Part shown: piece after piece, positions 1 to 64,000 of the stretch
How positions within the stretch are numbered: the first letter of the stretch is position 1
Layout: each line of letters starts with the position of its first letter
The notes under the pieces: generated by a model
The model's database searches: none
What the model was told of the DNA's origin: nothing
Seen by the model: only the letters and a program-made list of their open reading frames with translations
Program-made: the position numbers and the translations under genes
Assembly: GCA_946122785.1 (NCBI GenBank)
Contig: CAMGYJ010000008.1
Span: forward strand, 54,012,963-54,076,962
Source of the DNA: Linum tenue
Lineage: Eukaryota; Streptophyta; Magnoliopsida; Malpighiales; Linaceae
DNA: 64,000 nt
Direction: 5' to 3'

Positions 1-104
1 AGTCTGTTGGTTGCGGCTAAGTCCGATCTGCCATCAGAAAATATTTCTTAGGTTTTTTCCTCAAAACCCGCCGAGCCGAACCTCTGTCCGAATTTCCCAA
101 AAAA

Positions 105-365
105 ATGGCCGATTGGTGGCAAGGAGAGGGAGTTTATGTCGATGAATTTCAAGCGGTACGTACTCATTATTCTGCTTTAATTTTTGTTGTTGTTATAAGC
201 TTTTTAATTAATCTATGTACTAACCTCGTTGTTATTTTCTCGTAGGTTGGGGAGGACGTGGATATATACAACCAACGGTATTATCTCGAGCAAGGACCGT
301 TGGATCCAACCGACTTGTACGACCAACCCAACCATCGGTCAAGGGATGTTTGGAACGATCACCCG
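105..365 (+). pseudogene. Plant mobile domain (MAIN-like/PMD) protein, N-terminal fragment in two exons
   Basis: Two short exons join in frame: 105-155 (17 codons from an ATG, donor GTACGT) and 246-365 (40 codons, acceptor TTCTCGTAG, donor GTACAT). Exon 2 encodes GPLDPTDLYDQPNHRSRDVW, which resembles the start of plant PMD/MAIN-like proteins, a family found both as host genes and inside MULE or Gypsy transposons. The next possible exon, after an AG near 490, hits a stop within about 20 codons. No mobile domain follows. I read it as the decayed 5' end of a transposon-borne PMD gene. Recognition rests on this short stretch only, so the family call is tentative. Confidence 0.4.
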
Positions 366-954
366 GTACATACAATTCTTCACCATTTGTCCTTCTTTTA
401 TTTTGTTAATGTATTTAGTGTAATATAAAATAAATTTATGTTGATTTTTTAATCGTGTTGGTTGTTTTCAATAATTTAATCGAATACATAGCGCCACTTA
501 GTTCGACTCTTTATAAAGAGATGCACGTCTAAGGAAATGGGGTTTTAAGCGATTATCATATCCTCCCATTACCTGGGAAAATCGGGTATTAAGAGATCCT
601 CGGATCCCCCCTTTGATGGAGGTCTTCAAGCAGCGGTCTAGTAGCGACCTTTATCTTCTGAAAATTGCCACCGACGTAGGTGGCCCCCTTTCCGGTCTCT
701 TCCGTGTAACCATTCCACCATAAGTCTAGCGTGAACTTTTGGAATGCCATCTGCGATAAAACCGTAGTTCAGTTAATATCATAAAAATCAAAAATAAAAA
801 ATAACACTAAAACGTAATACAAAATAAACTTACGAGTTAACGATAATCGCAAAACTACTAAAGAAATATAGAGCTACAAGAGAAAATTGAAAAGGGAGAA
901 GGAGAGGTGTGAAGAGAAATGGTTTTTCGGAAAGCCTTTTATAGGCAAAATCAC
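366..954. other. Unassigned AT-rich sequence, decayed transposon DNA
   Basis: No open frame of useful length. A few stretches at 500-770 look as if they were once coding, but the frames are broken on both strands. It lies between the PMD fragment and the palindrome cluster and probably belongs to the same decayed element. Confidence 0.3.
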
Positions 955-1265
955 TGATGAAAACCGCACCTTAGAGGTGCGGTTTTCGTCTGCCATGCAG
1001 GCCCATGCAGACCCACGTCTGTTGTTCTGCATGGAATGTTGGAAATAATTGACCAAAACCGCACCTTGGGGGTGCGGTTTGAGTGGCAAAACCGCACCAT
1101 GAAGATGCGATTTTGTTTGGGAGAAGCAAACCGCAGCTTCATTGTGCGGTTTAAGTAGGTCAGACCTAAAAACGCACCTCGGCCAAGCGGTTTAAGTAGG
1201 TCAGACCTAAAACCGCTTGGCCAAGATGCGGTTTATATATAAAACGCACCTCTAAGGTGCGGTCC
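955..1265. repeat. Seven 21-bp palindromes (ACCGCACC-N5-GGTGCGGT type)
   Basis: Left arms start near 962, 1058, 1091, 1130, 1171, 1212 and 1243. Each is followed 13 bp later by the reverse-complement arm (GGTGCGGT or a one- to three-base variant), so every unit is 8+5+8 = 21 bp. The five-base centres differ between copies, while arm sequence and spacer length are kept. The units are 31-96 bp apart in otherwise unrelated sequence. Confidence 0.8.
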
Positions 1266-1332
1266 ATAAAAAATGGTGCTATTAGTGTAAATTTTTTCGG
1301 CTGGGTGCTATTTTTGTAAATTTTTTTTAAAG

Positions 1333-1572
1333 GTGCTATTTCTGAAAAAATCCCTAAGAATAGCTGAGAATCCCGTTGCTCATGAGTGGACTAAGCATAT
1401 TGAGTTGGATTGTCACTTAACACGGGATAAGATTGCGTCTGGTTTGATTAAATTACTTCATGTTTCCACTTCTAATCAAGTTGTTGACTTGTTTACAAAA
1501 TCTCTGCCTACTGCTGTGTTTTCAGGTCTTGTTTCCAAGCTGGGCACTCTGGACATATATGCTCCAGCTTGA
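1333..1572 (+). pseudogene. Ty1/Copia pol, RNase H C-terminal fragment
   Basis: The last part of a Copia polyprotein. The stretch HEWTKHIELDCHLTRDKI followed by VVDLFTKSLP is the conserved end of the Copia RNase H region (KHIE.D.H..RDK ... .D.FTK.L). The frame stops at 1570-1572, and a purine-rich tract leads directly into an LTR at 1580. Everything upstream of the RNase H tail is missing, and the sequence before about 1345 is unrelated. The element is therefore 5'-truncated and cannot move on its own. Confidence 0.85.
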
Positions 1573-1579
1573 GGGAGGG

Positions 1580-1751
1580 TGTTAGTATATTGAGTAGTTA
1601 TAAATACAAATTGTAATGTTTGTTTAATTCAGGTACTATATTGTAATTTAGTTTAATAGAACTGATATAAATATTGTAAACAGAATATTGTAAATTAACT
1701 TTTCGATAAAATAAAATAAAACGGTTTTCTCTCTTATAATAAGTCATAACA
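1580..1751 (+). mobile_element. 3' LTR of the truncated Copia element
   Basis: It begins TGTTA and ends TAACA, a 5-bp terminal inverted repeat with the standard TG...CA ends. It directly follows the purine tract GAGGGAGGG (1571-1579). A TATA-like TATAAATA lies about 20 bp inside. At 172 bp it is short but normal for Copia. The target duplication cannot be checked because the 5' end is lost. Confidence 0.75.
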
Positions 1752-2779
1752 CCAAGTCCAAGTAAACATCAGTACATCACAATGGTTCGAGAAAAAAAAT
1801 ATCCCCGAAATTGAGCTTGTCCAAAGTCCAAACTTAGTTAACATCCGAATTACCCGTCAAATTGGCTCCCCTTGGTGTAAGTTTCCACGCTAGCAGGACC
1901 TAACCCCAACAAACAAACGGAAACCAAACCGGCGGGAAAAGAAAGCCTAAGTCCAAGTCGAAAAATAGCAAGATCTCTTATCTGGCCTGTGGGTACTAAT
2001 TATAGAAACTGGACCAATCAAAACCTTCCACACTTTTCCCGCCAACTGTCCAGAGCTCGACGGCCACATGTGTCTTCGTGGGATCCATTATTGGATCGTG
2101 CCCAGAAAAGAAGACAAACAGACAGAGTGGGAAAACATCCCTCTCAAACTTGTCCGTGTCCTCTGCTCCCGTCTGCAGCTTAGCCTTCCATTTTTGGTTT
2201 ATTACCATCAATAATTATATTTTCCATCTGGACAGTTTGTCCTAAGCTAGCCAGCCTGCTCCAGATTGATTGATCGATAATTGACCGCCGACCCACCAGC
2301 AGCATGAATCAGCAGTCAGCGCCAAAGAGCTTTTGTCACCTTCCTCCCATGTCACCATGTTAATATGTGTTCTTCTTCCACAGCAGAAGTATGGGAAAAG
2401 TGACAAACGATTCCTTCCTTCTAGCTAAGCCAAATTACTGTTTTTTCTGAAAGTTTGCTTCTTTTTACTTGGTTTTGCTGCTGCTTTATGTTCCTTCCCC
2501 AGTCCCCACGCAGTTGTAAAAGCAATTCTAAAATGAACCTCACACAATCAAACAGAGATAAGAAGCTGATGGAACAACAATGCATCAATTCAATCCCTTC
2601 TTCTCTATCTGCATTGCCAAACATCATAGAGAAGTTTCATCACAAAAATTTCAAAACACTACATGAAACATAGTGATACACAAAAAGTGGGGGACAAAAC
2701 AAGAGAGAAAACACAAACTATCTACAGACTGAAACGGCCAAACACCAAAAAGAAGCCACTGATATAGCTCTAGTCTCAT
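1752..2779. other. Intergenic region downstream of the TMK gene
   Basis: No convincing gene. It probably contains the 3' UTR and terminator of the TMK gene (minus strand). The short open frames on both strands have no recognisable motifs. Confidence 0.4.
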
Positions 2780-5700
2780 TCATCGACCATCAGCAGAGGT
2801 GAAAGAATCTGCAAACCCAGTAGGCCTGGCCGGAATGCTTCCTTTGCTGTCTTCCAAATCCACATAGCTCATGTCCTTGCCTTCAGTCTCTTGCCACCCT
2901 TTCACCATCTGAGTGAGCGGCAGGCTGTAGTCAATCCCACAGTACTCTTCCGGGTCATCGTCCAGTGGCTTCCATTTCTCGACCAAGGGTGCAAGCACAT
3001 TGACAGCGTGTCCCATGTCGGGTCTTTGGCTGGGTTCCCTTGCTGTGCAGTGGCCTGCGAGCTCTGCGATCGTCCAGATGCTTTCGAATGTCTCGTCGTT
3101 TGGTTCGAGTGCTGGGTCGATGGCATTTCTCAGCTTCTGCTTGTCCGATTTCACGTGCCAGAACCATGCTGCTAGGTACTGCTTTTCCTCTGATCGGTCT
3201 TCGTCTAGTGCTACCAATCCGGTGAGCATCTCCATCAGGACGACACCGAAGCTGAACACGTCCACCTTCGTCGTGATTTTCCCAGTCACTGCAACCATTT
3301 GACATGATAACCATCAGTTAGTACCAATGCAAATTTAACCAGTAGTTTGTTCCATAGGATTATGAGAATTCATTGTTTCCAGACCTCCATAAGAAGTATC
3401 ATGGTCAATAATCTTAAATCCAACATTCGGAACAACAAAGGTTTTGAAATCCCTAACAAATGTCATGAGCCATATAACTTTTCAACTCCATGGTTTCGGT
3501 GAAATCCATCACTTTTCAAACCTAACATTCCAAATGACACCCAAATAAAAACTGTGTTGCAAATTCAGAACACAAGAACAATGAACTAGGAACTTGTCAA
3601 TTTGCTTACCAGCATATTCAGGTGCCAAGTATCCAAAAGTCCCGGCAAGCCTAGTCTCCACAGATTTCTCACCATCCGGAGCAAGTTTCACGAGTCCAAA
3701 GTCTGAAATTTTCGCCCTAAAATCATCAGCGAGCAATATGTTTGAAGACTTAAGGTCCCTATGTATGAAGCTCTGATGAGCCAGAGTATGTAGATACTCG
3801 ATCCCTCTAGCAACATCTAAAGCAACATTCAGCCTCCTCTTCCAAGAAAGAGGCTCCAACTGAAAGCTCTTCCAATGGAAAAGATGCCTGCTGAGAGCTC
3901 CCTGTGGCATATACTCATACACAAGAATCCTCTCATTACCTTCAACAGAATACCCCAACAACGACACCAAATGCCGGTGCCTAACCTTTGAAAGAACTGT
4001 AATCTCGGATTGAAACTCATCCAATGCTTTATTACTAATCACACCAGACTCCATTCTCTTCACTGCTATTTTGGTCCCATCATCGAGCTCTCCTTTATAC
4101 ACCACTCCAAACCCACCACGGCCTAGCTCGTTCTCAGGTGCAAAGTTCTTCGTCACATTACGAAGTACTTGAACCGATATCACCAGGTTCCCGGCCTCGA
4201 TGACGTGAGAATCCCCAAACCCGCTGCTGTACATTGAACCACCGCTTGCTGTTCTTGTGGAAGAGCTTGCACCGGTGATGTCATTGTTAGCAACCACGAT
4301 CTTAACTGTGTTGTTGTCCAAGTCCGATGGGTCTCTTGGATGAACGACGAGGGAATTTGGAGCTTGGAACGTGCCTCTCCTCTTCCGGTAACAATATATC
4401 GAAAGCGGGATAGCTAGCATGGCCATGAAAGCTACACTCGCAACAGGAGCTAAGACTGCAACTAGAATGGACCTCTTAGGGGCATTTTGCTCAGAAGAGG
4501 AACCACCATTGTGGGAGCCTCCATTTGATCCAGAATCGGGAGAAGATGATGGATTTTTGCGTGGAGCAGACTTCCCACCATCAACCAACAGAGGATTCCC
4601 AGTGGTTAGAAGTTGGACAGTGGTGGAGAACTTTGGCAATGGAGGTGAGATGTTGTTGCCACTGAGGTCCAAAGTCTTTAGAGATGGCAGGCTAGTCCAG
4701 CTTTCTGGTAATGGGCCTGTTATAATGTTGCCTTCAAGTTTGATTTGAGTAAGAGAAGCAAGTTTACCAACTGAAGGGCTTAAAATTCCACTGAGATTGT
4801 AGTTAGGCAGAACAATGGAATCAACTTTGCCATTCGGATTACAGCGAATCCCAAGCCACGAAGAACACGGATCATTACCAGTCCATGAAGAGACTAGCCT
4901 GGAAGGGTAATTCAAACCATCGAGGAACTCTATGAGTGTCATGACTTCATCAGCACATGGAACTCCAGCTGTAGACTGACAAAATGAATTTGAACTGAAG
5001 GAAACTTTAGCTGCTTTAAACTTCGGTATAGGCCCCATCAACCTATTATTATTCAAATCCAGCTTTTGCAATGGCAAATCAGCTAAGCTAGAAGGGACTA
5101 ACCCGACAAGTCGATTACCATTGAGATTTAGATCCTTCAAGCTAGTCAAATTACCAATGCTATCAGGGATGGGACCGGTGAACTGGTTTCCATGAAGCCA
5201 TAGAGTGGTAGCAGATTCCATTGTTGCAACCACATCAATAGGACCGGTCAATCCATCGCCGTTCTGATCATTCAACCACAGCATTTGCAAAGCAGTGTTG
5301 TCCTTGAAGCTTGCTGGAAGCTCACCGGTTATATTGTTGTCCGAAAGCAACAAGTTTTGTAGAGAGACAAAACTCCCCAGGAAATCAGGCAACGGACCAG
5401 CCAAATTACAGCTGGTACATGTAAAATTGACCAACTGTGCAGAATTCAGCAACCCTTTAGGGATTGACCAACCAGTGGTAGCATTGAAATTGTTCCCATC
5501 CAATGCCAGAACTTCCAGACTGTCAAGGCCATCGAAGAAATCGGAGGGAATCGAATCGAAGCCGTTGTAATCGAGAAAGGCGTACCTAAGCTTGGACAAG
5601 CCCTTGAAGGAAGGCAATGGCCCAGTGAATTGGTTCCTCTGTAGCCCCAAATTGTCCAGCATGGCAAGCTTGTTGAAGTCCTGTGGCAGAGTGCCTTTCA

Positions 5701-5980
5701 AGCTCATGCTCTGAACTTGAATCTGGGTAACCCTTGAACCGGAACAGATGACGTGTTTCCACGTCTGGCCACAAGGGTCTTCGTCCCCGCCAGGTTTGGG
5801 CCATTCCAGAAGCTCCGGATTCTCCAACCCTTCCCTGAATTCCTTGAGGACAGCTAAGTCGCCAGGGTCTGTAGCGGCGAGAATCACTGGAATAATGGAG
5901 GAGAAGAAGAAGAGGAAGAAGGGTAGCACGAGATTTTTGAGGCAGCTGGTTCCCATGGCGGTAGATCTGCTGAGCTCCAT
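2780..5980 (-). CDS. TMK: TMK-type leucine-rich-repeat receptor-like kinase, two exons
   Basis: Exon 1 is 5980-3610 and exon 2 is 3288-2780, split by a 321-bp intron (3609-3289). The donor GTAAGC and acceptor TTGCAG restore the conserved APEYAVTGKITTKVDV. The product is 959 residues, usual for plant TMKs. Order: signal peptide (about 1-35), a DPCG...W leucine-rich-repeat cap, repeats, a non-repeat island, a second cap (NDPCSSWLGI), more repeats, a Ser/Gly-rich linker, a membrane helix (about 504-527), then the kinase with GRGGFGVVYKG, the VKRM lysine, HRDLKSSN, DFGLVK and APE. It is an RD kinase with all catalytic residues. The end GFADSFTSADGR matches the TMK tail. TMKs sit in the plasma membrane and act in auxin-linked growth signalling. 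The ectodomain looks most like the TMK3 group. A second ATG lies at codon 9. Confidence 0.95.
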
Positions 5981-6294
5981 TTTAGTTCATGAATCATCAC
6001 CATTTGAAGTGAAGAGCAAGATTCATGTCAGCAAAACCACTTCTTTTTGCTGGTTCGCTTAAAACCCATCTCTGGAATTAATTTCCTCCATTGAACTGCA
6101 GGGAGCCAGGCAAGGGGAACAAAAGGAAAGCTTCGGAAGTTAGGAAAAGGCGCAAGCTTTCAGTGTAAAGATGGAATACAGAGGGTGAGGGGAAGCTAAA
6201 ACATGCAAGTTAGGACAACCCAAGAAAAGGGGAAGTCAAATTGCTGGTTAAAGAAAGCAAAAGTTGCAACCTTTTGTTTATCTTCTGGGCAGAA

Positions 6295-6301
6295 ATTTAT
6301 A
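6295..6301 (-). promoter_or_regulatory. Candidate TATA box of the TMK gene
   Basis: TATAAAT on the minus strand, about 315 bp upstream of the start codon, allowing a 5' leader of roughly 280 nt. A strongly CT-rich (plus) tract at about 6,420-6,530 lies just upstream, a common feature of plant promoters. Found by sequence only. Confidence 0.45.
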
Positions 6302-6309
6302 CCACTGCT

Positions 6310-7362
6310 CGCTAATGAATAAAATTCTGGGAAGAGAACATTTCTAGCTTCGCTTGCAGCCACGCACACAGACACAGGCAGCAGCCACTGGCTTGCTTCC
6401 GCTGTAATATGTATGCCTCGCTCTTCTTTATTTCTATTTTCTAACTTTCCTTTTTGGAAGTTTGTTTCTCTCTCTTCCTCTTCTTTTCTTTTCTTTTCTT
6501 TGTAAGTGCAATACAGTAGAGAGGGGAGACGAGAGAGAAAGGGGTCAATTTTGTATTGGGGGGTTGGGACATGGGCGAATTAGAGGTGAATGGAGGCGGA
6601 CAAGGAGGAATTGCGGGAATTTCTTTTTTTAATTTCTGTAAAAGAAATTATCCACTGCGGGGGATTCTTTTCTTTCTGTGCTTGCTTTTTTAAGGAAGTA
6701 ATATATTTGTTCTTGTCTACTTCATCTGTGGACTTTATTAGAAATTACTATAATGATAATTATGGATTTGATTGTATTAATTACCATTATTAATCATGAA
6801 CAGTGTCTTTCTTGGTTTAATCAAAGCCACGGTTGAGTCTAATCTAGGATTTGGAGCTCCGTGACCTCTGCCCTGCCTTGTTTTGTACTGGAAGATGACT
6901 TAGATGAGTATATATATTTGATATTCAATACTAGAAACAGGTTAATTAGGGTTTATAGATTATAGTAATTACTGTGGACTGTGGAGTGAATGATATATGG
7001 ATTGATTGATTGAATTGTCAGTATTATTTAAGAATAGTTGATTATACAGCATAGACCGTCGTGACCAGGCCTTCTTTTAGCTGTCTTGTACTGCAAACAA
7101 CGTCAGATGATTGACTTTTAAAATAGTTAAAAAATAGTAGTTAGAGGATGTAGAAACGATTACAAATTTACATTGGCCTATATATATAGTGCAACTGCAA
7201 ATTAATTTAGTTGCTTAATGGTGCTGGTGCACTGCTTACACCCCTCAATTTCTCAAATGATGATACACTAGTTTTGTTCCCATAACAGAGCATTTCATTG
7301 TTTTTTTTTAATTATTTGTTTTTTTTACCGGTGTCAGCTTTCTTACTTCTTTATATTTATTT
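6310..7362. other. Intergenic region upstream of TMK
   Basis: Contains the CT/GA-rich promoter tract near 6,420-6,530, then AT-rich DNA without recognisable genes. Confidence 0.4.
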
Positions 7363-7672
7363 AGAGAAATTTTACAATGCTATATAGTATTGGTGCTATA
7401 GGTTTTTGTCTTTATGATACAACTTAAAATTATACATTTACGGTATGGTACAACTTTAGATTGTACCTATACTTTTTGTACAAATTCTTTTATGGTACAA
7501 CTTGAACTTGTACCTTTATGTGATGGTACAACTTCGAGTTGTAAAGTTGTACCATAACATAATGGTACAAATTGCTTTATGGTACAATCTAAACTTATAC
7601 ACTTAATGTTATGGTACAACTTTAAGTTGTACATTAAAGCATCAATGCTATATAGCATAGTAAAAGTGCTCC
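7363..7672. mobile_element. MITE, 310 bp, with long imperfect terminal inverted repeats
   Basis: The left end from 7363 and the reverse complement of the right end to 7672 match over about 40 bp (35 of 41 by eye), with a shared core near ATGCTATATAG. Both ends are flanked by TTTATTT (7356-7362 and 7673-7679), a possible 7-bp target duplication, although this sequence is low in complexity. The inside consists of repeated GGTACAACTT-like segments in both orientations. No open frame. The superfamily is unclear. Confidence 0.65.
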
Positions 7673-8705
7673 TTTATTTATTCTTACTATCTATTACTCA
7701 AGTTTCAGTTGATACGAGGGTCATTACTATATTGTGTGTTTCATGAGGATCAACAATAATAAAAGTTGTGAGTTCATCGCCGATGGAAGATCAATTTCAC
7801 AACCATCTGATTTTCAATTAGCCAAAAAATTAAACTTCATAAATTGTACATGGTCTTTCTTTGATTTTTTTTTTATGCATATGGATTCTTAGACTAAATA
7901 TTGCAAGTGTCTAACATTTTCTTCAACCGAGGGACAACAACTTCACGTAGATAGTTCTAATTATTATATGTCATAATCGCATAAAGTCAACTTTAAACTT
8001 ATTTCTCGTTTGATGAATGTGTAACTCAACAAACTTAGAAGTTAAATGTAGAATATCCGGATGATGATAATTTTTTTCCAATTAATTGTACGTACATACC
8101 GTAAGGAACTGATGAGGTTGTTAAGAAGAAGAAAGTTTGATTTTTGTTTATTTACAACAAAGCGAGGCTTTTGAAACGACATAATTATTTTTTCAAGATC
8201 TACATTTCCTTTATGACTTAACATAAAAATAAATTGACATTTAATTGTAGGAGGTCCAAGAGTGAAAAAGTACATTTTTGGTAACTAAGCACCCACGAAA
8301 TAAGCATAGATTAGATAAACAAAATAGTTAGATAATTGCATCTCATGAGCATCTAATCAATGTGTTGTTGCAATCCTACACGCCAAACTATACAACAGTA
8401 ATGTCTTGCTCAGTCGTTTGTATTGGGTTGACAATAAGAACCGCCAATTCATCACCAATTTGAAGATTATATTCTCGACCATCTGATTTTCTATTGGCCA
8501 ACCGTTCTAACTTTAGATGTTGACTATCTAGGTTAATCTAATGGACAAAAATTACTCAAAGATACTTTTTAAGTTTAAAGGCTTAAGGACTTGAAATCAT
8601 CTCAGAACATTTTCTGTGCATACAAAATATACATTGGAATCATTTAGTTGCTGATCAGTAAACTCAAAAGACATAAAAAAAACAGTGTTTACACCTATCT
8701 TATTG
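7673..8705. other. AT-rich intergenic DNA
   Basis: No gene or clear repeat seen. Open frames are short and without motifs. Confidence 0.4.
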
Positions 8706-9075
8706 TAGAGGTGACAATTTTCTATCCAATCCATTAATTCAATTAACTAAAATATTCAACTAATTCAATTGGATTGGTGGATTCATGGACATTTGAAAAT
8801 TACAATTTAGTAATTATTTTTTTAATATTTTATTGTTTGATAACTAAATTTAAAACTTTTAACGAAAAATATCATTGAAATTTTATGTTTTGGTTTCTAT
8901 AATTTTTTGTCGTGACAATTTTTTATCTGAACTTTACAATATTAAAAAATTTATAATGGTACAATATTTGGATCTCACATGAATTCATGAATCTGATCCA
9001 CTAATTTATTTAATCCCATCCATAAATTTATGAATACACCAATTAATGAATTCAATACATTTTCCACTCTTTTAT
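8706..9075. mobile_element. Possible hAT-type MITE
   Basis: The left end TAGAGGTGACAATTTTCTATCC and the reverse complement of the right end (AGAGTGGAAAATG) are loosely related. The interior is rich in AATTCAATT and ATTGGATTGG blocks in both orientations. No certain 8-bp target duplication was found, so this is a weak call. Confidence 0.3.
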
Positions 9076-10299
9076 GTGACAGTCAAATTTGTACAATTAT
9101 ACTCTAAAGTAATTCTTGTATTGTGGACTAGCTGCCTCGATTCAAGCTGGAGAAAGGCTATTGGGTGAGGCGGGATAATCACGAGAAGGAAAAATTCCCA
9201 ATATTAGGCCTCTGTCTTCATCGCAGTCGCAGCTCGCAGGGGTAGGTAATTCCAATTTCAATTCTGAAACCAAACATATGATTCTCTTGCAATTAATTAA
9301 TTAATCAATTAATTTCAACATTCTTGTATTGTTGTTGTTCGGTGGATTAAAAAACTAATAATGTAATAATCGAATCTACTTTTGTGATTTGTTTGTTTAG
9401 TCCGAAACAGCAATTATGCAATCGGAGGCTTGCGGTCTTCCGGTCGGTCGGCATCTCAACTTATGAACTTTGGATTTGTTCAAGCTCCATTAATAAAGTT
9501 AATGTAAACAAATAATAATTCTGAGTGACGATAGGCTGCACTTAATTTCTTGTTTTTTTTTTTGTCACCGACGAATTGTTTGGAGATGTTAAGCTTTATT
9601 TTCTGGGAACTATGTTGTTGATATGACTTTCTGGGTTTGTTTTTCTTCTCCACCTCCACGAGAAAGGATCTCAACTGAAAAAAGGCCTTCAAAGTATTAT
9701 GCTTGTACGTACGAGCCGAATCTTGCTAATGGATCACAGTCAATATATACATATTAACATTGTTGGAATTGTTCTTCGTGGTATTAATTGTTAGATTCAT
9801 GTAATGGCTCTTTTGTAAAATAAACATGTAAATTATTAAAAAAAATAGAGGATGCCACAATAAATTATTAAATTTCTGAAATTAACTTTTAAAAAGTAAT
9901 TGCTATTACTATCATAGTATTTGTAATCTTTTTTCCCTTTTAACAGGGTACTAATAGGTAGTATTGCCTAATGAAATTAGATGTTTTGTTGTTCATGAAC
10001 AATGTCCTTATTGAAGAAGTACTAGGAGGTGATGTTGCGCCTTGTGACTGGGCGGAAATGACATTGATATATGGGCATGTATTATGTGGCCCCTTATAAT
10101 GTTTTGTTAGTATTATTAGTCTAAAATTATTTTTTTATTTGTAGTTGTATTAGTAATATTGACTTGAAATTATGATATTGACTGAGAAGAGATATATGGC
10201 GGTCAACATCCAATTTAAAATATTTTGAAAATTTTGGGTAGTAAATGATATTTAGCTAAACCCAAGTAGACACATTGATCATGGGTAAGGTATGTGTGA
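9076..10299. other. Intergenic DNA with an exon-like GC-richer patch
   Basis: 9,120-9,250 and 9,400-9,470 are less AT-rich than their surroundings and end in possible splice-donor-like GGGTAGGTAATT. The only frame there has 16 codons (ATG at 9416). It could be the remnant of a host leader exon. Nothing else is recognisable. Confidence 0.25.
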
Positions 10300-10754
10300 C
10301 ATACATATATATATATATATATATATGGGGAGTTCTACGGTACCCAAGGTGAAATCCGGGGTACCGCATACTTTGAGTAAGAAAACGCTATCTAGAACTT
10401 GAATTGCCTGATCTTTCGGACATGATACTATAATCTAACCCTTAAAGATCAAAATCTAGGTCTTAATTCTCTAAATCTTATTCGTCAAGATCAATTTAAT
10501 TAGAAACAATAATCGACGGTTATGATTCGTCCAAATATAGGCAAAAAAATCAATGCACCATCTTAGGGTTTGTAGTTTAGATTTAGATAATTAGGACCTA
10601 GGGTTCACTCATTAAGGGTTAGGGTATATTATCATGCCCAAAAATCCTGCTAATTCGAGGTCTAGATAGCGTTTTCATACTCAAAGTATGCGGTACCCCG
10701 GATTTCACCCGGGGTACCGTAGAAGGCACCATATATATATATATATATATATAT
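10300..10754. repeat. TA microsatellite split by an insertion
   Basis: Pure (AT)n lies on both sides (about 10,300-10,326 and 10,731-10,754) of the fold-back element at 10327-10730. This fits insertion into a single TA tract. Confidence 0.7.
10327..10730. mobile_element. Fold-back MITE, 404 bp, with about 70-bp inverted repeats
   Basis: The left 70 bp (10327-10396) and the reverse complement of the right 70 bp (10661-10730) are nearly identical. They share ACGGTACCC, GGTGAAATCCGGGGTACCGC and AAAACGCTATCTAGA. The interior (about 264 bp) is AT-rich without a coding frame. The target was a TA repeat, so the duplication length cannot be determined. Target preference would fit a Tc1/Mariner or PIF-Harbinger derivative, but this is inference. 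Confidence 0.8.
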
Positions 10755-11266
10755 GGGTTTGGAAATTTGTAGATGGGTTTTGGTATGGTATTGATATTTA
10801 CTTACGTAATCTAAATGTGTATGAGTTGGGTTGAATACCCATTTATTCGAGGGTGTTTTAATTCCATATACACAAATTAGACATATTTGTAGATCTTCAA
10901 AATTTTAGGTACCAAAATATAATACACAAAATTTTAGGTACTAAAATATAATGTTTTATCAATATTTTGAGGACTTATATGCAAAAAAAAATTTAGGTTA
11001 TAAATCTAAAGTTCTATTAAGTTTAGCTACTAAACCTTTTATGGTGATGTATTTAAGATGATAGTTATTTACTTTTTTTATAGAAAAATGGAAATTGTAT
11101 ATTTGATATGTGTAGATACCTAGCCCAACATTACATGTATAATTGTTGAAAATTCTAGCCCGAGTGAAAAATTTCACGCCTTCAAATCCCTTATTCGAAG
11201 ATGACGACTTTCTAGTAAGTCATAACCATATATATTTATTTTTAGTTGGACTCGATATTGAGCTGA
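10755..11266. other. AT-rich intergenic DNA left of the MULE
   Basis: No gene seen. Contains two near-identical 20-bp blocks around 10,900-10,950 (AAAATTTTAGGTACTAAAAT type). It ends at the MULE target site at 11267. Confidence 0.4.
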
Positions 11267-11275
11267 TAAAGTTTA

Positions 11276-11329
11276 GGGTATGCCTACTATGACATGCATG
11301 TCACGGTGATATGCACTTTTCGGTCGACC
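11276..11329. repeat. Left terminal inverted repeat of the MULE
   Basis: Matches the reverse complement of 35800-35853 over 54 positions without gaps, with about ten mismatches. It contains the 14-bp perfect palindrome TGACATGCATGTCA (11290-11303) and ends in the first GGTCGACC (11322-11329). Confidence 0.9.
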
Positions 11330-11720
11330 TATTCCTGAGGGCGGTCGACCGAATTGACTAATTTGGGCAGCACGAGAAAGCCTTGCGGTCAACCGCCACG
11401 ACCACCTGGTCGACCGCATTTAGTTTAAGTTGGTATTTTTGGTCGAACAGAATAAAACCTCGGTCGGCCATTTCGTTGGCGTCAGAAACAACATGGTCGA
11501 CCACCTAATATATAGGTCGACCACTTGATGGCAGTCATTAACAAAATGGTCGACCGGATAAGGAAAGAGATCGACCAGATAGAAGATAAGTGTTCTATCA
11601 AAGTGTCCAATCATTTGACGTAAAATGAAGATCAAGTGTTGGTTTCTCGGTCGACCTAATCCAGTACGAGGTCGACCGAATACAAGAAAGTCAACCTATG
11701 CCCCGTGTCTTTTTTGCTTA
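11322..11720. repeat. GGTCGACC palindromes, left subterminal arm
   Basis: About nine exact GGTCGACC copies (for example 11322, 11343, 11408, 11495) and several one-base variants such as GGTCAACC and GGTCGGCC. The first two are 21 bp apart start to start. Confidence 0.85.
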
Positions 11721-11999
11721 TGTATGTCGATTTGTGTGGTTAATTTAATCGTATAAATTATGTTTCAAACCATCATAATTAGTCATTAATAATTATAACA
11801 AGGACTCATCAATTCATAGCATAACAACTAAAAATAAAACACACATAAAAATAGCATAATTGTTCACACATAAAAATAAAACTAAAAAAACCATCATAGC
11901 ATAATTGTTCACACATAAAAATAAAACTAAAAAAATAACAGAATAATAATCAACAATCGTTTTGAAAACTAAAACACATAATATAAAATCTCCTCTCTC

Positions 12000-13260
12000 C
12001 TACTCATCTCCCCCCTCTCCCTCATCCACATTTTCTTCATTTTCTTCATTGGTGGTGGTAGCATGGTGGTCGGATGTGGTGGGATGCATGTATCTTCCGC
12101 TGAAAGATTGCCACTCATCTCGCATCTCATTCACGGTCACCTGCATTGTGCTCATCTGGGCGGTCATTTGCCCCATGTAGTCGTACATGCCAGTCATCTG
12201 GGTGGACATCTGGCCCATGTACTCGTACATGCCATCCATGCGCTCCCACACACGCTGTAAGGTGATCGGTGGAGTTGAAGTCTATGCCTCCCCCATTGGC
12301 TCGTCTCGAGCTCCTTCATCACCATCATCATCCTCATCATCATCATCATCATCATCATCACCACCACCATCATGAGCAATGTTTGCTCTGACATACTCAC
12401 CATTACGCAGCTCAAAGCCCATCTTTTTCAGAGATGAAACAGTATAGAACTCCTGCCTTGAGATCGTTAACCCCACCTCTTCACTTAAATTCACATTAAA
12501 ATGCTCAAATATCACAGTGAGGATCATCCCATAGGGAAGATTCCTGTTTGAACTCTCTGCAGCAGTAAGCATGTGGTTAAAGATCAAGTATGGCAAGTTC
12601 ACCTTCTCGTTTAACAGTAGGTTGGTGGAGCTCCATGTCGAAGTAGGTGACTGTCTCCCGATGTCCACCCTTTGGCAGAATGTTGTAGGAAAGCATGTGG
12701 TGAAGAACTCTGGCTTGAACTGTCAGGTGGTTACTCGATGGCCTATTGCGCCCCTGAGCATCTTCCTCTTCATCAAGACCACATACCGTCTGGATTTGCT
12801 TGGCTCTCGTGAAATGCGTTTCATTCCAAGCACCGTAAGAATTGATTCTCCTCCCCTCGTTTGGAGCCTCCAGTACTTGCGCCAACACATTCTTGCTGAT
12901 GCGCATCGCCACCCCATTCACATAGGATTTGAATGCGTGAATGGATCCATTTGCATTGCGCTCGTAGGAGATGTTGTTGTAGAAGTATTGTACCATTTTT
13001 GGGTAGTATGGTACATTGACTGATATCACCTTCAGCCACTCCTGCTCGATGAAGGGTCCCAGAAACCCGTAATTCTCGAAATGAGAATATGCATCCGTCG
13101 TCAATGGCCTTCCCGGAGCCACCCTGCGGTTGTGCATGCTCTTCTCTTCGTAGTTCTCACTTTGCTCCTTCGTCTGGAACAGATTCGAATTGAACTCTTC
13201 CCATTCCGAACTTGAGGCAGCAGCTTTTTGTGCCTTTCTTTTCTTTCTGCCGCCAAACAT
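12000..13260 (-). pseudogene. PF20167-like plant transposon protein of the MULE, frameshifted
   Basis: Starts at an ATG (13260) right after an acceptor-like GATCGCAG, which suggests a 5' leader intron. The frame runs with KRKAQKAAASSSEWEEF, then FENYGFLGPFIEQEWL...VQYFYNNI, typical of the putative plant transposon protein family. A single-base shift near 12,630 moves coding to another frame (EKVNLPYLIFNHML onwards). That frame has an Asp-rich tract, an in-frame TAG at 12282-12284, and continues to 12000 with a Met/Gln-rich coiled-coil-like tail (MYEYMGQMSTQMTGMYDYMG). About 420 codons in all. The role of the family is unknown. Related proteins are common as the extra ORF of Athila/Tat Gypsy elements, including the one nested here. 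Two lesions make it inactive unless an edited copy exists elsewhere. Confidence 0.7.
12317..12372. repeat. (TCA)n microsatellite within the transposon protein gene
   Basis: Repeated TCA/CCA on the plus strand. On the coding minus strand it encodes a run of aspartates (GGGDDDDDDDDEDDDGDEG). Confidence 0.85.
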
Positions 13261-13520
13261 CCTGCGATCAAACAAGCAAGAATACACATTAGTCCAATTT
13301 TCGAAATGAACAATACGCGGTCGACCACTCCATAAAGAGGTCGACCACAATTAATTTAAAACGACAATTGGTCGACCTCAGAAGAATCACAGGTCGACCT
13401 CAGTTAGTTTAAAACGAGAACAGGTCGACCTCAGAAGAAGCATAGGTCGACCTCAGCTAATTTAAAACGAGAATGGGTCGATATAAACCCGTAACAATTC
13501 AAGTACAAAATTGCTTTCAA

Positions 13521-14400
13521 AGGTCGACCTCAGAACCATCATAGGTCGACCTCGGCCAAATTGAAACGAGTATGAAATGGCCCAAACGATGGTATCAATT
13601 GAGTGCAAAACAGATACGGTCGACCTCATAATTAGAAGAGGTCGACCAGTGTTAGTTTCGCACAAATTAAAAGACAATGGGACAATAACTCGCACTTTTG
13701 CCTTCATAGGTCGACCTCAGAACCATCATAGGTCGACCTCGGCTAAATTGAAACGAGTATAAAATGGCCCAAATGATGGTACCAATTGAGTGCAAAACAG
13801 ATCCGGTCGACCTCATAATTAGAAGAGGTCGACCAGTGTTAGTTTCGCACAAATTAAAAGACAATGGGACAATAACTCGCACTTTTGCCTTCATAGGTCG
13901 ACCTCAGAACCATCATAGGTCGACCTCGGCTAAATTGAAACGAGTATAAAATGGCCCAAATGATGGTACCAATTGAGTGCAAAACAGATCCGGTCGACCT
14001 CATAATTAGAAGAGGTCGACCAGTGTTAGTTTCGTACAAATTCAAAGACAATGGGACAATAACTCGCACTTTTGCCTTCATAGGTCGACCTCAGGACCAT
14101 CATAGGTCGACCTCGGCTAAATTGAAACGAGTATAAAATGGCCCAAATGATGGTACCAATTGAGTGCAAAACAGATCCGGTCGACCTCATAATTTGAAGA
14201 GGTCGACCAGTATTAGTTTCGCACAAATTCGAAGACAATGGGACAATAACTCGCACTTTTGCCTTCATAGGTCGACCTCAGAAGCATCATAGGTCGACCT
14301 CGGCTAAATTGAAACGAGTATGAAATGGCCCAAATGATGGTATCAATTGAGTGCAAAACAGATCCGGTCGACCTCATAATTAAAAGAGGTCGACCTCAGT
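13521..14400. repeat. Tandem repeat A, 187-bp unit, about 4.7 copies
   Basis: Units start at 13521, 13708, 13895, 14082 and 14269, exactly 187 bp apart. Each carries two GGTCGACC pairs with internal spacing of 22 bp. The copies are nearly identical, which suggests recent amplification. The short open frames on both strands are by-products of the repeat. Confidence 0.95.
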
Positions 14401-14433
14401 CTATAAAACAAAAGGAAAAGGCAATTGAAAGCC

Positions 14434-15070
14434 AGATGCGGTCGACCACGAATATGAGAAGGTCGACCGCACCTGGCGTACAGAAGGTATAATCCCTCTT
14501 TTCAAGCTACAGATCTACATAACAAGGCCAGAAATAGTAGAAAGACATCACAGGTCGACCTCAATATCATCATAGGTCGACCTCTAGCCATAAAACAAAA
14601 GGAAAAGCGGATTGAAAGCTAGATGCGGTCGACCACGAATATGAGAAGGTCGACCGCACCTGGCGTACAGAAGGGAAAATCCCTCTTTTTCAAGCTACAG
14701 ATCTACATAACAAGACCAGAAATAGTAGAAAGACATCACAGGTCGACCTCAATATCATCATAGGTCGACCTCAGTCCATAAAACAAAAGGAAAAGCGGAT
14801 TGAAAGCCAGATGCGGTCGACCACGAATATTCGTGGTCGACCGCACCTGGCGTACAGAAGGGAAAATCCCTCTTTTTCAAGCTACAGATCTAAATAACAA
14901 GGCCAGAAATAGTAGAAAGACATCACAGGTCGACCTCAATACATCATAGGTCGACCTCAATACATCATAGGTCGACCTCAGTCCATAAAACATAAATTTA
15001 ATAGATTACAAGCCAGTTGCGGTCGACCACGATGATGAACAGGTCGACCGCTTCTGACGAACAGAAGCAA
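14434..15070. repeat. Tandem repeat B, about 187-bp unit, about 3.5 copies
   Basis: Units beginning at AGATGCGGTCGACC start at 14434, 14621 and 14809, with a diverged unit at 15015. The sequence differs from array A, but the period (187-188 bp) and the layout of two palindrome pairs per unit are the same. Confidence 0.85.
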
Positions 15071-15599
15071 AACCCCCTCTTTTCCATCTTTAGATTTTTT
15101 GAAAACAAAAGGAATAAGACAAGAATCAACCCAAATGAAAAAGAAGACTGAAAAGCATTATCTTGTTCTTCTTCTAAGTGATGAGGATGAAGGTTTTCAA
15201 GAGTTTTTGGAAAATGGAGTTTTTGGAAATGGGAGAAGAAGATGAAGAAGGGAAAGGAGAGGAAGAATGAGTGGATGTGGGGGGATAGGGTTCTGATTGT
15301 GGTGTAGAATGAGTGGGGGAGGGTTTCTTAAATAGAGGATGGAGGGAGGTTTGGGTGGATGGTCTGGTCAATCGGTTTGGTCGGCCGAATTAAATGCGCG
15401 GTCGACCGCACTAACCTGTTCGGTCGGCCGCCTATGGTCCGGTCAACCGGAAATGTTATGAGGTCGACCGTTTATGACAAATTGTTTATTTCAACCCACA
15501 ATCAATTAACTCATAAATTATTAAGATAATTCGAAGAAAATACAATGCAATCACAGTTATTAAAAAATAAATAAACTCCTAAAAAACAATAGAAGAAAT

Positions 15600-17434
15600 T
15601 TAAGATCCTTTTTTGGGACTTTGTTTCGGGCACTTGGGGCGAAAATGACCATATTTCCCACATTTCGAACACTTTCTTAAACTTTTGCCCGATGCAGTTC
15701 GTGCTGACTTGAATGTCCCCTTGGTCTTCCCAATTTTTGGATCTTTCAAACTTCGAAGGGGTGCTGGAGGGTTTGCCGGTGTGGTGTTGTCTTCTCTCTC
15801 CTTCGCGAACTCAATTGCCCATTGAGTAAGGTCGTCCAACGTCTTAGAGACATGATTAAAAGCAGATTCACTACCACACGCGATGTCACATAAACGCTTA
15901 CACTTTAGAGCCAATCCTCCATGTCTTATCAGTCGACCAACTCTCTCTCCCACATCACCTCCAACTCCAGGATGACGATTTAGTGTCTTCGCATTTTGGG
16001 TCCATCGAAGCTTGAACCAAGACGAGGGTAGTGCGGTGTATCCCATATTTTTTATTACTGTAAGCATGTGTCTGCATGGAAACCCCTTAGATTCAAATAA
16101 TGCACACTCGCATTTGAGATCTTGAGTGGACGTAGTAAATGTTAACCGCCTTATCCGATCTGGGTTCATGTAGTTCTTCAGTATGAATGTCTCTGTCCCA
16201 TCTGATTCATTTCTTCTCTCCGCTAATACATAAGAAGCTTCATTCTCTAGTTCAGTCTTGAAGATAGCAAATGTACGATGAGTGTAGATACTTTCAGCTT
16301 GCATTTCCCAAGTGCGCAGGGCATGCTTGCAGACCAACCTCGTGTGCCTAGAAGAATAATCATCCTGCGCCTCCGTGAAACGCATCCCCTCCAGTGCTTC
16401 ATTAATGCCATGAACAAAACGTTGCAAGCTGTATTGAGTTCCCACATACCCATTTATCCAATGGTTACATGACTCACATCGCCAGGTTGATTGGAGTCCA
16501 CCGAAATAAATATCCTTCAAGTATGCCTCTGCCCACAGTAATTTGTCAGCGTACAAATCCTGCAACCACTTATTTGCAGACAAGCCATGCTGACTAATCA
16601 AAAGCTCCCAACGCCTCTCAAACTCCTCAATCGATATTCGTGCTTTCGCCAAGTAAGTGAATGCGCTAACGAACTCCTTATTATGAACGGCCGTTGTCGC
16701 ATTTGTCTCAAAATGCCAAATACAAAGACGGTGAGGCACTCCAACCAGAACAGTAGCAATGGCACCACGCATAGACTTGTCTCCGTCTGTGATCACTGAA
16801 GTGGGCATCTTAGAGTTCATACACTCCAGAAAAGTATTCAACAACCAAACATAGTTGGGGATTGTCTCGTTATCCAACTGGGCAAAACCATATATGATTT
16901 AACGGTGGTGGTGATTTACACCAACCATCATAACAAATGGTCGATTGTACTTGTTGCGCTTGTAGCATGCATCGAACGCCAAGACATCCCCAAAAAAATG
17001 GTAATCTTCTCTAGATGTGGAGTCCGACCAGAAGAGATTGCCTAATTCACCTTCATCGTTGGTTGTGTACTTGAAGAAGCTGCCCGCATCAGAGGTATGT
17101 TTACTTTGTAAGTAACCCAATGTTCGGTTAACATCTCCTATTAGATCGTCGTCAACTGTTCGGGATTGCTGAACAGCATTGTCCAAATCCTTTGGAGTGT
17201 ACCCCAGATTCTCATATCCTCCAACTTTATTCTTCATGAACTGAACAATGTTGCGTTGTTTTATTCCTGACTGTCGCATCCCTATCGCCAGAGCCTTGTC
17301 TCCTTCACTCACATTTCGATGAGACCGAAGGAATTGAGTTTCTTCTTCATTGCAGCAACGATGTGAGTGCTTCCTCTCAAACTTAGAAACAACCCACATT
17401 TTCTTATTCCGATCAAATCGTACAGTATACGATG
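15600..17434 (-). pseudogene. FAR1/MULE transposase, C-terminal part
   Basis: The main body of a FAR1-related MULE transposase. It contains the end of the FAR1 DNA-binding domain (WVVSKFERKHSHRC), then the transposase core with catalytic acids in VLAFDACYK, ITDGDKSM and FERRWELL. A SWIM zinc finger follows (CECALFESKGFPCRHM), then a C-terminal CCHC knuckle (CSKCGKYGHFRPKCP) near the stop at 15600. One in-frame TAA (16899-16901) interrupts an otherwise continuous frame after VGVNHHHR. The 5' part of the same gene lies at 31289-31721. The two parts were separated by the Gypsy insertion and fit together in frame, 756 codons in total including the nonsense codon. The function would have been to cut and join the MULE ends. 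Confidence 0.92.
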
Positions 17435-17439
17435 CCTTG

Positions 17440-18764
17440 TGATATTCGGCTTTAATATATCGGATTCTTGGACTTTATGTGATTATCCTATGGTATGTTT
17501 AAGCCAATTGGTGCGATTTTAGGGCTCCCTAACCCGAGAATGGTTGAAAAACCATTACTTCCTAGTGCCATGAGTTTGATGTATTACAGGTGAAGAAAGC
17601 ACGAAAAAGGAGCGAGGCTTTTGGACCGGCTGTGCTGGGACAGGCAAATAGGCGGCCATTTATTCTGGGCCATGCCCATGAAATTCTATTTGGTGGAGGA
17701 AGGAATTGGGCTGGGCTTGGGACACAAAAGGCAGATGGACACGGAATTGGCCCAGGGGAATTATTTTGGACGGGGGGAGGAATTAGTGGGCTGGCAATTA
17801 TTGAAGGAGAGGACTTGGAATTTGAGGAGGGCGGCTTATTTGGGGACAGACAATTACGGATGGAACAAAAGCGGGGGAGAAAAATTCTTGGGGCGATTAT
17901 CTTGGAGAGAAAAGCAGCAGCGCGCAGCAGGGAACAGCAGCTCGGCGATTGGTGTCTTCCAAGGCGACGTGAGCTCTCAGCAAAAACAAGTTATTTGGTT
18001 GGATTTTCTAGTCCAAATTATTTGTTTATTGTTGATTTAGAACATGATGATCAAAACTCTAATGTTTTATCTTAATTTCGTCATGAACTAAACCCCAATT
18101 TCTGGGGGAAACACCATAGGATGTAGCTATTTCTTGATTTGAGGGATTGATTCATGATTCTTTTCTTCCAATCTCTATTGCATGGAATTGCTTAATGCTT
18201 TGTGTTGACTGGCCACCAATACAATGAATCGTAGTTAATTAGGTTATTAGCGACAGTGAAACCCTAATAACTGAACCTATTTCATGTGACATAGTAACTT
18301 ATCGAAGCGACAGTGGATTAAATAAGGTACTATGCGGTCTTAATTGGGATATCGGTCTTCAGGCTAAATAGTTAATTCATTGAGCTACGACAGTAGGATT
18401 TGAATTGATTATTTAGTACGTAGTAATGCCGACAGGGATAGCTAGCACAGTAGTGATATCCTGGCTGTAGAGATATGGATTAAATTGATTGGAATGTATG
18501 AATTAATCAGGATAGGATAGGTAGTGAATCCCGGTGTTTCTCCCAGAGTTTTCTCCCATTGATTTAAACCCGACACTTTAATTTGCTTGTTTTGTTTAAT
18601 TACTTTGCTATTAGATCATAGTTTCATCTCATTAAACATTTTCCCATATACTTTGCTCAATAAAAATTGATAGAACTTAAGGTTGTACCAGTCCCTGAGA
18701 GACGATACCCGGACTTTCCGGATTACTACAAGATAGGAATTGGCATTGTGCTTTTGCCCTATCA
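17440..18764 (+). repeat. LTR 1 (5' LTR) of the Gypsy element
   Basis: 1325 bp, TGATA...TATCA. It is followed by AGTTTT and the primer site. It differs from the other two copies by a one-base deletion (AATGCCGACAGG) and several substitutions. It contains overlapping purine-rich open frames of 161 and 139 codons that are also present in the other copies. Confidence 0.95.
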
Positions 18765-18770
18765 AGTTTT

Positions 18771-18788
18771 TGGCGCCGTTGCCGGGGA
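18771..18788 (+). other. Primer binding site, tRNA-Asp type
   Basis: TGGCGCCGTTGCCGGGGA is complementary to the 3' end of plant tRNA-Asp, the usual Athila primer. It lies 6 bp after LTR 1. Confidence 0.85.
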
Positions 18789-18876
18789 CTGCCATACCTT
18801 GTTTTTATTGATTATTGTGAGTGAACTTTTTTGATCTGGGTGTTAGTGTGCAGGTGAATTTTCAGGTTTATCCTCC

Positions 18877-21800
18877 TTGTGCAGGCCAAGGAGGACGACT
18901 GGCAATTTACTGCCACTTGATCCAGAGATAGAGAGGACCTGCCGACAGAACAGGAAGCAGGTCAAGTTAGGGAAGCAGCCTACCACATCCACAACTCCTA
19001 GGCCTTCCCTAACCCAGAATCGTCAACCGAGAAGGCAGGTTTCACCACCTGTCATTCCTACACCACCGACACCACCACCTCGCATTATCGAGCCTGTCAT
19101 CATGGCAGAACAGGATCGATCAATCAGGGCTCGTCTGAATCGGAGGACTGGAGCCCGAGCTTCATGTGTGGTCATTCCGGCTGGGGATGCAAACATGGAG
19201 ATTACCCCAGCCTTCATCAATATGATCACTAATGGGTACACCTTCTCCGGGGCCAGCACTGAGGATCCTCATGAACATCTCCGCCGGTTTGCAAGCATTT
19301 GTGACACAATGAAGAGCCCGGCTGTGTCTGATGATGCCATCCGTCTTCGGATGTTCTCATTTTCTCTGCTAGGGAATGCATCACATTGGTTCCAGAACTT
19401 GACACCCCGTTCCATCACAACATGGGGTCAGCTTGAGAAGACCTTTTTGGACAAATACTTTCCTCCTGCCAAGGCAATGAAGAGGCAAGAGGAAATTGTC
19501 ACTTTTAAACAAGCTGAGGATGAAAGTTTGACCGAGGCATGGGAGCGCTATAAGGAGCTTCTAATGAGATCCCCGAGCCACGGTCTTGAAGATTGGAACG
19601 TGATTTCCATTTTCTTCAATGGAATCAGAAGACAATACCGAGATGCTCTGAATAATGCTTCCCGGAATGGTTTCACAAGAATGGAGGCACCAGAAGCATA
19701 TGAACTGGTGGAGAAGATATGCTCTGAAGATACTGAATGGGGAAGTGAGACCGGCATTCGAAGGAGAGGAGGCTTGCATGAGATAGACAGAGTTGCAAGT
19801 CTAGAAGCAAAGATTGATGCTAAGCTGGACTCCAAGTTCGATGCACTCGAACGAAGGCTGGCTAAGTTGGCTCTTGGTAGACAGGAGGATGTTGCTTATT
19901 GCGAATTATGTGAAGGTGCTCATCATAGGGATCTATGTCCACTGGTGGCTGATCAGATGGAAGATGTGCACTATATCAACAATCAGAGAAATCAAGGCCA
20001 GGGAGGTATGTACTCAAATACCTACAACCCACAATGGAGGAAGCATCCTAACTTTTCCTGGGCGAACAACAACCCAACTGGTGTTCGCAACATTCCACCT
20101 CCAGGCCTGCAGAAACAACAACCTCCACCTCAACCAGAGAAGAAACCACAACTTGAAGAATTGCTTCTGGCTCACATGCAGAAAACCGACAATAATATGA
20201 AGGGCCTGGATCAATTTGTCACTCAACAGCTAGCCATCAACAATAATTTACAATCGTCTATGCTAGCTATGGAGAGGCAGATGGGACAGATGGCTCAAAC
20301 TCTGGCGGATATGCAGGGCAGGATTCTTGGGACATTACCGGCTAATACCGAGAGGAATCCAAAAGATGCTAAAGTTGTGGCGGTGACATTGAGGAGTGGG
20401 AAGGCCTTGGAAGACCCTAGCAGCTCGAAAAAGGCACCAGAGGCAGAAGAGGAAGCAACGGGAGAAAGATTTGGTGCAGAAAATGAAGAATCAGCCTTGC
20501 ACAGGCAAAATGAAAGCGGTTTGCCTGTGCAAAAGCATGCTGCCCGTGCAAAACCAGAAGAGGAAAAAGCGAAGAGGGAGGAGCTAAAACCTTATGACCC
20601 ACCCGCACCATTCCCTCAAAGGTTGATGAAGCCCCTGGAGGACCCGAACTTCAAAAAATTTGTGAATCTCTTCAAGCAATTGCACATCAACATTCCGCTA
20701 GCTGAAGCTCTTGAGCAGATGCCCACCTATGCCAAATTTCTTAAGGAATTGTTGACAAAGAAGAGAAAATGGACTGATTTGGAGAAAGTAACACTCACAC
20801 CAGAGTGTAGTGCTGTTATCCAAAATAAATTGCCAGAGAAGAGGGAAGATCCAGGGAGCTTCACCATCCCATGTATTGTTGGTGAGACAGAGTTTACAAA
20901 GTCGCTTTGTGATCTTGGAGCCGGCATAAACCTCATGCCATATTCTGTTTATAAGAAGCTGGGACTCCAAGATGTGATCAAGCCGACTCGAATTACTCTA
21001 CAGCTGGCTGATCGATCAGTAAAGGTCCCCAAAGGCGTGGGGGAGAACGTGCTAGTGAAGGTGGGGAAATTCATCTTCCCCGCCGACTTCGTCATTCTGG
21101 AGATGGAGGAGGACAGGGAAGTACCTCTCATTCTTGGGAGACCCTTCCTAGCTACGGGGGGTGCTCTCATAGATGTCCAAAAGGGCGAGCTGACATTCAG
21201 AGTCTGTGGGGAAGAGGTAAAATTCAATGTATACCATGCAAGTAAGTACCTTAATGACTCTAGTGATGTGTTTGCTGTGGATGTCATAGAATCATGCACT
21301 GATGCTATTTTGAACAATGATTATGATGGTGATTCTGATAATGAACTTGATGAGCTAACCGTGTCAAAGAGGGCACAAATGCTCGAGGCATTGCCTATGC
21401 AGGTGGAAGGTGATGAAAAGGCTAAGTTTCCAAAGAAAATGGTTCCATCTCGGATTGAGCCTCCGGAATTGGAACTAAAACCATTGCCTAGTCAACTTAA
21501 GTATGCATATCTGGGGGAAAACTCCACTTTACCTGTGATTGTTTCTGCTACACTGACTGATTCGCAGGAACAGGAGCTCTTGAAGGTCTTACGCCAGCAC
21601 ATACAGGCTTTAGGCTGGACAATTGCCGACATCAAAGGCATTAGTCCAGCATTTTGTATGCATAAGATCCTTCTAGAGGAGGAGTCCAAGCCCTCCATTC
21701 AGGCACAACGGAGACTAAACCCGCACATGAAAGAAGTAGTGCAAAAGGAGGTAATGAAACTATTGGATGCAGGTATCATCTACCCTATCTCTGATAGTAC

Positions 21801-24354
21801 TTGGGTTAGTCCCGTGCATGTTGTCCCTAAAAAGGGAGGAATGACAGTAGTGAGAAACGATAAGGATGAGATGATATCTACCCGAACTGTTACGGGCTGG
21901 AGAGTATGCATAGATTATAGGAAGTTGAATGAGGAGACCCGAAAGGATCACTTCCCTCTGCCTTTTATTGATCAAATGCTCGAACGGTTAGCGGGCCATT
22001 CTCACTACTGCTTCCTAGATGGTTACTCCGGTTATTTTCAGATCCCAGTAGCACCGGAGGATCAAGAGAAAACTGCTTTTACATGTCCTTTTGGTGTTTT
22101 TGCATATCGAAGAATGCCTTTTGGATTATGTAATGCACCTGCAACCTTTCAGCGGTGCATGACTGCCATATTCTCTGACATGTTAGAATCGAGTCTTGAA
22201 GTTTTCATGGATGACTTCTCGACTTTTGGTACTAGCTTTGAGCATTGTTTGGCTAACTTGTCTTGAGTTTTGCAGAGATGTGAAGAGACTAATCTAGTCT
22301 TGAACTGGGAAAAATGTCACTTCATGGTGACGGAAGGTATAGTGCTTGGTCATCGAATTTCGGCGAGGGGGATAGAAGTTGATAAAGCTAAGATTGAAAT
22401 CATTGAAAAACTTCCCCCTCCCAGCACAATAAAAGGAATTAGAAGTTTTCTAGGTCATGCCGGTTTTTACTGGAGATTTATTAAAGACTTCTCAAAGATT
22501 ACCAAGCCTTTATGTGATTTGTTGGCCAAAGATACTGTGTTTAACTTCTCTGATGAGTGTTTGCAGGCCTTCAATCGACTTAAGAAGGAGTTAACCTCTG
22601 CTCCCATTATCACTGCACCCGACTGGACTTTGCCATTTGAAATTATGTGCGATGCTAGCGACTATGCAGTCGGGGCAGTTTTGGGGCAGAGGAAGGAAGG
22701 TAAGTTGCATGCGGTGTACTATGCCAGTAAGCTTCTTAATGATGCACAATTGAACTATTCCACTACTGAAAAAGAACTGCTTGCTGTGGTGTTTGCTTTT
22801 GATAAATTTCGATCTTATTTGGTGGGATCGAAAACAGTTGTGTACACTGACCATGCAGCTATACGGCACCTTCTTTCAAAGAAGGAGGCCAAGCCGAGAT
22901 TGCTTCGTTGGGTTCTTCTTTTGCAGGAATTCGACGTTGAAATTCGTGACAAGAAAGGTTCGGCTAATCTGGTAGCCGATCACCTTTCTAGACTTGAGCT
23001 TGAGGCCATTCCTAAGGACAAGGTTGAGATCAACGAGTCTTTTCCAGACGAGCAGCTTTATGCTCTCCTTGTCCAACAAGCTCCCTGGTATGCAGACCTT
23101 GCGAACTACCTCGCCACAGGTAAGCTCCCTGATTTGTCTTATCAACAGCGCAAGAAGTTGATTACTATTGCCAAGAACTATATATGGGAAGACCCCTTCC
23201 TGTATAAGCATTGTGCTGATACCATGGTAAGACGATGTGTTCCTGAGTGTGAGGTAAAGTCAGTACTTAATTTCTGTCATAGTATGGCCGCAGGAGGTCA
23301 CTTTGGACCTCATAGGACAGCAGCAAAGGTGTTACAATCTGGATTTTATTGGCCTTCTCTATTTCGAGATGCCCGTGATTTTGTTGCTCAATGTGATAGG
23401 TGCCAAAGAACAGGGAACATATCTGCAAGGATGGAGATGCCACAGACCTCGATTTTGGAGGTGGAGATGTTTGATGTATGGGGAGTGGATTTCATGGGGC
23501 CATTCGCACCGTCTTTCAACAACAAATATATCTTAGTCGCAGTCGACTATGTATCCAAGTGGGTGGAGGCAGTGGCGTTGCCCACCAATGACTCAAAGAC
23601 GGTGGTGAATTTCATGATAAAGAACGTGTTCACCAGATTCGGAGTCCCTCGAGTTCTCATCAGTGACGAGGGCACACATTTCATGGGAAAGGAGTTGAAC
23701 ACGTTGCTGGCCAGATATGGGGTTCAGCATCGAGTGGCTACACCCTATCATCCACAAACTAGCGGGCAAGTGGAAGTTTCCAACAGAGAACTGAAACACA
23801 TTCTGGAGACGACGGTGAATTCAACAAGGAAAGATTGGGCAAGGAAGTTAGATGATGCACTCTGGGCATACCGGACTGCTTTCAAGACTCCTTTAGGCAT
23901 GTCTCCGTACAGATTGGTGTTTGGAAAAGCTTGTCACTTGCCCGTCGAGCTCGAGCATAAGGCGTATTGGGCTATCAAGAAGCTGAACTTTGATCTAAAA
24001 ACTGCTGGAGAGAAGCGCCTGTTGCAACTGAATGAGCTCGACGAGATTAGGCTTAATGCTTATGAAAATGCCCGGATTTATAAGGAGAAAACCAAGAAGT
24101 GGCACGACCACCACATACTGAGAAGAGAGTTCAAGGTGGGAGAGAAGGTATTAATTTTCAACTCACGCCTTAAACTCTTCCCTGGGAAATTGAAGTCAAG
24201 GTGGTCCGGACCATTTACGGTGACCAAAGTGTACCCACATGGTGCAATCGAGATTCTTGGTGATCAAGGGGCGTTTAAGGTGAATGGTCAGAGGCTCAAG
24301 CACTATATTGAAGGGGTTTCCGTCCTGGAAATCTCAACATATCATCTGGAATGA
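18877..24354 (+). pseudogene. Gag-pol polyprotein of the Gypsy element, one internal stop
   Basis: One frame of 1826 codons, broken only by TGA at 22264-22266, just after the RT active site. Gag core is at about 105-290 (HWFQNL, W.....F...YFP). The CCHC knuckle CELCEGAHHRDLC is near 341, and the protease DLGA at 679. RT has FMDD (Asp at about 1112). RNase H ([26 protein letters not shown]) spans about 1250-1380. Integrase has the HHCC finger and catalytic acids at about 1538, 1597 and 1633, a DD35E spacing. No chromodomain. The open frame begins without an ATG. The sequence before it (CCTTGTGCAG) looks like a splice acceptor or a lost start. The stop may be a CGA-to-TGA change, a CpG transition. 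Otherwise the domains are complete. Confidence 0.93.
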
Positions 24355-25426
24355 GCCACTTTTCGTCAAGCTAGCGACGAAAAACAAGCGCTTCTTGGGA
24401 GGCAACCCAAGGTGAGTTTTTCTTTCAATTTTTTTATTTTTTATTTTTTAGTTTTAGGGTTTGTCTAGAGGCTCTCCGCCAAATTTCAGCTCCAAAAGCC
24501 TTGAGGAAGGTATTATTTGGTGTTTTGTAGGTACACGGGCAGATTGCTTTTTGCACAGGGAGGCTGCAAAATTAGCACAGGCAAACCACAAATGTGGGGG
24601 GAGGACTAATCTGAAAGTTTTGGGGGGGGGGGGGAGGACTGATCTGGCATTTCTGAGAAGGAAGGGGGGACTGAAGGGAGAATTTTCGTTTTTTGTTAAA
24701 AAAAAAAAGAGTGAAACGCAGTGCAGCGTTTCGGAAGAAAAAAAAAAAAAAATTTAACAATAGGGGTCGGGGTCGGGCTGTCCGCCCTTCCCCTTCCCCT
24801 CCCCGACTTCCCCTTCCTTCCCCCTTCAGCCGCCGAACAGCAGCAGGCCAACCGCGCCGGTCCCGCCGCCCCTCTCTCCGCCGGGCGCCCCCTGCCTCCC
24901 TTCGTGCCACCGCGTCGCCATCACCTCCCAGCAACCACCATCTCGCGCGACCCAGCAGACAACGGCGGCGCCGCCGTGCTTTTCCTCCTCGGCGGTCGTC
25001 GCGGCGGCCCTCATCGGCGGCCGCCGCCGATTCCCTGCCTCCCTCCGACCCCAACCGCCTCCAATCACCCATTCCTCCAAGGTTTGATTCGAAGAACCTA
25101 GAATTTTTGAAGATTCAAGAACAGAAACGAAATTAGGGTTCTTCAAATTGGGGGTTTTGCTCAATTTCGAATTGGAGGTGAAATTGGAGTGTGATGATTG
25201 ATTGATTGGGCAAATTGAAGTGCTATTACTGTTTAGAAGAAGATTTGCAGAAGATTTATGGGTGAATTATGAGAATTGGTTGATTTGAGGGTTGCAGAAA
25301 TTGGTGATTTTCTAATGGTGGTAGCAGTGAACTGAAATTTGAGAAGCAGAATACAGACTTGGTGATTCAAGAGCAGAGGGAGGGTTTAAGAAGTTTGTTT
25401 TCCAGTTTGCACTCTTGGTTGCAGAT
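24355..25426 (+). other. Spacer between pol and the extra ORF, with a GC-rich island
   Basis: Contains the Athila-typical GGGAGGCAACCC stretch (about 24,397-24,412), a G homopolymer near 24,624, two A-runs flanking GAAACGC-N6-GCGTTTC (about 24,713-24,735), then a strikingly GC/CT-rich block (about 24,770-25,075) before AT-rich DNA. The 3' end (TTGCACTCTTGGTTGCAG) looks like a splice acceptor 1 nt before the ATG of the extra ORF, so this spacer may be an intron or leader for a subgenomic mRNA. Confidence 0.6.
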
Positions 25427-27121
25427 ATGGGACGTCGAAGATATATCCCTCCACCTCGGCAATTCAAAGTCACTGATCAAAGTGAAGATGGGAAGATTGT
25501 TTACCGATCATGGACGATTGAAGATAGCCACAAGGTGACCGATAAAGACAGCCCAATTCCAGAAGTTCCTGCACAACTTCAAGCGGTCAACATGCCCGCT
25601 CGCTTTCACAGGCTGATCACCGGCCAGGTTGGACCCACGATGCGGTCCCGGACTATTGAGATGACTTCTTCAGCTTCATCTCCACCACAGCAGCCTGCTC
25701 AAATGCCTACTGAAGAACCTCCATTACCAGATTCAACACCAGTTGTATCACCTGAGAGCAGGCCAGCAAAGAGGAGTCGTCTCCAGCAATCGGCCTCATC
25801 TTCACGACCACAGAGGCAGACTTCTTCTTCGGCACCTGCACCATCCACGACACCACGTTGTACTACCCATGTTGCAAGCAAGAAGAAGGCGGCTTCCTCT
25901 CTTCCAAAGGACGTCTCTAAGACGTTCGGTCAACCTGTCCAGCTCCAGGAACATAAAGAAGAATATGACGATCTGATGAAAAGAGAGGTCACCCCTTCTC
26001 AGTTCATGGACTATGCAGCATTGCAGAAGACCGAGCGGGCTGAGGAGGTGATGACATACTTCCGCCGGATGAATTGGGCACGATTTCCGGAGCTGCACTT
26101 CCCCACCTATCCACGCCTCACTAGAGCATTCTTGGCCACCTACAACTTTGAGGATAATGGGGTTGAGAGCAAGCTTCAGAGTACTTTGGCCGGGAAAACC
26201 AAGTCCCTCACTTTGAGCCAAGTAAACCGAGCACTTCTCTTTGATGGTCCAGCAGATGCAATTCCTGATGAAAAGCAGGACTTGAGTGAGTTTTGGACGA
26301 CAATTGTGGCAGATGGAAAGGACTTCAATCCTACTTCTTCGAGGAGAGCATCGATCAGAGACCCTGTGATCCCACTAGTACATGACTACCTGGCTCGCAC
26401 TGTTTTGGGCAAGGGATCCAATGCCAGTGGTGTCTACACACCCGATCTCAGGTACATTCACAGTTTCGTTACTGGAACACCATTATGTGTTGGGTACATG
26501 GTGGGTAAGATGCTTGAAAATGATGCACTGAAAACTTGCGGAGCAATTATGTGTGGGGGAATCATTACTGCATTAGCTCGAGCTTACTGGGGGTTCCCAG
26601 AGAACCCTAAGGGTTTGGAGATCAGTGATGGCTCGACTTTGCTTGGGGAATCAGCGTTATGCAAATTGGGTTTTCTGAGGAAAGCAGGATCTCGTGGTGA
26701 ATATCTATCCATCGCCAAATACAAGGAGTGGGAGATTAAGGTCAATCGAAAAAGAGCAGCAAGGGCTGCTAGAGCAACTTCTGCTTCGGCATCATCTCCC
26801 GCACCATCAGTAGTCACTCCGACCACGACTCCAGCTCCTACACCCATGCCTTTGGGTGCTTCATCATCATCACCATCACCAGCAGCAGCAGGGCACTCTG
26901 CCACGAGTGTCAGCCAGGGCCAGCAGTCACAAGCACCCCCAGTTCCGCAGCCAGCAGCTACTCCACCAGTTGTACCAGCTTCATCATCATCTGAAGACGA
27001 TCTCAGAGTCAGAATAGCTATCTTGGAAGCCAGAGATGCAGAGAAAGATAAGATGATCAAGGAGCTACACCAGCGTCTAGATGAGAAGTTCGGCACTTCT
27101 TCATCGACCCCTCCTTCATAG
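25427..27121 (+). CDS. Extra ORF of the Gypsy element, PF20167-like plant transposon protein
   Basis: 564 codons, fully open. The N-terminal quarter is Ser/Pro/Gln-rich with basic patches (PAKRSRLQQ). The middle (about 190-440) matches the plant transposon protein family: RFPELHFPTYPRLTRAFLAT, then TLSQVNRALLF, YIHSFVTGTPLCVGYMVGKM and IITALARAYWGF. The C-terminal part is Ala/Ser/Pro-rich and ends in a short charged coiled coil (RVRIAILEARDAEKDKMIKE). Its position after pol is that of the env-like or extra ORF of Athila/Tat elements, but I see no clear signal peptide or certain membrane helix. Function unknown. A degraded relative is present in the second Athila-type element (59.4-60.4 kb) and another in the MULE (12.0-13.3 kb). 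Confidence 0.8.
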   Translation: MGRRRYIPPPRQFKVTDQSEDGKIVYRSWTIEDSHKVTDKDSPIPEVPAQLQAVNMPARFHRLITGQVGPTMRSRTIEMTSSASSPPQQPAQMPTEEPPLPDSTPVVSPESRPAKRSRLQQSASSSRPQRQTSSSAPAPSTTPRCTTHVASKKKAASSLPKDVSKTFGQPVQLQEHKEEYDDLMKREVTPSQFMDYAALQKTERAEEVMTYFRRMNWARFPELHFPTYPRLTRAFLATYNFEDNGVESKLQSTLAGKTKSLTLSQVNRALLFDGPADAIPDEKQDLSEFWTTIVADGKDFNPTSSRRASIRDPVIPLVHDYLARTVLGKGSNASGVYTPDLRYIHSFVTGTPLCVGYMVGKMLENDALKTCGAIMCGGIITALARAYWGFPENPKGLEISDGSTLLGESALCKLGFLRKAGSRGEYLSIAKYKEWEIKVNRKRAARAARATSASASSPAPSVVTPTTTPAPTPMPLGASSSSPSPAAAGHSATSVSQGQQSQAPPVPQPAATPPVVPASSSSEDDLRVRIAILEARDAEKDKMIKELHQRLDEKFGTSSSTPPS

Positions 27122-28613
27122 GAGCTTGTCCCGAGGTTCTTTTTTCTTTTCTTTTCTTCTTTTATTTGTGAATACTTCTGATGTGGGTCTGTAATAATGT
27201 TAGTTAGGTGAACCTCTTGGCTTGTCATGTGTAGTTGTAGACATTGTGGACAATGTCCATCCTGAGTGTGGGGTGGATGGTCTGTGTTCTTGTCGTGTTT
27301 TATGTCGAGTCTTAGTTGTCCACAGTGTCTCGTCATGTGTATATCGTTTCTGTAAATAAAAAAAAGCAGGCTGCCTGTGCAAAAGCTAATGGCTAAAAAA
27401 CACCTAGAAATCAAAAAAATTAAAAACCAAACCTTGTACTCTTGTGGTAACATGATGTAAATGACCATGATGCTTTGAAAATGAGTTTGTGCTTGAATGA
27501 AATCATCGAAGTCACCCCACTAGTGTTGAATTGCATGGTTCTTCACAATGAGCTTAAATGTTTTGACTGACTTGATATGCTTTGAATAAGCAAACTCTTT
27601 TAGCAACACTCTCTTTTGTGAGGATAGTGTAATGACTTTTGGTGAAGTAGTTAGGTGGAGAACATTGACCATTCGACATGTTTGGATACCGTGCTTACTT
27701 GCATCAATTGTGGGCTTTTGATTTTGCAATGAGTCTCTCTGTTTTGAATGTTTTATGATGGGGTGAACTGTATCTTTATAAAAGAAAACACTACCTGACA
27801 AGTAAAATATAAGAAAGTTGCCATAACAATTAAAGCGTGGGTAAAAATGCCAAAATCGTGTGAGGCAATCACTCATTGCACATGGGGATGAGGAAAGATT
27901 CAATTGAGAATCGGTTCGCGACCGTACGATGTTGCTTATCAAGTACGATCCCCAGTTGAGTGAAGTGCCATTTGAGGATGCAATGACCCTCCACACGGAC
28001 CGAGGAAAAGGAGTTAAAAGAAGCCCTTATGCGAGTGCTAAGAAGCAGAAATTGCTCTTGCTCGGTCACCGGTAGTAAGAAAAAAATCCCACTTGTACTA
28101 AATACGACTTCTCGGCAAGCAAAAGCAGAAAGAGAGGAAGCCTCTCCTTGTCATAAAAGGTAGTGATGTGCTTAAAGTTAAAATCATGTTTGCGAAAGGC
28201 TTCCCCCATTAGTTTTTGAGACTCGTGCTTAATTAATTGCTTATGATTGGTGTGAGTAAGCCAGATTGTCCTCACGAGATATGCACCTCACTGATGTGGT
28301 TAGATTCTCCTAATAATTATTGCATCATAAGTTGTTAATCAACCACTATCGACGATCGAATTTGAGTGTTGCTATTTGAGTTTTTGGATGAATTTGAGTC
28401 AGTCAATGGTAATGGTTGCAAAGAACTTGAGTGTGGGGTGAAAGGTATGACCATTAAAGCACAACTTATCCGTTGAGAAAGAAACTACTGATTACAACAA
28501 GAGTACAAGGAAAATTTTGTTTTGTTTGAGTGTTGAGTCTGTAATGTGTCATTGTTTTGGATGATTATGTGTTTGTGTTGTCTGAGTCGTTGCTTAGGGA
28601 CAAGCAACAATTG
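27122..28613 (+). other. 3' untranslated region of the Gypsy element
   Basis: No gene. Contains repeated GAGTGTGGGG-type tracts (near 27,264, 28,430 and 28,612), as Athila 3' ends do, and GGGACAAGCAA just before the purine tract, also present in the decayed element near 62,135. Confidence 0.7.
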
Positions 28614-28625
28614 AGTGTGGGGTTG
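28614..28625 (+). other. Polypurine tract
   Basis: AGTGTGGGGTTG directly before LTR 2. It serves as primer for plus-strand DNA synthesis in this retrotransposon class. Confidence 0.75.
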
Positions 28626-29951
28626 TGATATTCGGCTTTAATATATCGGATTCTTGGACTTTATGTGATTATCCTATGGTATGTTTAAGCCAATTGGTGC
28701 GATTTTAGGGCTCCCTAACCCGAGAATGGTTGAAAAACCATTACTTCCTAGTGCCATGAGTTTGATGTATTACAGGTGAAGAAAGCACGAAAAAGGAGCG
28801 AGGCTTTTGGACCGGCTGTGCTGGGACAGGCAAATAGGCGGCCATTTATTATGGGCCATGCCCATGAAATTCTATTTGGTGGAGGAAGGAATTGGGCCGG
28901 GCTTGGGACACAAAAGGCAGATGGACACGGAATTGGCCCAGGGGAATTATTTTGGACGGGGGGAGGAATTAGTGGGCTGGCAATTATTGAAGGAGAGGAC
29001 TTGGAATTTGAGAAGGGCGGCTTATTTGGTGACAGACAATTACGGACGGAACAAAAGCGGGGGAGAAAAATTCTTGGGGCGATTATCTTGGAGAGAAAAG
29101 CAGCAGCGCGCAGCAGGGAACAGCAGCTCGGCGATTGGTGTCTTCCAAGGCGACGTGAGCTCTCAGCAAAAACAAGTTATTTGGTTGGATTTTCTAGTCC
29201 GAATTATTTGTTTATTGTTGATTTAGAACATGATGATCAAAACTCTAATGTTTTATCTTAATTTCGTCATGAACTAAACCCCAATTTCTGGGGGAAACAC
29301 CATAGGATGTAGCTATTTCTTGATTTGAGGGATTGATTCATGATTCTTTTCTTCCAATCTCTATTGCATGGAATTGCTTAATGCTTTGTGTTGACTGGCC
29401 ACCAATACAATGAATCGTAGTTAATTAGGTTATTAGCGACAGTGAAACCCTAATAACTGAACCTATTTCATGTGACATAGTAACTTATCGAAGCGACAAT
29501 GGATTAAATAAAGTACTATGCGGTCTTAATTGGGATATCGGTCTTCAGGCTAAATAGTTAATTCATTGAGCTACGACAGTAGGATTTGAATTGATTATTT
29601 AGTACGTAGTAATGCCCGACAGGGATAGCTAGCACAGTAGTGATATCCTGGCTGTAGAGATATGGATTAAATTGATTGGAATGTATGAATTAATCAGGAT
29701 AGGATAGGTAGTGAATCCCGGTGTTTCTCCCAGAGTTTTCTCCCATTGATTTAAACCCGACACTTTAATTTGCTTGTTTTGTTTAATTACTTTGCTATTA
29801 GATCATAGTTTCATCTCATTAAACATTTTCCCATATAGTTTGCTCAATAAAAATTGATAGAACTTAAGGTTGTACCAGTCCCTGAGAGACGATACCCGGA
29901 CTTTCCGGATTACTACAAGATAGGAATTGGCATTGTGCTTTTGCCCTATCA
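28626..29951 (+). repeat. LTR 2 of the Gypsy element
   Basis: 1326 bp, TGATA...TATCA. It carries private substitutions (for example TTTATTATGGGCC, TTTGGTGACAG, GTCCGAATT), so it is the most diverged of the three. It is followed by 11 bp AGTTTTTGATG, whose first eight bases equal the start of the internal region after LTR 1. Confidence 0.93.
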
Positions 29952-29962
29952 AGTTTTTGATG

Positions 29963-31288
29963 TGATATTCGGCTTTAATATATCGGATTCTTGGACTTTA
30001 TGTGATTATCCTATGGTATGTTTAAGCCAATTGGTGCGATTTTAGGGCTCCCTAACCCGAGAATGGTTGAAAAACCATTACTTCCTAGTGCCATGAGTTT
30101 GATGTATTACAGGTGAAGAAAGCACGAAAAAGGAGCGAGGCTTTTGGACCGGCTGTGCTGGGACAGGCAAATAGGCGGCCATTTATTCTGGGCCATGCCC
30201 ATGAAATTCTATTTGGTGGAGGAAGGAATTGGGCCGGGCTTGGGACACAAAAGGCAGATGGACACGGAATTGGCCCAGGGGAATTATTTTGGACGGGGGG
30301 AGGAATTAGTGGGCTGGCAATTATTGAAGAAGAGGAATTGGAATTTGAGGAGGGCGGCTTATTTGGGGACAGACAATTACGGACGGAACAAAAGCGGGGG
30401 AGAAAATTTCTTGGGGCGATTATCTTGGAGAGAAAAGCAGCAGCGCGCAGCAGGGAACAGCAGCTCGGCGATTGGTGTCTTCCAAGGCGACGTGAGCTCT
30501 CAGCAAAAACAAGTTATTTGGTTGGATTTTCTAGTCCAAATTATTTGTTTATTGTTGATTTAGAACATGATGATCAAAACTCTAATGTTTTATCTTAATT
30601 TCGTCATGAACTAAACCCCAATTTCTGGGGGAAACACCATAGGATGTAGCTATTTCTTGATTTGAGGGATTGATTCATGATTCTTTTCTTCCAATCTCTA
30701 TTGCATGGAATTGCTTAATGCTTTGTGTTGACTGGCCACCAATACAATGAATCGTAGTTAATTAGGTTATTAGCGACAGTGAAACCCTAATAACTGAACC
30801 TATTTCATGTGACATAGTAACTTATCGAAGCGACAGTGGATTAAATAAGGTACTATGCGGTCTTAATTGGGATATCGGTCTTCAGGCTAAATAGTTAATT
30901 CATTGAGCTACGTCAGTAGGATTTGAATTGATTATTTAGTACGTAGTAATGCCCGACAGGGATAGCTAGCACAGTAGTGATATCCTGGCTGTAGAGATAT
31001 GGATTAAATTGATTGGAATGTATGAATTAATCAGGATAGGATAGGTAGTGAATCCCGGTGTTTCTCCCAGAGTTTTCTCCCATTGATTTAAACCCGACAC
31101 TTTAATTTGCTTGTTTTGTTTAATTACTTTGCTATTAGATCATAGTTTCATCTCATTAAACATTTTCCCATATAGTTTGCTCAATAAAAATTGATAGAAC
31201 TTAAGGTTGTACCAGTCCCTGAGAGACGATACCCGGACTTTCCGGATTACTACAAGATAGGAATTGGCATTGTGCTTTTGCCCTATCA
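29963..31288 (+). repeat. LTR 3 of the Gypsy element
   Basis: 1326 bp, TGATA...TATCA. Followed by the CCTTG target duplication. Nearly identical to LTR 1 and LTR 2. Confidence 0.95.
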
Positions 31289-31721
31289 CCTTGCAAGAAT
31301 GTCTTGTCATCTTACGATGTTGCCGAGTCCGACCTTCTTTATCTATATGCATCTTACCTCTAGTCCCCTCTCTCGAACATACCATTGTCCTCCCAATTGC
31401 TACTCCTCGACGACTCCTCCGAAGATCTCTACGTCGAACGCTAAATCCTTTCGCTTTAGCATAGGAATCGTAAAATTTCTCTGCATCTTCTAATGTTTGG
31501 AACTCCATGGAAGGAATTTGTTGTTCATATTCAGTAGCTTCTTCATCATCCATAAATTCTTCTTCTGCACCCTCGGTTTCATAATCATCTCCAAGCACTT
31601 CATCATCGGTATTATCTGTATCATCTGAATTATCCATAGCTCCTTCTCGAGCATCATTAGGTTCCTCATCGAAGTTAACCTCATCATCATCTCTATCATC
31701 TGTATCATCTCTGTTATCCAT
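31289..31721 (-). pseudogene. FAR1/MULE transposase, N-terminal part
   Basis: Starts with ATG at 31721, directly after an acceptor-like GATCGTTGCAG, so a 5' leader intron is likely. An Asp/Glu-rich head (about 1-75) is followed by the FAR1 DNA-binding domain: FYDSYAKAKGFSVRRRDLRR, MVCSREG, RKMTRHSC. The frame ends at the Gypsy LTR after 144 codons plus one base and resumes in phase at 17434 on the far side of the insertion. FAR1-type zinc-finger domains bind the ends of the element and recruit the transposase core. Confidence 0.92.
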
Positions 31722-31774
31722 CCTGCAACGATCGGAATACGAACTTAATGTCAAAACATACACAATTAGCTCTC

Positions 31775-32580
31775 GTCAGGTCGACCTGAATGAACTGTAC
31801 GGTCGACCTTATTACTAAATAACAAACATGCGGTCGACCTAAATGTACAGAAAGGTCGACCTAATCCTATAATTACGAAAGTACGGTCGACCGGATGGTG
31901 GGGGTGGTCGACCGGATGGTGGGAAAAATTTAACCACATACAACCATTAACAAGCATATACGAGGCATATCTTAGCAACGAGGTCGACCACTTATTGTTA
32001 CGGTCTACCGGAATAAAAATAAACCGCCACCAACACCCGATCACAATAAGAGCGATGAGATTATAACTTCACTCCAACAAATTGTAAGATTTCGTGGTAC
32101 GATTAATGTCTGAAGACTCCCATCTATTTATAGATAATTTAGACGAATTCCTTATCCAATTGGTTCAAGATATATAAAATCATAATTCGACAAGGACAAG
32201 TACACAAAATCCTAATTGTACAAGGACAGGAATCATCACGGTCGACCTCTTTGCACAAATGGTCGACCGTCTTGGGTAAATGTGAAACAGGTCGACCTCT
32301 TTACACAAATGGTCGACCGTTGTTTTTAAATGTGAAACAGGTCGACCTCTTTACTGAAATAGTCGACCATTGATTATAAATGTGAGCACAGGTCGACCTC
32401 TTGACAAGAATGGTCGACCGTACTTTTATTAAGGCCAAACAAACGAGAATCCATACTTATTTTACATGGTTTTTGACTTTCCTACGGTATCATAGGTCGA
32501 CCTTAAGCTTCACGAGGTCGACCTGTGCTCTGCCTTTGGCCTTTGGGTATGCCCGCTTTGAGTGTGTGGTCGACCACTTG
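31775..32580. repeat. GGTCGACC palindromes between the transposase and Ulp1 genes
   Basis: About 17 exact copies in the spacer upstream of the transposase and downstream of the Ulp1 gene. In the 32,240-32,430 part four consecutive pairs follow the form GGTCGACC-N13-GGTCGACC (21 bp; one second palindrome is altered to AGTCGACC). The palindromes stop before both coding regions. Confidence 0.9.
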
Positions 32581-32731
32581 TTATAGACGATTGAAATCGT
32601 AAATTCAGTCACATCCATAATTGTATAACAAATCTAATAAACGATAAACATTCAAAATCCAAAATGACACGATCTCGCAAATACAAATTAAATGTATGGT
32701 CCAAATAATGCAACATTGTAACTTAACGACT

Positions 32732-34776
32732 TCATTTCTTTGCTTTTTTCTTTGAACTCTGTCTCTCTTTGCCTCGTTCCATGCATTCATCTACTACATG
32801 CTTGAAAAGATTTTCTCGTGCACGGTTTTCAAAATGTGTAGCCAGATACCATAGAATCTCCTTTCGAGCCGGTAATTTGTGTTCTTCTCCTATCTGCATT
32901 ATGCCATGTAAGATTTCGTTACAACTTAAAAAAGTGTAAATTATACTAGTTATTTGTTTGACGATATACTCACCACTCTATCAAGATCCTTGGATCCATA
33001 GCGCATCCACTGCATGACGTGCACACCACACTCAGTACTATTCCTTTTTCGTTGAACTGGTAGCTCATCAAAATTGAAATCTCCAAAATTTGGTACTACT
33101 ACATTGCTCGTGCGCTCTGGTTTCAAAATATCATCCAAAGTGGACAACTACACACAAATAACGAATATTTTAAGCTTCTAGCATACTACGTAACGCTTAG
33201 TAGTCAGAAAATTATAGGAAACACTTACCAATTTCTTGCATAGTTCTGATTTACGCCTACAATTCGCCTCACTAGTTGAAGGTAGACTGTCAAGCAAAAA
33301 TGCAGTTTTCTGCTGGACATTGACGAGATACAGAAACCAATGACGTGCTTCATCGTCAAGAACTGGCATAAATATCTAGCAACGAAACACTCACTATATG
33401 TTATAAACAGCGAATACAAACAAATGCACTTTCAAAATTTAATGATATAGGGACATTGACTAGACTAACCTTCTGGCATGCACTGACATTCGGCATAAAG
33501 TCCACGCCATCATTCATCAACTTGTTACGAATTTGTCTGGTCTTCATGTTAGCGCGTACCATTTTCTGCACCATGTTTTAGTTGAGATGAATTGACATGG
33601 TACAATATAAATAACTAGGTTATGACAAATAATTTGACATTACGGCTCTTACCGAAAACATATTTGGCAAATACCACACATTTGGCTCTTTCACATCATG
33701 TTTTTCAGACATTGTTAGTGCCCTTGCACACAAATCCACTACCTACCATCCAACAATCAAACACAAAATCATCGTAAATCGTAACATAAATAGTGCACAA
33801 TTCATACGAAAGTCGTAGTAGTATAGTACTTACTGATGAGCAAACCCAGCTTTTCTCGCTAATGACCGAACTCAAATAATGTCGTTGCAGGTTTTCAGAA
33901 AAAAAGTCCACAACGTTCAAACTACAAAAATCAATTTTCACAGAAATGTCAATTGTTTTTTTGCAACGTACAGGTCGACCTGTACACAGTCACGGTCGAC
34001 CTTATTGGACAAACGGTCGACCTTATTGGACAACCGGTCGACCACACGTACTAAAAAAAACGTCTTACTTGTCCCAATTCTTGTCCCCAACCTTCTCTTT
34101 AGTAACAACATAATACAAGTCTTCAACTGGATTTTGAAGATTTTTGGTGAATCCTTCTAGACCCTCCACTTTCATGACCTACAAATCATAGTTAAAATTA
34201 AAGTAACATATGAACACAAACACACATTATAGATGAATATGTAACGTAAACTTACCCCGTGCTTTTCGAAAGGACTCTTAGATTCATCTTCATCGCTATC
34301 ATCACTAAATAATCCCTTTCTTACAAATTGATCCTTCTGTGGAGTGGTGTAGGAGTCACTTTCATATCGCGGTCTCTTGTAATTAGGAGAGGAACCCTTG
34401 CGGCCATTCTTTGTTTCACTCTGTCAAACATATAAACAAAACAAATTAGCACTAATGATAGTAATACTAATATCTTCAATCACATATGAATATACTTGGA
34501 TACCTTTAAAATGTGCTCTTTCAATAAATCGTCTATGCTCTGGTAGCAATTTTCAGAGTCATCATGGTCTTCCTCTTTACCAATGTCAAATTTCTTTCCT
34601 TTGCCATTTCTTCTGCCATTCTCCATTCGTTCTACACTTATATCTTTGATAGCACCTTCTAGCCTCTCAAACCCGTCATGCATCATCCCAGTCATATCTG
34701 TCAGTCGAACTGACAATTGCTCGACTTGTGTTTGACACACCACCAACTTCTCTTGTGTGGCTTTCAACAATTTCAT
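32732..34776 (-). CDS. Ulp1-like (C48) cysteine protease of the MULE, nine exons
   Basis: Exons: 34776-34504, 34420-34256, 34178-34069, 33921-33834, 33742-33653, 33565-33470, 33375-33229, 33147-32974, 32893-32732. All eight introns are GT-AG with good donors, and phases join into 434 residues without a stop. Residues 1-91 are coiled-coil-like (LLKATQEKLVVCQTQVEQL) with a basic KGKK patch. An acidic Ser-rich segment follows. The C48 core holds the triad in ARHWFLYLV (His), FLLDSLPS (Asp) and STECGVHVMQWM (Cys). The tail is Lys-rich. C48 enzymes cut SUMO-like modifiers. The target of MULE-borne copies is unknown. Upstream, an ATG at 34816 is followed by an in-frame TAG, so I chose 34776. It looks intact although the transposase is dead. 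Confidence 0.85.
33971..34047. repeat. Four GGTCGACC palindromes inside an intron of the Ulp1 gene
   Basis: They fall in the intron 33922-34068 and are spaced 21 bp each (GGTCGACC-N13 three times). The neighbouring exons have none. Confidence 0.9.
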
Positions 34777-34889
34777 GATTTCACCCTAATCTTGATGCAG
34801 TTTCTCATCATGCGTCATCGTCTAAACAATTTAAAGAAAAATTAAAATCATAATTCAAGTACAAATTTCTACAATTGACCAAAAAACAA

Positions 34890-35830
34890 AGACGTGGTCG
34901 ACCTGACAAAGTATTAGGTCGACCTGGAAGACAAATAGTGACTACCACAACTCGTCAGGTCGACCTCTGTTATTCCTAGGTCGACCTATCTAGCAGGAAA
35001 ATAACAATTAACAACAAAAATTAAGTTCAAAATTAAACCGAAAAAAGGATAGGTCGACCAGATATCTGGCGCGGTCGACCTTTTAAAGCACAACATAGTC
35101 ATACAAACAAAGCCAAAGTCGACATTCAGGTTGAATAACCAAAAAAACATAAACGGTTGACCTTGAAACCCATTAGGTCGACCAATTGGGTTACCTCGCA
35201 AGTACAGAAGTCCAAGTGTTGTGGCCTAAATTCAAATACGAAGAATTGTCTCGTCAGGTCGACCTGGTGGACGTCGCGGTCGACCGAATTGAATTCTGCA
35301 CCCAACAATATATCAAGTTAGCCGGTGGAAATCACGCATTAAAAAAGAAGACGGCGAATGCTACATTAGGTCGACCTCACCTTAGACCTGGTCGACCACT
35401 TCCAACATGTACAACAGCAACCGCGAACGATCTTCTTCACAAAGGCTCTAAGTCGGAAAAAAACCTAATTCAGACTTGGTGGCGTTGAAGGGGACTTATA
35501 TTCGTATTTATAGAGATTTAGGATGTGAATGGGTCGACCCAATTCGTTTCCTTGTCCAATTGTGGAACCTTTCTGGTGTTGGAATCCATATCCAATACGG
35601 ATATGGTGTAAAGGCGGTCGACCTCTTCATAATGCGGTCGACCTGTTAGGTGCACAAGGGTCGGCCTATGAGATATTTGGGTCGACCTGTCATTCTGTTA
35701 GACCACCAAAGCGGTCGACCTTATTATGTAAGAGGTCGACCGCTTCTCGGAACCCCACATACATGAATTAGTCCATTCGGTCGACCGCATGTTGGATTCG
35801 GTCGACCGAAAAGTCCATGTCACGGTGACA
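34890..35830. repeat. GGTCGACC palindromes, right subterminal arm
   Basis: About 19 exact copies between the Ulp1 start and the right inverted repeat, mostly as pairs with 20-21 bp spacing. The DNA between pair members shows no common sequence. Confidence 0.9.
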
Positions 35831-35853
35831 TGCATGTCACCGTAGCAAAATCC
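35800..35853. repeat. Right terminal inverted repeat of the MULE
   Basis: Counterpart of 11276-11329. It contains TGACATGCATGTCA (35826-35839) and begins with a GGTCGACC. It is followed by the duplication TAAAGTTTA at 35854-35862. Confidence 0.9.
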
Positions 35854-35862
35854 TAAAGTTTA

Positions 35863-37063
35863 TGGTTTAATATTAATTCTCTAGACTGTTGGTGAGTCGT
35901 GTATGGACCAGTTCATACTTGTAATTAGAATACATAAAAATAGTATACTAATTAGGGTTAGACGAAAAAGGCAAACAAAGAAATGAGAAAAGGGTTATGG
36001 AAGACGAGTGAAAAATGAAACGAAGAGGAAGTAGATAATGGAAAGGTTTTGACCAATTCTTTTAGTTGGCCGTCATTACAACCGTCAACTCTTTTTTCAC
36101 CTTAGAAGTTTGTTTAGTACCCCGTAAATGTACAAAATGAGTTTATAAATTCATTGTTGCAATATTTGAGAGTCGTCCCTGTTTTATCGTTTATTTAATG
36201 TTTCACGTAATGAGCAAACATGAAATGGTCGAATCTTCTCCTACAGTTGAGTGATACAACATCTTGTATTGTACAAACTAAATCTATACTTTTATGTTAT
36301 GGTGGATTGGATTCATAGATTGGTTCAAAAGGATTGGTGGATTGGACTCAAGTGAAATCTAAACATTGGACCAATATGTAAATTTAAAAAATTGTAGGTA
36401 CAAAAATCTCATAAAATTTAGATACCAAAGTATAATTGTTCAATAATTTTACATTAAATTAAATTTGGGTATCAAAATGTTAAATATACATTATAGTGAC
36501 TAAGTTGTAATTTAATTAAATTTGAGGTATCAAAATATAACTTTTTCGGCAACAATAACGTTACTTCAGATTTATATATATTTATGTGTAATGTATGTAT
36601 ATATTTTACTTCACATATGTCCAATAGATTAGGTTTAGGCTAGAATGCAAGATGAAATAGCCTGTTCTGTTGTTGACGGTGAAAAAAAAGGACAAAATGG
36701 TAGATAGTAGGGAAGTATGGCGATGAAGAGAAGGAAAAAGACCACCCACGTGTTGCCTTGTGATTATGGCATGTGGTGTATGGATCAGCGGCGTATCCAT
36801 GAAAAAGTAGAGTCTGGGTCACATCTGGAGAAAGATGGATAGCACTAAGCCGTAACGCAACGAACACTGAAACGAATACCAAAAACAAAGAAAATTTACA
36901 AGTGATATACTCGTTCTGGATCCAGGGAGGGCTGAGTCGTGGCTCGAGGGCGACCCTCTAAATCCGCCGCTGGTATGCATGTCAGTAATATGGAGGCTCA
37001 CTCCTATGCAGCACCCATAGTCATAAGTCACTCGTCTCTTGGCGCCTTATCTAGTATTTACTA
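35863..37063. other. AT-rich intergenic DNA
   Basis: No gene seen. 36,245-36,300 has a short stretch resembling the inside of the MITE at 7.4-7.7 kb (TACAACATCTTG...TTATGTTATGG). 36,300-36,350 has GGATTGGTGGATTGG blocks as near 8.76 kb. Confidence 0.4.
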
Positions 37064-37071
37064 CTAGCTAG

Positions 37072-37775
37072 TAGGGGTGGAAATTGATACTGTTCGGTAC
37101 AATACCAAATACCGAAATCCTGAATACCGAATTACACCTTAAAATCAATCTCAATCTCCTAAATAATTTCGGTATCTCAATTCCATCCCTAAGCATTTCG
37201 GTATCCCAATCGATACTTCTATATCCCAATTGGTATTATCGAATACGAAATAATTACCTTTGCCATTAATAATTAAATATATAAATGAGAGTTCATTGTT
37301 TAATTTTGGGCAAAGAGACTAAGCAAAGGGTCTTGAGTTTGCCTAGACCTAAGATATGGATAAGGAGAATGGAGGAGATGTGACATTTCAAATTCTTGTT
37401 ATTAGTAATCTTTAATTTGGCGAATTGGAGGCTGAGACATGAATAATACTAGTGTTTACTTTTTGGTGTTATGAAAATAACAAGAGATTAGGTGAGAGAC
37501 GAGAGTGACTTAAACTGAAAAGTCAAAATTGAGTTGGATGAGGAAATTTAAGTTCAAAGTAGTGAAAGAGTAAGGAATGACCAAATGTTGTGTATTGTAT
37601 TTCATTATTCTTGGTATTTCGGTATATACCAATCTCAATCCCTTAATCCCGAATACCGAATAACACTCCAAAATGATCCCTAAAAAATAAGTCGGTATTC
37701 GGTAATACCAAATATTGATAAATTCGGTACGGTGTTCTGTATATCCCAAATATCGGTACCAAACTTCCAGCCCTA
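37072..37775. mobile_element. hAT-type MITE, 704 bp
   Basis: Ends TAGGGGTGGAA...CCCTA, with an 8-bp duplication CTAGCTAG at 37064-37071 and 37776-37783, the size expected for hAT. Many subterminal GGTATTCGGTA/TACCGAATACC motifs at both ends are candidate transposase sites. The interior has no coding frame. Same family as 43415-44202. Confidence 0.88.
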
Positions 37776-37915
37776 CTAGCTAGAGCGAGTGAGTAGTTAA
37801 TACAGGTTGATCACTAATCAGGGCCCACCAAGAAATACGAGAGGTGAATGGAAATGGGCGAGTTTGAGGTGATTTTACCTAAATCTTCCTGACACGCTAA
37901 CACACAACACCAAAC

Positions 37916-39269
37916 TGCGATCAAGTGTAATCGCAGTCTGGAAATGCAGTAAGTGGCAAGCTCTATTTGTCAACCCGGAGCCTAGATCTGCTGCCTACTC
38001 CGTGATTATTTATTATCTAGAAAACTAAGTCGAGTGATTGTGATTTTAACTAAAAGCAGTAAGAAAGCAGGAAATGATTCGGTTTTCTAAAGCAAGGTAA
38101 GAGTCACTCGGGAATGAGTCCCCCTTGCTACTTAGTTAAGTCACAGTTGTAATTACTTTTGGTTGCTTTATTTTTTATTATACTGCGGAAGATCCGACAG
38201 TAGTTTTGAATCTCTTAAGCTGACCAGCCCTCTTAGTCAAACTACCCGGCAGACGACTAGTCTTCACCGGAATAGAAAGCTGAGGCTATGAACACAGAAC
38301 TCCAATACTGGAACTGAATTCCAGTACAAAGTAGTAAATCGACTAACTCTATTATAATCGATTCACTACTACTGATTGAAGAAGCTCTAACAATCTAATA
38401 AGATTCTATCTATCTCAGGTTGCAGCAGAAATCAATAAAAGATGATCAGACTTCAATTGACTCAATCAAAACACTTCAGTCGATTATAATCAAACAATAT
38501 CACAATCCAAACGTCGTTACAACAATGATCCCTAACACATAGAACTAGGGTTTTTCATACCCAAGTGAGAGAGGGTTCTACTCCATAGAGAGAGAGAGGA
38601 AAACAACAAACAAAGCAGTCATACTCAGCAAGATGGGAAGCATCTGCTCTGGGATGATGATCTTCACTCCAAGGATGATTTCCAAGCTTGATTGATGAAA
38701 CCCAGCTCCAAAATCACTCTTAGGGGGTGTTCTTCGCACTTTCTCTCTCTAGGGCTCTGTTTTTGCTCCAGAAAATCGATTCCCTCTCCTTAGGCTCGAA
38801 ATTGGATTAAAACCCAGAATTTCCCGACCACACGACCGTGTGGCTTTCCAGTTTGCCCGTGTGGATGTGAAAACGCCGGGTTTCAATTAAGTGGTCTTCA
38901 GGCACGCTGCACGGCCAGAAGCGCACGGCCGTGTGGATTCTCAGCCTGGCTGTGTGAGCTCCTTGAAATTTCCACACGGCCACAAGGGGTCCAATACACG
39001 GCCAGTGTGGCTTGGCCGCGTAATGGGATTCCACACGGCCACACCACACGGTCGTGTGGCTGCTAGGTCTGGCCGTGTGGATTCCTCAGCTTCTCGCCAG
39101 ACGTCCAACTTCCGTCCAATGGACCCGAAACTCGCTCCCAAACCTCCAATCACGTACTAGGACCTGAAATAACACAAACGAGAACAACCTAGCGTGAAAT
39201 CGGCCTAAGATACGAGAAATGAGGCTCAAACGGCATAAGAATGGTGGATAAAAACATGTGTATATATCA
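37916..39269 (-). mobile_element. Solo LTR of an Athila-like Gypsy element
   Basis: In minus orientation it starts TGATATATACACATG (39269) and carries the same landmarks in the same order as the LTRs near 52 kb and 62 kb: CGATTTCACGCTAGGTTGTTC, TTTCAGG, a palindrome cluster, a CTCCATAGAG-type block, GGGGGACTCAT. The inner end near 37,916 is approximate, and no matching 5-bp duplication was found. No internal region flanks it. Confidence 0.7.
38828..39080. repeat. CACACGGCCGTGTGG-type palindrome cluster inside the solo LTR
   Basis: Repeated CCGTGTGG and CCACACGG arms, many forming full palindromes. Start-to-start spacing of like arms is 21 bp in several cases (38836 and 38857 are exact) and 22 bp in one. 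The intervening 13 bases are unrelated. Confidence 0.85.
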
Positions 39270-39274
39270 AGTCA

Positions 39275-42170
39275 TAACTTCCCCATTCCTTCTTTCAAAT
39301 ATCCAAACTCATACTCGCCTCATATAAATGTGGGAAGGTTTTGAAAACCCATCTCCATACCTGTGGATTTCGGGTACCCATGGGTAATACCTATCACGTA
39401 CATCCATTATCATTATATATAAGACTACATGTAAATTTTTAATTATAACGCTAAACAGACCTGCTATATCATTAAGTCAACAAAGTTACAATCATTCTTA
39501 ATATATATAGTTCAAATCGTATGATCATAAAACATCTATTAATTAATGAGATAGAATATAATTTTTTTCCAAATCATTAGTTTCTAATTCTGATACATTT
39601 ACTAAGTAATACTTAACATAACTATGTTGTTAACAAGAGAAAAGTGTGAAAGAATGTAAGGAGAATTGACGTAAAATAATTAGATTTGGAATTGAGTGGA
39701 CACTTAATTGCATTTCTACTATCTATTGTCTTAAGTTACTTTCACTATCATTGATAAGTTTCAATTTTATCCATGTATTTCTTATATGTGAAGAAATATT
39801 CTTAATGGGGCGGGTATGGGTATGAGTATGGGGCGGAGAGATTAAAACCATATCCACTCCATACTTTTTGCGGGTTTTACCCATATCCGGCCGATACCTA
39901 GTCAATGCGAGATTTCCTGCATTGACTGGGTCGGGGACGATCGGGTAAACATGGTCATAGGTTTGATTGCCAATCCTAGAGAGGTGTTGTTTCACCAACG
40001 ACCTAAACTTTTTTTTCTAATAAATTTATTAAAATAAAATTATTACATTAGACCCCAATAAATCTGACCCCATTAACTCACCTTAAATTTTTATTAATTT
40101 AAAAATAATACTAATAATTTAATTATCTTTAACCATATATTAACTAATAACTTCCTAATAATTAAATTACCTAACTTTTTCTGAACCAATAAAAATGACT
40201 TAAAATACCATTTTTTTTTAAGTTTTGAGAAATAATAATTTAAACCAAAGCCATTTACAAGTAATGAATGACACATTACTATAAATGCCTGCAAGAGTTT
40301 TTTTTAGACAAGGATCACTCGACTTTTAATATAATTTATACCAAGTATTTATAATAACGGTAAATGCGGTTTGATTGATTAACATAACTTGCATGTTCCT
40401 TCCCCATCAATTTCAGATCCTATTCCTAATTCAGTGCCTGCCACCTCCCTACGCAACCGATGCAAGCGACTAACCAGTAACCATGTGAAACCAATGCCAC
40501 CTTGGATCACTTCTATTATGTCTACTCCAATTAACCATTTAATTGATTATTATTATATGCTAGGAAGGAAAAAAAACTAATATGGACCATGTGGAGAGCG
40601 GGAAAAAAATGTACTTATCATACCAGTATTATATAATGATATTACCATGACTTGAAAAATATTTTCTAAAAAAATTATCAAAATGAATATAATTTTGTAG
40701 AGCATAAATATACTGTGCAATTTTTGGACATTCAATATAAAACGAATTAGATATCGTCATTTGAATTTTCAAATGATATTTGAAAAATGTTCTAACAGTA
40801 CACCTGGAAATTTGGTTAACTACTGCCCCTAAAAATCAAATCACCTATCCTCGAAATTCCTCATTTTCCTTCTTACTCCTTTATGATATGGAGTATTAGA
40901 TCTCTTCTTTCCAAATTACAAGATCTATATATAAAAAGAATTTTGTAGTGAAACATAATCAACCGTTATTCAATTTTCTCGTCACTCAGTAATGCAACAT
41001 CATTCCTTTCATTATTTTCTTACTTTAGTCTTAGTTTCAACATTGATACTAAATGAGACCTAATGAATTAATTAAAACAAGTAAAATTTTTAACTTTCAT
41101 GATTTTTCCGAATTTTCAACTAAACAAATTTCTATTATTTATTTTACTGCAACCACAACAACATTATTAAACCAGCCTTCGGTCAGATTGCATAATTATT
41201 GAATCATGGGCACAGCTGTATGGAGTTTGGGGGTTATAATGAGAATCGGTTACTCTTTAACGTGACTAGTTAGGGGTCGGATTGCTTAATTATGGGAAAT
41301 CACGCAAATGCGGTAATGAGGAGAGCACCGCTGCATTTGATATGATTACTAATATTCAAACAAAGGGTAATGCATGGAAATGGTACTGTAGTGTTGGGTG
41401 CTTGTTAATGCTTCTTTGCCGTCATTTAATCTACTGGTGCCAAACTCTACGTACTGCTTTTTTGGTAGAACCAAACTACGTTGTGCTACGTGTGGATGTC
41501 AATCCATCCATATGATAACAACCTTTATTTACAAAAATGTTATTTTGTTCGATGCAATGGTTGGGAGTGCGTAAGACGGAAAGAGGACAATTCAACAACG
41601 TTAGCGCACATTGATCACCAACCTTGTTAGTATAATAATATGATTCGCTGCTACATGATGAATTTTATATGATGATTAACGTACTTAGTATTGTTATAGA
41701 GGTTAGGGAGTCAAGTTAGCGAACATAGAAGCATGGCCATCATGATCAGTTTCCTAATTATTGATCAAGACATAGAAATTACGTCAAGTTTGGGATAGTT
41801 TGATGGTCATAATTAAGCGCCGTATCTTTGAAATTAGGCTGGCGTATCTAAAGGTTTAATGCGGACTCTCTGCAATGTACGTATTCTTCATTGTTTTAAA
41901 TATAGATGTTTCAGATCTCACTTATTGAAAGCTTCCCACAGACGAACGAAGGAATGCTTGTGCATGTGGATAGAAAGAAAAAAAGAATCTCTAATCTAAT
42001 TATAAGGCATTGCATTACATATGATATGTGTACTAGCTAGCTAGTTGGGTTGGTACATGTGATCGATCATTGATTAATTAGAGAAGTATTAGACGCCCCA
42101 GTGGCAACTGACCTGAAAATAGTATTGCAGGTAAGCGCCAAATCATGTGCCAAATGCCCAACACGTATTA
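39275..42170. other. AT-rich intergenic DNA, probable MITE remnants
   Basis: 39,330-39,910 has GGGTACCCATGGGTA and GGGCGGGTATGGGTATG stretches like those in some hAT MITEs, but I cannot place the ends. The rest is AT-rich with short meaningless frames. No gene seen. Confidence 0.35.
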
Positions 42171-42314
42171 GAGTATTTTTTTTATTTATTTCTGGGAGGC
42201 TAAAAGATAACCGGAGGTTACAGAGCAGAGTGATAAAATAAAAGCACTCTTAGAGACACGGGGCTTGCCTGCAGCAGGGGCTCACAGCAGAGTAGCTACT
42301 AGATTCGATGGTGG

Positions 42315-42599
42315 CTAATCTAACTCATACGTATTAAAGGGATTGACGAAACTGTGCTTCGAGAGCCAGTTCACAACTCTATTCCCTTCATGGTACATAT
42401 GTGTTATTTGAACTAGCCACCCTCGAGCAAGTATGCGACGAATCATGTTCAACAAAGTTGCATAAGAATGAACGGTGTCTGTCCGCTTGTGAATCAAGTC
42501 GATAGCCATTTGAGAGTCAGATTCCAAGATCAGGAATTGGATACCTTTGCGCCAAGCTAATTGTAGTCCATGGTAGATAGCCCATAGTTCAGCTAACAA
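42315..42599 (-). pseudogene. LINE RNase H domain
   Basis: 94 codons, open. AELWAIYHGLQLAW, LILESDSQMAIDLI and HEGNRVVNWLSKHS are the hallmarks of the plant LINE-derived RNase H (RVT_3) fold, with Glu and Asp of the active site in place. The first Asp segment lies before the open frame in a disrupted region (42,600-42,740). Confidence 0.85.
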
Positions 42600-43119
42600 G
42601 GATGTGCCTATGCCATCTTACTGCAAAAGCCTATGATCCAGTCTACATAGCTATTGCGAATCACTCCTCCCGCAGTTGCCATTCCGATGGTCGTTTGAGC
42701 AGCGTCGTCTGTATTTAATTTCCAGCATCCTGGTTTAGGCGCAGACCACCCTATTAAGTATTAACACCTCTGATTGGGGCTGTTTGGATGAGAGGTCAGC
42801 ACACAAAGAGTCGGATTCCTAAGCTTGGCTCCATTCTCTCACCTTAGCAATCACGTAGTGTTGCAAGGTTGGGTAGGTCAATCTGATTCCCTTGAAAATA
42901 TGTTCATTCCTGCATTTTCACAAGTAACAAATGATGAGGCTGAAATAATCTGCCCAGTTGCCCAACCACATCCCCTTCGATTCATCAGTGATATTTGCTT
43001 GTAGCCATATGTCATAGCCGCAAGAATTTTTTTTGCAATTTTTTCAGTTGGGACCAAATTTGTCCAGATTGCTTTGGCTACTCCGCAGTCTCTAAAGATG
43101 TGTAGAGCTGTCTCTGAAA

Positions 43120-43406
43120 CTCATCTGCACCTGGGGCACGAATCATCTTGAGTCAGGTGGCGATTCATCCTTATCGCGTTCGTAGTCAGTTTACCACCAT
43201 CCATATGAAAATTCTGACTGGTTCCGGGGTCTTCAGCTTCCAGATTCGTCTCCAATTTGTATTTGGATCCATCTCCTCTTCGATCATGCCCATAAACGCT
43301 GATCTTCTGGTAAATTGGACTGAAGAAGTGAGCGTCCAGATTGGTTGATCGCTCTCCCTCGCGAGAGGGTCCACCACAATTGCTCGGATTCTGTTTGTAA
43401 TCTGCT
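43120..43406 (-). pseudogene. LINE zf-RVT region, frameshifted
   Basis: RRIWKLKTPEPVRIFIWMVVN in one frame continues as GKLTTNAIRMNRHLTQDDSCPRC in another. This is the zinc-binding segment between RT and RNase H in plant LINEs. One frameshift lies near 43,195. Confidence 0.8.
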
Positions 43407-43414
43407 GCGGCAAC

Positions 43415-44202
43415 TAGGGGTGGAAATCCCAAATACCAATCAGTACAATATCAATATCCCAATACCAAATACTAAAATTACCGAATTACAGCCTAAATAA
43501 ATCCCAATCCCAACCATTAAATAATTTCGGTATTCCAATCCCAATCACTAAATATTTCGATATCTCAATCGGTACTTCGATATCCCGATCGATATTATCG
43601 AATACGCAATTAATTACCTTTGCTTAAATATATAAATTAGATTTTATTGTTTAATTTAGGGCAAAAAGACTAAGCAAAAAGTCTTAAGTTTGCGTAGAGC
43701 TAGGATATGGATAAGGAGAATGGAGGAGAGGTGACATCTCAAGTTCTTGTCATTTGTAATCTTAATTTGAAAAATTGGAGGTTGAGAGACGACCAATACT
43801 AGTGTTTGAATTTTGATGTTATGAAAATAACAAGCGATTAGATGAGAGACGATAGTGACTTGAATTGGAAAGTCAAATTTGAGTTGGATGAGAACTTTAA
43901 GTTGTGAAATAGTGATGGAATTATCTATGTATAGTTAAATGACACTCTTGGTGGTTGAGGGTCATGTAGTAGTGAATGAGAGGGTCTAGTTTAGAGAATA
44001 AAATACACACTAGCTTATATTTCGATATTGATCGGTATTGCGGTATATACCGATCCCAATCCCGTAATCCCTAATATCAAATAACAATTGAAATTCAATC
44101 CCAATCCCAAGAAATAATATGTGTATTCGACAATACCAAATATAGACAAATTCGGTACGGTATTCGGTATATCCCAAATACCGGTACCAAACTTCCACCC
44201 TA
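43415..44202. mobile_element. hAT-type MITE, 788 bp, inside the LINE
   Basis: Ends TAGGGGTGGAAATC...CTTCCACCCTA, with the 8-bp duplication GCGGCAAC at 43407-43414 and 44203-44210. The interior matches the MITE at 37072-37775 (for example the TGGATAAGGAGAATGGAGGAG stretch) with several differences, so the two copies are related but not identical. Confidence 0.92.
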
Positions 44203-44210
44203 GCGGCAAC

Positions 44211-46330
44211 AATTCTTCGAATTCCTCGATTTTCCAACCATGATCCTCGTCCCATATGTCAGCAACCCGCATCTCCGCTTCGGTTTCGGAACTTCATCAG
44301 TTGCCAACTCAATAAGGGGAACCTGCAAAATCCAAGGGTCACACCAGAATTTTGTGTTACGTCCACCATTTTTAAGCACATGAGAAATGGATGTGAATCC
44401 GCGCCAGGCAGAAGAACCTCCCTTTACTTTATGCAGGGTAGCCATTCTTGTTCTACTGTATTTGCTTTTAAGTACCCTGGTGCAAAGGCTTGATCATTCG
44501 TAGCCAATTTCCAGCTCCCCTTAGCAAGCATAGCCTGGTTTGTTCATTGAGTCAGTATGATTCCAGCTCCACCTCTACTATCGGGAAGTGTCATCTACTC
44601 CCAGGAGACTGGATGAAACTTGGGCTTGCCATCTTCTTCTCCCCATTAAAGCACCTACTTAATTTATCCAAGGAAATCCAAACAGATGTGGTGAGTGGTT
44701 CTGTAAACATAGGATAAACAAACATTAAAGATGAGACAGATCTCACCAAAGTCATTCTTGCAGATAGAGATAGATTTCAAGTCTTCCACATGGCTAACTT
44801 TTCTTAGATTTTCAAACACAGCTCCTTGTATCTTGCTTTAGAAATTCGCTCACTGATTGTGTTTATGCCCAAGTATTTTTCAAGATATGCAGTCAAAGCT
44901 ATGCTTGCCCTATCACTTAACAACTTAGCTTTGTCTCGATGGATGTTGTCTGATACCAACATTGTTGATTTTGAGAGATTCACCCGCTGTCCTGAGCTTA
45001 CACATAAGTCTTCAAGAATATTTGAATGACTTCAATCTGGCTGCTATTTGCTTCTACAATGAGACAGAAGTTAGGGCAAAGAGACAGAAGTTTCCAAGTT
45101 TTATTAGAGGCTTCTTGTTCAATACAATGAGATAGCCTCTTCATACAAAGAACAAAAGATATGGGGATAAAGGGTCTCCCTGTCGGACTCCTCTGGTAGA
45201 AGTGATGGATTCTGTGAGTTGACCATTCCAGTTGATCTTCATCTGGTTGTTTTCCACACAGTACATTGTCCTGCTTATCTAGGTGCTTGGCAGGCCAATC
45301 TCCACCAGGGTATCCCGGATAAAATCCCATCTTAGTCTATCATACGCCTTCTCCAGGTCCACTTTAATCACCAATCCCTTTTTTCCTTTTTTTTTCTCAC
45401 AATGTATGGATCACTTCTTGGAGTATGATGATATTTCCATTAATTGTCTCTTCAGAATGAATCCGCTCTGAGTTGGTGCAACCAACTTGCTCATAAATGA
45501 ATTTAACCGGTTTGTAATTGCTTTTGTGATGGTCTTTAAGGCAACATTATTGAGGCAAATTGGTCATAGTTGAGCAGGAGACTCTGGGTGTTCTGCCTTG
45601 GGTATGAAGACAATGGTAGACTCTAACATCTCATTTGATATTTGGTAATGTCCTGCAGTAAAGAAGGAGGTAGCCATGTTAGTTAGATCTCTGCCAACTC
45701 GTCTCCACATTTTTTGATAAAAGACAACTTGATAATCATCTGGCCTAGGAGCCAAGAAAGGTTTCATGCTAAATACAGCTTTGTGTATGTAAAAAATGTT
45801 GAAGGGACGAAGCAATCCTATGACATTCTAGGGAAACAATTCTTAGGCATAAGGTCCTAGTAGGTTGTGTCATCCTAGGAATATGATGCAGTGAAGAAAT
45901 CAGCACCATAGTAATCAGTTTGTTTGCATCATCCACCTAATTCCCATGACCATCTTTCAATGCCAGGATTTTGTTACAACGTTGTCGCCGAGTACCTTGC
46001 TAGTGGAAGTAGGAGGTTTTTTGTTCCCCAAAATGCATCCATTTTTCCTTTGCTCTTTGGAACCAAAAAACTTCCTCTTGCTCTAAAAGCTCATCCAGTT
46101 CGGATTCCAACTTGGCCAGTAGCTTGACGAGTCCTAGATTGAAGCTATTGACAGCTTTCTTTGGTTGCCTTTAATCCTAGCCAAAAGCCTATTTTTTCTA
46201 TGACTGATGATGCCAAAAACTTCTCTATTCCAATCCATTAGTTTCAGCGAGATATCCTTAAGAGCTTGGTGGAGTCCTGCATCAAGATTCCAGCAATTTG
46301 CAAAAAAATCATAATTTTTTTTCATGAAGT
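44211..46330 (-). pseudogene. LINE reverse transcriptase and flanking regions, broken
   Basis: KPFLAPRPDDYQVVFYQKMW and ESTIVFIPKAEHPESPAQL mark the start of the RT (usual form K.PGPDG ... L.LIPK). TGRPFIPISFVLCMKRLSHCIEQ is the GDP.SP.LF block with changes. At the FADD active-site position the sequence is altered by a short duplication (AACTTCTGTCTC twice, about 45,060-45,090), and the motif is gone. Downstream SSQIEVIQ, SGQRVNLSKS and SSAWRGF...NTKFWCDPWI follow in order. Dead enzyme. Confidence 0.85.
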
Positions 46331-46359
46331 AGCCAAGCCGCTTTTAACCTGAAAGGTTT

Positions 46360-46593
46360 AGAGTTGTCCTGACTGCGAGAAATAGTAGTAACAGAGGTAA
46401 GAATGGGCAGATGGTCGGAGTGGAGCTTATGTAGGTGTTGAACTGTGGTGTTGGGAAAAATCCAATTCCACTCCGAGTTACAAAGGGACAGATCAATTCA
46501 GCTAAACCTGTAAGTTCTAGTTGATTCTCCCCAGAACCAAGTGAACTGGGATCCTGAAAAACCAAGGTCATAAAGCTTAGCAGTGTCAATCCC
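46360..46593 (-). pseudogene. LINE endonuclease, C-terminal part
   Basis: In a frame other than the longest one, DLGFSGSQFTW, SDHLPI and related motifs of the AP-like endonuclease appear. The upstream half is at 48762-49300. The two halves join at NWI/DTAKLYDL across the 2.2-kb insertion. Confidence 0.8.
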
Positions 46594-48761
46594 GATACTT
46601 TTACCCAACCCAAAATACACATGGCTCCGAAGTCGATTTAAAAAAACCTAAAAATTTTCATTAAAAAAAAAACAATTGAATCCTTTTCAAATTTAATGCC
46701 CTAAACACTTGGGCAACTTCAATCCATAGTCAATAAAGCAACATAAACTCTGAACCTTGAACCTCCTATATATACTCGTAATCATGAAACATAAAACTAC
46801 TAAACAAATTCTAGCCCTAACTCAACTCTTCGTTGAGCTTTCCGACCTCTCGTCCATGCTAGTGTGGCTGCTCTCTTCGCCTTGCCTCTTCTCGTAATCC
46901 ACGTTTTCTAACCCTTCCTCAACCTGGTGAGTGAGAAGGATTCAGTCTCGTCGTTACTTCCTAATGTCTTGCCCTAAGCAATCCTTACTAACACATTTTA
47001 GAAAATTACTATCTTACATGAAAATCGTTCTCGATTTCATCCTTAACACCTTAGTCCTAAATAGCTTATAGAAGTTCTCTACTTCTATCTTAACTCACAT
47101 TTTTATTACTACGGTCCATCGCGTTACGTCTCGCCGTCCAGTGTCCCTACCTTGATATGCCAACCGCGTTACGTCGCTGTCCGATTGTATACCCAACTCG
47201 GCAATGGTGTGTGTTACATCTCGCCGTCTAGTATCCGATCAACTGCTGCGTTAAGTATTTTCGTCCAGTAGTGACCCAACCATCTACTGCGTCCAATAGT
47301 GGTCCAACCGCCTAGGTGTTCCCCTTACCATTAACCATACATCACAACATACATTCATACACATACATAGCACAACGCGTGCCTCCATCTTAAGTAGGCG
47401 GTGTGATGCCTCACACACATAATTGCGCATAACTCAAAAATTAACTAGCATTACTTAAAGTAAAAGCATAAACTAAAAGACCTAAAACTGAGATTTTACT
47501 CCCTTTACACTCACATCGAAAAGAAGACTCTGGTCAGAATCTGAAAATTCCCACCTCCCTCCTATAATACCCTCCTCGCTTCCACGATTCCTTGAGCATA
47601 GACGATTCCTCGATCGGACGTCAATTGATCGAGTTATGGCCAAAATAAACATTCCGTTAATTCTCAAAATACCATGTACCGATTTTGTAATTTTCCAGTC
47701 AACACCATTTACTCAGTCCTCTGAGAAAAATTACAATTATGGTCCATACACTTTTCAAATAGCCACGAATAGTACCTGAACTTGACAGGTTTGCACTCCA
47801 AACTTCTGATGTTCGTTTCTCCCTCGTCCTATGTCAGAATTCGATAGACACTGCGAGGATCTTGGGATTTCCCTCTCCGCAACCGTACTCATATTTCAAA
47901 GAATGGTCGAATTTTGTTTTATGAGTTTTCTTTTTCGGTGACTGCACCAGGAAGGATCGACGCCGACTGGTGAACTGCTTGTGGTGATGATGTACGCATA
48001 GGGCGAGGTCGGCGACTGCGCTTCCGTCCTGCTTCCATCGCCGAGCGGCTACTGTTCGCTGCTTCTATTTTGCGCTGGCGAGGTCGTGCACAGGAGGGGA
48101 GGAAGGTTGGTCGTGCATTCCTGCTCGCTACTATTTTGTGAACGTATGAGAGGCAAGGGAAGCAGACGACTTCCTCTATTTCGTCGCTACTTCTTCTAAT
48201 AAATAAAAAGGATGAGTTTTAATTGGGATGGAGAATTATGGAGGATTATTTGAATTTCGAGAGAAAGAGAGAGAAACCAAAAGAATAAAGGAGAAGAGGG
48301 AGGGAGAATGGGGAAGTAACGGTTTGGGTGTGGAAACCTTTCTTTCTTTCCTTTTTTTTTTGCCACCAGTCTGTCCCTTCCCTTTCCTCTCTCACGGGCC
48401 AACAAACCACTTCTTCCCTTCTCTTCATTTCAGCGCCCACACACAAGCCGGACTTGGCCCATTTCTTTCCCTTCTCTTTGACGCCCACAACTGGGCCTCC
48501 CTTGAAACTATGACAAAGCCCACTCAGCCAATAGAGAACCATTAGCAGAACAATCACACTCAAAGTCCACTTGGTTTGGTCTTTGAGTGGGTTGCTCCAA
48601 AGTTCGACCTATGAACGTAACTTCCTCATTTTAAATTGAAATTTAACGCAGTTGAACCGATAGTTTAGATTTTCAATTCTCATGGATATTATGGTGAAAT
48701 TGACAAATTACATCAAGGTCATAATAGTAATTTTGCCTTTTGGAAAGCGCGGGGTGTAACA
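46594..48761 (-). mobile_element. Solo LTR-like insert in the LINE, probably Gypsy
   Basis: On the minus strand it starts TGTTACACCCCGC, a start common to plant Gypsy LTRs. It is flanked by ATCCC (46589-46593) and ATCCA (48762-48766), a near-perfect 5-bp duplication. The LINE endonuclease reads through if it is removed. It has no coding frame. 47,100-47,330 holds short imperfect repeats (CGTTACGTCTCGCCGTCCAGTG type). The 3' end is not a clean CA, so the boundary may be off by a few bases. Confidence 0.6.
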
Positions 48762-49300
48762 ATCCAGTTGGCAAAACATAGACAACGCCAAAGGGAGATT
48801 AGAGAAGAATGACTGGTTTTTTCTGAGGGTAGTAGGTTGACATTGAAATCTCCAGTGATAAGCCAAGGGATATCCACGTTGCTGCTAGTGTGGATAATGT
48901 GGTTCCATATGAGCTGATGATATTTGTACCGTGGACTACCGTAAACAGCGGTGAGAAGCCAAGTAGAGGTTGAGGAGCTGGGAAATTCCTACTAGCTTCG
49001 ATTAGACGAACACTAAAGTCGTCCGGCTTCCAAGCAACCCAAATGCCACCTTTACGACCACCTCAGCCTACACGAAGACTTCCCCGAACCCAAGTTTGCC
49101 ACACATCACAGTAGCCCTGTCTCCACTAATTTGGGGCTCCAGGATGATAAGAAATTTGATAGCATGACGAAAATCCTTACTGGCTGCACCACATACATTC
49201 CAAGCTAAAACTTTAAAATTAGGTTTGAAAGGTAAATGACAAGATATAAGTAAAATTTAAGGTAGAGAAGGGGAGAGCAATCCGCTCGAGGGTCATTGTT
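48762..49300 (-). pseudogene. LINE endonuclease, N-terminal part
   Basis: Read on the minus strand it shows YGSPRY..., WLITGDFNV and CFANWI-like motifs of the LINE endonuclease in broken frames (GDFN near 48,850 is the catalytic Asp block). It continues at 46,593. Confidence 0.7.
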
Positions 49301-49959
49301 GAGGCGCCATGGACTGATTGGGATTCATGTGGATGCCACTTCCATTGTCAAGGTAGCTTGCGGTTATTTCTTTGCAACATCTCTCTCCTTGTTTTTTTTT
49401 TGTCTCCTACCCGCACTTAGCTTTGGATTGCTCTTGGTTAAAGAATGCCTCAATGTCCTGGAGAATAACTTGGAATGAGACTTCTTTCATTTTGTTCTTT
49501 AGTTCTCTCTTGTTTGAGGCACTTGAATGGCTTCGAGGCTGATTCCCTTGTTGATGTCCTTGTAGGATGATCTTTCGCTGTTTTTCTTCTCGTAGTGGAG
49601 GCGGATAGAAGATTGTCCTGCATTCGGGTCTCTATTTTCTTTCGCAGTCAGTTGCAGGGGGGGACCTAGATCACTTGCATTTTGGTGTTATTAGGGCCCA
49701 TTATCACTTAGGTTTCCAGCCTTTAACGTTGAAGCAGAATTCCCATATTGGGCTTCCATTGGTTGGGCTTTAGCATTTGATTTATCTCTTGGCCCAACGG
49801 CTCTCCATTCTTTTAATGGCTTGTCAGGTTTGGTTTACTGTTGAAGCTATAATCCTCATTAGCCAACAATTTCCCTTTATGAGACGGAGGCAGATCTTTA
49901 TTTGCCCCTGTTTTCGCTTCCAACTTTCCTTTAGCCTCCAAGAAAACCGTTGTCCTACT

Positions 49960-50971
49960 CACTTATCCCTTTCCTTTCCGGTTCTGCTTGCCCAAAATTC
50001 TTCCTGATTGAGCGGAAGGCAAAGAAGGCATGTGTTGCTGGTTGCCTGAATTCCCAGCGCCTTTTTTGGAAGGTTTTCGCAATTTTCGGGTTACTTGCAA
50101 CCATGGGCCGTAGCCTGCTGGCAGTTTTGGCGAGCTCGCCGCCGGTGAGGCTTGAAAAGCTGTGTCGCCCGAGACTGCAATGATCGACAATTGCTGATGC
50201 GAGTGATGATCAGGGCAAACTTCTTCTATATGGCCAATTCCTCCGCAATGAAAACCGATTTGGGGAATGTTTTCGTACAAGACCTGTTGCCAAAATCCAT
50301 CCAATCTAATCCTTATGAGTAGGGGTTTTGACATATCCAATTTGTTTGCAATGCTGGCAAGTTTTCCTTGCTCCAGGTTTTCTGTATGATAGTCTAATCG
50401 TACTGTTCTGCCAATAAGGTTAGTGATGGCAAACAATACTTCCCTATGATAGAAATGAACCGGGAGCTTCAGAAGTTTCACCCATGCCACTACTTTCCTA
50501 TGAGACTTTTCAGTTGTGCGAAAACTTGCTTCCCACTAATGAAACACCAGATAATGATCAAGGATGACCAGGGGCCTCCAGTGAGAGCAAAAAGCTATTG
50601 ATAATTTCCGAATGTAACCAGAAAAGTATCATTATTGAGGTCCATGACTTTAAGAGATCCCACCGGATTCCATTTCCATTGAAGTTGAGAGCATAGATAA
50701 GAATATGAAACTAATCTGCCAAGAAGTCGCACAACTAGTGTTTTCTTCCATGGATAGTAGAGCCTTTCCTTGAAATTTTCGGAGAGTTTAAGTTCTGGTT
50801 CCCCTTCAAAAGTTCCCGAACCCGGTGTTGTTCGCCGACAAAGGTCCACTTGTTCACTTTCGTAGGGGGCTTATGTGTGTTTCCTGCAAGAGCATTCCTA
50901 TAAGAAAGAGGTGAAGGCATAAAGGCGTTTGTTGGTGATGACGGGTGTTGGATCAAGAGAGGTTGAGGCAT
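49960..50971 (-). pseudogene. LINE ORF1 (DUF4283 and CCHC-type zinc knuckle)
   Basis: PVGSLKVMDLNNDTFLVTFG and MAWVKLLKLPVHFYHREVL belong to the DUF4283 region. VLYENIPQIGFHCGGIGHIEEVCP is the zf-CCHC_4 knuckle with one expected Cys changed (F.C.G.GH...C). A Pro/Ser/Lys-rich tail follows. At least two frameshifts split it. ORF1 proteins bind LINE RNA. Confidence 0.8.
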
Positions 50972-51096
50972 AGATGATTGTGGTTGCTGGTTCGGTAGCC
51001 GTCCTGCTTGACGCAGGCTGTCACCGTCTGTGAGTTGGTTGGGAGAGAATTCATGAGCATTTCAAAGAAGTATGTCGCTTGTTTCACCTTGGCTGA

Positions 51097-51330
51097 TGTC
51101 ACAATGTAATAATATAGGATTCGAATGTTACAATGTAATAGTATAGTTACCAGTTAGATAATTAGTTTATAGGTAGTTCGGCGTTTGTTATTTTTGGGCG
51201 CTCTTTCTCTCTATCTTCTCTATGGCTTAATCCTCTATATAAATACTGAGATGGAGAAGGAAGAAAGTAACGCTCTTCCTTAATTCATTACATAAGTGAT
51301 CTCTCTCTCCTTCATAGTTGAAATGAAACA
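51097..51330 (+). mobile_element. Possible solo Copia LTR
   Basis: TG...CA ends (TGTCACAATG or TGTTACAATG to GAAACA) with TATATAAATACTG inside and pyrimidine-rich 3' part, as in short Copia LTRs. The first 29 bp are duplicated. No target duplication was found. Confidence 0.35.
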
Positions 51331-51344
51331 TTGTAATGGGATTG

Positions 51345-52764
51345 GCCCAACAGCGGCAGCAAGTGCAACTGAAGCGGTTCAGTGACTTGCTAAAACACAA
51401 CTGCTAACAATGACCGAGTGTTATCAATGAAAGAGACTGCAGTAATTAGCACAAGTAATAAATATCAAATCCATGGGCCTGTAGAGTTATTATTACTCAG
51501 CTTCAGTTCATTATCTAGCAAACCAGATTAAGGTAGAAGAACTATAACTATTCTAGCAAACTACAATTAAAGTTAATCTAATTACACGTTGTGAACTCAC
51601 TTAGGTATGATTCCCCCTAGCCACTAGCCATATTAGTGATTGATGATCTCTAACTTGTTTCACTTTCATTCACAATGCGGAGAATCCTTTACTAGACTTT
51701 GAATCTCGACTAAGGAAGTCAAGACCATCTTGATTCGATTCCCTAGAGGGATATATCCTTCTCTAGAACAACCGATCAAGTCGTTCTGAACTAGATTCCT
51801 CTATCAAATGAGGTTCTCAATCGATACAGGTAGTGAATCAACCCTCCACTAAAGTAATCAATCCAATACTATCAATCTATGGTGCTCTATTAAACTAATT
51901 AGGTATTCGCTCTCATAGAATCAAAGCAAAATCATTAATCTCGACCAAAGCAGAATCAATAATCTTGACTAAAGCAGAATTGAATCATGAAAACATGCAT
52001 AGATTGAATATGAACTCAAGTGTAACGATAAAGAGTACTCATTCAATCATCCAATCTAACTAATTAAGCTAGGGTTCCTCAAAACCTAATTGAAGGGAGA
52101 TTACTCCATATAGAAGAGAGGGATTGCAGTAAGAATCTGTTATGGACAATCCAAGTACCAAATCGAAAATACAAGGGAAGGAACCCTTGTATATTAGTGT
52201 CTTCAAGTTCGGGCTTGTTACTCGAGCCTCTAAGGCAAATAAATCCTCCAATTACGCTCGAAGATTGCCCTCATATCACTCTCTCACTCTTTTGTTCGTC
52301 CCTTGGGTGTTTGGGATCCAAAACCAAACTCTCCCACTCCAGAAATTGCAAAATAGCCTTTATACCCGAAGCTAGAATTTGCACCCCTAGTTTACACGAC
52401 CGTGCAAATCAATGTACTACCCATGTAAACACCAAAACACACTGTTTCACTTGATTGATCAAGGGGGAAGGCACAAACTTGATTTAGAAAAGCACAACCG
52501 TGTAAATTGTTCTCCTGGCCATGCAAACTCTTTGAAAGCCTTGCATTGACGTGTAAATCTTCCAACATGCACTTCCTAATCTCTGTTTGAGCTTGTTTAA
52601 CCTTCGATTGACTCGAAACTTTCTCCTAAGCTCCCTATACGTGCTAGGACCTGAAATAGAGCAAAATGAACACAACCTAGCATAAAATGGGCAAAGGAAT
52701 GCTCAATCACCAAGTTAAACTATCAAGAAATGGAGAGAAAGCACGTCCAAGTTTAGTGTTATCA
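51345..52764 (-). mobile_element. Solo LTR of an Athila-like Gypsy element
   Basis: Minus orientation, starting TGATAACACTAAAC (52764), with the same landmarks as the LTR at 38-39 kb: ATGCTAGGTTGTGTTC, TTTCAGGTCCTAGCACGT, a palindrome cluster, and a TCTATATGGAGTAATC block. The distal end near 51,345 is approximate. No internal region is attached. Confidence 0.7.
52391..52560. repeat. TTTACACGACCGTGCAAA-type palindrome cluster inside the LTR
   Basis: Arms CCGTGCAA (52400) and CCATGTAA (52421), and CCGTGTAA (52498) and CCATGCAA (52519), are each exactly 21 bp apart. A further CCTTGCAT arm is at 52539. It occupies the same place in the LTR as the cluster at 38.8-39.1 kb. Confidence 0.8.
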
Positions 52765-52794
52765 CCCAGCTCATGACCAGATGCATTTCAGACG

Positions 52795-53039
52795 TGTCAT
52801 ACAAGAAGAGAAGTCCCTAATCCTCATGATTTTGAATTTATTACTTGTTCAGGTTATAAAACCCTAGATGATTGGAGAAAAGGGTACATATACTGTGTAA
52901 AGGCGCCGACCACCATTCAAGTTTAGCTTAATAAAATATCAGTCGTGGACTTGTCCTGTCAATTGGGGATACCACATAAATCACGCTTGTCTCATGCTTT
53001 GGTTTATTGTTTTATCATAGTTTTACATGGTATCAGAGC
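52795..53039 (+). mobile_element. Copia 5' LTR and primer binding site
   Basis: The LTR (52795-53027, TGTCATAC...TTTTACA, TATAAAACC inside) is followed directly by TGGTATCAGAGC (53028-53039), the usual initiator tRNA-Met primer site of plant Copia elements. Only about 45 bp of internal sequence follows before pol sequence on the opposite strand. Confidence 0.7.
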
Positions 53040-53084
53040 ATTGATCCATCATTAGTTCCTTGAGCATGTCTGGAATGAAAGTGT

Positions 53085-54540
53085 ATATTACGAACGAGCA
53101 AGCTATAGTGTGGAGATTACGAACGAGCAGCTTGGACATGAGAAAGTGGAAGCTATCAACACCAAGTCCTTTATTGAATATATCGGCGAACTGAAACTAA
53201 GATCTAATCTTCAAGGGTTTAATATCCCCAGATTGCACGCGCTGACGAACAAAGTACTAGTACATCTCCACATGCTTGGTGCGCTCATGAAACATTGGGT
53301 TAGCCATAATATAGAGAGCAGTCTAATTATCACAGTAGAGAGGTGTTGAGTAACTTTGCAGGGCACCTAGTTCTTGCAGAAGCCAACGCAGCCAAAGAAC
53401 CTCACTAACAGTGTGAGCCATGGCACGATACTTAGCCTTGGTGGACAAATGTGCTACGACCTGTTGCTTCTTTGTGCACCAAGAAATAGGAACACAACCG
53501 AGAGTGATGACATACCTAGTGGTCGAACTTCTAGTGGACTTGAAACCACCCCAATCTGCATCAGAATACACAGTGAGATCAAGAGAACTAGCAGTAGGGA
53601 AAAAGAGTCATTTACATGGAGCACTACTCTTGAGATAGTGAAGGATGCGGTCAGCAACATCCGTATGTGTGCAAGTGTGTGAATGGACTAACTGGTTCAG
53701 AACATTAACTCCATAGTTAATATCCGGGTGTGTAACCATCAAGTAAAGAAGGCGACCTATGTGGCGCCAATATGCCGCTGGGTTAGGATGATCGGAAAGA
53801 GCCGATCGGGTGAGCTGATGATTCTGCTCTATTGGAAAAGCACTAGGTCGAATACCAGTAACCCCTGAGTTGGTGAGGCTATCAAGGAGATACTTGTGCT
53901 GATTTAGTACAATTCCATGTGGCATACGTGCCACTTCCAGACCAAGGAAATTAGCATAAGTTGCCCAAGTCCTTAATAGTGAAACACAAATGCGGGAAGG
54001 CCTTGACGCGGAAGATGAACTCAAGACTAGTGCTTGCCAAGATAACATCATCAACATAGATGAGGAAAATTACGTGAATTCTCCCTCGTTGAAAGATAAA
54101 TAAAGAATCGTCGGCAGGAGAAGGCAGAAAATCTAGTTCACACAATGCTTGGGTGAACTTGTGATACCAATTACTCAAAGCTTGGCGTAGGCCATAGAGT
54201 GACTTGTGGAGGCGACATATCCTCGTATCCCCAGAAGCAACAAAATCTTGAGAAATCTGCATGTAAACCTCCTCATCCAAGTCCCCATAAAGAAAAGCAT
54301 TGTTAACATCCATCTACTTGGGTGTATCCTTTGGTAACCAAGCAAGCCTTGTAGCGAGCAATTGTGCCATCAGGACAGAACTTAATCTTGTAAACCCATT
54401 TCGAGCCAATGACATGTTTCCCTAGAGGGGGGTATATGAGTCTCCAAGTTCCATTCTTTTCGAGTGCCACAACCTTTTTTGTCATAGCGCGTCACTAACA
54501 TTCATCCTTGACAACTTCATTAAATGACCGAGGCTTTGGA
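53085..54540 (-). pseudogene. Copia pol fragment (RT and RNase H), broken
   Basis: On the minus strand: PKPRSFNEVVKDEC, NGTWRLIYPP...GSKWVYKIK...GYTQV, then DVNNAFLYGDLDEEVYMQ, KSLYGLRQA, the RT active site YVDDVI, and the RNase H parts SDADWGG and STKAKYRA...KHVE. About 40 residues are missing between GYTQV and DVNNAFL, with a change of frame, and several stops occur. The C-terminus (FNKGLG...SKLLVRNLHT) reaches about 53,090. Confidence 0.9.
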
Positions 54541-54834
54541 TGATGTGCCACTATAACAAGAAAGGCACAATAATTAGGCAAAAAAAGGTCATAAGAAAGG
54601 TGATTAGACAAGGGACATTGCATAAAGTTTGATTGGAAACTTCATAAAATGACTGAGGTTTTTTATGATGTGCCTCAAGGAAGCGGATCCGCTGGACTGC
54701 CAAAAGAAGAGTCACGAAACGTGGTTGTTGTGTCTGTGTTAGCAGTCAGACATGGGCTAACTGTGGTCGTCTGGTGGACGATAGCTTTTCAGCTGGGCTT
54801 TTGGTGAGGTCGAGTTAGACCAATGGGTTCAAGC

Positions 54835-56008
54835 TGAACGGCGTCCCAAATGATGCGATCCGTCTTCACCACTTCCCCCACTCCCTAGCGGAGCAGGCAA
54901 AGAGGTGGCTAGAGACTCAGCCACTGTCCATCACTTCTCGGGACGATCTGGCCAACAAGTTCGTACACATGTATAATCCGGCTTCTAAGACCTCAGAAGA
55001 TTCAGCGGGAGATCACTCATTTCCTCCAAGAAGATGATGAGTCACTGCGAGATGCTTGGGAGCGGTACTCGGGTCTGTTCTGGAAGTGTTCCCATTAAGG
55101 CTTTAGTGATGCATTCATTGTGGGGAACTTCTATAGTGCTCTGTCTCTGGAGAGTCAGAGATTGATTGAGTCTTTTATGTCCGGGTGGAGACATTCTCAC
55201 TAAGACACCAGCCAAGCTGAATCAGATGATCAGTACTTTGGCCGCCACAGATCATTCTTGGGGGCAGATCATCAGAGGTAGGAACTCTCGAGACAGAGGT
55301 GTGCATGTCATGGAGGCCAGATCAGAGCTTGAGCGAGAGGCGGCAGAGCTCGTTCAGTCATTGAAGCAGCCTAACAACCTCATACCAGGCAAAGGCATGG
55401 ACGCCCTTGCTGTAGCACAGTGCTAGTGGTGGAGGATTGTCAGGCTATGCGGGAGTCCTCCACACCCCAAGAGCAGTTGGACTTCATCGCCAATGCTCAA
55501 CGCCTTGACCCCTTACAGTGGTACCTATAATGAGTGGTGGCGCTAGCATCCCAGTTTCTCTTGGAGTGGCAATAACAACAGCACCACCAAGCCTCCCGGT
55601 TTCACAACACTAGCTGGTGGTTTTTAACAGAGGCAGCAGTACCAGACCCGACATGGTCCATTTCCTCAATAGCAGCCGTTTCAGCCCAGAAAGGGGCAAC
55701 CCTTCTAGCAGTAGCTGAGGCAATTCGCCTAGCCGACAGCAGCCCCAGCACAGGGTGACCAGATGTCCGAGCTGAAAAATATGGTGACGGCTTTCATGAG
55801 CACTAGTACAGAGAAGTTCACCAGGATGGTCCAGTTCATGGAATTCTCTATGGGAAAATTCAATGCATTGGAGGCAGGCCCGAGAAACCAAATTGCTATT
55901 TTGCAGGAGCTCCAGAACCAGATTGGAGGAATCGCTCATAACAGCAACACCATGGCACCGAGAACTCTACCTACCAACACCATCCCAAATCCTCGCGAGC
56001 CACACTAG
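54835..56008 (+). pseudogene. Gag remnants of the decayed Athila-type element
   Basis: PNDAIRLHHFPHSLAEQAKRW near 54,850 corresponds to the gag core (DAIRLRMF.F.L...A.HW in the other element). QLDFIANAQR, then MSELKNMVTAFM (55,763) and LEAGPRNQIAILQELQNQIG follow. Stops and frame changes occur throughout. Confidence 0.75.
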
Positions 56009-56161
56009 CAGTTGGATGCCATCACTACTAGAAGTGGCAAGACGACGTCTGTTGTACCTGCTCCGGCCACGAAGGACACTCGTATGCACAAGAACAAGCT
56101 GGAGACTGAGTTTGCCAAATTCATGGCAATCTTGTAGCAGGTCAACATCAACATTCCGTTC

Positions 56162-56827
56162 GTGGAGGCACTGTTGAAGATGCCCAAGTACGCAAAATTC
56201 ATGAAGGATCTCCTCACCAACAAGAAGAAACTTGGGGATCTCTCGATAGTGATGCTGAGCGAGGAGTGTTCTGTAATCCTGCAGAACAAGCTTCCAGAGA
56301 AGCGCAAAGACCTAGGGAGTTTTACTATCCCTCTTGTTATTGGCAGCATGCATGTAGGAAATTACTTGGGGGACCTAGGCGCTAGAATCAATGTCATGCC
56401 TTATAAACTGTTTAAGAAGCTAGGCCTAGGTGAACCTAGAACCACTAGGATGAGTATTCAGTTAGCTAATCGGTCAATTGTGCATCCTAGGGGTACCATA
56501 GAGGACTTGCTTGTTAATGTGCGTGCATTCACATATCCTGTGGATTTTGTTATCGTGGATATAAATGAGGATGTGGATGTACCTTCGATTTTGGGTAGAC
56601 CATTTCTCGCCACCTCAAAGGCGTTAATTGATGTGCATAGTGGTAAGTTAATTTTGCGGGCTAGGGATGAACAAGCTACATTTTCTGTGTATGATAATGC
56701 GAAACATTCCCATATGCATGATGACTTGGATTACTGTGACATGCTTGCTGATTTTGAAACCGCACTGGCAATCACGAGTGCGGGTACTGACGATGCCCTT
56801 GAGCGTTGTATTTTTCTAGGTGAGTAG
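56162..56827 (+). pseudogene. Protease region of the decayed Athila-type element
   Basis: 221 open codons: KMPKYAKFMKDLLTNKKK, LQNKLPEKRKDLGSFTIP, then the protease with LGDLGARINVMPYKLFKKLGL. The DLGA motif has the usual Asp and Gly. LGRPFLAT follows. The frame ends at TAG 56,825-56,827, and further protein similarity resumes in another frame (LEYAFLREGNKLPVIICS near 56,908). Confidence 0.85.
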
Positions 56828-56859
56828 GCATCGCAGGAGCTACAGCTTGATGAGCAGTT

Positions 56860-59060
56860 GGCCCCACTAGACCATGGCAAGATCCTGGAGGTCGAGAAGC
56901 CCTCACTTGGAGTATGCATTTCTACGGGAGGGGAACAAGCTTCCAGTTATCATATGCTCGCCATCTTCGACCATTTGGTTGTAGAAATCATAAAGGTGTT
57001 CATGGACGATTTCTCGGTTTATGGAGACTCATTCTCTCACTATCTCCATAAACTGGAACTTTTCTAAAAAGGTGTAAGGAGATGAACCTGGCACTTAGTT
57101 GGGAGAAGTGCCACTTCATGGTTTGCGATGGCTTAGTTCTAAGGCATAAGATCTCCACGATGGGGATAAAGGTGGACAGAGCCAAGATCGAGACAATCAC
57201 CAAACTGCCTCCTCCCACATCTGTAAAGGGGATCCGCAGTTTCTTGGGCCATGTGGGGTTCTATAGGCGATTCATAAAAGACTTCTCAAAGATCGCCTTG
57301 CCCCTGACGAAGCTCCTTGAAAAGGATGCCCCCTTCAAGTTCACTAGCGTGTGCACATCAACATTCACAGCCTTGAAGGAGAAGCTCACTCATGCTCTTA
57401 TAATGGTCACTCCTGATTGGACCTTACCATTCAAGCTGATGTGCGACGCGAGTGACTTCGCAGTTGGAGCTATCCTGGTGAAGAGGCGAGACAAGCATTT
57501 CTAGCCTATCTACTACGACTCGAAGACACTCAATGACTCCCAGGAGAATTACACCACCATAGAGAATGAGCTGCTAGTGGTGGTGTTCGCCTTCGACAAG
57601 TTTCTCCCTTATATGGTCTTGTTCCATGTGATAGTGCACACAGATCACTCCGCCATAAGATACCTGATGAGCAAGGCTGATGCCAAGCCTAGACTCATAT
57701 GATGGATCTTGTTACTACAGGAGTTCGACATCGAGATCCGGGATAAGAAGGGAGCCAAAAATGTTGTTGCTGATCATCTCTCCCGGTGGAGAGTGTCACC
57801 CCTTGGTTCTCCAATTTCGCCCACTATCTCGTTGGTCAACAGCTGCCCAAGGGGATGACGACTCACGCTAAGAGGAAGTTCTTCTCCGACCTAAAACACT
57901 ACTTCTGGGATGATCCACATCTCTTCAAGATCGGAGCCAACAGGGTCATCCGTTGCTGTGTCATGGACAATGAGATGGAGGGCATTCTGTCTCATTTCCA
58001 TGAGGGACCTACTAGCGGGAACCACAGCGGTAACCGCTTGGCGAGGAAGTTACTACAGTCGGGCTTCTACTGGCCCTTGCTCTTCAAGGACGCCGACGCT
58101 TTAGCATGCAGGTGCGACCGATGCCAGTGGTCAGGTAACATTTTTGCACGTGATGGGATGCCCGAGAATGTGTTCATTACTTGTGAAATTTTTAATGTCT
58201 GGGTTATCGATTTCATGGGCCCATTTCCTCCATCATTTAGTAATCTATACATCTTAGTTGTTGTTGATTACGTGTCTAGGTGGGCTGAAGCGCAGGCTTT
58301 GCCCACCAATGATGCTAGACGTGTTTGCCAGTTTCTTAAACAACTGTTCTCCCGGTTCGAGACACCTAGAGCCATCATTAGCGACAGAGGAACCCATTTT
58401 TAGGGCCAATTCGATAAGCTCATTTCTCGCTATGGTGTCACTCACAAGGTGTCCGTCGCCTACAACCCCCAAGCAAGTGGTCAGGCCGAGTTGACGAATC
58501 GAGAGTTTAAGCTCATAATTGAGAAAACGGTGGATCAGTCTCGCAAGGATTGATCCACCAAGCTCGATGATGCTCTATGGGCATATCGGAATGCCTACAA
58601 GACGCCGATCGATACTTCGTCGTATCGGCATGTCTATGGAAATGCACGTCACTTGTCTGTCAAGCTAGAGCACAACGCCTTCTGGGCACTTAAGTTGTTA
58701 AACTTGGATGTGAGTCTTGCAGGTGCTGAACGCAAGATGCAGATGCCAGAGTTGGAGGAATGGCGTTATCACGCCTATGAGAACACCAAGTTGTACAAGG
58801 AGCGAATGAAGAATCTTCACGACGCTCGATTGAGGTGCCTGAAGGATTTTTAGGTTGGTAATCGAGTTCTTCTCTATAACTCTCGCCTGAAACTCTTTCC
58901 TAGAAAGCTCCGCTCCCGGTGGTCTGGACCGTTCACGATCATGCAGGTGTTCCCGTATGGCACTAACGAGATTGCCAACCCGCAGACTAAGCCATTTAAA
59001 GTGAATGACCATCGTCTCAAGCTACATCTAGGAGACGAGGTCGAATGTGCGGAGTGGTGG
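56860..59060 (+). pseudogene. RT remnant, RNase H and integrase of the decayed Athila-type element
   Basis: After LPVIICS the sequence jumps to VFMDDFSVYGDSF (56,996), so about 200 residues of RT are deleted. RNase H follows (MCDASDFAVGAIL, TDHSAIRYL), then integrase with the HHCC finger and WVIDFMGPF, ISDRGTHF and GQAELTNREF. All three catalytic acids can be seen, but stops at about 57,502, 57,700, 58,400 and 58,552 interrupt. The tail [17 protein letters not shown] matches the end of the intact-domain element. Confidence 0.88.
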
Positions 59061-59423
59061 TCGCACTCGCGGACACTTAGTTCTGCTGGCTGCGTCTAGC
59101 TAAAGACTTAAAAGAAAGCTCTTGTGGGGAGGCAACCCCACCACAGTTTGTATTACTTTTTCCCTTTTTCCCTTTGATTTTTGGTCTGTTCGAGTCAGTT
59201 TGTGCATATATGGTGAAGTTAGGTCGTCTGGTATACCTTAGTTTGCCATGATCCCTGCTTGACATATGTTTGGTAGGTCCTGTTCTTACTACGAACCAGC
59301 TATTTTTTGCTAGAATGCTTGTCTTCGTGATCCTTATGTATGGGGGAACTGGATAGCCCCTGCTTGCGGTCCTAACGAGATTTTATCTTGGTTCCACCTT
59401 TGGTTTGGTTATATTGCAGGATC

Positions 59424-60850
59424 ATGTCTCTTGATCACCCGTACGTGCAGGACCTGCGCCTTCACGTCGATTTTGCTGAGCAGTTCGCCAAGGTCATCAA
59501 CAGGGTGTTTCACCGCTACCATCACCTCGAGTTTGGGGTCTTCTACAGACTCCAATACCTCGATGAGATGGCTGCTGCCATCCTCATTGGTGCATTCTCT
59601 TGACCACCAAGGACTCTACCTACACGGAGTTGGTCTGGGAGTTCTACTCCACGTTCAATTATCGGCCCAAGGCACCTCGCGACTTCATGACATGCCTCAC
59701 TTTCCGACTTGTTGGTAGCATGAGGCAGATGAGCATCGACGGGTTGGCTCAGGCCTTGGAGATTCATTACCATCTTTACTCCAAACACTAGAATGAGGGT
59801 CCCCATCCCACCGAATTTAACCAAGATGCTTTCTAACTCCGCATCGCCCGTCCTGAGTACAACCATGGCTGGTTCGTTTCAAGCCAGACGACTGTTACCA
59901 CCATCCGAACCGAGTGGCACATCATCAACCTCCTGCTCACCCGTTCGGTCATCCCCAACACCACCAGATCACACAAGACACCGAAGCGCGTGATCTTCGT
60001 CATGTACTCCATGGGGGGGATCCCGACCACATGCTACACTTGGAGTCTCTCATGTCGACCACTTTTGCCAGGTGCCACGAGAAACCCACCCACTTTTTTT
60101 GTGGTCCCCTGATCACCAGCCCTGTGCGCCACTTCGATATCAGCTTTGAGGGGTTGACCGATGCCACGGAGCACGGTGGCTCCCTTCCCCTCAACAGGGA
60201 TGTTCTTCACAACGCTTTCTTGTTAGACACTGCTGAAGCGGGGGAGTGGGTCGACGGTCTGTCCATGCCTCCCGCTGCGGACGAGGACGATGTAGATGAT
60301 GATGACTATGCTGGGGAGGAGGAGGAAGACAAGGATGACGATGATGATGATGGTGGGGATATGGATGCAGATGAGCCGGAGCCCCCACTTCCCTGCTAGG
60401 GGACCTTCCTCCATGACGAAGACTCGAGCGAGGTGAGTCCTCCTCCGGTCCTTCTGGTCCATCGATGGAGTTCTTCACTAAGCAGTTCCACCAAATGGGG
60501 CTCCATTTCCAGCAGCTTGGACTCCAGAACCACCTGCTCCTAGACCACCAATGCTAGTTGCAGCAGCAGTATTCAACCCACTAGGCTGAGTACGCCACCA
60601 GGTTCGCTGCGTTCGACGAGCGCCTCGACCGTCTCGAGTCTCAGTAGGGTGTCACCCTTGCTCACATCGAGCGGGAGCAAGGCCGCAACCGTCGGATGAT
60701 GGAGTAACAGGAGCACCTGCTTTAGTCCGGTCATCCGCCACAGGAGCACCACTGGACCAATCCGTGGTAGCACTCACCACCACAACCACCACCACCGTCG
60801 GGGGACTTTGGCGACTTCATGGACCATATTAACTTCGACCATCTTGAGTA
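59424..60850 (+). pseudogene. Extra ORF of the decayed Athila-type element (PF20167-like)
   Basis: Pieces in all three frames: MSLDHPYVQDLRLHVDFAEQF, then TTKDSTYTELVWEFYSTFNYRPKAPRDFMTCLTFRL, a middle part in another frame, and FDISFEGLTDATEHGG...NRDVLHNAFLLD ending in an Asp/Glu-rich tract. It holds the same position after integrase as the 564-residue protein at 25.4-27.1 kb. At least three frameshifts. Confidence 0.65.
60280..60375. repeat. GAT/GAC-rich microsatellite
   Basis: Encodes the acidic run EDDVDDDDYAGEEEEDKDDDD in the extra ORF remnant. An acidic run also occurs in the MULE-borne relative. Confidence 0.8.
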
Positions 60851-62164
60851 GACTGTACTCGTAGGCATTTCTCTATGTTTGTCGTGTGTTTTGATTTATT
60901 TTGGGACGGAGTGCAAACTGGATTTTTGTGTTTTGTGTTTTTCTTTTGGATGATGTACTATTGGGATGACAACTTTCCTTAATGCCTTTGTGTTTGAGTG
61001 ATTATTTTTTATCCAGCCCGTGATCTTGATTCGACTGGTCCTATTTCCAGTCCTCCTCTCTCCGAGTGGTCCACTTCCCAGTCCTGCTGCGGTCTGTTCT
61101 TCCCAGTAACATCGTTCCCCTTATCTCTCCCTCTTCTCCATTGAGGGCACTGTCGAACCTAAGTGGGGGGGGGATGTTTCTATTTGAATGTCTAGCTATT
61201 GTGTGCTTGGATCCTAGTCCACTGTCCAAATTTTGATTTGAGGGCTCTAAGTACGTGTTCCTTTCAATGACATGCTCAGTATGCTTTGAATTAACAGTCT
61301 CTATAGTTCTATGCAATCTAGGGAGATAGTGTAGCGCTATGGAAGATGCTGAAGTATAAGATCTTTCCTATCTTTCTTTTTGCTGTGTCGGTTGATTGTG
61401 TGAACTAGTGGAAATAGGACATTTGATTCATGTGATATCGATGACTCTCTCTTGCTGTGTATGGTCCTCAATGTCAGAAAATTTGAAATCTTAAACATGG
61501 GTTAAGCCCAACGTGTGTGGCATCGTTCATTGCACAAAATCGGGTTTTGGAAGAGATTTTAGTGATCCTTAGTGGGGTAGGCCTACAAGGTGAAGCTAAG
61601 CCGTCTCTAGTACAAGTAAAAATTCCACTCGTTGAACGATGTTTTTAAGGGCACGAATAGAGCTTCCGACCGCTCTTAATTTCATTGACCCTCCACACGA
61701 AGTGAAGAAAAGGATTTAAAAGAAGTACTCTGGAGAGCAACAGATGTACAAAAATTGTCGACCTCGCATAAAACTGCAGTTGGAACCCCAGCAAAGTGCA
61801 AATGTGGAAAAAAAGAAAAAGAAACAAATAAACAATAAGTAAAAGAGGTTCCAACAAGTGAAATGTAATGAAAGAGCACCCAATACGGAGAGTCCTTGGT
61901 TCTTGTGTTATGTGAGTGAATCTCTTTGTCCATGAATTGTCTGTCCTAGGTCCACTGCTTCACATGATCCTGGTGTGAGTCTAGTACTCGCTTTGAGGGA
62001 AATATGGGATGTCTTAGAAAACCGGTTGACCTCATAAGTCTCTAAATGATCTAGGAAGTCTTCTATCGACAATAGGGGTCGCATGGTGTTGTAGAGGTCG
62101 GGAGAGTTGCATTGGTTTGAGTCAGGTTTGCTTGGGGACAAGCAAACAGTTAAGTGTGGGGGAA
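60851..62164 (+). other. 3' untranslated region of the decayed Athila-type element
   Basis: No gene. GGGGACAAGCAA and AGTGTGGGGG near its end (62,130-62,160) match the corresponding region of the 17-31 kb element (28,598-28,620). Confidence 0.7.
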
Positions 62165-62165
62165 T

Positions 62166-63500
62166 TTTATAGACCGTTATATGCAAATGTTTTGGCCACC
62201 ATTATTGAACCGTTTGAGAGTTGATTCTCGTGTTTAAAGTCGATTTCACGCCAGGTTGTGCGTTTATGTCATATTTCAGGAATTGGTGTGGAAATGGAGG
62301 CTTGGAAGCGAGTTTTGAGTCGAAAATGGAGAGTTGGCGCCTAGAGGAGCTGGAGGCCAAACTACCCGATAAGAACACTCAAATACCTGACCGGGTATAA
62401 TCTGCTGAGGGAGTAGGTATTCGACTGAGAGAGCCAAAGAAATAGAAGGAGGCCCGGTCAGGAACCCAAAATACCCGACTGGGTATTTTAACCCTAGGTC
62501 GGGTATTTTCCCCTTTGCTTGCGTGCTCCATTTTATAATACCCGCCCGGTCCTATAAATACCAGACTGGGTATTTGGGTCGGGTATTGCGAGCTGCAGCC
62601 CTTAGCTACGAATTTGGGGATTTTGAAAGGTATTCAAGTTCTAGAGCAAGAAAAACAGAGGTTAAAGAGAAAAAGTGACGAAGAGAGATCCTTGAGCGCC
62701 CTAGATCAAGTTGTACACCATTGGAGCTCGATTAAAGCCTCAAGGAAAGACGATTGATGACACAGTGTCGATTTCTCCCTTCAACACGATGATTTCCACA
62801 TCAAGCTTAGCTTTCCACCCTCTCTCTATGGAGTAATCCCCCCTCTATCACTTGGGTATGTAAGAAACCTAGATTGTATGTTAGGTTGAGTTGTATGAAC
62901 CCCTTGCCCTGAATGATTCATTGATTTAAATCCAATTGAAGTAATTTCTCTGAATTACTTGAGTCCTGATCACATTCTAGTGATTCCTGCTTTGACCTAG
63001 AAGAATAATCTTTGCACAGGTCAATAGAGCACCTTGAATTGAAAGTAGTGAATTGGCGACCTTAGTCGGGAAGTCAATTCCTGCTCTGTACTGGTTTAGA
63101 AACCAGTGGAGGAAGTTGTAATCTGATTGCCTCAGCTAGCTTACTCCGGTGGAGGTTAGTCGCTCGTCGGGTATTCTAGCTTAGAGGGCCTGAAGCACTT
63201 TAGTCGAGACTTCAGACTAATAAGAACTTTCCGCAGTTTAAACATCAATCAACTTGATTTAGGTGAATCACAATTTCGCTTAACTGCAATCTAGGGGGAC
63301 TCATACCTGAGTGAGCCTTCTCAAACTTGAACTACAACTTTTACTACTTTGTCTTAATTTAGACTAGTCATAATCTCACTACATTTAAACCGCTAGATAA
63401 CGAGAATTCACAGAGTAGTCATCACATCTAGGACCCAGGTTGACAATTAAGACTAAACCCGCTATACTACGCATTAGTAGGTGGTTGCACTTAGCCACTA
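62166..63500 (+). mobile_element. 3' LTR of the decayed Athila-type element
   Basis: Directly follows the purine tract. It shares landmarks with the LTRs at 38 and 52 kb (GATTTCACGCCAGGTTGTGC, ATTTCAGG, CTATGGAGTAATC, GGGGGACTCAT). The expected TG start seems altered (TTTATAGACC), and the 3' end is only approximate. A 20-bp block with ATTAGTAGGTGGTTGCACTT occurs twice at the end (63,473 and 63,505). Confidence 0.75.
62355..62595. repeat. ATACCCGACTGGGTAT-type palindrome cluster inside the 3' LTR
   Basis: 16-bp palindromes near 62,383, 62,472 and 62,557 and several single arms. Like arms are 20-21 bp apart (62363 and 62384 differ by 21; 62482 and 62502 by 20). Confidence 0.8.
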
Positions 63501-63519
63501 CTCATTAGTAGGTGGTTGC

Positions 63520-64000
63520 ACTTTTCTTTCCGAGAAACAAAAGGGGAAAATCATTCCCATCTATCGTTTCACCTTGGAATCAGACAAGATCCCAGCCTAA
63601 AATACGCCATTGGAGCATCGGCCAGCCTCCAAATCGATGGTAAGTGGCGGATTAGGGTTCTTGCATGTTCGATTTCTACTATTTTCAGATTTGATTTTAG
63701 GGTTTTGAGATTCTAATCCTTATTTTCTTGATTTATTTCCGGAGAAGCCGACCCAAAATCAAAGGGCTTCTCAATCTGTTACTCCCCTCTCCTTGCCGGC
63801 CACAGAACATAAGCCAACAACCCTGAATGTACTAGAAAGGCTTCGATCTAGGTAGGGATTGGCTTGCATGTGGTTTTTTTTTTTCGATTTTAGGTTCAAA
63901 ATTAGGATTCTGATATTTTATTTTGGTTTTTGGTTTCGGTATCTGGGGACTTGTTCGGGGGAGGAGAGGGCGGCGCCGATTTGGTCTCGGGGAGTTCTTT
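63520..64000. other. Unassigned sequence at the window end
   Basis: Less AT-rich at 63,570-63,660 and again after 63,940, with a splice-donor-like GGTAAGTGG near 63,640 that may be an exon edge of a gene outside the window. No protein family recognised. Confidence 0.25.

Follow-up and report, generated by a model that had tools for sequence, protein, structure and literature searches.

Organization of the element

The window, i.e., the whole 64-kb stretch of DNA analyzed, from a plant of the flax genus, harbors a Mutator-like element (MULE); its MULE transposase domain and a target-site duplication of about 9 bp place it in this class. The element contains three genes, coding for a FAR1-MULE-SWIM transposase, an Ulp1-like protease, and a PF20167 protein. 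All 91 exact copies of the palindrome GGTCGACC present in the window fall within it (Table 1), so that the carrier of the palindrome pairs, on which the earlier note was silent, is a transposon. That note had placed the pairs between positions 13,315 and 35,830, where sites indeed lie, but it had missed the left-end block and its eight further sites.

Table 1. Coordinates of the transposon, its genes, and its palindrome blocks in the window.
Feature	Position	Strand	Remarks
Target-site duplication, left copy	11267..11275	.	9 bp, TAAAGTTTA; identical to 35854-35862
Mutator-like transposon	11276..35853	.	24,578 bp including nested retroelement; terminal inverted repeats and 9-bp duplication
Left terminal inverted repeat	11276..11350	+	Palindromes at +47 and +68 (11322, 11343)
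Left-end block	11322..11677	.	8 GGTCGACC and decayed partners
PF20167 (Transposase_32) protein gene	12003..13260	-	Pfam 2.4e-13; frame broken in the window copy
Largest block	13319..15469	.	43 sites, from PF20167 gene to transposase; contains 187-bp tandem array
Transposase, C-terminal part	15600..17439	-	MULE catalytic domain (Pfam PF10551), SWIM zinc finger; one in-frame stop
Nested Athila-type LTR retroelement	17440..31288	+	Splits the transposase; 5-bp duplication CCTTG; without GGTCGACC
Transposase, N-terminal part	31289..31718	-	FAR1 zinc-finger DNA-binding domain (Pfam FAR1 4.2e-11)
Block between transposase and protease genes	31779..32575	.	17 sites; presumed transposase promoter side
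Ulp1-like (Peptidase_C48) gene	32732..34776	-	9 modelled exons, 434 aa; PF02902 3.8e-13; GT/AG at modelled junctions
Block within protease intron 3	33973..34043	.	4 palindromes, spaced by exactly 21 bp
Right-end block	34896..35807	.	19 sites
Right terminal inverted repeat	35779..35853	-	Palindromes at +47 (35800) and +68 (35779), counted from the tip
Target-site duplication, right copy	35854..35862	.	Same 9 bp as the left copy

The transposase gene is uninterrupted in three sister copies; its C-terminal part shares 95% identity with a protein of Linum trigynum, and a relative of the enzyme (P0001) embeds the FAR1, MULE, and SWIM domains (PF10551, 1.3e-22). The PF20167 gene is split in the window copy into two frames and interrupted by a stop; its product, which has eight relatives in L. 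trigynum, contains a methionine-rich segment that is repeated close to the C end. For the Ulp1-like protein, in whose gene model the first exon boundary is provisional, no homologue was retrieved at E 0.001 among 3141 candidates. Pfam scans, which would miss a strongly diverged DUF1985, did not detect this domain in the Ulp1-like protein (E up to 1), in the PF20167 protein pieces and three relatives (E up to 10), or in the transposase relative. The structure models of the transposase (mean pLDDT 38) and of the PF20167 protein (mean pLDDT 35) were unusable; the former gave no fold match at E 0.001, and the transposase sequence retrieved a single weak, unrelated match (E 0.013) among solved structures.

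None of the 91 sites lies in a modelled coding exon, and the clusters of sites adjoin the genes of the element. The 16-kb gap free of sites, from 15,462 to 31,779, corresponds mainly to the nested retroelement.

Abundance and spacing of the palindromes

On the basis of the dinucleotide content, 0.37 copies of GGTCGACC would be expected in 64 kb; with 91 observed, it ranks first by observed/expected ratio among the 8-mers seen at least 10 times in the window. The distances between neighboring sites are 20 bp in 4 cases, 21 bp in 22, and 22 bp in 16, the remaining values being scattered. These 42 raw, uncollapsed distances at 20-22 bp are to be compared with a mean of 4.3 (maximum 12) in 2000 trials in which 91 sites were placed at random in the same noncoding stretches. 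The fixed spacing described in the earlier note is thus real.

The window also contains tandem arrays with periods of 187, 50-53, and 21 bp, and the 187-bp array inflates the raw pair counts, as had been suspected. For this reason, related spacers were collapsed. Single linkage at 70% identity left 23 groups (15 at 21 bp, 4 at 20, and 4 at 22); average and complete linkage at 60% left 18 and 19 groups, with 13 and 14 at 21 bp, respectively; and the strictest clustering, single linkage at 60%, reduced them to 10 groups, with 8.8 at 21 bp. The histogram of distances, proposed at the outset as a check, is therefore not flat after the collapse: it peaks at 21 bp, the value given originally, in all four clusterings. 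The number of independent pairs ranges from 10 to 23, and the figure of more than 20 claimed before holds in one clustering and fails in the other three.

Once sites with one mismatch are counted, 89 of the 91 palindromes have a partner at 19-23 bp and two have none. In the element without the retroelement there are 13 such one-mismatch sites: nine have an intact site at a distance of 20-23 bp, two more are 21 bp from each other, and two fall in the transposase coding sequence. Sites with two mismatches gave no comparable spacing peak. Immediately 3' of the palindrome, with both strands read and copies uncollapsed, the base is T in 102 of 182 cases, G in 47, A in 30, and C, which is almost absent, in 3.

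A helical phasing of the longer intervals was also considered (R 0.40, p ~0.013 at 10.5 bp, 27 independent intervals; 10.2 bp being the best of seven periods), and was rejected since the signal is too weak once several periods are tried.

Copies, ends, and genome-wide distribution

Each long copy of the element harbors 81-99 GGTCGACC, mostly internal; the interval between the PF20167 and transposase genes contains from 35 to 46 sites across seven copies, window included. A target-site duplication of about 9 bp was recognized in the window and in seven of ten other copies, two of these with one mismatch; the script did not find it in copies E1, E4, and E9.

The two ends of the window element each have a pair at exactly +47 and +68, and so do those of E2, a non-autonomous copy of 1,086 bp with its own 9-bp duplication and an unrelated interior. 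Positions 4-84 of E2 match positions 323-403 of the autonomous copy E1, the match stopping four bases beyond the second palindrome, while 1036-1093 of E2 matches 11110-11167 of E1 and covers the repeat and the outer palindrome only; the remaining matches reported between the two are short pieces, many of them on palindromes. At this second end, the inner palindrome is in place at +68 while the surrounding similarity drops to 4-6 of 10 bases. Since the outer parts of the ends are homologous, the common position may be due in part to plain inheritance. Six further loci match E2 (L055-L060), and all five of their one-mismatch sites near intact ones are 20-21 bp from another site; in a locus of a different kind, L061, this is the case for two of four one-mismatch sites, at 21 bp.

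Across the genome, with copies uncollapsed, 71 pairs were counted at 8-18 bp, 11,986 at 19-24 bp (8,392 at exactly 21), and 4,594 at 25-42 bp, a class which, among the places listed, includes many 42-bp steps of 21-bp arrays. Reversed-pattern controls gave 2, 2 (none at 21 bp), and 18, respectively.

Divergence between copies

The 8-bp motif changes between copies about half as often as the other noncoding bases. At the right end (30 copies, 18 motifs), non-CpG divergence is 0.0168 in the motif vs. 0.0317 elsewhere, a value reached by 7 of 5000 random sets of 8-mers, and CpG divergence is 0.0217 vs. 0.0554 (5 of 5000 resamplings). In three other blocks, changes amount to 14/1281 in the motif vs. 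265/11118 outside it (Fisher p 0.0019), and for CpGs to 8/631 vs. 23/805 (p 0.044). Substitution is low inside the eight bases and rises just outside them. The CpGs of the spacers diverge more than other CpGs (0.106 vs. 0.052; the sample is limited to 303 cells, in which the window enters twice), which suggests that the low CpG decay is a property of the motif rather than of a demethylated region.

The spacing is conserved as well. At the right end, it was unchanged in all 232 copy-by-pair comparisons, whereas 24 of 263 longer intervals differed; in the three other blocks, the changes were 2/112 and 7/92, respectively, and in the left-end block alone the two classes were equal, at 1/39 each. 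Pooling the right end and the three blocks, spacing changed in 2 of 344 pair comparisons vs. 31 of 355 for longer intervals; the latter also offer a longer target.

Possible readers of the paired palindromes

With its roughly ninety copies of one palindrome, the element seems to carry a recognition code for a protein of its own. We propose, with moderate confidence, that GGTCGACC-N13-GGTCGACC is the predicted binding unit of a protein encoded by the transposon itself, the most probable candidate being its transposase with the FAR1 zinc finger. In this model, two FAR1 domains would sit on each palindrome; a tetramer, or a pair of cooperating dimers, would contact both palindromes, separated by two helical turns, together on the same side of the helix. 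The terminal pair may be part of an end complex needed by the transposase, while the internal noncoding pairs around the three genes might recruit the same protein and thereby control the transcription or the chromatin of the element. A protein reading two palindromes on one helix face, as put forward in the earlier note, is probably the simplest account, with which the spacing, the decayed partners, and the low substitution limited to eight bases agree; the "dimer of dimers" mentioned there is a possible way of reading the pair, but one among several.

The transposase as reader is supported by the FAR1, MULE, and SWIM domains encoded in the element and in P0001, by the pairs at +47/+68 on all four ends of the window element and E2, and by the constraint limited to the motif. 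A functional parallel is offered by the hAT element Hermes, whose transposase, according to PMC10368747, binds through zinc-finger BED domains a quasi-palindrome of the subterminal repeats, their phasing to the end being critical. Both elements have palindromic repeats whose phase to the end is fixed; Hermes, however, belongs to another superfamily, its zinc finger is a different one, and its motif, as described there, is a short AAGT-type sequence with the repeats mapped in the transposon ends. Against the transposase, the 81-99 mostly internal sites far exceed what end recognition needs and could titrate the enzyme away from the ends. The two partnerless sites, the incomplete agreement at L061, the possible partial inheritance of the +47/+68 position, and the poor structure models with no fold match also count against it. 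Binding of GGTCGACC by a FAR1-type protein is not known, and the site of FHY3/FAR1, CACGCGC, is unlike it.

The main rival, possible though rather doubtful, is that the pairs are the targets of a separate anti-silencing protein (the Ulp1-like or the PF20167 one), which would strip silencing marks from the copies of the family, as VANC proteins do. In Arabidopsis, VANC21 and VANC6 bind short noncoding motifs of their VANDALs, which are repeated in introns, intergenic, and terminal regions and often lie in changing tandem repeats (Hosaka et al. 2017; PMC5735166). VANDALs are likewise Mutator-like elements with several genes, whose noncoding DNA, introns and ends included, is densely populated by a short motif that tandem repeats have spread; the exclusion of our sites from coding exons, the four sites within an intron, and the site count of the PF20167-transposase interval, which varies between copies, are in line with this. 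Some VANDALs also carry a VANC with an Ulp1 domain (PMC13317346), and the Linum element has an Ulp1-like gene. The Linum motif, however, is palindromic, 8 bp long, and paired at 21 bp, while the published VANC motifs are non-palindromic and arrayed in one orientation, paired spacing not being mentioned in the available part of PMC5735166, nor palindromes, dimers, or spacing in the main text of PMC10398659. Moreover, the Linum element has a FAR1-domain transposase as well as terminal inverted repeats, which VANDALs lack, DUF1985, a domain of VANC proteins, was not detected in either candidate protein, and the higher divergence of the spacer CpGs (with the small sample given above) does not favor demethylation.

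A host DNA-binding protein, e.g., a WRKY factor exploited by the element for its expression, is unlikely. The W-box is GGTCAA, from which the half-site GGTCGA differs by one base, and the sites cluster beside the genes; expression poorly explains the pairs at the extreme ends of a gene-less copy. That tandem duplication alone carried the pair along as a passive passenger of the 21-, 50-53-, and 187-bp expansions is very improbable: such arrays do exist and raise the raw count, and the strictest clustering leaves 10 independent spacers, but 10 to 23 unrelated spacers of nearly equal length, decayed partners sitting at 21 bp, a lower divergence restricted to 8 bp, and scarce spacing changes (the longer intervals being also longer targets) argue against it. 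The earlier preference for a paired-site reader over simple repeat expansion is thus sustained in that the spacing survives the collapse; since repeat arrays also formed, the two are not mutually exclusive.

Comparison with known elements

In the literature search for GGTCGACC, none of the titles inspected concerns a plant transposon, and the available portion of a survey of flax transposons (PMC3544724) mentions no palindromes, GTCGAC, or Ulp1. The element shares with Jittery and the FAR1-type MULEs (group 36) the N-terminal FAR1 part, the C-terminal SWIM part, and the terminal inverted repeats (PMC6446971), and with Jittery the 9-bp duplications (PMC9569675). It differs from group 36, found in dicots and monocots and listed there with one ORF (PMC6446971), in that it has three genes and some 90 palindromes set in pairs. 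A Peptidase_C48 (Ulp1) gene within a MULE is shared with the Kaonashi/KIU elements and with MULEs of melon, rice, and grapevine; unlike the Arabidopsis Ulp1-carrying MULEs, described in the same review (PMC13317346) as non-TIR and with Ulp1 in a VANC-type protein, the Linum element has terminal inverted repeats and an Ulp1-like gene in which DUF1985 was not detected.

That plant transposons label their own copies with short motifs, addressed to proteins which they encode themselves, is already known, and the VANC motifs are, in the parts of the published accounts available, single and asymmetric. A strict palindrome pair at a two-turn spacing would be a far more specific address, and one that predicts the geometry of its reader. 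A broader and rather improbable version of the transposon-encoded reader is that a single protein reads the paired code both at the ends, for movement, and in promoters and introns, for anti-silencing, the code being worn also by non-autonomous copies; if so, transposition and anti-silencing, which in VANDALs are entrusted to separate proteins, would be joined in one sequence code of a TIR transposon. The pair is present at the ends as well as in the stretches separating the genes, and the copies are close in sequence, which makes this family a clean test of whether a transposase may also be the regulator or anti-silencer of its own family.

Organization of the element

In the window, which comes from a plant of the genus Linum, the palindrome GGTCGACC occurs at 91 exact sites, all within one transposon, which is a Mutator-like element (MULE) by domain content and target duplication. 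It harbors three genes, coding for a FAR1-MULE-SWIM transposase, an Ulp1-like protease (nine modelled exons), and a PF20167 protein. The modelled coding exons (4,836 bp) contain none of the 91 sites, and exact sites are likewise absent from the nested Athila-type retroelement. The window transposase shares 95% identity with a 722-aa Linum trigynum protein (92% of the query covered); in this copy its gene is interrupted by the retroelement and also has an in-frame stop, while the PF20167 gene is disrupted as well.

Features of the window and of two short copies of the family
Feature	Position	Sites	Remarks
Leucine-rich-repeat receptor kinase gene	2780-5980		Pfam for 3509-5980; apparently one intron; presumably TMK-like
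Inverted repeat	10305-10752		174-nt arms (84% complementarity) separated by 100 nt; may be a further small transposon
Mutator-like transposon	11276-35853		Perfect 9-bp duplication flanking both sides
Second palindrome TGACATGCATGTCA	11290-11303		Inside terminal repeat; also in matching right end; 4/4 ends compared
End part of the PF20167 protein	12003-12281		Repeated methionine-rich segment (YMGQM-type), after acidic stretch; may make coiled coil
Athila-type LTR retroelement	17440-31288		13.8 kb; 5-bp duplication CCTTG; inserted into transposase gene; terminal repeat region present three times, two in tandem on 3' side, spacing 1337 bp
Left-end noncoding block		8	
PF20167-transposase interval, noncoding block		43	
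Transposase-protease interval, noncoding block		17	
Protease intron 3, noncoding block		4	
Right-end noncoding block		19	
Open frames in pieces	56162-58403		By eye, resembling remains of a second Ty3/Gypsy-type retroelement
E2, non-autonomous copy	L037, from 4726		1,086 bp; own 9-bp duplication
E5, short copy	L043:146-1865		1.7 kb; internally deleted; both ends and own 9-bp duplication kept; retains C-terminal part of PF20167 gene

Spacing of the palindromes

The earlier note had claimed that these 8-bp palindromes are set as pairs about 21 bp apart, roughly two helical turns, and the distances between neighboring sites in the window bear this out: 4 are of 20 bp, 22 of 21 bp, and 16 of 22 bp, the rest being scattered, while random placement gave a mean of 4.3 neighbors at 20-22 bp and a maximum of 12 (2000 trials). 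With spacers clustered by similarity, the number of independent pairs fell to 23, 19, or 18, and between 13 and 15 of these were spaced at 21 bp; the strictest clustering gave 10 groups (8.8 at 21 bp), chance chaining being expected here since 1.8% of random 13-mer pairs pass the cut-off. Sites that seem to stand alone mostly turn out to have a degenerate partner: once one-mismatch sites are counted, 89 of the 91 sites are partnered at 19-23 bp. Among the 13 one-mismatch sites of the element outside the nested retroelement, nine lie 20-23 bp from an intact site, two are mutually 21 bp apart, and two fall inside the coding part of the transposase gene. For sites with two mismatches, distances of 20-22 bp do not stand out.

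Furthermore, pairs were counted genome-wide (692 Mb, 17 contigs), with the reversed pattern, likewise a palindrome of the same bases, as a control. Pairs numbered 71 at 8-18 bp (control 2), 11,986 at 19-24 bp (2), including 8,392 at 21 bp exactly (0), and 4,594 at 25-42 bp (18); these counts take in each copy of repeated families, and the 322 adjacent pairs at 19-24 bp in the fetched stretches are a small part of the total for that range.

Copies of the family and their ends

The terminal 84-bp query gave at least 41 matches (scoring covered 40 of the 1,185 first-look candidates), and 30 loci with matches were retrieved, the window itself among them. Ten loci, eight of which overlap those of earlier genome searches, were fetched at greater length: seven proved to be long copies, each carrying 81-99 sites, the others being a partial copy (E9, 32 sites) and the short E2 (8) and E5 (14). 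In three long copies (E1, E3, and E8) the transposase match spans all 722 residues without a stop.

A palindrome pair lies at +47 and +68 from the tip in all four ends compared, two from the window element and two from E2. The left-end match of E2 to the autonomous copy E1 spans both palindromes and stops four bases beyond the second; at the right end only the repeat and the outer palindrome are covered, and the inner palindrome is at +68 despite the match stopping short of it. The other reported E2-E1 matches are short stretches of 17 to 96 bp, many of them on palindromes. On contig C2, six of the seven other fetched stretches match E2 (L055-L060), the intact repeat core searched for being missing in two of the six; the seventh (L061) is of another kind.

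Conservation between copies

For the right end, 31 sequences were aligned and 30 used, a duplicate of the window being removed; L009 had been excluded beforehand because its interior differs, and the first 100 columns were discarded because they had served in picking the copies, leaving 18 motifs. Divergence was 0.0168 in the motif versus 0.0317 in other bases at non-CpG positions (a value this low arose in 7 of 5000 random sets) and 0.0217 versus 0.0554 at CpG positions (5 of 5000); the eight bases flanking the motif on either side ranged from 0.025 to 0.068. In three other blocks (7-8 copies) the motif/other ratio was again about 0.45, with p values (0.0019 non-CpG, 0.044 CpG) that are a guide only, the cells being non-independent. 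Moreover, pair spacing was altered in 0 of 232 comparisons at the right end and in 2 of 112 in the three other blocks, versus 24 of 263 and 7 of 92, respectively, for longer intervals; in the left-end block alone, the two changed equally. Maintenance of the sites because copies carrying them spread better would fit these data.

Possible readers of the pairs

A limited check of the literature retrieved no description of the motif. Jittery, a FAR1-type MULE, has the same domains as the Linum element, which differs in its three genes, and VANDAL elements share its motif-studded noncoding DNA, whereas the Linum element has TIRs and a motif that is palindromic and paired.

The transposase is suggested as the reader by its FAR1 zinc finger and by the pair lying in the end part common to elements with otherwise unrelated interiors. 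Most sites, in turn, are internal and adjoin genes, as do the targets of VANC, the anti-silencing protein of Arabidopsis VANDALs (PMC5735166); this points to another reader or a second role. The main rival view, that a separate VANC-like protein reads the pairs, seems less likely than binding by the transposase; DUF1985, a VANDAL/VANC feature, was not detected in the Linum element proteins examined. Our best reading, which we hold with about even confidence, is that the transposase binds the pairs and the internal sites are regulatory. Since GGTCGACC contains a CpG, putative protein binding there could be methylation-dependent.
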